Source: Planctomycetaceae bacterium (lineage in GTDB: Bacteria; Planctomycetota; Planctomycetia; Pirellulales; Pirellulaceae). From it: 48,205 bases of DNA. Every line of letters begins with the position of its first letter. The stretch's first letter is position 1. A program made the position numbers and the translations under genes. Below the pieces are notes generated by a model. The model was not told where the DNA came from. It did not search any database and saw only the letters and a program-made list of their open reading frames with translations. Shown here piece by piece: positions 1 to 48,205 of the stretch. Location of the stretch: positions 1-48,205 of the forward strand of contig JAHEJI010000015.1 of assembly GCA_024638965.1 (NCBI GenBank), written 5' to 3'.

Positions 1-17
1 TTATTTGTTCGATCATC

Positions 18-230
18 ATGGACAAACAATATCAATCATTCGACAGTCACGCTGCGGCTGACAAAGCAAATCTCGAGTACTATTGCCGACTTTCAACTAC
101 GCAACGGTTGGAGATCGCTTTGAAATTGATGAGACCTTATTATGAAGCTGCCGGTCGACTTCAAAGAGTTTATCGAACTTGTCAACTCGGAGAATGTCCA
201 GTATCTCGTGATCGGAGGTTGGGCGGTTAA
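18..230 (+). CDS. Small partner protein of a nucleotidyltransferase pair (antitoxin-like)
   Basis: A 70-residue ORF whose body (SFDSHAAADKANLEYY, then LSTTQRLEIALKLMR, then RLQRVYR) matches the pattern I know from short helical proteins encoded just before stand-alone nucleotidyltransferases in AbiEii/MNT-like pairs. It overlaps the next gene by 89 bases in another frame, so the two are almost certainly translated from one message. The last 18 or so residues, encoded inside the overlap, look less family-like. The reading frame is open to the window edge upstream and no clear ribosome-binding site precedes the ATG, so the true start may lie outside the window. The role as antidote or regulator of the partner is inferred from the family arrangement. 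Confidence 0.6.
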   Translation: MDKQYQSFDSHAAADKANLEYYCRLSTTQRLEIALKLMRPYYEAAGRLQRVYRTCQLGECPVSRDRRLGG

Positions 231-591
231 CCGTTATGCGGAACCTCGTTTTACAGGCGACATTGACTTCTTCTTCGAAAACTCTGCTGAAACGGAAGCG
301 AAACTTCGAAGAGTTCTAACTCAATTTGGCTTCGGAGATTCACTGCCAGATGCCGCCATTTCACTTTTTGAAAAAAAAGTAATCATGCTCGGTCGACCAC
401 CTAATCGGATTGATCTTGTGACCGAAATTGATGGCATTTCCTTCGCAGATGCATGGACCAATTGTGAAAACGAGGAGGTGGATGGCGTCAAAGTAAACTT
501 CATTTCGCTCAGAGATTTGATTCAAAACAAGAGTTCAACTGGGCGCGAAAAAGACGAGGCCGATGTCCGAATTCTTTCGAATTTTCTTTGA
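142..591 (+). CDS. Nucleotidyltransferase, DUF6036/AbiEii-like
   Basis: A 149-residue soluble protein with the minimal nucleotidyltransferase signature: GG at residues 25-26, then an acidic D-I-D at 40-42 that would bind the catalytic metal, and a later acidic strand (RIDLVTEID, about residues 92-100). Proteins of this size with GG-x(13)-DxD are stand-alone members of the polymerase-beta-like superfamily and often act as the toxin or transferase half of two-gene modules. The start codon lies inside the preceding small gene, implying coupled translation. The substrate cannot be read from sequence; a housekeeping RNA- or protein-modifying role is an alternative to a toxin role. Confidence 0.75.
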   Translation: MKLPVDFKEFIELVNSENVQYLVIGGWAVNRYAEPRFTGDIDFFFENSAETEAKLRRVLTQFGFGDSLPDAAISLFEKKVIMLGRPPNRIDLVTEIDGISFADAWTNCENEEVDGVKVNFISLRDLIQNKSSTGREKDEADVRILSNFL

Positions 592-673
592 CATCGACTA
601 AATTACTCGCCGTGAGTTGATAGGTTGATATCATTGTGCGCGCGTCAATGACGAATGTGAACAGAAACTCGCG

Positions 674-2299
674 CTACGACGGACCCACCAAGGCTGGTTT
701 CTGGATCTCGAGTCTTTTTGAGAGTGCTTCGTATCTTGATTTTGCGATGGTCTCGTCGAGATACTTGACATGAACCCGATGGTCGGCCGGACCAGCTGCC
801 GCAGTGTCTACCGATAGGGTGGCCATCTTCCAACGTCGATCAAACGGCGATTGATCGAATCGGAGAGTCTGAATCCGATCGAAGAAAGTAAGACTCAGTT
901 TTTTGGTGAATACTCCGCTTCGATAGACGACGCCAAAATCCGTTTCCGTGTATCGCATGGCGCGGCTTTTGCGGATCGCCCAATAGACAAAAATCGGCAA
1001 GGCAACGACTCCAGCAATCCAACCCCAGGGACGCGCTATTGCAAATCCGACAATTGCAAGGCCCAGCGATTGAATGACCGCGAGCCGACATAATCGTCTG
1101 GCAGTTTTGCTGGAAACACCAATCCAGTCGGCTTGCTCTGGCTCCCAATTCAGACCGGGCCGAAGCTGCGGCAGCAACGATTCGACTTTCGATTGGCTAA
1201 TGATTGGAATAAACCACCGCCGGCCGACCGAAGAAGCCGCATCTTCATTATCCTGTCCGGCCCCTCCCGCCGTTTCGATTCGAATCGATGAAAGACCAAA
1301 CCAGCGCATGAATAACGACTGGTGCACGCTGATGAATTGGATGCGCTTTCTCGGAACCGTGGCGGAGACCTTGGTAAATAGTCCGCATGAAATTCGAAAA
1401 TCGTTATTGTGAAGCGTCAACCGATAACCATAAAACCGCAGCAAGTACCAGATCGCTCCATAAACCCTTGTCACCACGAAGATCAGCAACAATCCGGCCA
1501 AGACCGATATGACGGTATTCAGCACGCCTAGATCTTTCGGCACTAGTTCAAACAGGAAATCAAGATATTCTTTGAATCGCTTTTCGAGATCGAATTGAAA
1601 AAAAATACCGATCAGAACACCAAATACGACGATCCCGCGGTTGCTCGCAATGCCGGCTTGAATAATCTGCTTAAACGGAATCTCGTGGAGTGTGATTGTT
1701 TCTACGTCTGGAAGCACCTCTTCCAAAACAAGTTTTTCGGCGTCTGCCGATTCGGTTGCGATTGATTTGGCCGGACGTTGACTAAAAACGGCTTCTCGTA
1801 ACCGGGTAACCTTGTCCAAAGAGAGTACTCGGAGTGTGGCTTCGGGCTCTTTGCCGCCCGCGGTTTCGACGCGAACTTCAGCCACACCCAACATTCGGTG
1901 GAGGACGTTTTGAGTCAAATCAATGTTTTGAATGCGTTCCAGTGGTACGGTTCGCACCCGTTTAAAGATCAAACCTTCGCGAACGGTCAGTTCACCGTTT
2001 TCGATTCGATAACGAAGTGTAACATAGCGAAGAACCGAACGAAGCAATGAAGCACCAAAAATTGCAATCGCCAGATACATCCAGAACATGCTTCCACCGG
2101 CAGCAGTGAGCAGCGCGATGACAGCCGGGACCAGATTCTGCCGGCCGTTTGAAATTGCGTCAAACAAAACCGAACTGGGATGCAACCAGTGTCCGCTGGT
2201 CGCAGCATGAGGCGTTGACGGCGCAGGAGGATTCACCGTGACAGCTGCATCGGGCGATGTCATGGATTCATCAACGGGTTGATGTTCGCTAGACGACAT
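674..2299 (-). CDS. PH domain-containing membrane protein, YdbT-like
   Basis: A 541-residue membrane protein with three bacterial PH (bPH2) repeats, each showing a strand pattern followed by V-P-L-E-R-I-Q or a close variant (VPLERIQNIDLTQN near residue 118, VPRKRIQFISVHQS near 315, FFDRIQTLRFDQS near 475). Pairs of membrane helices precede each repeat. The family (COG3428) is the usual partner of YdbS-like proteins. Their function is poorly defined; cell-envelope stress or peptide resistance has been proposed for relatives. It overlaps the upstream PH gene by 11 bases, so the two form an operon. Confidence 0.88.
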   Translation of the reverse strand: MSSSEHQPVDESMTSPDAAVTVNPPAPSTPHAATSGHWLHPSSVLFDAISNGRQNLVPAVIALLTAAGGSMFWMYLAIAIFGASLLRSVLRYVTLRYRIENGELTVREGLIFKRVRTVPLERIQNIDLTQNVLHRMLGVAEVRVETAGGKEPEATLRVLSLDKVTRLREAVFSQRPAKSIATESADAEKLVLEEVLPDVETITLHEIPFKQIIQAGIASNRGIVVFGVLIGIFFQFDLEKRFKEYLDFLFELVPKDLGVLNTVISVLAGLLLIFVVTRVYGAIWYLLRFYGYRLTLHNNDFRISCGLFTKVSATVPRKRIQFISVHQSLFMRWFGLSSIRIETAGGAGQDNEDAASSVGRRWFIPIISQSKVESLLPQLRPGLNWEPEQADWIGVSSKTARRLCRLAVIQSLGLAIVGFAIARPWGWIAGVVALPIFVYWAIRKSRAMRYTETDFGVVYRSGVFTKKLSLTFFDRIQTLRFDQSPFDRRWKMATLSVDTAAAGPADHRVHVKYLDETIAKSRYEALSKRLEIQKPALVGPS

Positions 2300-2930
2300 C
2301 AGCCGGATCCTGTTTTGAAATCAATTCATTGCGCACATCGGTTGCCACCGAATGGGCCAACCCATTCAGCTTTACCGACGAGTTTTGGGTACCGGCGGTG
2401 TAGATCGTCAATTCTGCCAAACCGAAATTTCTTTGCAGCGGGCCCTGCGAAACATCAACGTGCTGAACGCGGGCTCGGGGAACCGAAATTCGATGTCGCC
2501 ACAAGACTCCTTTGCGGACTTCCAATCCCAGCTCGTCTAATTTCCAACTGGCATGGCGGTGTTCCAGTCTTGGCCAGAACAGTGTCATCGACCACAGCCA
2601 GACGAGAAACAAGGCAACCCCGGCAATGATCAACAGCCAAATCCATCGCTCGTTGACCGCAAAGGCCGTAATCGCGATCGCGACGAGGCCGGCGACCGAA
2701 GCAACGCCAGTGAGTACAGAACCTGACAAAATTTCAACTATAATATAACGACGATCCAGGCGATGAAATCCAGGTTCCAACCAGCGGTCTTTGGGCGGGG
2801 GTGTTTCCATTGCCCGTTGCTCGACAGACCTCGCCTGTTCGTCAGCCGTTGGTTGCTTCAAAGGACCCGTTATCGCTTCGCCACCAAGTTCTCCACTACT
2901 CAAATCAGGTTTTCCTTCGTCAGCGTTCAC
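2289..2930 (-). CDS. PH domain-containing membrane protein, YdbS-like
   Basis: A 213-residue protein, first gene of a two-gene operon. A hydrophilic N-terminal tail of about 65 residues is followed by two membrane helices (about 75-115) and one bPH2 domain (about 120-200) with the signature ISVPRARVQHVDVSQGPLQR and the later strand LTIYTAGT. This is the normal YdbS layout with an unusually long tail. The start is GTG with only a weak AGG upstream; an in-frame ATG at 2810 is a less likely alternative because it would remove most of the tail. Function of the pair is unknown; membrane association is clear. Confidence 0.85.
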   Translation of the reverse strand: MNADEGKPDLSSGELGGEAITGPLKQPTADEQARSVEQRAMETPPPKDRWLEPGFHRLDRRYIIVEILSGSVLTGVASVAGLVAIAITAFAVNERWIWLLIIAGVALFLVWLWSMTLFWPRLEHRHASWKLDELGLEVRKGVLWRHRISVPRARVQHVDVSQGPLQRNFGLAELTIYTAGTQNSSVKLNGLAHSVATDVRNELISKQDPADVV

Positions 2931-3277
2931 GTTATGAGATACCTGGGTTGTTCGGACTTTGATCGGAAATATTGGATCGAAAAAGACGGCTTATTCTAAT
3001 GCATTTCTAAATACATCGAAGTGGCAGTAAGGCTTTTACCGAAGGCGAGGGGGCTCAAAACAACGCTGGCTATTCTGCAGAAGCTGAATGAAAACGTTTG
3101 CGATTCTCGCGCAAGACGCGACGCCGCAAAGCAAAAATGTGAATTTTTCCTTACTTGGCGACTTAGCGGCTTTGCGCGAATTCTTCTTGCGAGTATTCAT
3201 GGCCTGAATTCTGAACGCCGTGGCAAGCTACTTTCCGACGGCCAAAGATCGTCCAAATCGTGTAAATCTACGACGGC
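2931..3277. other. Gene-free gap with an imperfect inverted repeat
   Basis: No convincing gene in 347 bases. The ORFs open across it have poor coding character. It should hold the promoter of the PH operon on its left side and the end of the secA-like transcript on its right. It contains the inverted repeat listed separately at 3106-3181. Confidence 0.6.
3106..3181. repeat. Imperfect inverted repeat of the 'cgcaaagccgc' type
   Basis: The left arm (3106-3132, CTCGCGCAAGACGCGACGCC continuing into GCAAAG) and right arm (3155-3181, TTGGCGACTTAGCGGCTTTG continuing into CGCGAA) are imperfect reverse complements separated by an AT-rich spacer of about 22 bases. Similar sequences are common between genes in environmental bacteria. 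It lies just after the end of the secA-like gene and could act as a transcript-end hairpin or be a dispersed repeat. Confidence 0.5.
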
Positions 3278-5134
3278 TTATTCGACAACGTCCAAATAGG
3301 GATCTTGACCTGTCTCAAAAAGGTGTTCCAGACGTTCTTTATCCTGCTTGAGCAAAATCATGCGATCAACCAGGTGTCTGCGTTCTGCCTTGCGTTGGGC
3401 AAGTCGAAAGTAGTTGAAGGCCGACCGTGTCACTTCCTGGGAACCGTTGTATTTGTGACGCAGTCGTTTTGCCCGACTGGGACCGAGTCCCATTTCCAAT
3501 ATCTCGTCATCGAGGGCCACGAAAATTCGATAACTTCCTGGATCGCCTTGCCGACTGCCACGGCCAATCAATTGCCAGTCGATTCGCTGGCTCTCGTGAA
3601 TTTCAGTCAAGATCACATGTAATCCGCCATGATTTCGAACGATGTCGTGCAGTTTGATATCGGTGCCCCGACCAGCCATATTGGTCGCGACGGTCACTGA
3701 TTGGGGCTGACCCGCGGCAGCCACAATGTCCGCCTCGCTTTCAAGGTGGCGAGCATTTAGAACTTTGTGGATGACTTTCCTGTCCGTTAACAATTTCGAA
3801 AGCAGTTCAGATTTTGCGACACTACGTGTGCCAATCAGGACGGCTCTTCCTTGTTTGATAACTTGGACGATTTCGTCCCTCACCGCGTTCATTTTTGAAA
3901 TAAAGTCACCATACACTTTCACCGGCCAAGTCTGACGTTGAACGGGGCGGTTCGTCCGAATTCGACTGACTTTCTTGTTGTAGACCTTTGAAAACTCGCG
4001 GCGTGAAGTCCAGGCCGTACCCGTCATCCCTGCCAGATAACGATACTTGCGAAAAAAGTTCTGCGCGGTAACCCGAGCGGCTTGCCGGGTTGCGGGCGTA
4101 ATCTCGACACCTTCTTTGGCCTCAACGCTTTGATGAATTCCCTGTTGCCACTGACGACCTTCGGCTGGCCGACCTGTAAATTCGTCGATGATCACGATCT
4201 TGCCATCTCGAATCGCGTAATTCTTGTCCAGCTGAAAGTCGCGGCGAACTTTGATTGCGTTCTCCATGTACGCATAGAGTTCGCGAATCGAAACCTGGGT
4301 TGATCCATTGTTCTGGGGAATCTGACGCAACCGGTTTCGACCTGCAATGGATAATTTCACTTTCTGATGCAGGTGGTCGTAGGTGAAATCTTCGTCTTCG
4401 ATGAACTCGGCGGCAGATGCAGAAGCCCAGTAAAAACAGTCTTGGGAAATCGCTTCTTCCGTTCGATCAACCATGCCGATGATGAGCGGTGTCCGGGCTT
4501 CGTCGATTAGAATGCTGTCCGCTTCATCAACCAGCGCAAACTGCAAACCTCGCATCACGAGCCTTTCAGGAGAAGGCTCAAGGCCGCTTTCGCTGAGTCT
4601 AAGTCGTTTCATTCGGTCTCTCAGAAAGTCGAAACCAAATTCTTTGGCGCTCCCATAAGTTATATCTTTTCGATAGGCACGAGAACGCTGGTCGGGTTCC
4701 ATTTCGCTTGTGATCACTGCACTGCTCAAACCAAGCGCATCGTAAACAGGTCTGAGCAGCTCCCGGTCGCGTACCGCTAAATAGTCGTTAACCGTTATGA
4801 CATGTGCGCCCCGTCCGGCGAGTGCCTGCAGAAACACCGGCAAGGAAGCAGTGAGCGTTTTTCCTTCCCCAGTCTTCATCTCGGCAATCTGACCGAGAAC
4901 CAAACGAATGCCGCATTCCAGTTGAACGTCGTAATGGGAATACCCCAAATGCCTCCGCGCCGCCTCGACCACCAAGGCAAATCCCTGAGGAATAAGCCCT
5001 TTTAGTGAACGCCCCGTCATTGCCTGATACTTGAGGCCGAGACTCTGTTTTTGCAGTTCATCGTCGTTGAGCTTATCAGATCTTGGCGACAAGCTTCGAA
5101 TTTGACGAATCAGGTTGGAATCGGATGCGGACAT
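3278..5134 (-). CDS. Short accessory SecA-like translocase ATPase
   Basis: A 618-residue SecA-family motor. Visible motifs: Walker A MKTGEGKT (residues 86-93), DEAD box at 203-206 followed by DEARTPLIIG, GMTGTAW near 375, NMAGRGTDI near 490, and the arginine-finger region IGRGSRQGDPGS. Canonical SecA has about 850-950 residues. This one stops soon after the helical scaffold region and lacks most of the helical wing and the C-terminal zinc motif, so it is not the housekeeping SecA. It is divergent from two HlyD-type membrane genes, which suggests a dedicated export role. Known: SecA2-type proteins export subsets of substrates. Inferred: this one serves the neighbouring envelope complex. The gap to the divergent gene carries both promoters. 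Confidence 0.88.
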   Translation of the reverse strand: MSASDSNLIRQIRSLSPRSDKLNDDELQKQSLGLKYQAMTGRSLKGLIPQGFALVVEAARRHLGYSHYDVQLECGIRLVLGQIAEMKTGEGKTLTASLPVFLQALAGRGAHVITVNDYLAVRDRELLRPVYDALGLSSAVITSEMEPDQRSRAYRKDITYGSAKEFGFDFLRDRMKRLRLSESGLEPSPERLVMRGLQFALVDEADSILIDEARTPLIIGMVDRTEEAISQDCFYWASASAAEFIEDEDFTYDHLHQKVKLSIAGRNRLRQIPQNNGSTQVSIRELYAYMENAIKVRRDFQLDKNYAIRDGKIVIIDEFTGRPAEGRQWQQGIHQSVEAKEGVEITPATRQAARVTAQNFFRKYRYLAGMTGTAWTSRREFSKVYNKKVSRIRTNRPVQRQTWPVKVYGDFISKMNAVRDEIVQVIKQGRAVLIGTRSVAKSELLSKLLTDRKVIHKVLNARHLESEADIVAAAGQPQSVTVATNMAGRGTDIKLHDIVRNHGGLHVILTEIHESQRIDWQLIGRGSRQGDPGSYRIFVALDDEILEMGLGPSRAKRLRHKYNGSQEVTRSAFNYFRLAQRKAERRHLVDRMILLKQDKERLEHLFETGQDPYLDVVE

Positions 5135-5232
5135 CGCACAAAATGACTCTTGCGATCATAGATTAGAATGAACAAACGAAAAGTTTGAGAGTGGCGGGAT
5201 TCAATTCATAATCATTCAACGTTATGAATGTA

Positions 5233-5254
5233 GCTGGGGTCGCGCGACCTCAGC
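5233..5254. promoter_or_regulatory. Near-perfect palindrome in the secA-like/adaptor intergenic region
   Basis: Arms GCTGGGGTC and GACCTCAGC flank GCGC, giving a nine-pair stem with one G-T pair. It sits between the divergent secA-like and adaptor genes if the adaptor starts at the ATG at 5347. It could be an operator or a leader hairpin; no regulator is identifiable. Confidence 0.45.
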
Positions 5255-5346
5255 CTGCTTGTCAAATCCGAGTGAATTCTCACGAATCCAATTGCCGATT
5301 TCAGACACCCTCAATTAACAGGCATTTAATTGCCGTTGATCTTAAC

Positions 5347-7356
5347 ATGAATCAAGCTCGTTTGGACGAGATCCGAAACATCGTATTGACTTCACGTGAC
5401 GTGAAAAGTTTTTATGAGAGCTTTTTGGCAACGGTGGCTCGAATGTCAAAGGCTCGAATCGGCGTCGCCTGGGATTGCACCCATCCTCCCTTTCATCCAA
5501 TTTGCCAGATTCAACCGAAGACCGCTCAGCCGATGCAAATGGCGATTAGCGAACAAAAGCACATGGAGCTACTTAATCGGGCGGCTCAAAACAGCCGGTC
5601 ATTTATTGTACAAATCCGGGCGGATGAAAATGGAAATAGTGCTGGCCAACCCGTCTTGATGTTCGGGCCCATTCGGCGCGACTCGCAAATCGAGCTAGTC
5701 GAATTCATCTTGCCAAACGATTACGACCAGGAGGCCTGCCAACAGGTACTTGAAGAACTGGATGAATTTTGCAGCATCGCATCGCAGTTCGAAGAGAAAA
5801 CAGGGTGCGAACATCCTATCCATACGGCGTCTTCACCCACCGCACCAACACGCGGGATTCGATCTCTATCCGGCGAATCGATCGACCAATACGCGCACAC
5901 AATTCATGGAAGCCTGGACTTCAAAGAGACGGCGCGGACGATCGCCAATGAGGCACGGCGGGTCCTGGATTGTGATCGAGTTAGTGTGGCACTTAAGCAA
6001 GGTTCGAAATTCAAACTGCTTGCCATCAGTGGCCAGCCCTCAGTTAACCGGCGTAGCAATACAGTTCACCAGCTGTCGCAGTTGATAACCAAAGCACTCG
6101 CGACTGAACAGGCGTTCTGGTATCCATCCGATGAGCAGTTACCTCCACAACTTGAACAGCCACTCAACGCATATCTTGGATTCTCGGCGACTCGTTCATT
6201 GGCCATTTTGCCGATTTTTGATCGGCAGATCCAGGAAAACAACGATCCCAACAAATCTCCCCAACCGCCGAAAGTGGTGGCAGGATTGATCGTAGAACAT
6301 TGCAATGAGCAATGGAACCGCGCTCAAGCGGCTCCGAGTATCGAAACGGCCAGTCGTCATGCCGCTGACGCGATGCGAAACGCGCTGAGTCATCGTCAGT
6401 TATTCGGCTATTCGGTCTGGCGGCTGCTCGGGAAATCAAGAGTCGTTACGGCTTCGCGAAACTTGCCTAAAACGGTGGCGTTTTTTGGCGTGTTGGTGCT
6501 CGCGATTATCGCATTGACCATGGTGCCCGCGCCTTTCACGCTGCACAGTGAAGGCATTTTGTTGCCGCAAACGCGCCGAAAAGTTTTCGCCGAAATCGAT
6601 GGCCAGGTTGCTCAAATCGACGTGCAACACGGCTCACAAGTCGCAGAGGGCGAGACGCTTTTGACGCTGACCAATTTCGATCTGCAGGATCAACTTGAAC
6701 AGATCTCGGGCGAAATCGATGCGCTCTCACAGCGGCTGAAAAGCAACAAGGCGCTGCGACTGGAAAATCGCAACAGCAACGATAAAGAAGCGATGCTGGA
6801 CAATGACGGTGCGATTAAGTCACAAATTGAGAGTTTGGAAAAACGCCAAACGACGATTCAATCGAAGTTGAGTAAATTGTCAGTCGATAGTCCGATAAAC
6901 GGCGAAATTATTACCTGGGACGTATCCGATCGCCTGCGAAATCGGCCAGTGACGGTCGGAGATTTGTTGCTGGAAGTCGCTGACGTCGACGGAGATTGGG
7001 AAATCGAACTCAACTTGCCGGATCGCCGAATCGGTCACCTGTTACGCGAACTCAAAACACAAAAAGAGACAGGAAACAATCAGGGCATTAAAGTGACTTA
7101 TCAACTCGCCGCCGATCCAAGTCGCAAGTTCACAGGGCAGCTCAAACAAGTCGCGCAGGCGACCCAGTTGACCGCTGATCAAAAGCAAGGCGTCAAAGTT
7201 GTTGTTGAAATCGATACAAATGACATCGACGACACTCGTCAAGCTCGTAGCGGCGTGTCGGCAAAGATCCACTGTGGATATGAGCCACTGGGTTACGTTT
7301 GGCTTCACGATATTTTTGAATTTGTCCAGGCCGAAATCCTGTTTCGTGTTTGGTAG
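5347..7356 (+). CDS. GAF domain-HlyD membrane fusion (adaptor) protein
   Basis: A 669-residue protein from the ATG at 5347; an earlier ATG at 5224 would add 41 residues that run through a palindrome and look non-coding. Order: an N-terminal half with a GAF-like fold (about residues 175-330, with LDFKETARTIANEARRVLDC as its first helix), one membrane helix (about 373-395), then a periplasmic HlyD-type region with a split biotinyl-lipoyl domain (EGILLPQTRRKVFAEIDGQV, and after a coiled coil LSVDSPINGEI) and a C-terminal beta barrel. The family links inner-membrane transporters to outer-membrane factors. The cytoplasmic GAF part implies ligand or redox sensing tied to export. It is followed after a repeat region by the M50-HlyD gene, likely in one operon. 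Confidence 0.85.
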   Translation: MNQARLDEIRNIVLTSRDVKSFYESFLATVARMSKARIGVAWDCTHPPFHPICQIQPKTAQPMQMAISEQKHMELLNRAAQNSRSFIVQIRADENGNSAGQPVLMFGPIRRDSQIELVEFILPNDYDQEACQQVLEELDEFCSIASQFEEKTGCEHPIHTASSPTAPTRGIRSLSGESIDQYAHTIHGSLDFKETARTIANEARRVLDCDRVSVALKQGSKFKLLAISGQPSVNRRSNTVHQLSQLITKALATEQAFWYPSDEQLPPQLEQPLNAYLGFSATRSLAILPIFDRQIQENNDPNKSPQPPKVVAGLIVEHCNEQWNRAQAAPSIETASRHAADAMRNALSHRQLFGYSVWRLLGKSRVVTASRNLPKTVAFFGVLVLAIIALTMVPAPFTLHSEGILLPQTRRKVFAEIDGQVAQIDVQHGSQVAEGETLLTLTNFDLQDQLEQISGEIDALSQRLKSNKALRLENRNSNDKEAMLDNDGAIKSQIESLEKRQTTIQSKLSKLSVDSPINGEIITWDVSDRLRNRPVTVGDLLLEVADVDGDWEIELNLPDRRIGHLLRELKTQKETGNNQGIKVTYQLAADPSRKFTGQLKQVAQATQLTADQKQGVKVVVEIDTNDIDDTRQARSGVSAKIHCGYEPLGYVWLHDIFEFVQAEILFRVW

Positions 7357-7366
7357 GAAATTTTCC

Positions 7367-7570
7367 AATGCGGAATGGGGAGCGCGGAATGAAGAGTGAA
7401 GAGTGAAGAGTGAAGAGTGGGGCGCGCGGTGTCGCATTGATTCTCCGTTCGTCTCTCGGTCAGTGAACGTTTATTTCAAATTTCAAATTTTTAGATTTGT
7501 CATTCAAACTTTCCGATTCGAATTTGAGCATGAAACAAATTCCGCATTCCGCACTCCGCACTTCGCATTT
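7367..7570. repeat. Compound repeat region: inverted 'tgcgga' units and a 7-bp tandem repeat
   Basis: Three parts. Units of the type aatgcgga/gcgcggaatg run on the plus strand at 7367-7391. Four perfect tandem copies of gaagagt follow (7391-7418). The same tgcgga units appear in inverse orientation at 7539-7570 (attccgcattccgcactccg and on). An AT-rich stretch with tttcaaa repeats lies between. The right end runs into the start of the M50 gene. Such arrays resemble dispersed intergenic repeats seen in planctomycete genomes. Confidence 0.75.
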
Positions 7571-9773
7571 CAACACCCGTCCCGTTGGGCTGCGGGCGCG
7601 ACGAGACCTTGTAGTCAGTCAGAGCATTTTTCAGGGTGAAATCAGTTGGGTCGTCAAAGACCCGATTGGGATGAAGTATTTTCGCTTGCGTGAGCCAGAG
7701 TATCGCGCGTTGCAAATGCTCGACGGGATCCACAGTTATCGGCAAATCAAACGACGCCTGGAAACAGACTTCCCCGAGCAAAGAATCCGGACCACGGATG
7801 TTCAACAACTGGTTAACTCGTTCCACAAAAACGGTCTGTTGATTACCGACGCGACAGGACAAGCTGCGCCCCTGAGAAAACGGCGGAACAAAGAGCTCAA
7901 ACAAAAAGCGGTGGGGCTGATGTCCAGCATCATTGCGCTCCGATTTCCGGGGATTGATCCAGAGCGATTTCTCAGTTGGCTTTATCCGAAAACGAGTTGG
8001 TTCTTTTCTTCGATTTGCACGTGCATTAATGTCGCAATTATCACAGCCGCTTTGATGTTGGTGTTGTCAAACTTCGACGATTTTGTTCGGCGAATGCCTG
8101 AATTTCAGCAGTTTTTTGGATTGAATAACCTGCTGTTCATGGCGGCGATCCTGATCGTGACGAAGTCGATTCACGAACTGGGTCATGGATTAATGTGCAA
8201 ACATTTTGGAGGTGAGTGCCATGAAATTGGGTTCATGTTGCTCGTTCTCACACCGGCAATGTATTGCAATACTTCCGATTCATGGGTGCTGTCCAATAAG
8301 TGGCATCGCATCGCGATTGGTGCAGCTGGAATGTACGTCGAAATTGTAATCGCCGCCGTTTGCACTTTTGTCTGGTGGAACACCCAGCCCGGTGCGGTGC
8401 ATTATTTGTGCTTGAACATCATGTTTCTCAGCAGTGTCAGCACGATTCTGTTCAATGCGAACCCGCTCCTGAGGTACGACGGCTATTACATGTTATCGGA
8501 CTATCTTGAAATACCGAATTTGTCCCAAAAATCGAAAATGGCGATGCTGAGTAAGCTCCGCGTCTGGTGTTTAGGCATGAAGCCGATCAGTGCGAGAATG
8601 TTACCCAGGCGCAGACAAACTGCTTTCGCACTCTACAGTGTCGTCTCGTTTCTCTATCGCTGGTTTGTGGTATTGATGATCTTCTGGTTTTTGACGGAGA
8701 TCTTTGAGCCTTACGGTTTGGAAGTCATCGGCCGCATTGTGGTTATCATTTCGCTGATGGGAATGGTGGTGATCCCGTTGGGCAAGTTAGTCAAGTTTTT
8801 TTGGTACCCAGGAAGGTTTAGAGAAGTGAAGAAAATTCGCACGTTGTTGACTGTCGTTTTGGTGTTTGCGGGTCTGGGAGCGTTTTGTTTGTTGCCCTTG
8901 CCGCATTCGGTCTTGGTCAGTTTCGTGGTGCAACCGGATCAGGCTCAAAACGTTTATGTGAATCAGCCCGGTACGCTTAAGGAACTCAAAGTCCGTCCCG
9001 GCGAGAAGGTTGCGGCGGGCCAGGTTTTGGCGATTCTGAAAAATGAAGATTTAGAGATCAGCTTACTAACCCTGGAAGGTGAATTGGCGGGGAAGCAGGC
9101 CGACCTCATTGCTTTTCAACTCAGTCAAAACGAATTTCTCGATGCGGCTCGCAAGATCGGTGAAACCCAGGCCGAGATCACCAAGCTGGAACGCCAAATC
9201 AAGCTCAGCAAAAAGCAACTTGCCAGTTTAACACTGGTTGCCGACCGCAATGGCCAAATCCTCGCTCCACCGAATCAACCAGCCACTGACGATCAGAACC
9301 TGACGCTTGCCAATTGGTCGGGGACACCGCTTGACTCAGAAAATCTGTCGGCCTTTATGCCGCGCGAAACCATGTTCTGTTTGGTCGGTGATCCGTCCAA
9401 AATGAAAGCAGTCATGGTCGTCGATCAAAGTGACGTTAAGTTCTTGCGACCGGGACAATCCGTGGAGTTGGTTTTAAATCAATACCGCGATCAGCGAATC
9501 CAGGGCGAAGTCAAAGATGTTTCGCGCGACGAATTAACGAATTTGCCGCGCGAGTTGTCGAAAACAAATGGAGGGCCGGTCGCTGCGACGCCGCTGCCTG
9601 ACGGCACGGAAAGACCGTTGTTGAAGTCTTATGAAGCAATCGTGTCGCTGGAGCACGTGACCGATCCAATCCTCTTTGCCGGCATGCAGGGCACCGCTAA
9701 AATCCGCGTCGGAGAAGCTACGCTGGCCTCGCGGGTATGGCGGCAGATTCAAACAACGCTCAATTTCCGATAA
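7530..9773 (+). CDS. PqqD-like/M50 metalloprotease/HlyD fusion membrane protein
   Basis: A 747-residue protein from the ATG at 7530; a TTG at 7497 would add 11 residues. Order: a PqqD-like winged-helix domain (VVKDPIGMKYFRLREPEY, about residues 35-110), then a multi-helix membrane region with HELGH at 215-219 and the second M50 signature NANPLLRYDGYY near 310, then a periplasmic HlyD part with a lipoyl half (LKELKVRPGEKVAAGQVLAI), coiled coil and beta barrel. Known: M50 proteins with this N-domain and HlyD tail are called putative peptide zinc metalloproteases. Inferred: it processes or pumps an exported peptide or protein with the upstream GAF-HlyD adaptor. The first 14 or so residues are encoded by repeat DNA, so the native start may be further in. 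Confidence 0.87.
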   Translation: MKQIPHSALRTSHFNTRPVGLRARRDLVVSQSIFQGEISWVVKDPIGMKYFRLREPEYRALQMLDGIHSYRQIKRRLETDFPEQRIRTTDVQQLVNSFHKNGLLITDATGQAAPLRKRRNKELKQKAVGLMSSIIALRFPGIDPERFLSWLYPKTSWFFSSICTCINVAIITAALMLVLSNFDDFVRRMPEFQQFFGLNNLLFMAAILIVTKSIHELGHGLMCKHFGGECHEIGFMLLVLTPAMYCNTSDSWVLSNKWHRIAIGAAGMYVEIVIAAVCTFVWWNTQPGAVHYLCLNIMFLSSVSTILFNANPLLRYDGYYMLSDYLEIPNLSQKSKMAMLSKLRVWCLGMKPISARMLPRRRQTAFALYSVVSFLYRWFVVLMIFWFLTEIFEPYGLEVIGRIVVIISLMGMVVIPLGKLVKFFWYPGRFREVKKIRTLLTVVLVFAGLGAFCLLPLPHSVLVSFVVQPDQAQNVYVNQPGTLKELKVRPGEKVAAGQVLAILKNEDLEISLLTLEGELAGKQADLIAFQLSQNEFLDAARKIGETQAEITKLERQIKLSKKQLASLTLVADRNGQILAPPNQPATDDQNLTLANWSGTPLDSENLSAFMPRETMFCLVGDPSKMKAVMVVDQSDVKFLRPGQSVELVLNQYRDQRIQGEVKDVSRDELTNLPRELSKTNGGPVAATPLPDGTERPLLKSYEAIVSLEHVTDPILFAGMQGTAKIRVGEATLASRVWRQIQTTLNFR

Positions 9774-9820
9774 GCTAATTGAGGGTGTCCCGAAATTCAA
9801 CGTTGGAAAAGCCGAAAATT

Positions 9821-9840
9821 GTTAGCGGCAACACGCTAAC
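9821..9840. repeat. Short perfect hairpin in the gap before the SUI1 gene
   Basis: GTTAGCG and CGCTAAC pair perfectly around a six-base loop, and related gctaac words follow to 9900. There is no run of T after it, so a classical terminator is not supported. It resembles dispersed gttagcg-type intergenic repeats. It lies after the M50-HlyD stop and may mark the transcript end. Confidence 0.45.
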
Positions 9841-9969
9841 CGCCGGTATCGCATCCACTGAGCACCGGTGACTCACAATTCCCGGACGGCCTCAGCTAAC
9901 TGCCATACAAACAGCCAAACCGCCGAGTTTACAATTTCTCTTCATTCAACAGGTGAACAGACTTCTTAA

Positions 9970-10302
9970 ATGAGACTCTTCGAAGGTACTGAATTTGATC
10001 GACCGCCCACATGTGATCAGTGCGGCGACTTGGAACAGGACTGTCAGTGCCCTCCCCTGCCGCCTGAGAGAATTCCACCTGAAAAACAAATTCTCCGAAT
10101 TCAGGCGGAGAAAAGAAAGAAAGGCAAAATCGTAACGGTGATTCGGGACGCCGATGAACTCGACCTTTCCGATTTGAAGGTCAAACTGAAGAATGCTTGT
10201 GGCGCTGGCGGAACAATCAAAGATGCGACAATCGAAATTCAAGGTGACCATGTTGAGCGAATTCGTCGACTACTTGAAGAAGTTGGCTATCGCGTGAAGT
10301 AA
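9970..10302 (+). CDS. SUI1/eIF1-like translation initiation factor
   Basis: A 110-residue protein. The C-terminal part is a SUI1 fold (KGKIVTVIRDADEL, then the glycine-rich turn CGAGGTIKDATIEIQGDH, then IRRLLEEVGYRVK), as in bacterial YciH and eukaryotic eIF1. The N-terminal part carries a cysteine cluster, CDQC and CQC at about residues 15-27, that could bind zinc. Known: YciH can influence initiation-codon fidelity. It sits between export-related genes but shows no sequence link to them, and is probably an independent housekeeping gene. Confidence 0.92.
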   Translation: MRLFEGTEFDRPPTCDQCGDLEQDCQCPPLPPERIPPEKQILRIQAEKRKKGKIVTVIRDADELDLSDLKVKLKNACGAGGTIKDATIEIQGDHVERIRRLLEEVGYRVK

Positions 10303-10338
10303 AGCGATCCAAACTCGACGCTAAAGCTTCCACGCGAG

Positions 10339-11283
10339 CTATTTGGCGAACAACCTCAATATGCCCCTCAATCCGGGTTTGAATTTGAGATCAGAATTTT
10401 CGATTTCAACCCACACCAGGAATTCGGCATTGACGGGGCTAATTTCGGGGCTGACAAAAACAATTTTTCCGTCGGCAACGATCGTGTTTTTTCCAATCTG
10501 CATTTCAAAACGGGCACGTTGACCGGGTTCCAGAACGAATGCATATTCCTGTCCAGCCAGTGCCTCGACACGAAGTCGTTTTGGGTCGATGATTCGCGCG
10601 ATCGGCTGTCCCGATGCAATCCACTCGCCTTTTTGGGCAAAGACTTCAGCGACGACACCGCTGATCGGAGACGCTATCTCACGGTTTTCTAACCGAAGTG
10701 CGGCAACCTTGAGTTGTTCTTCTTTCAAGCGAAGCGTCAGCTGATTAATTTGCTTCGCGTGTAGAGCCTGGTCGCCCGAAAGAATCGAGCGCTGAAGCTC
10801 AAGCCGCAATCTGTCCAACTCGGTCTCCGAGATGGATTTCGCATATTGGTCAACGGCATTTTGAGATCGAGTGAGAACTTTGTCGTTCACCTGCGCCGAC
10901 TTCTCGGCGTATTTTAAGTCGATATCGTTTTCGCTTTCTGTTGCGGCAATCTCTACTTCAACTTTGGCCGCTTCCAGTTCAGATTTATGAAGCGCATCGT
11001 CGAGTCGCAGGATAAGCTGTTCTTTTGTCACCAAGTCGCCTTCTTGAATCAAGACTTCGCTTACAATTCCAGGGTCGCGAGCCGAAACTTTGACGTTATC
11101 GATCAAAGTCAGTATCGCATCAGTGACTTCCACAACCATGGATTCATTTGATTGCGATTCAGCTTTGCCAATGACGTCATCTTGCCGGGGTGTTGAAGGA
11201 TAAGCGTTGAGAGGATTGACGGCCGTTGTGGTTGCCAGGCAAGCCGCAGCGAAGCTCAGCAGGGCAATTCTGAATCCATTCAT
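10339..11283 (-). CDS. Periplasmic HlyD/RND-type adaptor subunit
   Basis: A 314-residue protein from the ATG at 11283, chosen over an upstream start at 11316 because GGAAGA lies at the right distance and because a clean signal peptide (MNGFRIALLSFAAACLATTT) then begins the protein. The lipoyl halves are VSARDPGIVSEVLIQEGDLV and REIASPISGVVAEVFAQKGE, separated by a long coiled-coil hairpin, followed by a beta barrel and a short end. This is the normal form of a membrane fusion protein. No inner-membrane pump gene is next to it; the GAF-HlyD and M50-HlyD genes and the divergent TolC gene are the likely partners. Confidence 0.87.
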   Translation of the reverse strand: MNGFRIALLSFAAACLATTTAVNPLNAYPSTPRQDDVIGKAESQSNESMVVEVTDAILTLIDNVKVSARDPGIVSEVLIQEGDLVTKEQLILRLDDALHKSELEAAKVEVEIAATESENDIDLKYAEKSAQVNDKVLTRSQNAVDQYAKSISETELDRLRLELQRSILSGDQALHAKQINQLTLRLKEEQLKVAALRLENREIASPISGVVAEVFAQKGEWIASGQPIARIIDPKRLRVEALAGQEYAFVLEPGQRARFEMQIGKNTIVADGKIVFVSPEISPVNAEFLVWVEIENSDLKFKPGLRGILRLFAK

Positions 11284-11303
11284 TCTGATCTTCCGCGAAA
11301 CAG

Positions 11304-11765
11304 CTATCGCCGGCAATTCAAGTTCGGACTGCCGGGTGTTCCCCAGCCGAGTGAACTATCGCATTTTCGATTTCGACGGATGACCAAGTCAAGCGGAAAT
11401 AGTGCCGTCCTGCCCAAAAAATGCGCACCGGAAACCAATGGCTGTGTCAATTCATTTCTTGTTGCCCCATGTCGCTCGAGAAGCGGTTGTTCGAACAACA
11501 GCCGACGATAAACGAAGTCGCTAGAGCCGAATTCGATCGATTTGGTCGACATCGGAGCTGGAACTAACAATTCAGAAGTTGTTGGCACCGTCTGTGGCGC
11601 CTGGCCAACAGGTTCGATCGACAGGCGAATTGCCATAATTTCGTTGCTGCGTTGAATCAACGGCTGATCGTCGTAAGTCGATCGCTGATTTTCGGCGTCG
11701 TTTTCCTCCGCGATCAGACACCCGCACCAAAACAATACCAGGATCGTCAGCGCGATGTTTTTCAT
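11304..11765 (-). CDS. Small exported protein, unknown function
   Basis: A 153-residue protein from the ATG at 11765, supported by GAGAGGC upstream. It starts with a short hydrophobic segment ending in cysteines (MKNIALTILVLFWCGCLIAEE), which fits a signal peptide, possibly of a lipoprotein. The rest is hydrophilic with no domain I recognise; the C-terminal third is rich in charged residues and ends NLNCRR. It is followed by the HlyD adaptor 20 bases later, so the two are one operon, divergent from the TolC-like gene. A role as an accessory of the export complex is inferred from position only. Confidence 0.6.
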   Translation of the reverse strand: MKNIALTILVLFWCGCLIAEENDAENQRSTYDDQPLIQRSNEIMAIRLSIEPVGQAPQTVPTTSELLVPAPMSTKSIEFGSSDFVYRRLLFEQPLLERHGATRNELTQPLVSGAHFLGRTALFPLDLVIRRNRKCDSSLGWGTPGSPNLNCRR

Positions 11766-12063
11766 TGACTCTGCCTCTCGATCAAACAATTACGGTATTG
11801 CGATTAAGTTTTTTCACTCGACAACACCTACGAATATCAATTCGACTGTCAAAACAAAATGCTGTACCGCAAACATTAAGGTGGATTGAGGTAAAGTTTG
11901 CGGGTCTTAATGTCAAATCCGGTCAAATTGTTGGGATTGTCGGGATCTTGCCTGTCTTTCCACAATTGCCGAAGGAATCGAAGACAATCGTGGTAACGCA
12001 TTTTGTCGTCGATATCTCACATGTCGGAGAATCCTCATAATTGCGTAGAAAAGCCCCGTCGCG
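11766..12063. promoter_or_regulatory. Divergent intergenic region between adaptor operon and TolC gene
   Basis: About 298 bases with no supported gene. It must hold the promoters of both divergent units. I see no -24/-12 element or strong hairpin; an AT-rich section (11785-11880) could hold -10/-35 elements but no confident pair was found. Confidence 0.4.
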
Positions 12064-13965
12064 ATGTTCCAAGCACGACCGTCTTATTACCCGATCGCCA
12101 TACTCCTGCTCCTGCTTCTGGTGGGTTTGATTGGCTGCCAAAGCGGGCGAAAGACGGGTGTTTGGACAGCGAAGAACTGTGTGCCCGATCAACAGTCGGT
12201 GACGGCCACAAAACGGATCGAATACGCCGATGTCAATCGTTCGGTGGGACTCCAGCGTCTAGATGTTGCCCCTCCGCTAACCAGTTCCACAGAGCTGCCC
12301 GAGGAATCGCTCGCCCTGACACTGGACGAGACGATCCAAATGGCGTTTGAGAACACGGAGATTCTGCGAGACTTTGGAGCGCGCGTCTTACAAAATCCTG
12401 ATTTTGCGCCCGGTTTGTCCGATCCAGCCATTCAAGCGACCGATCCGAACTTTGGAATCGAAGCAGCGCTTGCTGAATTCGATGCACAGTTTACCGGTGG
12501 GCTTAGTTATGCAAACAACGACAACGTCTTTAACAACTCCACCATCAACGGGGGTTCAAACGAGTTACAGCAGAATCTTACAACGGGCACGTTTGGAATC
12601 TCAAAAATTACTGCGACCGGTACGAGGTTTGCGGTTCGTGGCAACGTTCAAAACGATCGCAACAACCGGCTTTCGAATCTGTTTCCGAACTCCTGGACAA
12701 CCCTTTTTGAAGCCGAAATGCGGCAGCCCTTGTTACAGGGGCGCGGGCTTGAATTCAATCGAATCGCCGGTCCCAACAGCCAGCCTGGTTTGAACTTTAC
12801 GACCGGTGTTCTCGTCAGTCGAATTAACAATGATATTTCGATCGCTCAACTCGAACGCAACGTACGCCAATTCGTCGACGACGTGATTAACGCCTATTGG
12901 AGGCTCTACTTGGCGTATCGAAATTTTGATTCAACCAAGTCGGCTCGCGATCGCGCCCAGGAAACCTGGAGTGTCGTCAAGGCACGATTCGAGAATGACT
13001 TACCTGGCGGCGAGGCGGATCTCGAAGCCCATGCGAGGGAACAATATTTTTTGTTCCAAGGTCGTTTGATCAATGCACTCAACGGCGATCCGCAATCCGC
13101 GGGTGTCTTGCAGGCTGAGGCGGATCTGAGGCGATTGTTAAACCTGCCCCAAAGCGATGGGCGGTTGATTCGACCTATCGATCAACCGGCTGTGGTTGAA
13201 GTTGCTTACGACTGGTATGGGCTTGCACAAAACGCTCTTGATTGTCGAGTTGAATTACGCGAACAAGAGTGGCGACTGAAGCGGCGAGAACTGGAACTCC
13301 TGGCCTCTCGAAACTTCACTCAGCCACGCCTCGACGCGGTAACAACTTATCGAAATAACGGCTTTGGTGATGACCTCTGGGGAGGAGGCGACATCCCGTT
13401 TCCGAGTGCCATCAGTGTTGCCAGTCGCGGCGATTACCAGGAATGGGAATTTGGTCTGCAAATGAATGTGCCGATCGGTTTCCGCCAAGCTTCGGCAGGC
13501 GTCCGCAACGCGGAACTGCGACTCGAACGAGAACGCCGAATTCTCGAAGAGCAACAGAGTCAGGTCTTACATGGACTTGGTTCCGCGATGCGCCAATCTG
13601 ATCGCGCCTATGCATCGGTGCAAGTTGCCCGTAGCCGACTGGTTGCGGCACGCGATTCGGTCGACGCCAGAAGGGCTGCGTTTGAGGCGGATAGCACCCC
13701 GTTTGATCAGTTATTAGATGCCCAGCAACGATTGGCAGATGCGGAAATAGCCTTTCATCAGGAGTCTATCGAGTGGGTGATCGCGACTGAATCAGTGTCC
13801 CGAGAAGCGGGAAAGCTGTTGTCCAGCCACATGGTCTATTTGAACGAAGGTCCAAGTTGGAACATGGCTGGCGTCAACATATCAAAACGCGCCTGCATAA
13901 TTAACCGGGCTGATCAGCTGGATTATCGAGTCCCGTCACCGGGCATCCTTAGTGTTGGGCAATAG
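12064..13965 (+). CDS. TolC-family outer-membrane channel, lipoprotein type
   Basis: A 633-residue protein beginning with a lipoprotein signal (hydrophobic run, then LIGC near residue 25). Two outer-membrane-factor repeats follow: helical hairpins such as LERNVRQFVDDVINAYWRLY (near 260) and LRLERERRILEEQQ (near 485). An FTGGLSYANN segment near 140 marks the first beta strand region, and SFAADS-like ADSTPFDQLLDAQQRLADAE (near 540) is the typical end of the second repeat. TolC proteins form the outer-membrane exit duct and work with HlyD-type adaptors, three of which lie just upstream. It is longer than E. coli TolC because of N-terminal and loop insertions. Confidence 0.9.
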   Translation: MFQARPSYYPIAILLLLLLVGLIGCQSGRKTGVWTAKNCVPDQQSVTATKRIEYADVNRSVGLQRLDVAPPLTSSTELPEESLALTLDETIQMAFENTEILRDFGARVLQNPDFAPGLSDPAIQATDPNFGIEAALAEFDAQFTGGLSYANNDNVFNNSTINGGSNELQQNLTTGTFGISKITATGTRFAVRGNVQNDRNNRLSNLFPNSWTTLFEAEMRQPLLQGRGLEFNRIAGPNSQPGLNFTTGVLVSRINNDISIAQLERNVRQFVDDVINAYWRLYLAYRNFDSTKSARDRAQETWSVVKARFENDLPGGEADLEAHAREQYFLFQGRLINALNGDPQSAGVLQAEADLRRLLNLPQSDGRLIRPIDQPAVVEVAYDWYGLAQNALDCRVELREQEWRLKRRELELLASRNFTQPRLDAVTTYRNNGFGDDLWGGGDIPFPSAISVASRGDYQEWEFGLQMNVPIGFRQASAGVRNAELRLERERRILEEQQSQVLHGLGSAMRQSDRAYASVQVARSRLVAARDSVDARRAAFEADSTPFDQLLDAQQRLADAEIAFHQESIEWVIATESVSREAGKLLSSHMVYLNEGPSWNMAGVNISKRACIINRADQLDYRVPSPGILSVGQ

Positions 13966-14019
13966 GAATTGGAACGATCCCGAAATTGCGATGTGATGTT
14001 GCAGAAGGCTCCGGTTGAA

Positions 14020-16944
14020 CTACTTCAACGCGTCTCGCAAAATGGTAACCGGGTGAAACGCTTGGCGACCCGTTCCGTCAAGAATCTGGTGCCGGCAACT
14101 GGTGCCAGCTGCCGCAATCAGGTTTTCGGGCGGTTCATTTCGAATCGTTGGAAACAAGACAAGTTCTCCAATTTGCTGTGACAGGTCGTAGTGCTCACGC
14201 TCGTAACCAAACGATCCCGCCATGCCACAACAACCCGAAGGAATCAAACGAACATTGAAATTCATCGGAAGCTGCAACATCCGAACAGTCGGCGCCAGCG
14301 ACGCAAGCGCCTTTTGATGGCAATGACCATGCAGCCGAATGGTCTGTTCGTTTTCGGTAAAAACAGACGGGTCCAATTCTTGTTGATCCAGGAACTCGTC
14401 GATCAGCAAACAGTTTTCAGCCAATTGAACGGCTTGACTTCGTCGCTCTTCACCCACCAATTGCGGATATTCGTCACGAAAAGTCAGTAGTGCCGAAGGT
14501 TCCAGCCCAATCAGTGGTTTGTCTGCGCTAACATTCATCGCAAGCAGGCTGATGTTTTGCTCGGCAATCTCGCGAGCTTTTCGCAAATAACCTTTCGAGA
14601 TGCTTGCCCGACCGCTCTCAACGTGTTCCGGAATCTCGACCGACCAGCCCAGTCGTTCAAGCAACTCAACCGACGCGATTCCGACGCTGAGATCATTGAA
14701 GTTCGTAAATTCGTCACAATATAGAAATACGGAACCGCGAGAGCCCGCGTCTGGGTGCGGTCGGTGATTCGAAAACCAGCGCCGCAAAGTCTGTTTGCTC
14801 AATCGCGGCAACGAGCGACCAACATGAAAGCCAGCCAGCTTTTTGAACCATCCACCGGTCATCTTGTTCGCAACGAAGAAATTATAAAGCCCCGGAAACC
14901 GTGACGTCCAACGATTGATGTGGCTGAAATTGGCAATTAGACGCGTGCGAAAAGGAATTCCATTGGCGTCATAGTAACCTTGCAGAAACTCGGCTTTCAT
15001 TTTCGCCATATCGACATTCGACGGGCATTCATTCCTACAGCCTTTGCACGAGAGACAGAGATCGAGAATTTCCAGCACGTCGGGATTGTTAAGAGGGTTC
15101 TTGGCATCGATCGGATGTGTTAGCGCTTGTCGCAACAGATTTGCGCGCGCGCGTGTCGTATCCGCTTCATTGCGAGTCGCCATATAGCTGGGACACATCG
15201 TCCCTCCGCCAGTCAAATTTGTTTTTCGACAATCACCCGAGCCGCTGCACATTTCGGAAGCTCGTAACATTCCGCCAGTTTGACCAAAGTCAAAAATCGT
15301 AGTTAGGTTGAGTGGTTGTTGATTCGGCTGATAGCGAAGCGACTGGTCCATTGGTGGTGCATTAACGATTTTGTTTGGGTTGAAAATGTTCTTCGGGTCC
15401 CACGTCTTTTTAATTTGTCGAAGCAGTTCAAAGTTGTTCTGACCGATTTGTGCCCTGATGAATTCTCCGCGCAGACGACCATCTCCGTGTTCTCCGCTGA
15501 GCGAACCGCGGTACTTTTTCACCAGTTCGGCGACGTCCGCTGTAATTTCATGGAACTTTTTCTGATCGGTCTCCGATTTTAGATTGAGAACGGGCCGCAA
15601 GTGGATCTCCCCTGCCCCCGCATGTGCGTAATGAACGCAAATGACCCCGTGTCTTGTTTTTAATAATTCGTCGACATCCCGAATGTACTCCGCAAGGTCG
15701 TTCACATCGACGGCGGTGTCTTCGATACAGGCGACGGGTTTACGATCGCCAGGAACGTTGCCAATGATCCCAAGTCCAGCCTTGCGAAGATCCCAAACCC
15801 GATTTGCGTCGTCGTCAAACAGTACAGGAAAGCGATAACCCAGTTTGGCAACCTTAAATTCGGTTTCGATTTTTTGTGTGATTTCCAAGACTGCGTGCTG
15901 AGAGCCGGCTCGTACTTCAGTTAACAGAATCGCCGCCGGCTCACCATCGACGAATTGACGATTCCGGTTTTGGTCAAGATTGCGTGCAGCACCCTCGAGG
16001 ATCAAATGATCAATCAATTCGCAAGCCCACGGTTTGTGCTTCATGGCAATCTGCGTTGCCCGCAACGCCGCATCTACCGATCTAAAGTGACTGCACTGCA
16101 GGCCCAGGACAGGAGGCGGTAATGGACAACATCCGAGTTTGATTTCGGTTGCGAAAAACAGGGTTCCTTCTGAGCCCGCGATCAAGCGGCACAGATTGAA
16201 GGGTTGGTTTGCATTTCCAAACGGAGCGCAATCCAACAACGAGTCGATTGCGTATCCGGTGTTGCGGCGGTGGATTGTCGGCTTTGGAAATTCCCGTACG
16301 ATCTCGGATCGCATTCTCTCGTCGCCGAGGACATGCGTGAGGTTTTTGTAGATCGTTGCTTCGAGTGTTGTTCCGTGCGATTTCGCTACGACCTCTTCGG
16401 GAGTTAGCCCGTTAAACGTTACTTTGCTGCCGTCCGACAGAAAACCGGTCAGCTCGATAACGTGATCGCGCGTCGAACCGTAAACGATTGAATTGGCACC
16501 ACATGAGTTGTTTCCAAGCATCCCGCCAATCATGGCTCGGTTTGCAGTCGAGGTTTCAGGTCCAAACAAGACGTCGTGCGGCCTCAATGCCAGATTGAGT
16601 TCATCGCGAATCACACCCGGTTGAACTCGAACCCAGCTCTCCTCAGCGTTGAATTCAAGGATTTGGGTAAAGTGCTTCGACACATCAACCACAATGCCCG
16701 ATCCGACCACTTGTCCTGCCAGCGAAGTTCCAGCCGTGCGAGGGATCAAGCCGATTCCGGATTGGTTGGCGAACCGAATCAGGGCCAATATGTCATCGTC
16801 AGTTTTTGGAATCGCCACCGCATGAGGGAGCTCCTGATAAACCGAGGCGTCGGTTGAATAGATCCTCCGCGACAGGTCGTCAACCAGCAATTCACCTGTG
16901 AATCGTCGTTTGAGGTGTTCGAAATCTTCAGCATGGACTGCCAT
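14020..16944 (-). CDS. FAD/Fe-S D-2-hydroxyacid dehydrogenase, YdiJ/GlpC type
   Basis: A 974-residue fusion. Residues about 35-200 form the FAD-binding domain (IPRTAGTSLAGQVVGSG and the motif GGMLGNNSCGANSIVYGSTR). About 280-530 form the FAD-oxidase C domain with ending SGEHGDGRLRGEF. An Fe-S segment follows with the classic CLSCKGCRNECP, plus a second cysteine group CSGSGDC..MCP. The C-terminal part has CCG-type cofactor motifs (HGHCHQKAL and SGCCGMAGSFGYE). Known relatives oxidise D-lactate, glycolate or D-2-hydroxyglutarate and pass electrons to the respiratory chain; YdiJ of E. coli (similar length) acts on D-2-hydroxyglutarate. The substrate here is inferred, not shown. It is divergent from the sulfatase gene by about 50 bases. 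Confidence 0.9.
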   Translation of the reverse strand: MAVHAEDFEHLKRRFTGELLVDDLSRRIYSTDASVYQELPHAVAIPKTDDDILALIRFANQSGIGLIPRTAGTSLAGQVVGSGIVVDVSKHFTQILEFNAEESWVRVQPGVIRDELNLALRPHDVLFGPETSTANRAMIGGMLGNNSCGANSIVYGSTRDHVIELTGFLSDGSKVTFNGLTPEEVVAKSHGTTLEATIYKNLTHVLGDERMRSEIVREFPKPTIHRRNTGYAIDSLLDCAPFGNANQPFNLCRLIAGSEGTLFFATEIKLGCCPLPPPVLGLQCSHFRSVDAALRATQIAMKHKPWACELIDHLILEGAARNLDQNRNRQFVDGEPAAILLTEVRAGSQHAVLEITQKIETEFKVAKLGYRFPVLFDDDANRVWDLRKAGLGIIGNVPGDRKPVACIEDTAVDVNDLAEYIRDVDELLKTRHGVICVHYAHAGAGEIHLRPVLNLKSETDQKKFHEITADVAELVKKYRGSLSGEHGDGRLRGEFIRAQIGQNNFELLRQIKKTWDPKNIFNPNKIVNAPPMDQSLRYQPNQQPLNLTTIFDFGQTGGMLRASEMCSGSGDCRKTNLTGGGTMCPSYMATRNEADTTRARANLLRQALTHPIDAKNPLNNPDVLEILDLCLSCKGCRNECPSNVDMAKMKAEFLQGYYDANGIPFRTRLIANFSHINRWTSRFPGLYNFFVANKMTGGWFKKLAGFHVGRSLPRLSKQTLRRWFSNHRPHPDAGSRGSVFLYCDEFTNFNDLSVGIASVELLERLGWSVEIPEHVESGRASISKGYLRKAREIAEQNISLLAMNVSADKPLIGLEPSALLTFRDEYPQLVGEERRSQAVQLAENCLLIDEFLDQQELDPSVFTENEQTIRLHGHCHQKALASLAPTVRMLQLPMNFNVRLIPSGCCGMAGSFGYEREHYDLSQQIGELVLFPTIRNEPPENLIAAAGTSCRHQILDGTGRQAFHPVTILRDALK

Positions 16945-16992
16945 GAATGTGACTTTAGTTCGCGACCTGTGTTAATGTAAAGGGACTCAATC

Positions 16993-18363
16993 TTGCCCTT
17001 TATCGGAATCAGTTCCTTGAAACGTATTTCAGCCGTCCTAGTTTCGCTGTTTCTGTTAACCTCGACCGTTTCGGCAAATGCAGAAGACGACTCAACGAGG
17101 CAAGCTTTACGTCCGAATATCGTGCTAATTATGGCAGACGATTTGGGGTTCGAGACGATTGGTGCATACGGCGGGGTCTCGTACAAAACACCGGTTCTCG
17201 ATGATCTGGCACGACAAGGCGTTCGCTTTGAACACTGTTACGCCCAACCGCTCTGTACGCCGACTCGAGTCAAGCTGATGACGGGCCAATCCAATATCCG
17301 CAACTATGTGGACTTCGGAGTGCTGCATCGCAGCCAAAAAACGTTTGCAAATCTGTTTCGCGATTCCGGATACGCGACTTGTATTGTCGGTAAGTGGCAG
17401 CTTGGCACGGAACTCGACGTACCCAAGCATTTTGGTTTCGCCGAACACTGCTTGTGGCATTTTGAAACCCGCAAGGAGCGATTCCCCAATCCGGTTTTGA
17501 CCACCAATGGAAAGACAAAACAGTACATCAATGGAGAGTATGGCCCCGATATCGTGGCCCAGTATGGAATGGACTTCATCCGCAGAAACAAAGACCGACC
17601 GTTTTTGCTGTACTACCCAATGATTTTGACGCATTGCCCCTTTTGTCCTACGCCCGATTCGCAAGACTGGGATCCAAAAAGCAAGGGCTCGCCAAAATAC
17701 AAAGGTGATCCAAAGTACTTCGGTGATATGGTTTTTTATATGGACAAAATCGTTGGACAACTCCTGACGTGCCTCGAAGAAACTGGCGTTCGAGACCATA
17801 CGATTGTGATTTTCGTAGGCGATAACGGAACTGATCGACCGATCGTTTCGAAATTGGAGGATGGTCGAGCAATCGCCGGGGCGAAAAACAAAACCATTGA
17901 CGCCGGAATGCGAGTTCCCCTGATCGTGGATTGGCCAGGCAGGGCCGCCAAGGGGCAGGTCGTTGATGATCTGGTCGACATGAGTGATTTCTTGCCGACG
18001 ATTTGCCAAGCTGGCGGTATTGGATTGCCCAAAGATTTCATCGTCGACGGGCAGTCCTTCCTGCCGCAAGTGAAAGGCCAAACCGGGAAACCACGAGATT
18101 CAATCTACGTCTGGTATTCGCGTAACGGAGAGAAAAAGAAGAACTTCGCTCCGAAGATCTTTGCCCGCAACCAGCAATACAAGTTGTATTCGTCCGGCCC
18201 ATTATTCGATGTCGTCTTAGATCCTTTGGAGAAACAACCTCTAAATATAGAAACTTTGGACGACAAAGTTCACGATGTCCGCAATCAATTGCAGACCAAG
18301 ATCGATCAATATAAGGGGCTACGACTGAGTTCGATCAAGCAGGCGAAGACAGCTGACAACTGA
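16993..18363 (+). CDS. Secreted sulfatase, arylsulfatase A family
   Basis: A 456-residue protein starting at TTG (16993); AAGGGA seven bases before supports it, and no ATG occurs until inside the catalytic fold. A signal peptide (LKRISAVLVSLFLLTSTVSANA) leads to the sulfatase fold: metal-binding NIVLIMADDLG, then CTPTR near residue 88, whose cysteine would be converted to formylglycine, and GKWQLG near 137, where the usual histidine of GKWHLG is glutamine. Metal ligands FVGDNGTD near 275 are present. Planctomycetes carry many such enzymes for algal polysaccharides. The neighbouring aminosugar enzyme hints at a sulfated aminosugar substrate; that is inference. The Q for H change may alter activity. 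Confidence 0.9.
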   Translation: MPFIGISSLKRISAVLVSLFLLTSTVSANAEDDSTRQALRPNIVLIMADDLGFETIGAYGGVSYKTPVLDDLARQGVRFEHCYAQPLCTPTRVKLMTGQSNIRNYVDFGVLHRSQKTFANLFRDSGYATCIVGKWQLGTELDVPKHFGFAEHCLWHFETRKERFPNPVLTTNGKTKQYINGEYGPDIVAQYGMDFIRRNKDRPFLLYYPMILTHCPFCPTPDSQDWDPKSKGSPKYKGDPKYFGDMVFYMDKIVGQLLTCLEETGVRDHTIVIFVGDNGTDRPIVSKLEDGRAIAGAKNKTIDAGMRVPLIVDWPGRAAKGQVVDDLVDMSDFLPTICQAGGIGLPKDFIVDGQSFLPQVKGQTGKPRDSIYVWYSRNGEKKKNFAPKIFARNQQYKLYSSGPLFDVVLDPLEKQPLNIETLDDKVHDVRNQLQTKIDQYKGLRLSSIKQAKTADN

Positions 18364-18395
18364 TTCCTTCGTGTGTGTTTCGCCTTGAGACGAGG

Positions 18396-20378
18396 CTAGA
18401 GAAACGAAACATCTCCCTCCCAGCGCACAAATCCTTCGATGGCTTCATACTCGGCCAACCCGAGGGAATCAAAAAGTCGGGCTGTTGTCGCGTTGCGATC
18501 TTCGGCGCGTTGCCAGAATTCGCGAGCGTCATGGCCTGGAAAAACCGCACGATCTTTTTTTGATTCGTGCTTAAAGATCGCGTTGCGCTTTAGCATCACT
18601 TCGTTGGGGCTGAGCGGAACGGCCATATCAATTTCGTGCGGCTCCCATTCGTGCCAGGCACCTCGATACAGCCAAATGGTGCATTGTTGATACCAGTCAT
18701 CCTTTTCAACTTGTTGACACGCCTGCAGAACCGCACGCAAACAAGTGCGGTGGGTTCCATGCGGATCTCTCAAATCACCAGCAGCGTAAATTTGGTGCGG
18801 TTGTATCTGCTCAAGCAATTCGACGATCATTTTGATATCTCGTTCACCGAGTGGCTTCTTTTTGACGGTGCCAGTTTCGTAAAACGGCAAGTTCATAAAA
18901 TGCAGGTTGGATTCGGGTACGCCGCACATTCGAGTCGCGGCTCTTGCTTCTCCCTGGCGAATCAAACCTTTGATGACTTGAACCTCGGGGCTGTCAACCT
19001 GGCCCGCTTTTTTGTGGCGAAGAAACGTCTCAATGTGTTCTTCCAACTTAGACGCTTTTTTTGGGGCCACACCGAACGCTTTGTTAAAGTCAGCCATGAA
19101 ATCGCAAAACCGAATCGCGTCATCATCAAACACCGCGATATTGCCGGAAGTTTGATAGGCCACATGAACTTCGTGGCCCTGGTCGACAAGTCGGATCAAG
19201 GTTCCACCCATCGATATGACGTCGTCATCCGGGTGGGGCGAGAAGATCAATACGCGTTTCGGAAAGATATCGTCGTGAGGGCGCCTCCGATCTCCCGGCA
19301 TTTTTTTTTCGTCCGGTTTACCTCCCGGCCAGCCCGCGATCGTGCTGTTGATTTGGCGAAATACTCTGATGTTGATGTCATAAGCCGCGCCATGATCGGC
19401 CAGCAAATCCTGGAGGCCTTCCTCGTTGTAATCTTCGTCGGTAAGTTTCAAAATTGGCTTTTTCTGCTTCTGAGCGAGCCAAATAACCGCTTTTCGAATC
19501 AAATATTTATTCCATCCAATCGGCCCGACTAGCCACGGACAGTGATTGCGTGTCAATGAATCGGCCGCTGCCCGGTCCAAAATGAAACAAGCGTTGGGAT
19601 GATCCTGAAGAAAACTCGCGGAAACAATGGAAGAAACGTCGCCTTCAACCGCTTCCGCCACGATCGACGCTTTGTGTTCACCAAATGCGATAATGAAGAT
19701 TTCCCTCGCACTGAGAATGGTGCCGACGCCCATGGTAATGGCTCGCCGCGGGACGTTCTCTTCACCATAAAAATCACCGGCAGCGTCCGTGCGGGTAACA
19801 CGATCGAGCGTGATTAAACGGGTCGTGCTTTTTTTGCTTGAACCTGGCTCGTTAAACCCAATATGGCCGGTTCGGCCAATTCCAAGAATCTGGATGTCAA
19901 TTCCCCCGTTCAGCTCGATCAGCGTTTCGTAACGTGCGCAGAATTCTGCAACATCATGTTTAGAAATGGTTCCGTCGGGAATGTTGATTTTCTCGCTTGG
20001 AATATCAACATGGTCAAAAAGGTGTTCGTTCATGAAGCGGACATAACTCTGCAGGGCGTCCGGGTTCATTGGATAATATTCATCCAGGTTAAAGGTGATC
20101 ACGTTTGCAAAAGAGAGGGCTTCTTGTTTGTGAATCCGCACCAGTTCGTTGTAAACGCCAACCGGAGTGCTGCCCGTCGCTAGACCCAGGACGCAGTTTC
20201 GACCCTCCTCTTGGCGGAGTCGCATCAAGTTCGCGATTCGGCTGGCAACTGCCGCTGAAGCATCGCGAGCGTGGTCAAAAACCTGGCACGGTATTTTTTC
20301 GAATTGATTCTGGGTCGTATCAATTTTCGGAAGAGAATCTTCCAAAGACGTTTCCATGGCAATCGTCCAATGTGTCAT
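18396..20378 (-). CDS. nagB: Glucosamine-6-phosphate deaminase fused to PIG-L/LmbE deacetylase domain
   Basis: A 660-residue two-domain protein. Residues about 35-290 are NagB: GLATGSTPVGVYNELVRIHK, FNLDEYYPMNPDALQSYVRF and GIGRTGHIGFNEPGSS carry the active-site loop and catalytic Asp/Glu. After a linker, residues about 370-620 are a PIG-L/LmbE domain with the zinc motif SPHPDDDVISMGGT near 383 and a later HGTHRTC. NagB turns glucosamine-6-phosphate into fructose-6-phosphate and ammonia; the second domain belongs to N-acetyl-sugar deacetylases. The fusion therefore suggests deacetylation and deamination in one chain. Fused forms like this are known from Bacteroidetes and planctomycetes. It converges on the sulfatase gene 32 bases away. 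Confidence 0.92.
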   Translation of the reverse strand: MTHWTIAMETSLEDSLPKIDTTQNQFEKIPCQVFDHARDASAAVASRIANLMRLRQEEGRNCVLGLATGSTPVGVYNELVRIHKQEALSFANVITFNLDEYYPMNPDALQSYVRFMNEHLFDHVDIPSEKINIPDGTISKHDVAEFCARYETLIELNGGIDIQILGIGRTGHIGFNEPGSSKKSTTRLITLDRVTRTDAAGDFYGEENVPRRAITMGVGTILSAREIFIIAFGEHKASIVAEAVEGDVSSIVSASFLQDHPNACFILDRAAADSLTRNHCPWLVGPIGWNKYLIRKAVIWLAQKQKKPILKLTDEDYNEEGLQDLLADHGAAYDINIRVFRQINSTIAGWPGGKPDEKKMPGDRRRPHDDIFPKRVLIFSPHPDDDVISMGGTLIRLVDQGHEVHVAYQTSGNIAVFDDDAIRFCDFMADFNKAFGVAPKKASKLEEHIETFLRHKKAGQVDSPEVQVIKGLIRQGEARAATRMCGVPESNLHFMNLPFYETGTVKKKPLGERDIKMIVELLEQIQPHQIYAAGDLRDPHGTHRTCLRAVLQACQQVEKDDWYQQCTIWLYRGAWHEWEPHEIDMAVPLSPNEVMLKRNAIFKHESKKDRAVFPGHDAREFWQRAEDRNATTARLFDSLGLAEYEAIEGFVRWEGDVSFL

Positions 20379-20671
20379 AGTTTTCCAGCGGTCGACTGGA
20401 GCGGAAGTGTTGACTAATTTTTGTCAGCCGAGAGCTGATTGCCAAGGTCATCGATCGCCATTCCAGCTGCTTTATCGGTGTAATTTGAATGGCTAGAACG
20501 AGCAAAATGAAGAAGAGCGGTCCATTCTTTCATAAATGAACAACTTCGCAGAGAAAAATCCATCACATCCGGCTCTCCGTGGCTTCAACCTTTCGCGGAG
20601 GTACTAGACGGGGTTGGTCGCGTTGGCTTGCCGCCAAGCCAGTTGTTTGAAGCTCATTTTGTAGCCCAAAC
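20379..20671. other. Gap with a short stem-loop, no gene
   Basis: No supported gene. It holds the promoter region of nagB (on the left) and the 3' end of the PilZ transcript. A seven-pair stem-loop lies at 20624-20641. Confidence 0.5.
20624..20641. terminator. Possible terminator hairpin after PilZ gene
   Basis: TGGCTTG-CCGC-CAAGCCA forms a perfect seven-pair stem. It lies 31 bases past the PilZ stop. The T-rich tail is on the plus-strand side, not on the side expected for the PilZ transcript, so the call is weak. Confidence 0.3.
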
Positions 20672-21055
20672 TCAGCTAACGAATTGAACACCCGCCAGAT
20701 AGAGCGGATACTCAGTGCCGACCGACAGATTGTAACAGACGCGGGCAATCACCGTCGCCTGAGTTTGTTCCGGCATCGCGATTCGAATGTACTCATGGAG
20801 GAGCGGGTCTTTGCAAATAAAACCCATTCCATTCGAACTGATGTCGCGCGTAATTGTGTGAAACGACTCGCCATCAGCTTGGAAGTCCATATCCAACGGT
20901 TGAATCACCACCGTGACTGAACGAAGCATACGGTCTTCACTTCGTTTGTCGACGCCGCAATGGAAACCAGTTAGCTCTTTCAACGCCGCGTAAAAGTTAT
21001 TCTTCGAACTGATTACAGGACCTTGATCGGAAGGGTCGTGCTGATTGTCGTGCAT
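20672..21055 (-). CDS. PilZ domain protein
   Basis: A 127-residue protein from the ATG at 21055, chosen because AGGAG lies six to seven bases before it. The PilZ signature is present: a basic stretch KRSEDRMLRS before the first strand and DISSNGMGF about 38 residues later (D/N-x-S-x-x-G). PilZ domains bind cyclic di-GMP through these two motifs; the spacing here fits a binding-competent domain. No other domain is attached, so it would be a free-standing cyclic di-GMP receptor. Stand-alone, with no operon partner visible; the downstream output is unknown. Confidence 0.8.
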   Translation of the reverse strand: MHDNQHDPSDQGPVISSKNNFYAALKELTGFHCGVDKRSEDRMLRSVTVVIQPLDMDFQADGESFHTITRDISSNGMGFICKDPLLHEYIRIAMPEQTQATVIARVCYNLSVGTEYPLYLAGVQFVS

Positions 21056-21282
21056 CGACAACTCCTAATAGAAAAAACGACTGGCGAGATGACTGAAGTG
21101 AGGCGGTTGACCGATTGCCCATCGAAAACGTAGCTCACGAATCAAAGCGAGTGGCGGATTTTTAGGGCAGCACCGGTTATATTATTGGTGAATCAATCGA
21201 AATATGCCGACGGATCCAGCGGGCTTGCGAACATTTCTTACGCTTCCCGTCCTTCGCCGTAACCATCTCCCCAAGAATTGGG

Positions 21283-23244
21283 TCAAAACGGCGAATCTAA
21301 AAAACTTGATTCAGCGACCGCTTCGGTAACTTGATCCATCACTTGAGCGAACGGAATGTGTTGGCAGCTTCCAAACGAATCGTGGCGCGAGAGTTTGCTG
21401 CGGGTGAGAGCCGGTGAAGTCATTCCACAAAGGAACCGGGCAACAGAACGACCGCTGTTGAGCGCCGCAGGATGTTCGCCAATCAAATATTTGACCGTCT
21501 TGATTGTCGATTCGGCCAACTCGGGAGCAGGAGCTAATTCGATCTTGAACGGGCCTTCACTTAAACAATATGAACAATGACCGCAATCGCGATCGAGCGG
21601 TTGCCCAAAGTGGGTTGAAAGAAATCCGGCTTGGCATTGAGTTGCCCTGGCCAGGTCGAGGACTTGTTCCGCGCGGGCAATTTCCGCTTGCTCACGCTGT
21701 TGAATTCGTTGCCAGAATTCCTCCACCCGTTCGTCTATCGCTGGGAACGATTGTCGTCTGCGATAGCCATGCACGAGACCGCTGACACGAAGTTCAATCC
21801 AGCCTTTCTCCGCAAAATAGTCAAGTGCTTTGACGATCCGCGATCGTTCGCAAGCAAGCTTTTTCATGGCCGCCGGGATGTCGATGTAAAACCAGACTTT
21901 GCGCTTTCTACTGCTTGCCAAGAGTTGTTTGGCAAACTGATGTCGTTCACCCGAAAAGTTGTCAAGGATGACGCTAGAAGCAACATTAGGCTTGAATGCG
22001 TACTCGTCATAGCGCGGTGAGGTGGATTCCAGATATCCGTCCAACTCCAGATACGTCAACATAGTCTTGATCACGAGCGTTTTGATATCACAAATATTTC
22101 CTAACTTGAATTGACTTATAAAAAATTCGTCGTCCTGTCGGTCGATTTCTTCGACGAAGGATTTGATTGATTGGGGCGACGGCGTGTCACCGTACACAAA
22201 ATTCTCCTGCGTGATCCGATCTTTGGGAACCAACAGCATCTCGCACCGGGAGACTTGTCCGTCACGCCCGGCGCGGCCAATTTCTTGAGCGTAATTTTCG
22301 ATTGATTTCGGCGGGTTGAAGTGGTAAACGTACCGAATATCAGATTTGTCGATGCCCATTCCAAAAGCGATCGTGGCGACGACGATGTTATTCTGGCCGG
22401 TCATAAACCATTCCTGAATCTCGTTTCGCTGCTCGGTTTCCATACCTGCGTGATATGCCTTTGCAGACAGTCCGGCGTCAACGCATGCTTGGGCGACATG
22501 TTCCGAAGTCTTTTGCAACGTTACATAAATGATTGTGGCTCCCGGAGGTTCCGACTTTAATCGGTCAAGCAAAACATCAATACGTTCTGTTTCGTTCACA
22601 ATCTGTGAACGGATATGCAGATTGGGCCGAAAGAAGTCCGTACAAATAACGTTGTCGGTGCGTATGTCAAAGGCTTGACAGATGTCAATTTGAACGGTCG
22701 GCGTGGCCGTGGCGGTCAAAGCCAATACACGTTCGACGTTTAATTCTTTTGCGATGGTTGCCAGTTTGAGATAGTCAGGCCGGAAGTTATGACCCCATTG
22801 GCTGATACAGTGGGCCTCGTCGATTGCAAACAGCGAAATGGAAGCGCCGTCCAACGAGTTGCGAAATCGTTCATTGAAAAAACGCTCGGGTGCGACGTAG
22901 AGCAGCTTGGCCACGCCACTTCGAACGTGATCCATCGCCGTGCGATATTCTTCGCCCGTCAGGCTGGAATCCAATCTCACCGCTGCAACACCCTTTGCTT
23001 TCAGCTGGTCGATCTGATCTTTCATTAATGCGATCAACGGGGACACAACAAGGGTCAGGCCTTCGAATGCGAGTGCCGGAAGTTGGTAACAAAGCGACTT
23101 TCCTCCACCCGTCGGGAAAACAGAAAGCACTGAGTCGCCATTGAGCAGCCGTTGAATAACATCCAGTTGACCAGTCTTGAATTCAGACCAACCAAAATAC
23201 TGGTTCAGAATATCTCGCGGATCAATTTTGATGGAAGTGGGCAT
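21283..23244 (-). CDS. recQ: ATP-dependent DNA helicase RecQ
   Basis: A 653-residue superfamily 2 helicase. Walker A TGGGKS at 45-50, DEAH at 142-145 followed by CISQWGHNFRPDY, motif VI near 325 (EIGRAGRDGQVSRCEM), and a zinc-binding RQC region with the cysteines in CQAGFLSTHFG and DCGHCSYC. A winged-helix part is visible (VKALDYFAEKGWIELRVSG). The C-terminal end lacks a clear HRDC domain and is followed by a short planctomycete-style tail. Role: DNA repair and recombination. No operon partners. Confidence 0.93.
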   Translation of the reverse strand: MPTSIKIDPRDILNQYFGWSEFKTGQLDVIQRLLNGDSVLSVFPTGGGKSLCYQLPALAFEGLTLVVSPLIALMKDQIDQLKAKGVAAVRLDSSLTGEEYRTAMDHVRSGVAKLLYVAPERFFNERFRNSLDGASISLFAIDEAHCISQWGHNFRPDYLKLATIAKELNVERVLALTATATPTVQIDICQAFDIRTDNVICTDFFRPNLHIRSQIVNETERIDVLLDRLKSEPPGATIIYVTLQKTSEHVAQACVDAGLSAKAYHAGMETEQRNEIQEWFMTGQNNIVVATIAFGMGIDKSDIRYVYHFNPPKSIENYAQEIGRAGRDGQVSRCEMLLVPKDRITQENFVYGDTPSPQSIKSFVEEIDRQDDEFFISQFKLGNICDIKTLVIKTMLTYLELDGYLESTSPRYDEYAFKPNVASSVILDNFSGERHQFAKQLLASSRKRKVWFYIDIPAAMKKLACERSRIVKALDYFAEKGWIELRVSGLVHGYRRRQSFPAIDERVEEFWQRIQQREQAEIARAEQVLDLARATQCQAGFLSTHFGQPLDRDCGHCSYCLSEGPFKIELAPAPELAESTIKTVKYLIGEHPAALNSGRSVARFLCGMTSPALTRSKLSRHDSFGSCQHIPFAQVMDQVTEAVAESSFLDSPF

Positions 23245-23469
23245 TGCAAATCAATCAAATAACAAATGGAAGAATCCGGTCAACTACAAGACGCAATAAA
23301 TGAGGCAATAAATGACAAGCTCGCTTGCAGTATACAAAGTAACACTATTCGGTCAACTACCTCATCGAAAACAGCCGTTAAATTGGATCCCAGTTTTCCC
23401 GATTTTCGTTGCCGAACTTGGGTAGCCAAGTGGCTGCTACGGATATTCTGAAATCTTGCATCGGTAAAA

Positions 23470-24576
23470 TCAGCTCGAAGAAAACCAGCCTTTGCGCCAG
23501 AAGAACGCGAGCATTCCAAAAGACACAACCGCCATCAGGCCAATCGCGAACAGATACCCGTAAGGCCATGCCAATTCGGGCATGTTTGCGGGATGCTGTG
23601 TGTCAAAATTCATGCCGTATAAACCGGCAATAAAACCGAGCGGAATGAAAATCGTCCCAATAATCGTCAGAACCTTCATCACCTCATTCATTCGATAACT
23701 AATCATTGACATTTGATAGTCGCGCAAGTTGGAACACATTTCACGATACGTGTCCAGCAAATCGACGAGTTGAATCGTGTGGTCATAACAGTCGCGAAGA
23801 TAAACACGAGTCTCCTCCGTAATCAATGAAATCGCTTCTGGTTTCAGCGACAGCAGCGCGTCTCGCAAGGGGCGAATCGCGCGACGCAATGCCATCAATT
23901 CACCGCGCAAGTTGTGAATCATTTCCATGTAATTACCGGATTGCCTACCAGAGAGCTGAATATCAAGTTGTTCCATCTTTTCTCCATACTCATCAACAAC
24001 CGGAAAGTAGCCGTCAATGACCGCGTCAATTAATGCATAGGCCAAATAGTCTGCACCATTTTGACGGATTCGTCCGCGCGATTCACTCAGACGCTCCCGA
24101 ACCGAATCGAAACAGTCACCGGCTCTTTCCTGAATTGTCAGGACAAAATTCTTGCCGAGAAAAATGCTGACTTGTTCATTGTCCAGAATGTCATGGCTAA
24201 TCCGGACCATTCGCAACACGATAAAAACTTGATCTTCATAAGCTTCGACCTTTGCTCGCTGGTGAACGTTGACTACGTCTTCCATCGCCAGTCGGTGGAT
24301 TCCGAAGACTTCGCTCAGTTCGTGAAAAGTTTCCGCATTGCCTAACCCATTGACATTGACCCAGGTGACTGACTGGTCAGTGATATGCTTTGCAAGGTTG
24401 GAAACTTCGGCTCCTTCTTTCTTGACGAAGTTCCGTTCTGTGTAGTTGATAACGGTGATTGTTGGCGCGGGTGCATCAAGAGGAACCGAAAGCGTTCCAG
24501 GTGCGGAACCCGGTGCTGTTCGTTTTTGGATACGAGGTGGCTTTCGAGATCGGTGGCGGTGTTTCTTTTTCGACAT
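23470..24576 (-). CDS. corA: CorA-type magnesium/cobalt channel
   Basis: A 368-residue protein with a basic N-terminal tail (KKKHRHRSRKPPR), a cytoplasmic alpha/beta funnel, long helices, then two C-terminal membrane segments with the pore motif YGMNF (GMN at 321-323). The family imports Mg2+ or Co2+ as a homopentamer in the inner membrane. A second Mg2+ carrier (MgtE type) lies at 41313. The gene sits about 100 bases after the LapA-domain gene on the same strand. Confidence 0.92.
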   Translation of the reverse strand: MSKKKHRHRSRKPPRIQKRTAPGSAPGTLSVPLDAPAPTITVINYTERNFVKKEGAEVSNLAKHITDQSVTWVNVNGLGNAETFHELSEVFGIHRLAMEDVVNVHQRAKVEAYEDQVFIVLRMVRISHDILDNEQVSIFLGKNFVLTIQERAGDCFDSVRERLSESRGRIRQNGADYLAYALIDAVIDGYFPVVDEYGEKMEQLDIQLSGRQSGNYMEMIHNLRGELMALRRAIRPLRDALLSLKPEAISLITEETRVYLRDCYDHTIQLVDLLDTYREMCSNLRDYQMSMISYRMNEVMKVLTIIGTIFIPLGFIAGLYGMNFDTQHPANMPELAWPYGYLFAIGLMAVVSFGMLAFFWRKGWFSSS

Positions 24577-24678
24577 GCTGACAGTCTATTTCGTGAAAGG
24601 ACTGAGGAACACCACACCCTAAATTCGGCAAGTCGTGGCTCTAATAACCCGGGTTGGAGACCAATTGACAGGGAACGT

Positions 24679-24906
24679 CTATTTGGCTGTGAGTGAAAAC
24701 CGGGCGCCGCTCAACCACCCAATTACAAATCCGATAGCGAGCATGACGAACAAAAGCACGGCTCTGGGCATAGTTACGGTTGCAAACAACAAACGAGTTT
24801 CAACGTTAGCGGTGTTCTGAATCGCGATGATCAAAACAATGATTGCCAATACGGCGATGAAAATTAATTTGAGTTTCCGCATGATACTTTGGTTTCCTTC
24901 CGGCAT
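24679..24906 (-). CDS. Small LapA-domain (DUF1049) membrane protein
   Basis: A 75-residue protein with two membrane helices (about residues 12-28 and 47-65) separated by a polar loop with QNTANVETRLLFATVTMPRA, the pattern of the LapA/DUF1049 family. The ATG at 24906 has a good GGGGAAGAG upstream; a second ATG eight codons in is less well placed. Relatives take part in envelope and lipopolysaccharide assembly. Probable start of a short unit with corA. Confidence 0.82.
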   Translation of the reverse strand: MPEGNQSIMRKLKLIFIAVLAIIVLIIAIQNTANVETRLLFATVTMPRAVLLFVMLAIGFVIGWLSGARFSLTAK

Positions 24907-24966
24907 GATCTCTTCCCCTTATTCTGTTGAAATTCAGTTGGATTCTCTCCATGTTGACGGGCAAAC

Positions 24967-25893
24967 CTATGTTTCTTCGACGATCGGTGAAACAAATCCG
25001 TGTGGTTTAAGAGTAAACACTGAGCAATCCACTTGCCGCAATACTCGTTCCGCCGTATTGCCAATCAAGAGTCCCGAAACTCCTTGACGCGCAACGCTAC
25101 CCAGCACCAGCAAACTTGGACGAATTTCCTCGACTGCGGAAAGGATCACCTCATCAGAAAAACCACATTCAAACGTTACGTTCTCCGGTTTGATGGGCCG
25201 TTCGCTTTCAGATAGAAACCGTGACAAGTTTTCTCTGCATTTGCGCCCGTATTCTTTCTCATATTTCTCGTATCTTCGGATCGTATCGGCTTGGACCGCG
25301 TGGCCGAAGACCTTTGCAGGAACTTGGTAGGCCGCAACAACGAACAATTTGCAGTCGAAGGCGTTCGCAATTGCAGAGGCGTTTCGAACCAGTTCGTGGT
25401 TTAGTTTTTGCTCATCGTCGGTTGTTTCGGGGTTGATCGCGACCAAAACTCGATGAAGTGGTTGTTTAGATTTCGGATTAACGATCCAAACCGGAACCGG
25501 ACAATGCCGAATCAGCCTCATATCAAGGCTGCCGAATAGAAAATCAGTTGCCTTTGAACTGGCTTCCTTGATCAACAAGTCATGCTCACCGGAGACAACG
25601 CATTGGACCAGTTTTACAATTGGACGCCCTGTTTGCACGCTGGTGGTCACACCGGACTTTCCAAAGTCGATGCCTTTCACGAGCTCACTCAATGATTTAT
25701 GACGATGGCAAGCTGGCGTTTCGTCAAAATCTTCCTCGAACAAGTCGTGCCAAAATGCGCTCAAAGGAGGTTGCACATCAACCACATTGATATTGACATC
25801 GGCGGCCGACAATTTGGAGGCCAACTCAAGGGCTTTTGCTGACTTCTCGTATCCGTCTTGAAAAACAAGAATTTTTTTGAACGGTGTTTGCAT
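24967..25893 (-). CDS. Tandem universal stress protein (two Usp domains)
   Basis: A 308-residue cytosolic protein from the ATG at 25893 (GAGG upstream). The first Usp domain (about 1-145) begins FKKILVFQDG and ends with HCPVPVWIVNP. The second (about 150-305) begins HRVLVAINPETTDDEQ and contains LLVLGSVARQGVSGLLIGNTAERVL, the nucleotide-binding G-x2-G-x9-G pattern. The second domain should bind ATP; in the first this motif is weak. It lies downstream of a strong sigma-54 promoter sequence at 26198-26213, with a possible small gene between. Stress role is known for the family; the trigger is unknown. Confidence 0.88.
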   Translation of the reverse strand: MQTPFKKILVFQDGYEKSAKALELASKLSAADVNINVVDVQPPLSAFWHDLFEEDFDETPACHRHKSLSELVKGIDFGKSGVTTSVQTGRPIVKLVQCVVSGEHDLLIKEASSKATDFLFGSLDMRLIRHCPVPVWIVNPKSKQPLHRVLVAINPETTDDEQKLNHELVRNASAIANAFDCKLFVVAAYQVPAKVFGHAVQADTIRRYEKYEKEYGRKCRENLSRFLSESERPIKPENVTFECGFSDEVILSAVEEIRPSLLVLGSVARQGVSGLLIGNTAERVLRQVDCSVFTLKPHGFVSPIVEET

Positions 25894-25968
25894 CGCCAGT
25901 CCTCGCTCCATGAACAGGCCAAATATTTCAATAATATCGGTCATTGAACGCAAAATATAAAGGCGGCG

Positions 25969-26166
25969 TCACGAGCCGCTGATACAAGTCCAGCCCCATC
26001 GACGATACCCATGACGTTGGCAAACACCATCAATCTCGCAAGTGCTCAAACCGATCAACAAATGACGAACTTCAAGTGTTCTGCGAATGGTTCGTCTTTG
26101 GGTGTGTTCCTGAATCAAAATTTCAACTCGGACACAAGAGCCAAGCAAGTCGGCGTGGGTGGCCAT
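25969..26166 (-). CDS. Possible 65-residue protein between sigma-54 promoter and Usp gene
   Basis: From the ATG at 26166 (AGGG nine bases before) the ORF encodes MATHADLLGSCVRVEILIQE followed by a basic helix-like stretch (HTQRRTIRRTLEVRHLLIG) and a Trp/Cys-containing end. I recognise no domain. The minus-strand ORF extends further up, but the part upstream of the sigma-54 element would not be transcribed from it and looks non-coding. It ends 75 bases before the Usp start. It may instead be untranslated leader. Confidence 0.35.
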   Translation of the reverse strand: MATHADLLGSCVRVEILIQEHTQRRTIRRTLEVRHLLIGLSTCEIDGVCQRHGYRRWGWTCISGS

Positions 26167-26197
26167 TATCTGCATCCCTATTCGTATTCGAGGCAAA

Positions 26198-26213
26198 GCA
26201 ATTGGCGTGCCAA
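26198..26213 (-). promoter_or_regulatory. Sigma-54 (-24/-12) promoter upstream of tandem Usp
   Basis: Read on the minus strand the sequence is TTGGCACGCCAATTGC: GG and GC separated by ten bases, matching TTGGCAC-N5-TTGC. Transcription would begin near 26186 and run toward the tandem Usp gene. A GTGGACAA-TTT-TTGTCCAC palindrome at 26333-26351 lies about 125 bases upstream, a usual distance for an activator site. Confidence 0.75.
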
Positions 26214-26332
26214 CATCTGTTTCGTCATTTAATGCTACTGGATCCGACTGCGGTTCAACCGTCGTTTCAACCCTAGCGCGGGTGGCAACCAAGCTACCAG
26301 TTTGAGATTGAGGCGCGCAGGCGCTGAGCGGC

Positions 26333-26351
26333 GTGGACAATTTTTGTCCAC
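26333..26351. promoter_or_regulatory. Perfect palindrome, possible activator site
   Basis: GTGGACAA and TTGTCCAC are perfect reverse complements around TTT. It is placed about 120-140 bases upstream of the minus-strand sigma-54 promoter. I found no copy of it at the other sigma-54 promoters, so its assignment as an enhancer is weak. Confidence 0.35.
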
Positions 26352-26451
26352 CTCGAGCATTCGAAGATCTACCGCGGAATCGATGTCGTCGGTAAAACCA
26401 GCTTGAACTGGTTTGCCACAAGATCGTGCAACATCAAAATGGCTGAAAATC

Positions 26452-26471
26452 TTGGCAAAATTTCATGCCAA
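26452..26471. promoter_or_regulatory. Inverted repeat TTGGCA-N8-TGCCAA
   Basis: Perfect six-base arms 8 bases apart, about 37-56 bases upstream of the plus-strand -24/-12-like site. The GG-to-GC spacing inside it is 11, so it is not itself a good sigma-54 promoter; an operator is more likely. Confidence 0.3.
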
Positions 26472-26507
26472 CAAAATTTTGGAAAACTTTTTGCCGATGA
26501 ATTCTTC

Positions 26508-26523
26508 TGGCACAGTACGTGCA
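26508..26523 (+). promoter_or_regulatory. Weak sigma-54-like promoter toward small basic gene
   Basis: TGGCACAGTACGTGCA has the ten-base GG-GC spacing but GTGC in place of TTGC. It points to the small basic gene at 26799, which would then have a leader of about 265 bases. Confidence 0.4.
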
Positions 26524-26798
26524 ATTCGTCATTCAGTGTTTTGTCGGAAACGGCATTGCATGACGGATAACGGCCCGAGTACTCCATGGCTGATTTAGAT
26601 TCAGTTGGGGTGCGGAGGCCGGCCGTCGCCGATCTTCAGCAACTAGTCGGATCGACTGCCTAAAGCGCGAATTGGCCGGGCATCGCACCTGCCCACAAAC
26701 CGTGTAAAGAACGAGTAAACCGACAGACACGAAGAGATCAGCGACGGCCCCGTCATGGTAAACGGAGCTCTCAGCGTTCAAATTTCAAGGAACAAACG

Positions 26799-26942
26799 AT
26801 GTCTGTAAGCAAAATGGAAAAACGAAACGTGGCTCGTATGAATGCCGAACAAGCAAAAGCCAAAAAGAAGCAAGTACGCGAAACGAAAATGTCAGCACCA
26901 GTCAAAAACAAGAAAACGGCCAAGGCTGCGAAACGAAGATAG
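26799..26942 (+). CDS. Very basic 47-residue protein, unknown function
   Basis: A small gene supported by AAGGA seven bases before its ATG. It encodes 47 residues, of which about 19 are Lys or Arg (MSVSKMEKRNVARMNAEQAK, then AKKKQVRETK, ending KTAKAAKRR). The lysine/alanine-rich tail resembles histone-like or nucleic-acid-binding tails, but no family is recognised. It stands alone in a gene-poor stretch, followed by a possible second basic ORF and a hairpin terminator. DNA or RNA binding is inferred from charge only. Confidence 0.6.
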   Translation: MSVSKMEKRNVARMNAEQAKAKKKQVRETKMSAPVKNKKTAKAAKRR

Positions 26943-26984
26943 TCCTTGGGGCTGGTCAACTCTTTCGTCTCCACGATTTTTGGA

Positions 26985-27146
26985 ATGCTGAACATGGTTC
27001 GTGAAAATAAGCGTTTCTCGTTAAAAAAATGGAATCATTCGTCACGTCCAAAGATTTCTCAGAGTGAACGCAAAAGACGCGTCAAACAACGTGAAATCCC
27101 AAGACGAAAAGCCTGGAGCTCCGAGCAATCCTCATTTGACGAGTGA
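26985..27146 (+). CDS. Possible second small basic protein
   Basis: A 53-codon ORF from the ATG at 26985 (a second ATG at 26994), rich in Lys and Arg (VRENKRFSLKKW, then SERKRRVKQREIPRRKAW). It follows the 47-residue basic gene and ends before the terminator-like hairpin. The ribosome-binding site is weak (GGA nine bases before the second ATG). It may be chance ORF. Confidence 0.3.
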   Translation: MLNMVRENKRFSLKKWNHSSRPKISQSERKRRVKQREIPRRKAWSSEQSSFDE

Positions 27147-27271
27147 CGCTTCCGGTTTGGTAAACACCAAGCGATGACACCCCGGAGATACGCGCGGCTC
27201 CACTTAACCGCTGAAGTTGCCCATCCGCCTAACCTAATAATGGCCAAAGCATCATCAGCGATTCCATAGAG

Positions 27272-27305
27272 CAAATGCCGGATGACTCAAAATCACCGGC
27301 ATTTG
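27272..27305 (+). terminator. Terminator-like hairpin after the small basic genes
   Basis: CAAATGCCGG (27272-27281) and CCGGCATTTG (27296-27305) pair perfectly over ten bases around a 14-base loop, followed by TTTGTTATT. On the plus strand it would end the small basic transcript; it could also act weakly for the minus-strand operon ending at 27400. Confidence 0.55.
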
Positions 27306-27399
27306 TTTGTTATTCGGGCTGATCACAAAAAATTAATGGTTTTTTCGAAACAAACGGTTCGCGTGTGTAGCCATGTGATCTAGTTGGATTTAACGGTCG

Positions 27400-28470
27400 T
27401 TAACCTGTTGGCTCAACGATCAGCAAGTTGGAAGAAAGCTCTTCCACGACTCGCTCTTCCAAGCCGTGTTCTTTGACCCGCAACTTCCTGAGTTCAGACG
27501 GCTTGATCTTGGTGGGCAACCTGCCCAGATTGCAAATTGGATCGCCAGGGCTAATGGCGGGTAAGGTTGTCATCCCAATTACAATCGAGTTATAAGGCGC
27601 GTAAACCGTGTAGCGATCCCGACCGAGCAAATTCGTGTTGGTGGTGAGGGCTTGCCCTTCTTCGACCACTTCACCTGGTTTTACGTGAAATTCGAGAAAG
27701 CCACCTTTTTCCGCACGAATCCATTTTGACTTTTTGACCACAACTTGATAGTCGGGGGATTCTGGCGCAGTCTCCAGCATGTCCAATTCGCAAAGGACGT
27801 TTTTGATGCCCCGGTTTGACGCCTCCACAATCCCTGGTTCAACCTTGAAGACCTCTCCCGCTTCCATGACGATCGTATGACATCCCGCGATGCAAGCTTC
27901 GCGGCGAAGCGACTTTGCAGGCCCCTTTCCGTCCATGATAATCTCGCAACCAAATGCTTCGGCGATTCGTTTGACTTCGGGATGACTCAAGTCCCCTCGA
28001 ACGTTCGGATAGTTGGTGCGACGAATCGCGGCCGTATGTAAGTCGATTCCATAATTTGATCGCACGACAATTTCTTCGAAGACTGTGTTTGCCATCCGCG
28101 CAGCCAAACTACCGTCGGCGGAGCCGGGGAAAGCTCGATTCAAATCACGGCGATCCGGCAGGTAACGTGAATGTCGGTCAAAGGCAAGGATGTTGAGGAC
28201 CGGAACCAGAATTACTGATCCCCGAGCTAGTTCTAACGTGTCATCTTGAACCAGTTGGCGAATCGCGCCGGTGCCGTTGATTTCGTCGCCGTGCAGGGCT
28301 GCGGTGACGAAGACGACCGGCCCGTCTTCCTTGGCACGACGAACGTGGACGGGAATGTTGATCGTCATTCCGCTGTAGCTTTCAGTGACGGCCAGAAAAA
28401 TGTCTTTGGATTGGCCTGGCCCGATCATTTGACCATTCCAGTCACCAATCGGTTTTCGATCGTATTGCAT
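27400..28470 (-). CDS. Succinylglutamate desuccinylase/aspartoacylase family (M14-like) hydrolase
   Basis: A 356-residue zinc hydrolase. Zinc ligands: H60 and E63 in LHGDEINGTG and H145 in GIDLHTA; RDLNRAFPG near 108-117 is the substrate-binding arginine motif. The C-terminal third (about 265-345) is a beta-rich part with WIRAEKGGFLEFHVKPGEVV, as in other long members (COG3608). Known members cleave N-acyl amino acids. As third gene after rimB and rimK, it may trim or recycle glutamate-type tags or peptides; that link is inferred from gene order, which I have seen in other bacteria. Confidence 0.88.
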   Translation of the reverse strand: MQYDRKPIGDWNGQMIGPGQSKDIFLAVTESYSGMTINIPVHVRRAKEDGPVVFVTAALHGDEINGTGAIRQLVQDDTLELARGSVILVPVLNILAFDRHSRYLPDRRDLNRAFPGSADGSLAARMANTVFEEIVVRSNYGIDLHTAAIRRTNYPNVRGDLSHPEVKRIAEAFGCEIIMDGKGPAKSLRREACIAGCHTIVMEAGEVFKVEPGIVEASNRGIKNVLCELDMLETAPESPDYQVVVKKSKWIRAEKGGFLEFHVKPGEVVEEGQALTTNTNLLGRDRYTVYAPYNSIVIGMTTLPAISPGDPICNLGRLPTKIKPSELRKLRVKEHGLEERVVEELSSNLLIVEPTG

Positions 28471-28527
28471 GGATTGTTCGCTTTCACATCGAATTCGGAT
28501 AAACTCGTCTGGAATTGAGTGCCGGCT

Positions 28528-29757
28528 TCAATCGGCGATTGTAGTTGCCGATTCCTCGATAACTTGGTGGGCAACCGGTAGATCTGGTAATTCTTGAACG
28601 TCCGTTTTGCGTCGCCTACGGATTTTTGGAGGAATCAAATCACGCATCAATTCGAGTTTTCCAAAGCACAGGATTCGGTCGTCGATTGACAGTTGACGAC
28701 TTTTCTTTGGGTTCGGAATGACCTTTGTTCCTTGCGTCAACGTTAGTACGTTGATGTCTTTTTCTTCAAAGCCGACTTCGTCTAATCGTTTTCCCACATA
28801 TTGCGATCCTTCGGGAATAAACAACTCGGCCACACCATATCCGCGACTGACAGTAAGTCGCTGCCGCAGGTCGATTTCTGGAAAATCGACGCGCGCACTG
28901 ATGTAATCCACAATCGCGCCTGCGATATCAAGTTGTGTACATTGCTCGATGCCTTCCAAGCCGGGTGAAGAGTTGACTTCCATGATTTGCGGACCGTTTT
29001 TTCCTTCCAGCATATCGACACCCGCGACGCGGAGCCCCATGATCTGGGCGGCCCGAACTGCAGTCTCGCGATATTCATCGTTCAACTCAATTGCTTCGGT
29101 CAGTCCACCTCGATGCACATTGCTGCGAAACTCCTGTCCCTGAGCGACTCGTCTCATCGCAGCGACAACCTCATCTCCCACGACAAACGCCCGAATATCC
29201 TTGCCCTTGCTCTCGGATACGAATTTCTGAATCAAGACGTTCTGTTTTTGACTTTGGAGCAACTCAATAATCGCTTCGGCGGACTTAACGGACTCCGCCA
29301 GCAACACTCCGATGCCTTGAGTACCCTCGATCAGCTTGATAATCACCGGCGCTCCACCGACGCGTTCAATGGCTGGGAGAATATCTTTCTTTTCCCGTAC
29401 AAACGTGGTTGCCGGTATGCCAACGTGGTGTCGGCTAAATATTTGCAGGCTGCGAAGCTTGTCTCGCGAGTTGGAGATGCCTGCCGACGAATTGGCGCAG
29501 AATACATCCATTTGCTCGAACTGTCGAACAACGGCCGTACCAAAATAGGTGATCGAAGCTCCAATTCTGGGCAGTACGGCGTCGAATTCAGCGAGCTTTT
29601 TCTGGCGGTAGTAGAGGTCAGGATTGCCCTGCTGTAAATCAATCGACAATTGCTTGGTGTTGATCACCGATACGCGCTGCCCTCGCTGAGTCGCGGCTTC
29701 AACCAGTCTCCTGGTGCTGTAGCATTTTGCACTGCACGACAAAATTCCCAATCTCAT
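28528..29757 (-). CDS. rimK: RimK-type ATP-grasp amino-acid ligase fused to TrkA-C (RCK_C) domain
   Basis: A 409-residue protein; GGAGAT before the ATG at 29757. Residues 1-295 are RimK: N-terminal domain MRLGILSCSAKCYSTRRLVE, ATP-grasp with VIIKLIEGTQGIGV and the metal-binding end GVDMLEGKNGPQIMEVNSSPG. Residues about 310-385 match a TrkA_C/RCK_C ligand domain (VAELFIPEGSQYVGKRLDEVG, then DRILCFGKLELM). A basic tail KIRRRRK follows. E. coli RimK adds glutamates to ribosomal protein S6. The added RCK_C domain suggests control by a small ligand. It lies 36 bases after rimB and 57 bases before the aspartoacylase gene. Confidence 0.9.
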   Translation of the reverse strand: MRLGILSCSAKCYSTRRLVEAATQRGQRVSVINTKQLSIDLQQGNPDLYYRQKKLAEFDAVLPRIGASITYFGTAVVRQFEQMDVFCANSSAGISNSRDKLRSLQIFSRHHVGIPATTFVREKKDILPAIERVGGAPVIIKLIEGTQGIGVLLAESVKSAEAIIELLQSQKQNVLIQKFVSESKGKDIRAFVVGDEVVAAMRRVAQGQEFRSNVHRGGLTEAIELNDEYRETAVRAAQIMGLRVAGVDMLEGKNGPQIMEVNSSPGLEGIEQCTQLDIAGAIVDYISARVDFPEIDLRQRLTVSRGYGVAELFIPEGSQYVGKRLDEVGFEEKDINVLTLTQGTKVIPNPKKSRQLSIDDRILCFGKLELMRDLIPPKIRRRRKTDVQELPDLPVAHQVIEESATTIAD

Positions 29758-29793
29758 AAAATCTCCTAGGTAGAACGTGTGTTAATTTTTAAG

Positions 29794-30471
29794 TTAGGCC
29801 GAACGTTTTCGTTTTTTCTTTTTTCGTTTGGGTTTACCACCATAATACGATCCGCCAGGGTCGACCAGGAAATGTTGCCTTGTGGCTTGGCGACCCAGCA
29901 GCATTCGGAATCCCATTTCATCGCGATTGGCGAGGGTCAGTTCGACGGGCCAAGTCAGTTCCAGCAACTTCACATTCGTAATAATCACGGGGCGGATAGT
30001 CGATTTGCCACTGGAACTCTTGACGGAACGATATTCCAGCACTTTAGCTTCTGTCGCGACGATGTTTTTCTGTGAACGTTGGGCCGGATGGATTTTGAAG
30101 CGCACCCATTTTTCACCCCGTTTGGAAAATTCGCTGAGATCAAACACGTGAAGCGAAGAGGTTCTCGCCCCTGTGTCGACTTTCACTTTGATCCTGCTAA
30201 CGCCCAAGTCAGGAAGTTTGACCCATTCGCGCCAACCAATGACGGGCAGGTCCTTGATATTTCCAATTCTTTTTGTCACGACACTCCTGTTCGCAGTCGA
30301 CTCCAAAGTAATTTTGTACCAAAAGCCGAAGAAATCCGCTGGAACCTGGGGGAATTGCGACCTAATGGCGGTTTGATCTAATTTTTCGCCCAGCCGTTTC
30401 AGCTCCTTTGCGAATATTTCCAAGTCCGCTTTTAATTGTTTTGGCGTAAGCTCAAGTGTTTCGTCAACCAT
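29794..30471 (-). CDS. RimB-like retropepsin-fold protease (ATP-dependent zinc protease, DUF785)
   Basis: A 225-residue protein from the ATG at 30471; a TTG at 30522 is possible but less likely. N-terminal 75 residues form a charged helical part (LTPKQLKADLEIFAKELKRL). The C-terminal domain carries the aspartic-protease-like motif KVDTGARTSSLH (DTGA at 99-102), RPVIITNVKLLE and MLLGRQATRQHFLVDPGGSY, then a tail of Lys/Arg repeats. COG4067 proteins are regular neighbours of rimK; RimB in Pseudomonas removes or limits RimK-added glutamates. First gene of the rimB-rimK-aspartoacylase operon, with a sigma-54 promoter sequence 80 bases upstream. Confidence 0.87.
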   Translation of the reverse strand: MVDETLELTPKQLKADLEIFAKELKRLGEKLDQTAIRSQFPQVPADFFGFWYKITLESTANRSVVTKRIGNIKDLPVIGWREWVKLPDLGVSRIKVKVDTGARTSSLHVFDLSEFSKRGEKWVRFKIHPAQRSQKNIVATEAKVLEYRSVKSSSGKSTIRPVIITNVKLLELTWPVELTLANRDEMGFRMLLGRQATRQHFLVDPGGSYYGGKPKRKKKKRKRSA

Positions 30472-30551
30472 ACCAAACGGACTGTATTCGCTGCGAAACT
30501 GGCCAACGATTGGACTCGGCAACAGTAATGTGTACTATGAATCAACTTAAA

Positions 30552-30567
30552 TGCAATTGATGTGCCA
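30552..30567 (-). promoter_or_regulatory. Sigma-54 promoter for the rimB-rimK operon
   Basis: On the minus strand TGGCACATCAATTGCA, with GG and GC ten bases apart and a full TTGCA. Start of transcription would be near 30541, about 70 bases before the rimB ATG. Confidence 0.8.
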
Positions 30568-30612
30568 TTTCTGCATTATCACAGATCCAGCAATTTCGGT
30601 ATGGCAATACGT

Positions 30613-30634
30613 AACGCTTAACAAATGTAGCGTT
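30613..30634. promoter_or_regulatory. Inverted repeat AACGCT-N10-AGCGTT
   Basis: Perfect six-base arms, 46-67 bases upstream of the rimB sigma-54 promoter and 52 bases after the NtrC-type gene's stop. It could be an activator site or a transcript-end hairpin; no T-run supports termination. Confidence 0.35.
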
Positions 30635-30685
30635 CGCCTTGGTCATTAATTGACCGCCCCGAGCAATTCCTGTTCAGGCTTTCGG

Positions 30686-32191
30686 TCACTCAACGATCCG
30701 CCGGATGCCGATCCCCAGCTTGTTGACCTTGCTGCGAACGGTGGTGCGGGTGATTCCCAGACGTTTGGCAGCTTCCGTTTGATTGCCGCCGCATTGGTCA
30801 AGCATTTCCGCCAACAGTTTACGTTCGACTTCTTCGATGACGTCATCGTAAAGCGTTGGAGAGTTAGCGATACGATGACGTGCTATTAGATGCTCAACGG
30901 ATTCCGCTGACGGTTCCAACACGGATTCAGCATTGGCTTGATTCTGCTCTTTAACCTGTGCGATTGACGGATCAGGCTCGGGCAGGGCCAGATTTGGATC
31001 ACCCGAAACAAGCGTTGGAAGGAAATCAGCCACCAAAACCGTCCCATATGATTGTAAAACAGCTTGATGGATGACATTTTGAAGTTGTCGGATGTTTCCA
31101 GGCCAGTCGTACTGCTTCAGCTTCGCAATTGCGTCTGGCGCAACCGCTTTGAGCTCTTTGCCGAGTTCCTCGTTGGCAGTTTTTCGGAAGTAGTCAATCA
31201 AGAGCTCGATATCGTCGACACGATCACGTAGTGGCGGAAGTTTGATGGAATAGCCGTTCAAACGATAGAACAAGTCCTCGCGAAACTTGCCCTCCTTGCA
31301 GAGCTGTTCAATGTTTCGATGGGTCGCCGCCAAAATCCGCACGTCCGCGGTCAGGACTTCATTACCACCGACGCGTTGGAACTGTTTTTCCTGAAGGACG
31401 CGAAGCAGTTTGCTTTGCAGCGTCGCGTCCATGTCGCCGATCTCGTCAAGGAATAACGTGCCACCGCTGCATTGTTCAATTTTTCCGATGCGTTGCCGAT
31501 CGGCCCCAGTGAAGGAACCTTTTTCGTGGCCGAATAGTTCGCTTTCCAGCAAGGCCTCCGGGATCGCGGCGCAATTGATTGCCAAAAAAGGCTTTTCGCT
31601 CCGAGAACCGTTTTGAAATATTGCTCGGGCGACTAGTTCTTTGCCAGTGCCACTCTCTCCTCGAATCAGAACCGAAATATTCTGGGCAGCCACGCGGCCG
31701 ATCGCCTTGTAAACTTGCTGCATTCCTTCACAACAACCAATCATGGCGGAAGAGGAAATCGTCGGCTGGTCGGTCGCGTCAATCTCCACGGTCTCGACCA
31801 TCATTCGACGAACATCCAGGGCTTGTCGTACGACCTTGTTGAGTGAACGCACATCCAATGGCTTCAGCAAATAATCCAAAGCACCCAGTTGCATGGCTTG
31901 AATTGCCGTATGGCTGTCGCGACTGCTGGTCATCACGACGACCGGCAGTTGAGTATCGATCGTCTTAATTTTCCGAAATACATCCAGCCCGTCCTGATCC
32001 GGCAATAGGACATCCAACATCACAGCATCGGGCTGTTTAGTCTTGATCGCTTCGATTGCAGTTGATCCCGAATCGGCACTTAGGATTTCGATCCCGGAAT
32101 TGACGAAAACATGCCGAAACAGAGCAACAATTGCCGGTTCATCATCGATAACCAGCAGTTTTATTGTTAGCTCGGAACTGGACTCACTCAT
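30686..32191 (-). CDS. NtrC-type sigma-54-dependent response regulator
   Basis: A 501-residue protein from the ATG at 32191; a GTG at 32233 is less likely. Domains: receiver (about 10-125) with LLVIDDEPAIVALF and the phosphorylation site in VMLDVLLPDQDG, AAA+ sigma-54 activation domain (about 150-390) with Walker A GESGTGKELVARAIF, sigma-54 contact loop GSFTGADR (Ser for the usual Ala), Walker B GGTLFLDEIGDMD, and a Fis-type helix-turn-helix end GGNQTEAAKRLGITRTTVRS. Role: activates sigma-54 promoters on phosphorylation. Third gene of the VKOR-PP2C-NtrC operon, itself behind a sigma-54 promoter, which suggests self-control. The hybrid kinase at 35254 is the likely partner. Confidence 0.93.
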   Translation of the reverse strand: MSESSSELTIKLLVIDDEPAIVALFRHVFVNSGIEILSADSGSTAIEAIKTKQPDAVMLDVLLPDQDGLDVFRKIKTIDTQLPVVVMTSSRDSHTAIQAMQLGALDYLLKPLDVRSLNKVVRQALDVRRMMVETVEIDATDQPTISSSAMIGCCEGMQQVYKAIGRVAAQNISVLIRGESGTGKELVARAIFQNGSRSEKPFLAINCAAIPEALLESELFGHEKGSFTGADRQRIGKIEQCSGGTLFLDEIGDMDATLQSKLLRVLQEKQFQRVGGNEVLTADVRILAATHRNIEQLCKEGKFREDLFYRLNGYSIKLPPLRDRVDDIELLIDYFRKTANEELGKELKAVAPDAIAKLKQYDWPGNIRQLQNVIHQAVLQSYGTVLVADFLPTLVSGDPNLALPEPDPSIAQVKEQNQANAESVLEPSAESVEHLIARHRIANSPTLYDDVIEEVERKLLAEMLDQCGGNQTEAAKRLGITRTTVRSKVNKLGIGIRRIVE

Positions 32192-32298
32192 GCCGTAAAG
32201 GTTTTCTTGACGAATATTTTTGCATTTGCACACTGCGATATGCCCAAACCGCCTAAATCGCGAATATCTGCAAACCGGCTGTTACGACGCGTGTCGAG

Positions 32299-33126
32299 TT
32301 ATTCTATCGTATCGCCAGATTCGATGTCCGACATATCCAGGCGGATGCGATGAGTATTGAGCTCAAAATCATCGACGTCAAGAATACGGATGACAATCGC
32401 AGTGATATTGTCCTTGCCGCCGCAGCCGTTGGCGAACTGAACGAGTGAATCAGCGATGACATTTACGTGATTGCCGGAGAGCATTTCAGCAACCTCCTGC
32501 TCGCCTGGAAAGTAGTTGCTCAGCCCGTCGGTGCACAAGAGCAGGACATCGTGCTGCCGGGCTTCAAACATCAGCGTTTCGACGGCGACCGAGTCGTCGT
32601 TTCCCACCGATCGAGTCAGGCAATGTGAGAACTTTTGGATGAGGGTGGGATCAAGATCCTCGTATTTTGAGACCATTTCATTGTAAATCGTATGGTCAGT
32701 CGTCAACAAATACACTTCATCTTTTCGTTTCAAATAGAGCCGCGAGTCACCGACGTGACCGACAATGGCATTGCCGTCGATGATCATCAACATCGTTAAC
32801 GTGGTTGCCATCCCGTCAAGGTTTGGGTCAGAGTCGGCAATTTCCCGGATTTTGCGGCAAGTCTCGTGAATCGCGCGTTCAACGAGCTGGGTCAGTTTGT
32901 AGTAGCCGATAGGATTTTTGTTGGCTTGCTCAACTTCAGACCAGTGTTCGCAAAGGTATGCAAGCGTAAATTCAACAGCATTATGAGACGCAACTTCGCC
33001 CGCTGCTTGTCCGCCCAGTCCGTCACAAACGATAAATAACCCCTTGGAGTTATCGACGTAAAAGTAGTCCTCGTTGATCTTGCGATACTGGCCGACGTCG
33101 GTTTGAGCCGAAGATTCATAAATCAT
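32299..33126 (-). CDS. PP2C-type Ser/Thr phosphatase
   Basis: A 275-residue cytosolic phosphatase with metal-binding motifs TDVGQYRKINEDYFYV, LFIVCDGLGGQAAGEVAS (about 31-48), VGHVGDSRLYL, CTDGLSNYFPGE and GGKDNITAIVIRI. AGGAC precedes the start. Family members reverse Hanks-type kinase phosphorylation. It lies between the VKOR gene and the NtrC-type gene; a kinase is encoded at 38476, with its own PP2C. Confidence 0.93.
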   Translation of the reverse strand: MIYESSAQTDVGQYRKINEDYFYVDNSKGLFIVCDGLGGQAAGEVASHNAVEFTLAYLCEHWSEVEQANKNPIGYYKLTQLVERAIHETCRKIREIADSDPNLDGMATTLTMLMIIDGNAIVGHVGDSRLYLKRKDEVYLLTTDHTIYNEMVSKYEDLDPTLIQKFSHCLTRSVGNDDSVAVETLMFEARQHDVLLLCTDGLSNYFPGEQEVAEMLSGNHVNVIADSLVQFANGCGGKDNITAIVIRILDVDDFELNTHRIRLDMSDIESGDTIE

Positions 33127-33235
33127 TTTTGTCCTGGTTGTGTGGGTTTGGTTAGACGACTAGCACTAGACCGGTGCTAATTTCGACTTTCAGAATCGCC
33201 TTCGAACGGATTCAGTGCTCTGAAACGAGGCGCAG

Positions 33236-34717
33236 CTATTTTCCCTGCTTTTGAATTACATCGAGCAAAGCATCGCCCGATGTAAACTCACCGACGATGG
33301 TGGTGCCAGGAAACATAAGTTTAGGCACGGTTCCCGAGCCAAATCGCTGATAAAGTTTAACATGTTGGGCAATATATTGACTCGGAGTTTGACTCGAAAA
33401 TTCTGTTTCCAGTTTCTCACTTAGCGATGGCTGATTTCCATCCTTCGCATTGCCCAACATCTCGATGGCTTTGGCTTTGGATTCAGCGAATGTCGCATTT
33501 CCCGGCGTGGTCATCAAATACTCGTGAAACTCGGGGAACTTTACTGGTGCGACCCGCCAAAAAGCAATTGCCAATTGAGCTATTTCACAGGCCTCGGCCA
33601 TGCGAGGTCCCGTCGCCGTAATGGCCGAGTTGCATTTGGTATTCAATGGCACGGGCAAAACAATGACGGCGAGGTCGTCACCTAACTTTTGTTTTGCGGC
33701 CGAAATTGCAACGTGGGTCCGACGACAGTGGTCGCAAGTGTAATCAAACATCTCAATAAAGACGTGCTTCGCGTCCGGCTTCCCGAGTAGCGGCCATTGA
33801 TTGATATCGAGCTGAAAGCTACCCCCCTGCACCGAAACCAATCGACGATTCACTGGGTTTTCACTCGGGTTTGCTTTTTGTGTTGCTGACTTTGTATTTC
33901 CGTTGGTCTCCTGAGTTGTTACGATCATCGCAGACAACGTCGACGGGCTAACGAGGGATGCAATTTGCATTTTTGTGCGGAATAAAAGTGAGAGTTGGTT
34001 ATCGGTCGCCCCGCCTGAATCAGCCGGAGGAATAAACTCGAAAATTTCGCCTGAATTTTCAGTGTCGCTTGGTTCGTCGTGCTCAATGAATTGGTAAGTG
34101 ACCGGCTTGAATAGCAACTGGCCGCCACCCAGCATGCCAAAACCAACCAGGCTCAATAGAGCAAGGTTGCGGATGGTTTTTATTCCCAACGGACGGGTCC
34201 ATATCAAAATGCCTGAGATGAATAATCCGCAGGTGTGCGCGGCCAAGCAGTAATTACACAGGTGCTTGACGACAAAAATCTGGAGTGACGTGAACCAGAT
34301 CGCGGCCAATCCAGCAGACAAGCCTCCTAAGATAACAATGGTCCAGGCGATCGAACGCATCCATGCAGGTGTTTGACGGATCGAACCTACCACCGTAGCA
34401 GTGAGGACGGATAGGTAGAGTCCCAGAGCCAACACGCTCACCGGAAGGCCCAACCATCGCGACCAGCGGCTGTTAACCACATCGTTACAGTCAAAGATTT
34501 GCCCACCACCGCATCCCGCGATTTTGGAGGACGACATGGCAACGGTGACGAGGTAGGCTGTAATCCCCAAGGCAATCACGCTGGCAATGGCAATGGCCCA
34601 GCTTGCTCGGACAGAAGGATACGTCAATCCCTCAAACTCGACACTCGCTGAAAGAGGGCTTCCTGGTTGAGAATCAGACGGGAACAAGTCGGCAGTTGAT
34701 TCGATTGATTGATTCAT
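33236..34717 (-). CDS. Vitamin K epoxide reductase-DsbA-type thioredoxin fusion
   Basis: A 493-residue protein from the ATG at 34717; the GTG at 34768 lies too close to the sigma-54 promoter to be used. After a 35-residue tail, about 40-190 form the VKOR four-helix membrane domain: the loop cysteines GCGGGQIFDCNDVVNSRWS and the active CNYC (LCNYCLAAHTCG). The C-terminal part (about 295-480) is a periplasmic thioredoxin fold with CDHC (FDYTCDHCRRTHV). Such fusions form disulfides by passing electrons to quinones, replacing DsbA/DsbB. Its place at the head of a signalling operon is unusual. Confidence 0.92.
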   Translation of the reverse strand: MNQSIESTADLFPSDSQPGSPLSASVEFEGLTYPSVRASWAIAIASVIALGITAYLVTVAMSSSKIAGCGGGQIFDCNDVVNSRWSRWLGLPVSVLALGLYLSVLTATVVGSIRQTPAWMRSIAWTIVILGGLSAGLAAIWFTSLQIFVVKHLCNYCLAAHTCGLFISGILIWTRPLGIKTIRNLALLSLVGFGMLGGGQLLFKPVTYQFIEHDEPSDTENSGEIFEFIPPADSGGATDNQLSLLFRTKMQIASLVSPSTLSAMIVTTQETNGNTKSATQKANPSENPVNRRLVSVQGGSFQLDINQWPLLGKPDAKHVFIEMFDYTCDHCRRTHVAISAAKQKLGDDLAVIVLPVPLNTKCNSAITATGPRMAEACEIAQLAIAFWRVAPVKFPEFHEYLMTTPGNATFAESKAKAIEMLGNAKDGNQPSLSEKLETEFSSQTPSQYIAQHVKLYQRFGSGTVPKLMFPGTTIVGEFTSGDALLDVIQKQGK

Positions 34718-34777
34718 TGTTTGTTTTTCTTTTCCGTGAAATGCGTATTCGCAAATTTCGTAACTCACACGTCATTC

Positions 34778-34793
34778 GCAATCACCGTGCCAA
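34778..34793 (-). promoter_or_regulatory. Sigma-54 promoter for VKOR-PP2C-NtrC operon
   Basis: On the minus strand TTGGCACGGTGATTGC, ten bases between GG and GC. Transcription would start near 34766, 50 bases before the VKOR ATG. Confidence 0.8.
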
Positions 34794-34883
34794 TTCAAAA
34801 ATCCACGACATTTCTGGATGAAGTTCCGTTCTGACGGGTACGAATTGACCGCTGCGAACAATATCTATTCGCGCGAACAGTGG

Positions 34884-35117
34884 CTAACCACTCAGAAGGT
34901 TATCACCATCAAAAAGCCTTGGATGGACTAAATCCGAACCACTGCCTTCATCGACCGATGGCGACGACCAACCAGGCAACTCACCGCGCTGAATTCGGAC
35001 GTTTTGCGGTGCTTCAACTCCCAGCCGGATGACCTCGCCTTTTACACGGCACACGTGAATCAGGACGTCGTTTCCAATCTGGATGGTCTGATTCTGTTTG
35101 CGACTCAACACTAACAT
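34884..35117 (-). CDS. csrA: Carbon storage regulator CsrA
   Basis: A 77-residue RNA-binding protein; AAGGA stands seven bases before its ATG. It begins with the invariant MLVLSRK and continues with GEVIRLGVEAPQNVRIQRGEL, the core strands and the R44-equivalent region. The last 25 residues (after GEL) are an extra acidic/polar tail not found in the 61-residue E. coli protein. CsrA binds GGA motifs in mRNA leaders to block or stabilise messages. It is divergent from the hybrid kinase and has its own sigma-54-like promoter. Confidence 0.95.
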   Translation of the reverse strand: MLVLSRKQNQTIQIGNDVLIHVCRVKGEVIRLGVEAPQNVRIQRGELPGWSSPSVDEGSGSDLVHPRLFDGDNLLSG

Positions 35118-35159
35118 TCTAGTTCCTTTAAAATCGAGAAACTGCAGACCGAGACATGT

Positions 35160-35175
35160 TGCAGTTTTTGTGCCA
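35160..35175 (-). promoter_or_regulatory. Sigma-54-like promoter for csrA
   Basis: On the minus strand TGGCACAAAAACTGCA, GG and GC ten bases apart, with CTGC for TTGC. Transcription would start near 35149, about 30 bases before the csrA ATG. Confidence 0.7.
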
Positions 35176-35195
35176 GATCAAATAAACAGCTTTGT

Positions 35196-35211
35196 TGGCA
35201 CGGGCATTGCA
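35196..35211 (+). promoter_or_regulatory. Sigma-54 promoter for hybrid histidine kinase
   Basis: TGGCACGGGCATTGCA is a full match to TGGCAC-N5-TTGCA. It is divergent from, and 20 bases from, the csrA element. Transcription would start near 35222, about 30 bases before the kinase ATG. Confidence 0.85.
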
Positions 35212-35253
35212 TTCCGAAAGGCACTAATTTGAAGAGGCTGATAGCAGTTTTGA

Positions 35254-38200
35254 ATGAGTGAATCTCATCCATCGAGCGGCTTGAAAATCACGCCGATTAA
35301 GTGCCCGGGATTTCTGTGGGACGTGACCATGATAAAACGTAAAGATTCGCTGGCATTTGATCCCCATCGCACGAAAGATATCCCGATTGAGCAGCCCGCC
35401 ATGACATCTCAACTGATTTTCGACTTTGCCGACCTGCCCCAGAATTCGATTAGGCGACAGACAACGGCGGTGGAACAGCTTTGCATTCTGTGTGGTCTGG
35501 GGAGACGGCCAAGTCGACGCGTTTCCAAAGCGACGTTTGCTGTGCTTTCGAACCATTCGTTGGAAGATTTTGTCGAGAATTCCATTTACCTGGAACACGC
35601 AAATGGAATTTGGGCGCTTGTATTTCGATTTGCGACTCGGCCGTTGGCAATTGAAATGAATGGAAATCAGGATCGCGCGACAACCAGCCTTCGCAGATTG
35701 GGAGAAAAACTCGAGGGATTTGACATCGGCGGCTCGCCAGCAGAAGGATTTGATATTTCTTTCCAACAATCACTTGCAACCGACTTCGTTCCACCCAACA
35801 AGCGTGATTTGAAGCAGTGGCGACAGGTCTTTATTGAAGGAGACTGGGAAGCCGCATTTGGGCGATTAAGCCGGCTGTATCTATCAGGCCGAGCGAAAAA
35901 TCAGCAGTTGCGCGATGGCATTTCGATCAAAAAAACCATTCTGGAAAGCGGATCAGGAAACGCCGATGTCATTCTTTCATTAGTCGCCAGTAAAACAGAC
36001 AACGCTGTGATGATTTTTGATACCGGTTCAAATCTCGAATGGGTCAACCAGGCCTTTTCTCGGCAGATGGGTGTTAAATTGCCGGGGAACGGCAAGCTTA
36101 ATGTGCGAGACGTCTTGTTTAGCACTTCCAATCTAGATGCCGAGAAATTCAGTGTGCAGCTTGCGGCGGAAACCAGTTTTGATTGTTGTTTTGTGATTTT
36201 GGGCGAAGATGGCGAGCCGCACGACTTGGACAACGCCGGTGCTTGGTTCGAGTTCCAAATGACACCCGTCCGTGACGAAGATGATCGTGTTGTGCGATGG
36301 ATCGGCATCGGCACAGACATCACAATGCGCCGCCAGGCAGAATTTGCAATGCAAGCCGCCAAAGACGTCGCGGAATCGGGGAGTCGCGCGAAAAGTGAAT
36401 TTCTTGCTATGATGAGCCACGAAATTCGCACGCCGATGAACGCGATCCTTGGCATGACCGAGTTGACATTGGGAACCAACCTCAACGTTGAACAACGCGA
36501 ATATCTGACAACGGCTAACAACTCGGCTCAGTCACTTTTGCAAATTCTTAACGACATTCTTGATCTTTCCAAGGTCGAAGCCCGTCGACTTGAGCTAGAG
36601 CGAACTGATTTCAACCTTGCCGACCTCGTCCGCGAAACTTGCGATGCGTTGGCAGTGCTGGCTCAAAAGAAGGGCCTGCAATTGCATTGCAACGTTCCCT
36701 GGGAAATACCGCAACAATTAGTGGCTGATATGACCCGCATTCGCCAGATCCTGGTTAACTTGATTGGGAACGCGATCAAGTTTACTTCTGAGGGTGCCGT
36801 CGAACTGAACCTGGAATTGACGGATGAAATAAATGACCGCGCGACCATTCATTTCAAAGTGCGTGATACCGGTGTTGGAATCGCCGAAGAAAAAATCAGC
36901 CGGATCTTTGAAGCATTTTATCAAACGGATGCATCCGTCAATCGTCAATATGGCGGGACGGGTCTCGGATTGTCCATCACCTCAGAGCTGGTTCGACTCA
37001 TGGGCGGCCGGATTTGGGTCGAAAGCAAAATCGGAAAAGGTAGCACCTTTCATTTTGTGTTGACGTTTTCCAAATCAACTGAAACGCAACTGGCAGCCAG
37101 TATTCCCGCCCTGGTTGGCAAGCAAGCCTTGCTGTTTTCTGAAAACGAATTGGTTCACGCGAGGTTGAACCACTGGTTGGCGGAATGGGAAGTTCAGATC
37201 CGATCGTCGTTTTCTCCGTCCGAAACCCTTCAATATGATAAATACGATATCGTGCTAATTGACGTGGATAGCCTGGATGAAGAGGCTTACCGACTGGCGC
37301 AAACTCTTACGGAAGAAAACGGCCCGCCGCAGGTGCTGATCTTCTCGCCGGGGGTGCGAATGGCCGCCATCAATCAGTGTCGCCAACTTGGAATTGAAGA
37401 TTATTTAGTCACTCCGGTATCACCCAGATACCTGGCAACGGTTTTACAATGTGCAATAGGTCGTCCAGTTACGGAATTGACGGCGGACGAATTGCAGCTT
37501 GCCGGACAAACGGCAAAACCTACCAATAACCGAAGGTCAACTGAGCCAGCAACCGAACCCGTGTCCGTTTTGGTGGTTGATGATCATGCAGCTAATCGAA
37601 TGTTGATCGCCGAAGTCCTGCGCAAGCGAGGGCATCAGTGGACCGAGGCAACGAGCGGTGAAGAAGCAGTTCAGTTGGTCCAACAACATGACTTTGACGT
37701 GGTGTTGATGGATGTTGAAATGCCAGATAAGGATGGTTTAAAGACGACAGCTGAACTTCGAGTGCTCAAAGGGGATGTCGCTTCCATACCGATCATCGCG
37801 GTTACGGCTTATGTGACGGACGAAGATCGACAGCGTTGTTTGGAAGCGTCGATGGATGATTTCCTTGCCAAACCCATCAACGTTGCTGAACTGCTTGAAA
37901 AAGTCGAGCGATGGGGACGAACCGACCGCTCGGTTCAAGAAGCGAAATCGGAATCTGAGACGCTAGATACCCAGTTGTTGATTCAAGACACACCTGACTG
38001 GGCAACACATATCACTCAGACCATTGTCGATGCGGACAATGGCCTCGAGTCTGAGAGTCCCACCGATTACTTTGACGACGATGTTGGCGATGAGTCGGAA
38101 CAGTTCGCGATTGCCCTGGAACGTTTTGGTGGTGATCAAGAGTTACTCCGCATGCAAATGGACTTTTTTACACAGGGAACTCCCCAGCTGTTGGAGAATA

Positions 38201-38424
38201 TTTGTAAGGCGATCCGCAGCGGAGATGCGCGGGCTCTGCACCATAATGCTCATCGCCTCAAGGGATTGGTCCGGACATTTGATGCGGAATTCGCTGGCGA
38301 ACTGTGCGCTCAACTCGAAGAAATGGGGCAATCAGATTCTCTTGAAAAAGCAAACCCAACCTTCCAATTGCTTGAGTCGGTCGTCGAAGAACTGCAACAC
38401 AAGATCGCGACTTATTCGTCTTAA
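35254..38424 (+). CDS. Hybrid sensor histidine kinase with receiver and Hpt domains
   Basis: A 1056-residue soluble signalling protein with no membrane helix. Order: an N-terminal part of about 245 residues without recognised domain, a PAS domain (about 248-370, GSNLEWVNQAFSRQMG and its PAC end), HisKA with HEIRTPMNAILGM (H389), ATPase (DTGVGIAEE, GGTGLGLSI), a degenerate receiver (about 625-740, IVLIDVDSLDEEAYRLA), a full receiver (about 772-890, VLVVDDHAAN, phosphorylation D820 in VLMDVEMPDKDG, K in FLAKP), then Hpt with H1000 in HHNAHRLKG. This is a phosphorelay protein; the NtrC-type gene at 30686 is a probable target. Cytosolic sensing is inferred from the lack of membrane segments. Confidence 0.93.
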   Translation: MSESHPSSGLKITPIKCPGFLWDVTMIKRKDSLAFDPHRTKDIPIEQPAMTSQLIFDFADLPQNSIRRQTTAVEQLCILCGLGRRPSRRVSKATFAVLSNHSLEDFVENSIYLEHANGIWALVFRFATRPLAIEMNGNQDRATTSLRRLGEKLEGFDIGGSPAEGFDISFQQSLATDFVPPNKRDLKQWRQVFIEGDWEAAFGRLSRLYLSGRAKNQQLRDGISIKKTILESGSGNADVILSLVASKTDNAVMIFDTGSNLEWVNQAFSRQMGVKLPGNGKLNVRDVLFSTSNLDAEKFSVQLAAETSFDCCFVILGEDGEPHDLDNAGAWFEFQMTPVRDEDDRVVRWIGIGTDITMRRQAEFAMQAAKDVAESGSRAKSEFLAMMSHEIRTPMNAILGMTELTLGTNLNVEQREYLTTANNSAQSLLQILNDILDLSKVEARRLELERTDFNLADLVRETCDALAVLAQKKGLQLHCNVPWEIPQQLVADMTRIRQILVNLIGNAIKFTSEGAVELNLELTDEINDRATIHFKVRDTGVGIAEEKISRIFEAFYQTDASVNRQYGGTGLGLSITSELVRLMGGRIWVESKIGKGSTFHFVLTFSKSTETQLAASIPALVGKQALLFSENELVHARLNHWLAEWEVQIRSSFSPSETLQYDKYDIVLIDVDSLDEEAYRLAQTLTEENGPPQVLIFSPGVRMAAINQCRQLGIEDYLVTPVSPRYLATVLQCAIGRPVTELTADELQLAGQTAKPTNNRRSTEPATEPVSVLVVDDHAANRMLIAEVLRKRGHQWTEATSGEEAVQLVQQHDFDVVLMDVEMPDKDGLKTTAELRVLKGDVASIPIIAVTAYVTDEDRQRCLEASMDDFLAKPINVAELLEKVERWGRTDRSVQEAKSESETLDTQLLIQDTPDWATHITQTIVDADNGLESESPTDYFDDDVGDESEQFAIALERFGGDQELLRMQMDFFTQGTPQLLENICKAIRSGDARALHHNAHRLKGLVRTFDAEFAGELCAQLEEMGQSDSLEKANPTFQLLESVVEELQHKIATYSS

Positions 38425-38475
38425 AACAGCAACCCGATCACGGTTCTCGACACGCAAACAACAAGGTGATTTTCA

Positions 38476-39342
38476 ATGAACAAAGGATTGAAACCCAGAA
38501 CATCGATGCGAACGGTCAAAAGAAGAACGAATACAGGGCTTCGCCCACGCCAACGAATAGGCAAATACAAAATCGAACGCCAAATCGGATCCGGTGGATT
38601 TGCTCAAGTCTACGCGGCTCTGGATATGATCGAAGGGATCCGGGTCGCCTTGAAAGTGCCTTTTGACAATCTGGTTGATGAAGAAATGTTGGATTTGTTT
38701 CGCCAGGAAGTCCGTCTGGTCGCCCGGCTCGATCACCCCAATATTCTTCAATTGAAAAACGCTGATGTGATTGACGATCGTTTTGTGGTTGCGACGTTGT
38801 TGGGGCGGGAAACACTTGACGATCGGCTGGGCAGACGACTGTCCGTCGAAAAGGCACTCCTGTTCGCCGAACAAATGATCGCTGCCGTTTCGTATGCGCA
38901 CGATTGTCGAATCGTTCATTGCGACATCAAACCGGAAAACTTTATCCTCTTTGATGAGGATGTTCTGCGATTGACTGATTTTGGGATCGCCAAGGTGGCA
39001 CGCATCACAATTTTGGGTTCCGGAACCGGAACGATCGGACACATGGCTCCGGAACAGGCGATGGGCAAACCTTCGACACGATCGGATGTTTTTTCGTTAG
39101 GACTGATCATCTTCAGAATGCTTGCCGGATCATGGCCGGAATATCCTTTTGCATGGCCGCCGCCGGGGGCCAGTAGATTGCGGAACAAATATGTTCACCC
39201 AGACTTTATTCGCTTCATCAAAAAAGCGATCGAGCCTCTCCCGAGAAACCGTTTTAAAGATGCCGTAAAGATGGAAGAGGAATTTGAAAGGCTTTATCCG
39301 ATCGCGTTACGCCACCTCAAGAAACAGAAACGAAGCCGATGA
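38476..39342 (+). CDS. Hanks-type Ser/Thr protein kinase, soluble
   Basis: A 288-residue kinase domain with a short basic tail (N-terminal KPRTSMRTVKRRTNT). Motifs: glycine loop IGSGGFAQVYAAL (about 35-47), VALKVP lysine near 57, IVHCDIKPENF (catalytic loop with Cys in place of Arg, so a non-RD kinase), TDFGIAKV, GHMAPEQAMGKPSTRSDVFS. No membrane helix or sensor domain, unlike PknB. GGTGA precedes the start. It follows the hybrid kinase by about 50 bases and overlaps the next gene by four bases, so it is coupled to its phosphatase. Confidence 0.93.
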   Translation: MNKGLKPRTSMRTVKRRTNTGLRPRQRIGKYKIERQIGSGGFAQVYAALDMIEGIRVALKVPFDNLVDEEMLDLFRQEVRLVARLDHPNILQLKNADVIDDRFVVATLLGRETLDDRLGRRLSVEKALLFAEQMIAAVSYAHDCRIVHCDIKPENFILFDEDVLRLTDFGIAKVARITILGSGTGTIGHMAPEQAMGKPSTRSDVFSLGLIIFRMLAGSWPEYPFAWPPPGASRLRNKYVHPDFIRFIKKAIEPLPRNRFKDAVKMEEEFERLYPIALRHLKKQKRSR

Positions 39343-40160
39343 TCGCTCACCCGAGAATCAACATGATGTGTCAAACCTGGTTCGAGGAAATCGAAAGTCA
39401 AGCGAGGCAGGTTGATTTCTGCCGCGGTTCGGTTGTCGGCTGTTCGTACCGGTGCCCTGGTAAGGAATCGAATAATGAGGATGCCGCTGCCCTAATCCAA
39501 CTTTCACCAACTCATGGAGTATTGGCGGTCGCCGACGGGATCGGCGGCCAAAACGCTGGCGACCGCGCTGCCAAAAGTACGATTCAGTCCGTGATTGAGC
39601 ATTGTCAAAACGCCGCGGCCGGCAGTCGCTTGCGGATGCACCTGCTCGATGCAATCGAATCCGCTAATCGCGAGATACTGAAATGGAGGATCGGGGCGGG
39701 CGCGACATTGGTCGTGGCAGAATATCGCGATGGCAGTCTGAGGATTATTCATGTTGGCGATGCCAGCGCAGTTGTCTGCAGTAACCGGGGCAGACTTAAA
39801 TTTCTTGCTGTGGGTCACGCGCCAGTTGCGATGGCCGTTGAAATTGGAGTACTCAACGAGGAAGAAGCACTCCTGCATGAAGACCGCAATCTTATTTCCA
39901 ACTGCGTCGGAAGCACGACGATGAAAATCGAAATCGGGCCCCGCTTGGCGATGGCTGCCAGGGACACGCTGGTCATGGCTTCCGACGGATTGTTTGACAA
40001 TCTCACGAGCGACGAAATTGTTCAGATCATTCGCGCAGGGAATTTTGAAAGTCAAGTTGAACTGTTAATCAAGGAATCGCGATCTCGAATGATAAATGCC
40101 GATGAATATACAGGTAAACCGGACGATTTAACCGTCCTCAGTTTTCGCCAAACACGATGA
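39339..40160 (+). CDS. PP2C-type Ser/Thr phosphatase, kinase partner
   Basis: A 273-residue phosphatase with PP2C motifs: GKESNNEDAAALIQ, LAVADGIGGQNAGDRAAKS, HVGDASAVVCS, MASDGLFDNLT near 215 and KPDDLTVLSF at the end. Its ATG overlaps the kinase stop (ATGA), giving translational coupling, so it should act on the same substrates as the kinase. This is a second PP2C in the window with only distant similarity to the one at 32299. Confidence 0.92.
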   Translation: MIAHPRINMMCQTWFEEIESQARQVDFCRGSVVGCSYRCPGKESNNEDAAALIQLSPTHGVLAVADGIGGQNAGDRAAKSTIQSVIEHCQNAAAGSRLRMHLLDAIESANREILKWRIGAGATLVVAEYRDGSLRIIHVGDASAVVCSNRGRLKFLAVGHAPVAMAVEIGVLNEEEALLHEDRNLISNCVGSTTMKIEIGPRLAMAARDTLVMASDGLFDNLTSDEIVQIIRAGNFESQVELLIKESRSRMINADEYTGKPDDLTVLSFRQTR

Positions 40161-41233
40161 CACCGATCACGACCCAGCTATCAGGTGGAAGGATTGTGAA
40201 GCAGACAGAAAAACTAATTGCCGCGATGCGAGCGGAGGATCAGGTTCTCGTCGTGATGCATGACAATCCCGATCCCGATGCGATTGCCTCGGCTTGGTGC
40301 GTGGTCGAATTAGCCCGACATTTTGGTTTGCAAAATGTCCACGCAGTTGCTGGTGGCGCGATTGTTCGAGCAGAAAACAAACAAATGGTGAAGTTGTTGA
40401 ATCCACCAATCAAACTGGTCGCTGATTCCGAATTTCCAAGTGGGCGAGGTTTGGGTGCGATGCTCGTCGATTGTGGTGCAGGCGCCACCAATCACTTTGT
40501 GACCAGGAGTCAAATACGACTGTTGGCCGTCATTGACCACCACCAGCACAAATTATTTGAGCCCAATCATCATTTGTTGTTTCAAGACGTTCGCGAGGTT
40601 GCGGCTTGTGCGTCAATCGGCGCCAGCTATCTCATCGAAAACGACGTCGTGCCCTCCTCGAAGTTGGCGACGGCCATATGGTACGCCTTGCGAACGGAAA
40701 CGTGCGCCTATGAGTCGAGGTATACTGCGCTTGATCGCGACGTCTTGATCTGGGCGACGACATACGGTTCCCCGTCGCTGCTTGCCGAAATCGAAAATGC
40801 GCCCCTGGTTCGTGTCTATTTCACGGATCTTGTTAGAGCCCTCAAGAATACTCGTGTTTATGGTGACGTTGCAGTATGCTGGTTGCCTCAATCGCAGGGC
40901 GTTGAAGTTGTCGGAGAAGTCGCTGATCTACTTGTTCGCGATGAAGAAGTTCACCGCGTCCTCTGTGGAACCGAGCTTGAGGATGCGGCCTTTGTCTCGG
41001 TCCGGACATCTCCTCACGGCGGCAATGCAACTTCTTTGCTACTTGCGACTTTGGATGGCCTCGGGCACGGTGGCGGGCACGATCATCGAGCCGGCGGAAA
41101 GATTGTTCCGGCATCGACAGATTTGACCAGTGGCAAGCCGTTGGCGCAACAAGTCATCCTGCGGTGGTTGTCGGTAAACAATGTTGAGGATGAAAAACCA
41201 AGAGAACTTTTGGATTCATCGTCGATTGTTTGA
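40157..41233 (+). CDS. DHH-family phosphoesterase (NrnA-like)
   Basis: A 358-residue metal-dependent phosphoesterase. DHH motifs: VVMHDNPDPDAIASA (about 33-47), VDCGAG (near 98), VIDHHQH (near 121), and the DHHA1 end GHGGGHDHRAGG near 315. Known relatives degrade nanoRNA, pAp or cyclic di-AMP. The motif set and length fit NrnA-type enzymes; which substrate is used cannot be read. It overlaps the PP2C stop by four bases, so kinase, phosphatase and this enzyme are one coupled operon. Linking signalling phosphorylation to nucleotide turnover is inference. Confidence 0.88.
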   Translation: MTPITTQLSGGRIVKQTEKLIAAMRAEDQVLVVMHDNPDPDAIASAWCVVELARHFGLQNVHAVAGGAIVRAENKQMVKLLNPPIKLVADSEFPSGRGLGAMLVDCGAGATNHFVTRSQIRLLAVIDHHQHKLFEPNHHLLFQDVREVAACASIGASYLIENDVVPSSKLATAIWYALRTETCAYESRYTALDRDVLIWATTYGSPSLLAEIENAPLVRVYFTDLVRALKNTRVYGDVAVCWLPQSQGVEVVGEVADLLVRDEEVHRVLCGTELEDAAFVSVRTSPHGGNATSLLLATLDGLGHGGGHDHRAGGKIVPASTDLTSGKPLAQQVILRWLSVNNVEDEKPRELLDSSSIV

Positions 41234-41312
41234 CAAACGACTTTTCGCTAGCAATGAAGTTGGCTGAACTTCGTTATTCCAGTTCGCGCCTTTTAGATGA
41301 AACAATACTTTC

Positions 41313-42695
41313 ATGACTCATTCCAAAACTGACGCAGTACCTGACGACATCAGTGAGCAGTTACAGCATGTTGTTAAAATGCTCGAATCTGGCGACCTCG
41401 AGAATGCCAAACAAGCAGTCGACTCAATGGTTTCGGCCAATCGTACTGTCGTACTCTCGCGACTGCCTGAGCAACTTCGTCAACAATTTTTAATCGGCAT
41501 CGATCCGGAACGCGCGGCGACTTATTTACATAACTTGCCTGAAGTCCAGGCAGTTGAGCTATTGGGCGAGATCGAACCTGCGGCTGCCGCTGGTATTCTC
41601 GAGGAGTTGCCCAAGAGCGAACAAGCCGACCTGGTTGGGGAGCTTTCCCAGCGTTCGATGGATTCCATTCTCTTGGAGATGCCTGCGCGAGACGCGTCCA
41701 CCGTTCGGACGCTGGCTGAATACGAGGATGAAGAAGCCGGCGGCATCATGGTCGTCCGTTTTGTGGCCGTGGACGAAACACAAACGGTGAGGCAGGTTGT
41801 CGACAATCTACAAGCAAACGCTGCAATCTATTCAGATTTTTCCGTGCAATACGTCTACGTCGTGGATCGGTTGGGAAAAATCAAAGGCGTCTTGCCCCTT
41901 CGAAGTTTGCTGCTTTCACCGGGAAATGTCTTGGTGACCGACGTTATGATTCGCGAACCACTTTCTGTTTCCGTACATACGCCTCTCAAAGACCTTCATC
42001 AATTCTTTACAGAACACAAATTCGTCGGCGTTCCTGTTGTCGACGAACAAGCCAGGCTTGTCGGTGTTCTGAGCCGCGGTGATGTAGAAGAAACCATGGC
42101 CACACATTATGCGGAAGACTACCTGAAGACACAGGGCATCGTGAATGAAGAGCTGCGTACCATGCCATTGGTTCTTCGTTCGCGTCGGAGGCTGGCTTGG
42201 TTAAGCATCAACATTTTCCTGAACATCATTGCAGCCAGCGTGATTGCCTTTTACCAGGAGACGCTGGCCCAAGTCATTGCCCTGGCCGTTTTCCTGCCAA
42301 TCATTTCCGACATGAGTGGATGCAGCGGCAATCAAGCGGTGGCCGTCAGTATGCGAGAACTTTCACTGGGATTGGTCGATGCCAATGAAGTCATCCGTGT
42401 TTGGATTAAGGAGCTCGGCGTCGGGTTGATCAACGGATTTGCGCTCGGCTGCCTGATTGCCGCGGTCGCATTCTTGTGGAAAGGCAATCCGTGGTTGGGG
42501 GCGGTCGTCGGGTTGGCGATGATGACCAATACGATTGTGGCAGTTTCGCTGGGTGGCACGTTACCGTTGATCATGCGTCGCCTAAACATGGATCCGGCAC
42601 TTGCCTCCGGTCCCATTCTGACGACCGTGACCGATATGTGCGGGTTCTTTCTCGTCCTTAGCTGCGCGGCATTATGGATCGAGAAATTGGTTTGA
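41313..42695 (+). CDS. mgtE: MgtE-type magnesium transporter
   Basis: A 460-residue protein with the MgtE order: helical N domain (LPEVQAVELLGEIEPAAAAG, about 75-95), two CBS domains (about 135-265), plug helix and five membrane helices (about 290-455) containing the selectivity region LPIISDMSGCSGNQAVAVSM and a final PILTTVTDMCGFFLVL. N and CBS domains gate the pore by cytosolic Mg2+. It begins 80 bases after the DHH gene and may share that transcript. A CorA-type channel is also in the window. Confidence 0.94.
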   Translation: MTHSKTDAVPDDISEQLQHVVKMLESGDLENAKQAVDSMVSANRTVVLSRLPEQLRQQFLIGIDPERAATYLHNLPEVQAVELLGEIEPAAAAGILEELPKSEQADLVGELSQRSMDSILLEMPARDASTVRTLAEYEDEEAGGIMVVRFVAVDETQTVRQVVDNLQANAAIYSDFSVQYVYVVDRLGKIKGVLPLRSLLLSPGNVLVTDVMIREPLSVSVHTPLKDLHQFFTEHKFVGVPVVDEQARLVGVLSRGDVEETMATHYAEDYLKTQGIVNEELRTMPLVLRSRRRLAWLSINIFLNIIAASVIAFYQETLAQVIALAVFLPIISDMSGCSGNQAVAVSMRELSLGLVDANEVIRVWIKELGVGLINGFALGCLIAAVAFLWKGNPWLGAVVGLAMMTNTIVAVSLGGTLPLIMRRLNMDPALASGPILTTVTDMCGFFLVLSCAALWIEKLV

Positions 42696-42726
42696 TTTCA
42701 ACTGACTCTCATCTTTGGTTGGCCAC

Positions 42727-42742
42727 TGGCACAGTTATTGCA
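42727..42742 (+). promoter_or_regulatory. Sigma-54 promoter for single Usp gene
   Basis: TGGCACAGTTATTGCA: full -24/-12 match with ten bases between GG and GC. Transcription would begin near 42753, 44 bases before the Usp ATG. It supports the ATG at 42797 over the upstream TTG at 42770. Confidence 0.85.
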
Positions 42743-42796
42743 ATGTGGTCAACAAGTTGAAACACGTTATTGAAAAGAACCCCAGCTCAATATGCC

Positions 42797-43174
42797 ATGA
42801 AAATACTTGTACCGACTTCAGGCGTCCCTCCGGCACGCCAGACCGCATGCTACATAATGGAAATCGCGTCGGCGATCGACGCAGAAATACTAGCTCTGCA
42901 CGTGGTTCGTCCCGGGCACGCATCCGAAGCCGGTGAGTTGTGTCTGGAAATCATGAAAACTGCCGCACAAGAGGCCAACGTCGCAGTCGAATGCATGTTG
43001 TGCCACGGTCCGATCATTGATGAAATCATCGAAGTGGCCGAAGGCCGCCAAGCAAATCTGATCGTAATGGGAGCCAGCAATGGTTTCGTTTTAGAACGAT
43101 GGCTGAGCTCTGAGATTTGCGGGAACACACGAGTTCCAGTTGTGGTGATCCCCTACCAGGTCTTCGACAAGTAA
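42797..43174 (+). CDS. Single-domain universal stress protein
   Basis: A 125-residue Usp domain from the ATG at 42797. It begins MKILVPTSGVPPARQTACYI and ends with the strand VPVVVIPY. The nucleotide-binding region is LIVMGASNGFVLERWLSSEI; the usual G-x2-G-x9-G(S/T) is altered (GASNG, and Ser-Ser later), so ATP binding is doubtful. A sigma-54 promoter lies directly upstream. Together with the tandem Usp at 24967 it marks this island as a stress response region. Confidence 0.9.
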   Translation: MKILVPTSGVPPARQTACYIMEIASAIDAEILALHVVRPGHASEAGELCLEIMKTAAQEANVAVECMLCHGPIIDEIIEVAEGRQANLIVMGASNGFVLERWLSSEICGNTRVPVVVIPYQVFDK

Positions 43175-43302
43175 TTCAACAATGACCCGGAAGAATGCAG
43201 ACTTGGCTCGCGGCGCGGGCACTGTTTAACCGCACTGGGCAATAACTACTCGGCCGGCATCGCCCATCGATGTAAATTCGGGCTATTATTTTATGATTTG
43301 GC

Positions 43303-43318
43303 TGGCATAATCATTGCA
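43303..43318 (+). promoter_or_regulatory. Sigma-54 promoter for unknown gene and MscK-like channel
   Basis: TGGCATAATCATTGCA: GG and GC ten bases apart, only the -24 last base differs (T for C). Transcription near 43329 excludes the TTG at 43298 as the start of the next gene. Confidence 0.8.
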
Positions 43319-43522
43319 TCAAGAGCTTATGATAAAGCTTGGCATATTCAATCCAGACATGAAATCGAATTCAGCGAAACTGATACTCGTTATTCTTTTG
43401 ACATGTTTGTTTTCTTCAATCGGAGAACAGATGGTGTCCCAGGGATGGCAATCGTGAGCTTGAAGTATCTCATCGAACATTTCGATACAGAACAGCCAAA
43501 TTCTACCTGGAGAAGCGAGACC

Positions 43523-43996
43523 ATGAACGAAATCGTGATGCGAGACAAAAACCATCCGGAGATGCGTTTCAACGGTCAGTTGATCGCGGAAACACAATTC
43601 CAAGTTGATCTAGACGACGAAGATGAGCGAGAGTTCAAATTGCAGGTTTATGCGACTGAGGGGGGCGGGTACGTTGCCAATCTTCAATACGACACCACGT
43701 GTCCAAATGAAACACCCGTGGTCCTTTATGAAGATATGGACTTGTTAAAGGACGTCGAGAATTTCTTTTATGTTTTTGAAGCCAACGAAGTCATGCAGGA
43801 TCTAGACCGATTGAAGCGAAGCGAACGAAAACTCAGGTCATTGACTTATAAGCGAATCGCCAAGGCTTACGAAAATTCAATGTTCAAGTTTCTTGACATT
43901 GTTCGCAATCGCGCACATAAAGAAAAGTTTGGGGATCGAGTTGTTGAAAAATCCCACCGCCCCTCGATTCTCCGGGCCCTCGGCCTGACGCGATAA
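43523..43996 (+). CDS. Conserved-looking protein of unknown function
   Basis: A 157-residue soluble protein from the ATG at 43523, chosen for the excellent GGAGAAG seven bases before. The frame stays open upstream, with ATGs at 43403 and 43445 as weaker choices. The N-terminal half is acidic and strand-like (QVDLDDEDEREFKLQVYATE, GGGYVANLQYDTTCPNE); the C-terminal half is helical and basic (MQDLDRLKRSERKLRSLTYK). No domain is recognised. It is 15 bases before the MscK-like gene and shares its sigma-54 promoter, so it may be a cytosolic partner of that channel; this is inferred from position. Confidence 0.65.
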   Translation: MNEIVMRDKNHPEMRFNGQLIAETQFQVDLDDEDEREFKLQVYATEGGGYVANLQYDTTCPNETPVVLYEDMDLLKDVENFFYVFEANEVMQDLDRLKRSERKLRSLTYKRIAKAYENSMFKFLDIVRNRAHKEKFGDRVVEKSHRPSILRALGLTR

Positions 43997-44011
43997 TAAT
44001 CTGAAACAGAT

Positions 44012-47000
44012 ATGCAACATTTGAAGTATTTAACTGCTTTTGTTTGCGTGATTGTCCTTGCGCAATCAACGGTCTGTGTTGCGTTGCAAAGCGTTCAGGA
44101 GCCAGCCTCCGCGACAACGGATGAATTCGCGAAGCTGAAGTCCGAATTTCAAGCGGCGACCGACGTTGATGACGCGACCAAAACCCAAATTCAGAATGTA
44201 TTAACTGCTGCGGAACGGGACATTGCGCGCGTCGCCGAGCTGACGAAGCTTTCGAAGGCCTACAACGAACTCCCCAACGTTGTCGACCAGCGAAAAGTAC
44301 TGGAACAGGAAATTGCAGCATACAAACAGGCTGATTCGGCAGCCCAAACGGTGCCGGCAGATAATGACGCATTAGCGGAGCAAATCAAAGCGATACAGGA
44401 AAGAGTCGAGTTACTAAAAAAGCAGACCACCGATTCAAACAATGAGGGGAACCGACGAACAGCCCGCCGGGAAGAAATTCGAATTCGCTTGTTGGCAATC
44501 GAGTCAGAACTCCCGCAAGTCGAGGCTCAGTTGAATACCACGCCGGCCGGTGACACCTCGATCCTGGGGCGGGCCAAACGATTTCGATTGGTCATCCAAA
44601 AGCAGAAGCTTGAGACCGAATCGACGTTTATGAAAACCGAGTTATCTCGATTCGACTCCGAGGAAAGTGAGGGCATTCTTCGTCTTCAGCGCGAACTTTA
44701 TCGAATTCAACTTGCTCGCCAACAAGGACTCCTGACGCGGCTGGAGGAGACACAGAGTCAGCGCGAAAAAACAGCAGCGGCCGAGGCTTCGTCAGAGGCC
44801 AAAAAACAGCAGGCGGCCGTCGCAAATCGAAATCCCGTCTTGGCCAAGAGTCTAGAGATCAATACCGAGCTCGCTCAACAGAACGAAGAGTTTGTCGCAA
44901 GATCGGCGGCCGTTAAGTCCGAATTAGACGATTTGAAGAAGCGTCTTGAGACATTGCAAACGCAGTACGCTGAAACCGAAGCCATGGTCGAACAGGTAGG
45001 CCTTTCCGGTTCTGTCGGAGACTTGTTGCGTCAGCGGAAAACGGAACTGCCCAACTCACAATTAAATCTCAACAAAGCAAAAACCACAAAACTTGAAGTC
45101 GAAAATATTCAATTTCAACTTTTCGATATCACACGGCGACAAACAGAATTCGATCCTCAGGCGATCGAACAAGCAATCCTGGCGGCAAATGATAAGTCAA
45201 CGGAGGCGAGCCGGATCGTTCTCGATGAACAAATAAAGTCACTGCTGACTTCGCGACAAGATGTGCTCGACGCGTCGAAACGTAACGTGCGTGCGTTGTT
45301 TGAGTCATTGGTCGACATGGAATATCGCTATCGTACTCTTGCCGATGTTTCCCAAGAATATAGGCGTTACTTGAATGAGAGAATTTTCTGGATCAAGAGT
45401 AACAAATTGTTATTCACCGAGCTAAAGGTCGATGAAAGTGACCTTCGACTTCTTCGAGCATCTAGCTGGAAAGATGTCCAGATCGGTTTTGGAAAACTTG
45501 TTTCAGCTTCGCCCTTGCTCTTTACTTTCTTGTTATTTGCGATTGGCGGTCTGATTGCTTTTCGGCCGCGATTAAGGGCCGAGATCCGCTCGATGGGACA
45601 AGTGGCGGCACGTGGGGCGTGTGATACGTTTTGGCCCACGATTCGAACGCTTTTTGCAACCAGCTTGCTGGCGATCGTCGCGCCACTGCCCTTATTGTTT
45701 GTTGGAATGGCAATTCAGGGATCCCCGTTGAACGACGGTCGATCGCTGTTTTCGGCTTTGGGATTCGCTTTTGTCGCAGCTGGATTGTTTGCAGTTCCGA
45801 TCGAATTTCTGCGACATGTCTGTCGAGACAGTGGCTTGGCTCAAATGCACCTCACCTGGTCAAACGACGCGGTCAAGATCTTGAAGCACAATCTTGGCTG
45901 GCTGAGTTTTGTGGGTACCGGGATCGTGTTTGTGATTGCTCTTTTTCAGCGACACGATTTGTCTCATCGTGTCGATCTGATTGAACGGCCATTTTTCGTC
46001 GCGGGAATGGTTTGCCTGTTCATCTTTCTCCGACATGTTCTCTCACCAAGCAAAGGAATCTTTCACCAGTATCTTCGTACCCATCCACGTTCCTGGGCGA
46101 CACAAACTTCATCACTATGGTATTACGCAATTCTCTCTCTCCCTGTGTTGCTTGCGGTGTTGGCGGTGTGGGGATACTTTTACACGACCGTGAGTCTCGT
46201 AATCTGCGCGTTTTCGACGTTCGTATTTGCGGTAATCGTGGAAACCTTACGGGCTCTTTTGATGCGATTCATTCTTGTCCGGCGGCGTCACGTTCATATC
46301 GAAGCCGCGAAGCGAAAACGGGAAGCAGACCGGGAACTACGCAGACAATCTCTGAAGGCGCGGCAAGGATCCACCGACGGCAGCAGCGAACCGACTCTGC
46401 CCGACCCACTGCCGGAAACAGATCCCGTCATGGACATCGATGAGAACGCGGTGGAAGCGAATAAGCTGGTCGGACTGGGAATGTGGATCGTTTGGGTATT
46501 TGGCTTGTGGATAATCTGGGCCGATGTGCTGCCCGCACTCAAAGCGCTGGACAAGCAACCGGTTTTTCCCAGTCAACTGCTTGAGAATCAATCCTCGAAT
46601 GTGGTGCCCGCGACAACTGCAACCCAAACGAATGGAGAAAAACCAAATTCGGAAGGTACTTTCCAGCCCAGCCCGCTTATTGCGGCGGGAACCGCCGTCT
46701 CGTCATCAACTGAAAAAGAGCTGACTGCGGTTACTTATGGGGATGTACTTTTGTTCCTGGTGATCGCAGCGATTACAATTGCGGCAGCCAAAAGTCTGCC
46801 AAGTACGCTGGAAATGATTTTTTTGAACCAGCTACCGGTCGATCGATCGGTTCGGCATGCTACGAAATCGTTGATTAGCTACACCATCGTTTTAGTTGGA
46901 ATGATACTGGCGTTTCGAGCGTTGTCGATTGGTTGGTCAAACGTGCAATGGCTGGCGACCGCGTTGACATTTGGCTTGGCGTTCGGACTACAGGAGATAT

Positions 47001-47551
47001 TTGCCAACTTTGTTGCCGGTATTATTCTGATGTTCGAAAGACCGTTGCGACTAGGTGACTGGGTTACGATCGACGAATTTACGGGGATGGTCACAAAAAT
47101 CCGGACGCGTGCAACAACGATCACAAATTTGGACCGCAAAGAATTTGTGATTCCGAACAAGGATTTCATCACCGGACGGTTGGTCAACTGGACGCTAAGC
47201 GATGCCTTTAATCGCGTCGAAATCAACGTCGGCGTTGCCTACGGTTCCGATGTGGAAAAGGCAAAACAACTGCTCCTGGAAATCTGCAATGCTCATCCCA
47301 AAGTCGTAAGCGACCCGCCCACCACCGTCATTTTTCTGGAGTTTGGCGAAAGTTCATTAAACTTAGTCGCACGTGTATTCTTGAACGACTTTGACAGCCG
47401 GATGCCAACGATTGACGATTTGAACACCCGCATCAATCGAGCTTTCATTGAAGCCGGCGTCGAAATTTCGTTCCCCCAACGAGATTTACACATCCGGAGC
47501 GTCGACCCTGGAGTGGAATTTTTCCAAACACAGACAGCCAGTCAAACCTAA
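44012..47551 (+). CDS. Large mechanosensitive channel, MscK/KefA type
   Basis: A 1179-residue protein: signal peptide (about 1-25), a periplasmic coiled-coil region of some 450 residues (for example EEFVARSAAVKSELDDLKKR), many membrane helices from about 500 to 760, a soluble linker rich in Pro/Glu/Thr (about 800-900), then a C-terminal MscS domain with pore helix FGLAFGLQEIFANFVAGIIL, RPLRLGDWVTIDEFTGMV and NKDFITGRLVNWTLSD. Layout and length match MscK/KefA or MscM (about 1100 residues). Opens on membrane tension to release solutes in osmotic shock. Likely under the same sigma-54 promoter as the preceding gene. Confidence 0.92.
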   Translation: MQHLKYLTAFVCVIVLAQSTVCVALQSVQEPASATTDEFAKLKSEFQAATDVDDATKTQIQNVLTAAERDIARVAELTKLSKAYNELPNVVDQRKVLEQEIAAYKQADSAAQTVPADNDALAEQIKAIQERVELLKKQTTDSNNEGNRRTARREEIRIRLLAIESELPQVEAQLNTTPAGDTSILGRAKRFRLVIQKQKLETESTFMKTELSRFDSEESEGILRLQRELYRIQLARQQGLLTRLEETQSQREKTAAAEASSEAKKQQAAVANRNPVLAKSLEINTELAQQNEEFVARSAAVKSELDDLKKRLETLQTQYAETEAMVEQVGLSGSVGDLLRQRKTELPNSQLNLNKAKTTKLEVENIQFQLFDITRRQTEFDPQAIEQAILAANDKSTEASRIVLDEQIKSLLTSRQDVLDASKRNVRALFESLVDMEYRYRTLADVSQEYRRYLNERIFWIKSNKLLFTELKVDESDLRLLRASSWKDVQIGFGKLVSASPLLFTFLLFAIGGLIAFRPRLRAEIRSMGQVAARGACDTFWPTIRTLFATSLLAIVAPLPLLFVGMAIQGSPLNDGRSLFSALGFAFVAAGLFAVPIEFLRHVCRDSGLAQMHLTWSNDAVKILKHNLGWLSFVGTGIVFVIALFQRHDLSHRVDLIERPFFVAGMVCLFIFLRHVLSPSKGIFHQYLRTHPRSWATQTSSLWYYAILSLPVLLAVLAVWGYFYTTVSLVICAFSTFVFAVIVETLRALLMRFILVRRRHVHIEAAKRKREADRELRRQSLKARQGSTDGSSEPTLPDPLPETDPVMDIDENAVEANKLVGLGMWIVWVFGLWIIWADVLPALKALDKQPVFPSQLLENQSSNVVPATTATQTNGEKPNSEGTFQPSPLIAAGTAVSSSTEKELTAVTYGDVLLFLVIAAITIAAAKSLPSTLEMIFLNQLPVDRSVRHATKSLISYTIVLVGMILAFRALSIGWSNVQWLATALTFGLAFGLQEIFANFVAGIILMFERPLRLGDWVTIDEFTGMVTKIRTRATTITNLDRKEFVIPNKDFITGRLVNWTLSDAFNRVEINVGVAYGSDVEKAKQLLLEICNAHPKVVSDPPTTVIFLEFGESSLNLVARVFLNDFDSRMPTIDDLNTRINRAFIEAGVEISFPQRDLHIRSVDPGVEFFQTQTASQT

Positions 47552-47578
47552 GTTCGTAAGAAAACTCTGCGATCAAGA

Positions 47579-48205
47579 TCAGCGGAGCATCGAGAACCCG
47601 GCGAGAAACATGTTGGTTGTGCCGCTGTCAACGTTCGCCGACAGGTCGTTATAATCGAAATACACGTAGCGGAAATAGGTGGTCGTCAACGGTCGAAATT
47701 CGTAGTCGAAGCCTATGTTGATTCGCGTGGTTTCCACGAGCACATCGGAGAACGTCGGTAGCGCTGACCAATTCGCGCCTGCTGTTGAGGGGGGAACGGA
47801 AAACACGTTGTTCCCTCGATCCCACTCGACTCCACCGACCAATTGGGTGCAGGGGGTCCAGGCATAGTTGGCACTCAAACTGAACAGGTTGTTGTACCCG
47901 TCATAGTTCCAACGAGTCGTCTCGGTCGGATTGTCTTGAAATCCGATCGTAATATCCTGATCGATCCAGTTTGAAAAGAAGGCGTAGCCAGTCGTCAAGG
48001 AAAGCCGAGCGGTAGGTGCGTACCAAATTGTAAACAGGATCGGATAATTGTCCTCGTCAAAGTTAGCATACTCAGAATCGTGCCAACTGTTCTCGATACC
48101 GAACAATGCCGTGGCCATGAAGTTGTGACGAGGGCTCCACGTTCCGCCAAATTCGACTCCGTGTACTTGTTCCGGTTGGTTGGTATTAAACTTACCGTCC
48201 GACCG
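47579..48205 (-). CDS. Outer-membrane beta-barrel protein, C-terminal part (cut by window edge)
   Basis: The minus-strand frame is open from the window edge to the stop at 47579, giving 208 residues of a longer protein. It is made of short amphipathic strands of alternating aromatic and polar residues (FMATALFGIENSWHDSEYAN, SLTTGYAFFSNWIDQDI, TTTYFRYVYFDYND) with turns rich in Asn and Asp, and ends FLAGFSMLR, typical of an outer-membrane barrel. The start lies outside the window. Similarity to MtrB/PioB-like barrels is possible but not established. It converges with the MscK-like gene, 27 bases away. Confidence 0.7.
   Translation of the reverse strand, partial: RSDGKFNTNQPEQVHGVEFGGTWSPRHNFMATALFGIENSWHDSEYANFDEDNYPILFTIWYAPTARLSLTTGYAFFSNWIDQDITIGFQDNPTETTRWNYDGYNNLFSLSANYAWTPCTQLVGGVEWDRGNNVFSVPPSTAGANWSALPTFSDVLVETTRINIGFDYEFRPLTTTYFRYVYFDYNDLSANVDSGTTNMFLAGFSMLR

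Follow-up and report, generated by a model that had tools for sequence, protein, structure and literature searches.

The window, i.e., the whole 48,205-nucleotide stretch of Planctomycetaceae DNA that was analyzed, carries several sequences resembling σ54 promoters around the gene for an NtrC-type activator, which raises the question of whether they are genuine promoters and whether they form a single regulon under that activator. Exact matches to TGGCAY-N5-YTGC numbered seven, as described in the initial annotation, and were located at 26198(-), 30553(-), 34778(-), 35161(-), 35196(+), 42727(+), and 43303(+). In 100 dinucleotide shuffles of the window, the mean was 0.41 exact sites and the maximum was 3, with none reaching 7; the chance figure of 1.5 given earlier was too high. 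With one mismatch allowed, 16 sites were found in the window versus 11.5 expected, and eight shuffles reached 16. As this is little above chance, the full pattern alone is informative. That annotation had proposed a genome scan with a position matrix; with the exact pattern, the draft genome as a whole (5.72 Mb in 292 contigs, 88.6% completeness) gave 97 sites versus 48 for the reversed pattern, and up to about half of the genome-wide matches could therefore be due to chance. The genome density predicts approximately 0.8 sites for the window versus the seven observed (P ~2e-5, computed after the fact). Placement was determined with a home-made gene caller for 96 distinct sites (one duplicate was dropped), covering the window and stretches around the other sites. 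While the intergenic share of the examined sequence was only 19%, 53 of the 96 sites were intergenic, and 42 of these had a co-oriented gene less than 400 bp downstream; all seven window sites were of this kind, as had been claimed. Within the parts of the genome that were examined, its density was about fivefold higher between genes than inside them, so that the equal density which would have spoken against promoters was not observed. The genome contains a single rpoN gene (one PF04552 match, E 3.5e-61), and the predicted promoters have a GG-N10-GC core within TGGCAY-N5-NTGC upstream of a gene.

The genes downstream of these sites were assigned by domain searches. On the minus strand, TGGCACGCCAATTGC (26198 to 26212; kept in G086 with one spacer change) lies 244 to 304 bp before the gene of a tandem Usp protein (24967 to 25953; Pfam PF00582), and TGGCACATCAATTGC (30553 to 30567), which is conserved, lies 30 to 81 bp before a rimB-rimK-astE-like unit (27400 to 30522) encoding RimB (29794 to 30522), RimK (28528 to 29757), and an AstE/AspA-like protein (27400 to 28470). 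Also on this strand, TGGCACGGTGATTGC (34778 to 34792) precedes a VKOR-DsbA fusion (33236 to 34768), a PP2C phosphatase (32299 to 33126), and the activator (30686 to 32233), which are predicted to form an operon. The distance from promoter to start is 43 bp both for csrA (34884 to 35117, minus strand; promoter TGGCACAAAAACTGC, 35161 to 35175) and for a hybrid kinase with PAS, HisKA, HATPase, receiver, and Hpt domains (35254 to 38424, plus strand; promoter TGGCACGGGCATTGC, 35196 to 35210). The remaining two sites, on the plus strand, are TGGCACAGTTATTGC (42727 to 42741), located 28 to 115 bp before the gene of the single-domain Usp protein Usp1 (42770 to 43174), and TGGCATAATCATTGC (43303 to 43317), which precedes an ORF and an MscK-like channel (44012 to 47551). 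Measured to in-frame starts, these distances depart from the 30 to 205 bases reported initially, notably for the tandem Usp gene and for VKOR. Specifically, the VKOR GTG start follows its promoter by just 9 bp, and the long ORF at 43298 starts 20 bp before the end of its own promoter; the true starts are therefore probably ATG 34717 for VKOR and ATG 43403 or 43445 for the ORF. RimB scored below the NF052261 equivalog cutoff (132 versus 200) and CsrA below that of TIGR00202 (58 versus 70.1), the two proteins being recognized by Pfam models PF05618 and PF02599 (66.3 versus 27), respectively.

A 19-bp palindrome, GCGGNCAA-N3-TTGNCCGC, occurs in one or two copies 68 to 139 bp upstream of four of the seven promoters, namely, those of the tandem Usp gene, rimB, VKOR, and the ORF before MscK (five of eight if 26508(+), described below, is counted). 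Motif scanning located these candidate upstream activator sites at 26333 to 26351 (GTGGACAATTTTTGTCCAC, between the divergent promoters 26198(-) and 26508(+)), at 30639 to 30657 (TTGGTCATTAATTGACCGC), and, as tandem pairs, at 34854 to 34891 (GCGAACAATATCTATTCGC and GCGAACAGTGGCTAACCAC) and 43215 to 43253 (GCGGGCACTGTTTAACCGC and CTGGGCAATAACTACTCGG). The palindrome model (width 17) had a log-likelihood ratio of 62.0, versus a mean of 37.4 and a maximum of 47.8 in 30 dinucleotide shuffles. Training on the seven window promoters alone led to an unrelated motif, i.e., a wrong optimum; the model applied to the window was learned exclusively from 10 promoters taken from two further genomes of the genus, G060 and G073. 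In the 48,205-base window, its top five matches, and six of its top seven, lay 68 to 139 bp upstream of the sites, with a binomial probability of about 2e-9 if the matches are independent. The zero-mismatch sequence GYGRNCAAWNWTTGNYCRC is present at just two places in the genome, 26333 and the site of a PRC-barrel gene (C259), which is also the only one of 46 other intergenic σ54 sites in the genome to have a palindrome of at least 12 bits. When two mismatches were allowed, the genome contained 112 palindromes versus 68 for a control. All 10 one-mismatch palindromes were devoid of a promoter (at most one mismatch) 20 to 400 bp downstream, and eight lay within genes; the palindrome alone is therefore insufficient to name targets. 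In the G073 stretch, 5 of the 10 palindromes of at least 12 bits had no promoter 30 to 200 bp downstream; this was also the case for 1 of 3 in the first of the G086 stretches.

Very probably, the cluster represents one autoregulated, NtrC-type, enhancer-dependent (σ54) regulon, since the palindrome model picks these promoters, the promoters are kept in relatives, and the palindrome tracks the activator helix. The proposal that all seven promoters answer to the clustered activator thus holds well for the four that share the palindrome. It holds less well for csrA, the hybrid kinase, and Usp1, whose membership is weaker because they have a promoter but no palindrome of at least 12 bits within 200 bp in the window. 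PP2C and the activator itself, also named as members, would belong by way of the predicted operon with VKOR, the order of which is the same in G073 and G086. A lesser but real possibility is that the promoters are genuine but respond to several activators, the palindrome marking only the tandem Usp, rimB, VKOR, MscK-ORF, and RNA units, with csrA, the kinase, and Usp1 responding to others. Besides the three promoters lacking a nearby palindrome, this reading draws on 13 further activator domains scoring above 100 bits elsewhere in the genome (a further one, truncated at the edge of a contig, scores 98.9 bits) and on the G060 stretches, where 9 of 11 exact sites lack a palindrome of at least 12 bits and 2 have one (3 of 5 in G073). 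Three observations weaken it: beyond csrA as seen from the kinase promoter, a palindrome lies approximately 310 to 370 bp away in the window and likewise in G073 (about 360 bp in the latter); in G060, a one-mismatch site preceding the kinase has a palindrome 91 bp upstream; and the Usp1 promoter of G073 has a palindrome common to Usp1 and VKOR.

The activator shares with group I bacterial enhancer-binding proteins of the NtrC, ZraR, and AtoC type a receiver (PF00072), an AAA+ domain (PF00158), and a Fis-type helix-turn-helix (PF02954). Unlike these, it scored below the NCBIfam equivalog cutoffs for NtrC (TIGR01818; 486.2 versus 558.6 bits), ZraR, and AtoC, and its GAFTGA loop reads GSFTGA, as it does in G245, a genome of another genus. 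A Ser at the second position of this loop may be tolerated, and tandem palindromic upstream sites are a further feature in common with group I proteins. The helix TTVR(S/T)KVNKLGIGIR is kept in the window, G086, G060, G073, and G245, i.e., in five genomes of two genera, whereas the corresponding helix of G080 and G068 is TTLRSKIKKLGIQI, and none of the four exact sites of these two genomes has a palindrome of at least 12 bits upstream. Around activator homologues of other genera (41 to 57% identity, 40 stretches), 45 exact sites were found versus 11 for the reversed pattern; just 2 of the 45 had a palindrome of at least 12 bits, 16 palindromes of at least 13 bits occurred in 716 kb, and the helices differed in all ten homologues inspected. 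As judged from these comparisons, the palindrome accompanies one form of the DNA-binding helix of the activator. It is unlikely that the palindrome belongs instead to another DNA-binding protein encoded elsewhere. Such a protein would be compatible with the kind of evidence that ties the activator to the palindrome, i.e., neighborhood and co-conservation, but the helix-specific distribution just described argues against it, as does the distance to the promoters, a spacing of 68 to 175 bp being usual for enhancers of NtrC-type activators.

Comparison with relatives, likewise suggested at the outset, showed that the promoters precede the same genes despite rearranged gene order. In G073, those of VKOR, the ORF-MscK unit, and the kinase are exact, and those of Usp1 and the tandem Usp gene have one mismatch; in G060, the rimB promoter is exact and that of the tandem Usp gene has one mismatch; in G245, promoters are found before rimB and PP2C-activator. 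Between the window and G086, none of 40 constrained bases in four promoters changed, versus 4 of 20 spacer bases (P 0.01). Of the 47 rimB loci listed from the genus and the order, only 3 (window, G086, and G060) had an exact site upstream; the G086 match was counted without its second fragment, one locus has just 16 bp upstream, and some upstream sequences are incomplete. Together with the chance controls, the intergenic placement, and the single rpoN gene, the promoter conservation supports the assignment as real σ54 promoters. That a GC-containing pattern clustered here by chance, a reading for which the reversed-pattern count might be invoked, is hardly credible, as the shuffling expectation, the placement, the palindrome-model matches, and the conservation in G086, G060, G073, and G245 speak strongly against it.

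The list of seven promoters was incomplete. Relaxation of a single base of the pattern adds exactly one site in the window, TGGCACAGTACGTGC at 26508 to 26522 (plus strand), which has a purine before TGC and uses the same palindrome as the tandem Usp promoter. Based on the one-mismatch scan and conservation, it is an eighth predicted promoter, and downstream of it, on the same strand, lie a hairpin RNA and a pair of small ORFs for basic proteins. The conserved hairpin (26571 to 26621) combines invariant CGGCC-CGA/GGA-GGCCG flanks with a sequence-variable stem, and the predicted leader transcript extends from 26533 to 26798 (fold z -3.2). It is followed by a 47-residue Lys-rich ORF (26799 to 26942), conserved in G086, G060, and G073, and a 50-residue basic ORF (26994 to 27146), conserved in G086, G060, and G245. 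TGGCAY-N5-RTGC precedes the same hairpin in G086, G060, G073, and G245; promoter, palindrome, and hairpin recur together in these four genomes, one of them of another genus. Rfam gave no match in the window at gathering score, the one weak match being to a virus leader (E 0.37, 17.7 versus 70 bits), and the small ORFs matched nothing in Pfam, NCBIfam, or PHROGs. Among 241 family genomes, 11 had a match to the hairpin model at E ≤0.1, of which five were convincing (the window and the same four genomes; the model was itself derived from four of the five). The remaining six (E 0.02 to 0.08) had no σ54 site or palindrome of at least 12 bits in the 3 kb fetched and were rejected. The exact hairpin pattern occurred in at least 118 stretches of the named genomes, and none of the 80 loci listed had a σ54 site within 300 bp upstream; these were considered GC-rich chance matches. 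A count-based covariation analysis used three distinct rows, and its score was reached by 22 of 500 shuffles, so covariation is not decisive alone. Tentatively, the element might be a new class of σ54-driven structured leader RNA, in which a covarying stem is combined with an invariant CGA/GGA internal loop and one or two very small Lys/Arg-rich proteins are encoded downstream; with RimB/RimK and CsrA, it might constitute a ribosome- and translation-remodeling arm of a stress or dormancy program, the GGA motifs of the leader possibly being read by CsrA.

In the proposed mechanism, the activator would be produced from the VKOR-PP2C-activator operon, which it would also switch on. We infer that it binds the 19-bp palindromes and, as an AAA+ ATPase, acts on σ54 RNA polymerase waiting at TGGCAY-N5-NTGC promoters 68 to 175 bp away. 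This would turn on the Usp proteins, RimB/RimK, disulfide formation, the mechanosensitive channel, and the leader RNA with its pair of small basic proteins. The neighboring hybrid kinase, which ends in an Hpt domain, is the candidate, and likely, phosphate donor. With its receiver and Hpt domains and its position adjoining csrA, it resembles tripartite kinases of the BarA type, which are linked to CsrA; unlike in BarA, its output is apparently a σ54 activator and not a UvrY-type regulator, and its score was below the BarA equivalog cutoff (460.8 versus 890 bits).

Predictions of σ54 sites upstream of csrA, Usp, and MscS genes in planctomycetes have already been published. According to the accessible text of PMC12316311, a σ54 regulon was predicted in Pirellula sp. 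strain 1 (Studholme and Dixon 2004, as cited there), as was a csrA σ54 promoter in Pirellula, and predicted targets in Planctomycetia are enriched for UspA, MscS, CsrA, histidine kinases, and ZraR/NtrC-type regulators (PMC12316311, 2025). The csrA promoter and the Usp, MscS, kinase, and NtrC-type targets agree with our findings, whereas a shared activator palindrome, a single clustered regulon, a rimB-rimK or VKOR promoter, and an RNA element are not mentioned in that text (PMC12316311). As outlined in the accessible part of PMC6075780, the QseE/QseF-GlmY system of E. coli features a two-component activator that drives a small RNA from a σ54 promoter via upstream sites; the likeness is one of description, and the RNA of the window, in contrast, leads into small ORFs. 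With the present analysis, what was a list of predicted planctomycete σ54 promoters would become a defined regulon, for which a candidate activator, a binding motif, and a set of targets are named. One response would link RimB/RimK, disulfide formation, a mechanosensitive channel, Usp proteins, and probably CsrA. The analysis also brought out a structured RNA and two conserved microproteins without a family match in Rfam, Pfam, NCBIfam, or PHROGs. Across genomes, the enhancer and the helix change together, which offers a way to study how activators of this kind acquire their specificity.

All seven TGGCAY-N5-YTGC sequences described as sigma-54 promoters in the initial annotation were present as reported, whereas 100 shuffles of the window contained a mean of 0.41 and a maximum of 3. 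The window represents one entire contig (C6) of the draft genome, which has one rpoN gene and 97 sites in total, versus 48 for the reversed pattern. Classing of 96 distinct sites with a self-made codon-based gene caller placed 53 in intergenic regions, though just 19% of the examined sequence is intergenic, and 42 of these had a co-oriented gene no more than 400 bp downstream. By this classing, the claimed intergenic and correctly oriented placement holds for 7/7 window sites.

The gene names originally given were upheld by Pfam, which identified tandem Usp, AstE-like, RimK, RimB, a receiver-AAA+-Fis activator (30686-32233, minus strand), two PP2C, VKOR-DsbA, CsrA, a hybrid kinase with Hpt, a Ser/Thr kinase, DHH, MgtE, Usp, and an MscK-like channel. 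The activator contains the Walker A motif GESGTGKE and the sequence GSFTGA. A 75-residue LapA-domain protein (24679-24906, minus strand) is located between tandem Usp and CorA, and adjoining HlyD-like, peptidase M50, and outer membrane efflux proteins at 5224-13965 possibly form an export system.

The activator was found at ≥68% identity in three of 27 other genomes of the genus searched, namely, G086 (94%, partial), G060 (70%), and G073 (68%). In the relatives, the same genes have promoters upstream, in a different gene order. Specifically, exact sites precede ORF-MscK, VKOR-PP2C-activator, and the kinase in G073, rimB and the Ser/Thr kinase in G060, and VKOR, rimB, and tandem Usp in G086; sites with a purine before TGC precede tandem Usp and Usp1 in G073 and tandem Usp in G060. 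Between the window and G086, four promoters differ at 0/40 constrained bases versus 4/20 spacer bases. In G245, from another genus, RimB (65%), PP2C (69%), and the activator (73%) are encoded together on a 4.6-kb contig, where an exact site precedes each of rimB and PP2C-activator; these two promoters point away from each other, and the region between them holds two palindromes of lower score (11.1 and 11.5 bits; L486, C234). The G086 rimB promoter is retained approximately 665 bp from rimB (L171, 222-1056), the sequences diverging shortly after it, which suggests an insertion or a lost gene. Between the tandem Usp promoter and its gene (25900-26200), there is little resemblance between the window and G086. 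A short Usp-like segment is present at this place in G086, so the window may have lost an initial Usp gene through decay.

Regions upstream of 17 promoters (seven from the window, three from G060, and seven from G073) yielded a palindromic motif, GCGGNCAAtnaTTGNCCGC, a putative activator site, with a log-likelihood ratio at width 17 of 62.0 compared with a mean of 37.4 and a maximum of 47.8 in 30 shuffled sets. When trained on the 10 G060 and G073 promoters only and scanned across the whole window, the motif had its five best hits at 26333, 34854, 30639, 43215, and 34873, in that order, and its seventh best at 43235; these six lie 68 to 139 bp upstream of reported promoters, and rank 6, 3560, lies away from any site. 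Reverse training on window promoters only did not recover it. The VKOR (34778) and MscK ORF (43303) promoters have tandem copies approximately 20 bp apart. In the remainder of the genome, palindromes of ≥12 bits accompany 1/46 intergenic and 0/43 coding sigma-54 sites. The former, 177 bp upstream of an exact site, precedes a PRC-barrel gene (L312, contig C259, 1027-1515), which is the only clear predicted regulon member found beyond the window.

The proposal of one regulon appears largely right, with sequence backing for only part of the set: the csrA (35161), kinase (35196), and Usp1 (42727) promoters have no near palindrome copy in the window. A copy past csrA, approximately 310 to 370 bp from the kinase promoter in the window and G073, would suit a remote enhancer for that promoter, without proving one. 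In the G060 stretch, 9/11 exact sites lack a palindrome of ≥12 bits, which means that membership does not extend to all of the clustered sigma-54 promoters in that stretch. These eleven sites occupy 60 kb (C1, 270001-330000; L250, L175, L251) and reach past the shared cluster, where further activator and kinase genes lack the palindrome; a second sigma-54 system of clustered promoters may be present here.

Allowing any base for the Y before TGC added exactly one window site, 26508(+), with a purine there; it diverges from the tandem Usp promoter (26198), with palindrome 26333 between them. This eighth unit (26508-27146, plus strand) comprises the sigma-54 site, a conserved leader of predicted structure (26533-26798; fold z, −3.2), and two short ORFs for basic proteins. 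Identity to G086 is 95% over the 461 bp starting at 26500, compared with 93% over the mostly coding region 32100-34933. A hairpin with identical CGGCC-CGA/GGA-GGCCG flanks and differing stem sequence also occurs in G060, G073, and G245, assuming nearly the same form when folded singly. In G086, G060, G073, and G245, a TGGCAY-N5-RTGC promoter precedes the hairpin, with a palindrome of ≥13.4 bits 89 to 179 bp upstream of that promoter. Since G245 was found via a hairpin model (E value, 3.3e-8) containing no promoter or palindrome information, its promoter, palindrome, and activator helix represent out-of-sample confirmation. In G245, the RNA unit is convergent to the activator. The first ORF after the hairpin is Lys-rich (47 to 55 residues) and was not seen in G245; the second, basic as well, was seen in the window, G086, G060, and G245, and not in G073. 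Neither RNA nor ORFs matched a family in Rfam, Pfam, NCBIfam, or PHROGs.

In the literature surveyed, mostly titles and abstract openings, nothing appeared on the activator, the palindrome, a planctomycete sigma-54 link to rimB-rimK, or the eighth-unit RNA, which does not prove absence from print. UspA, MscS, and CsrA are reported to be enriched among predicted sigma-54 targets in Planctomycetia (PMC12316311), csrA to be a predicted sigma-54 target in Pirellula (Studholme and Dixon 2004, as cited in PMC12316311), and Rhodopirellula under salt to induce two MscS genes and down-regulate rpoN (PMC2754498). Overall, the type of regulon is already known and its content is new, the regulon as read from sequence being extended by a predicted binding motif, a target outside the cluster, and an RNA unit.
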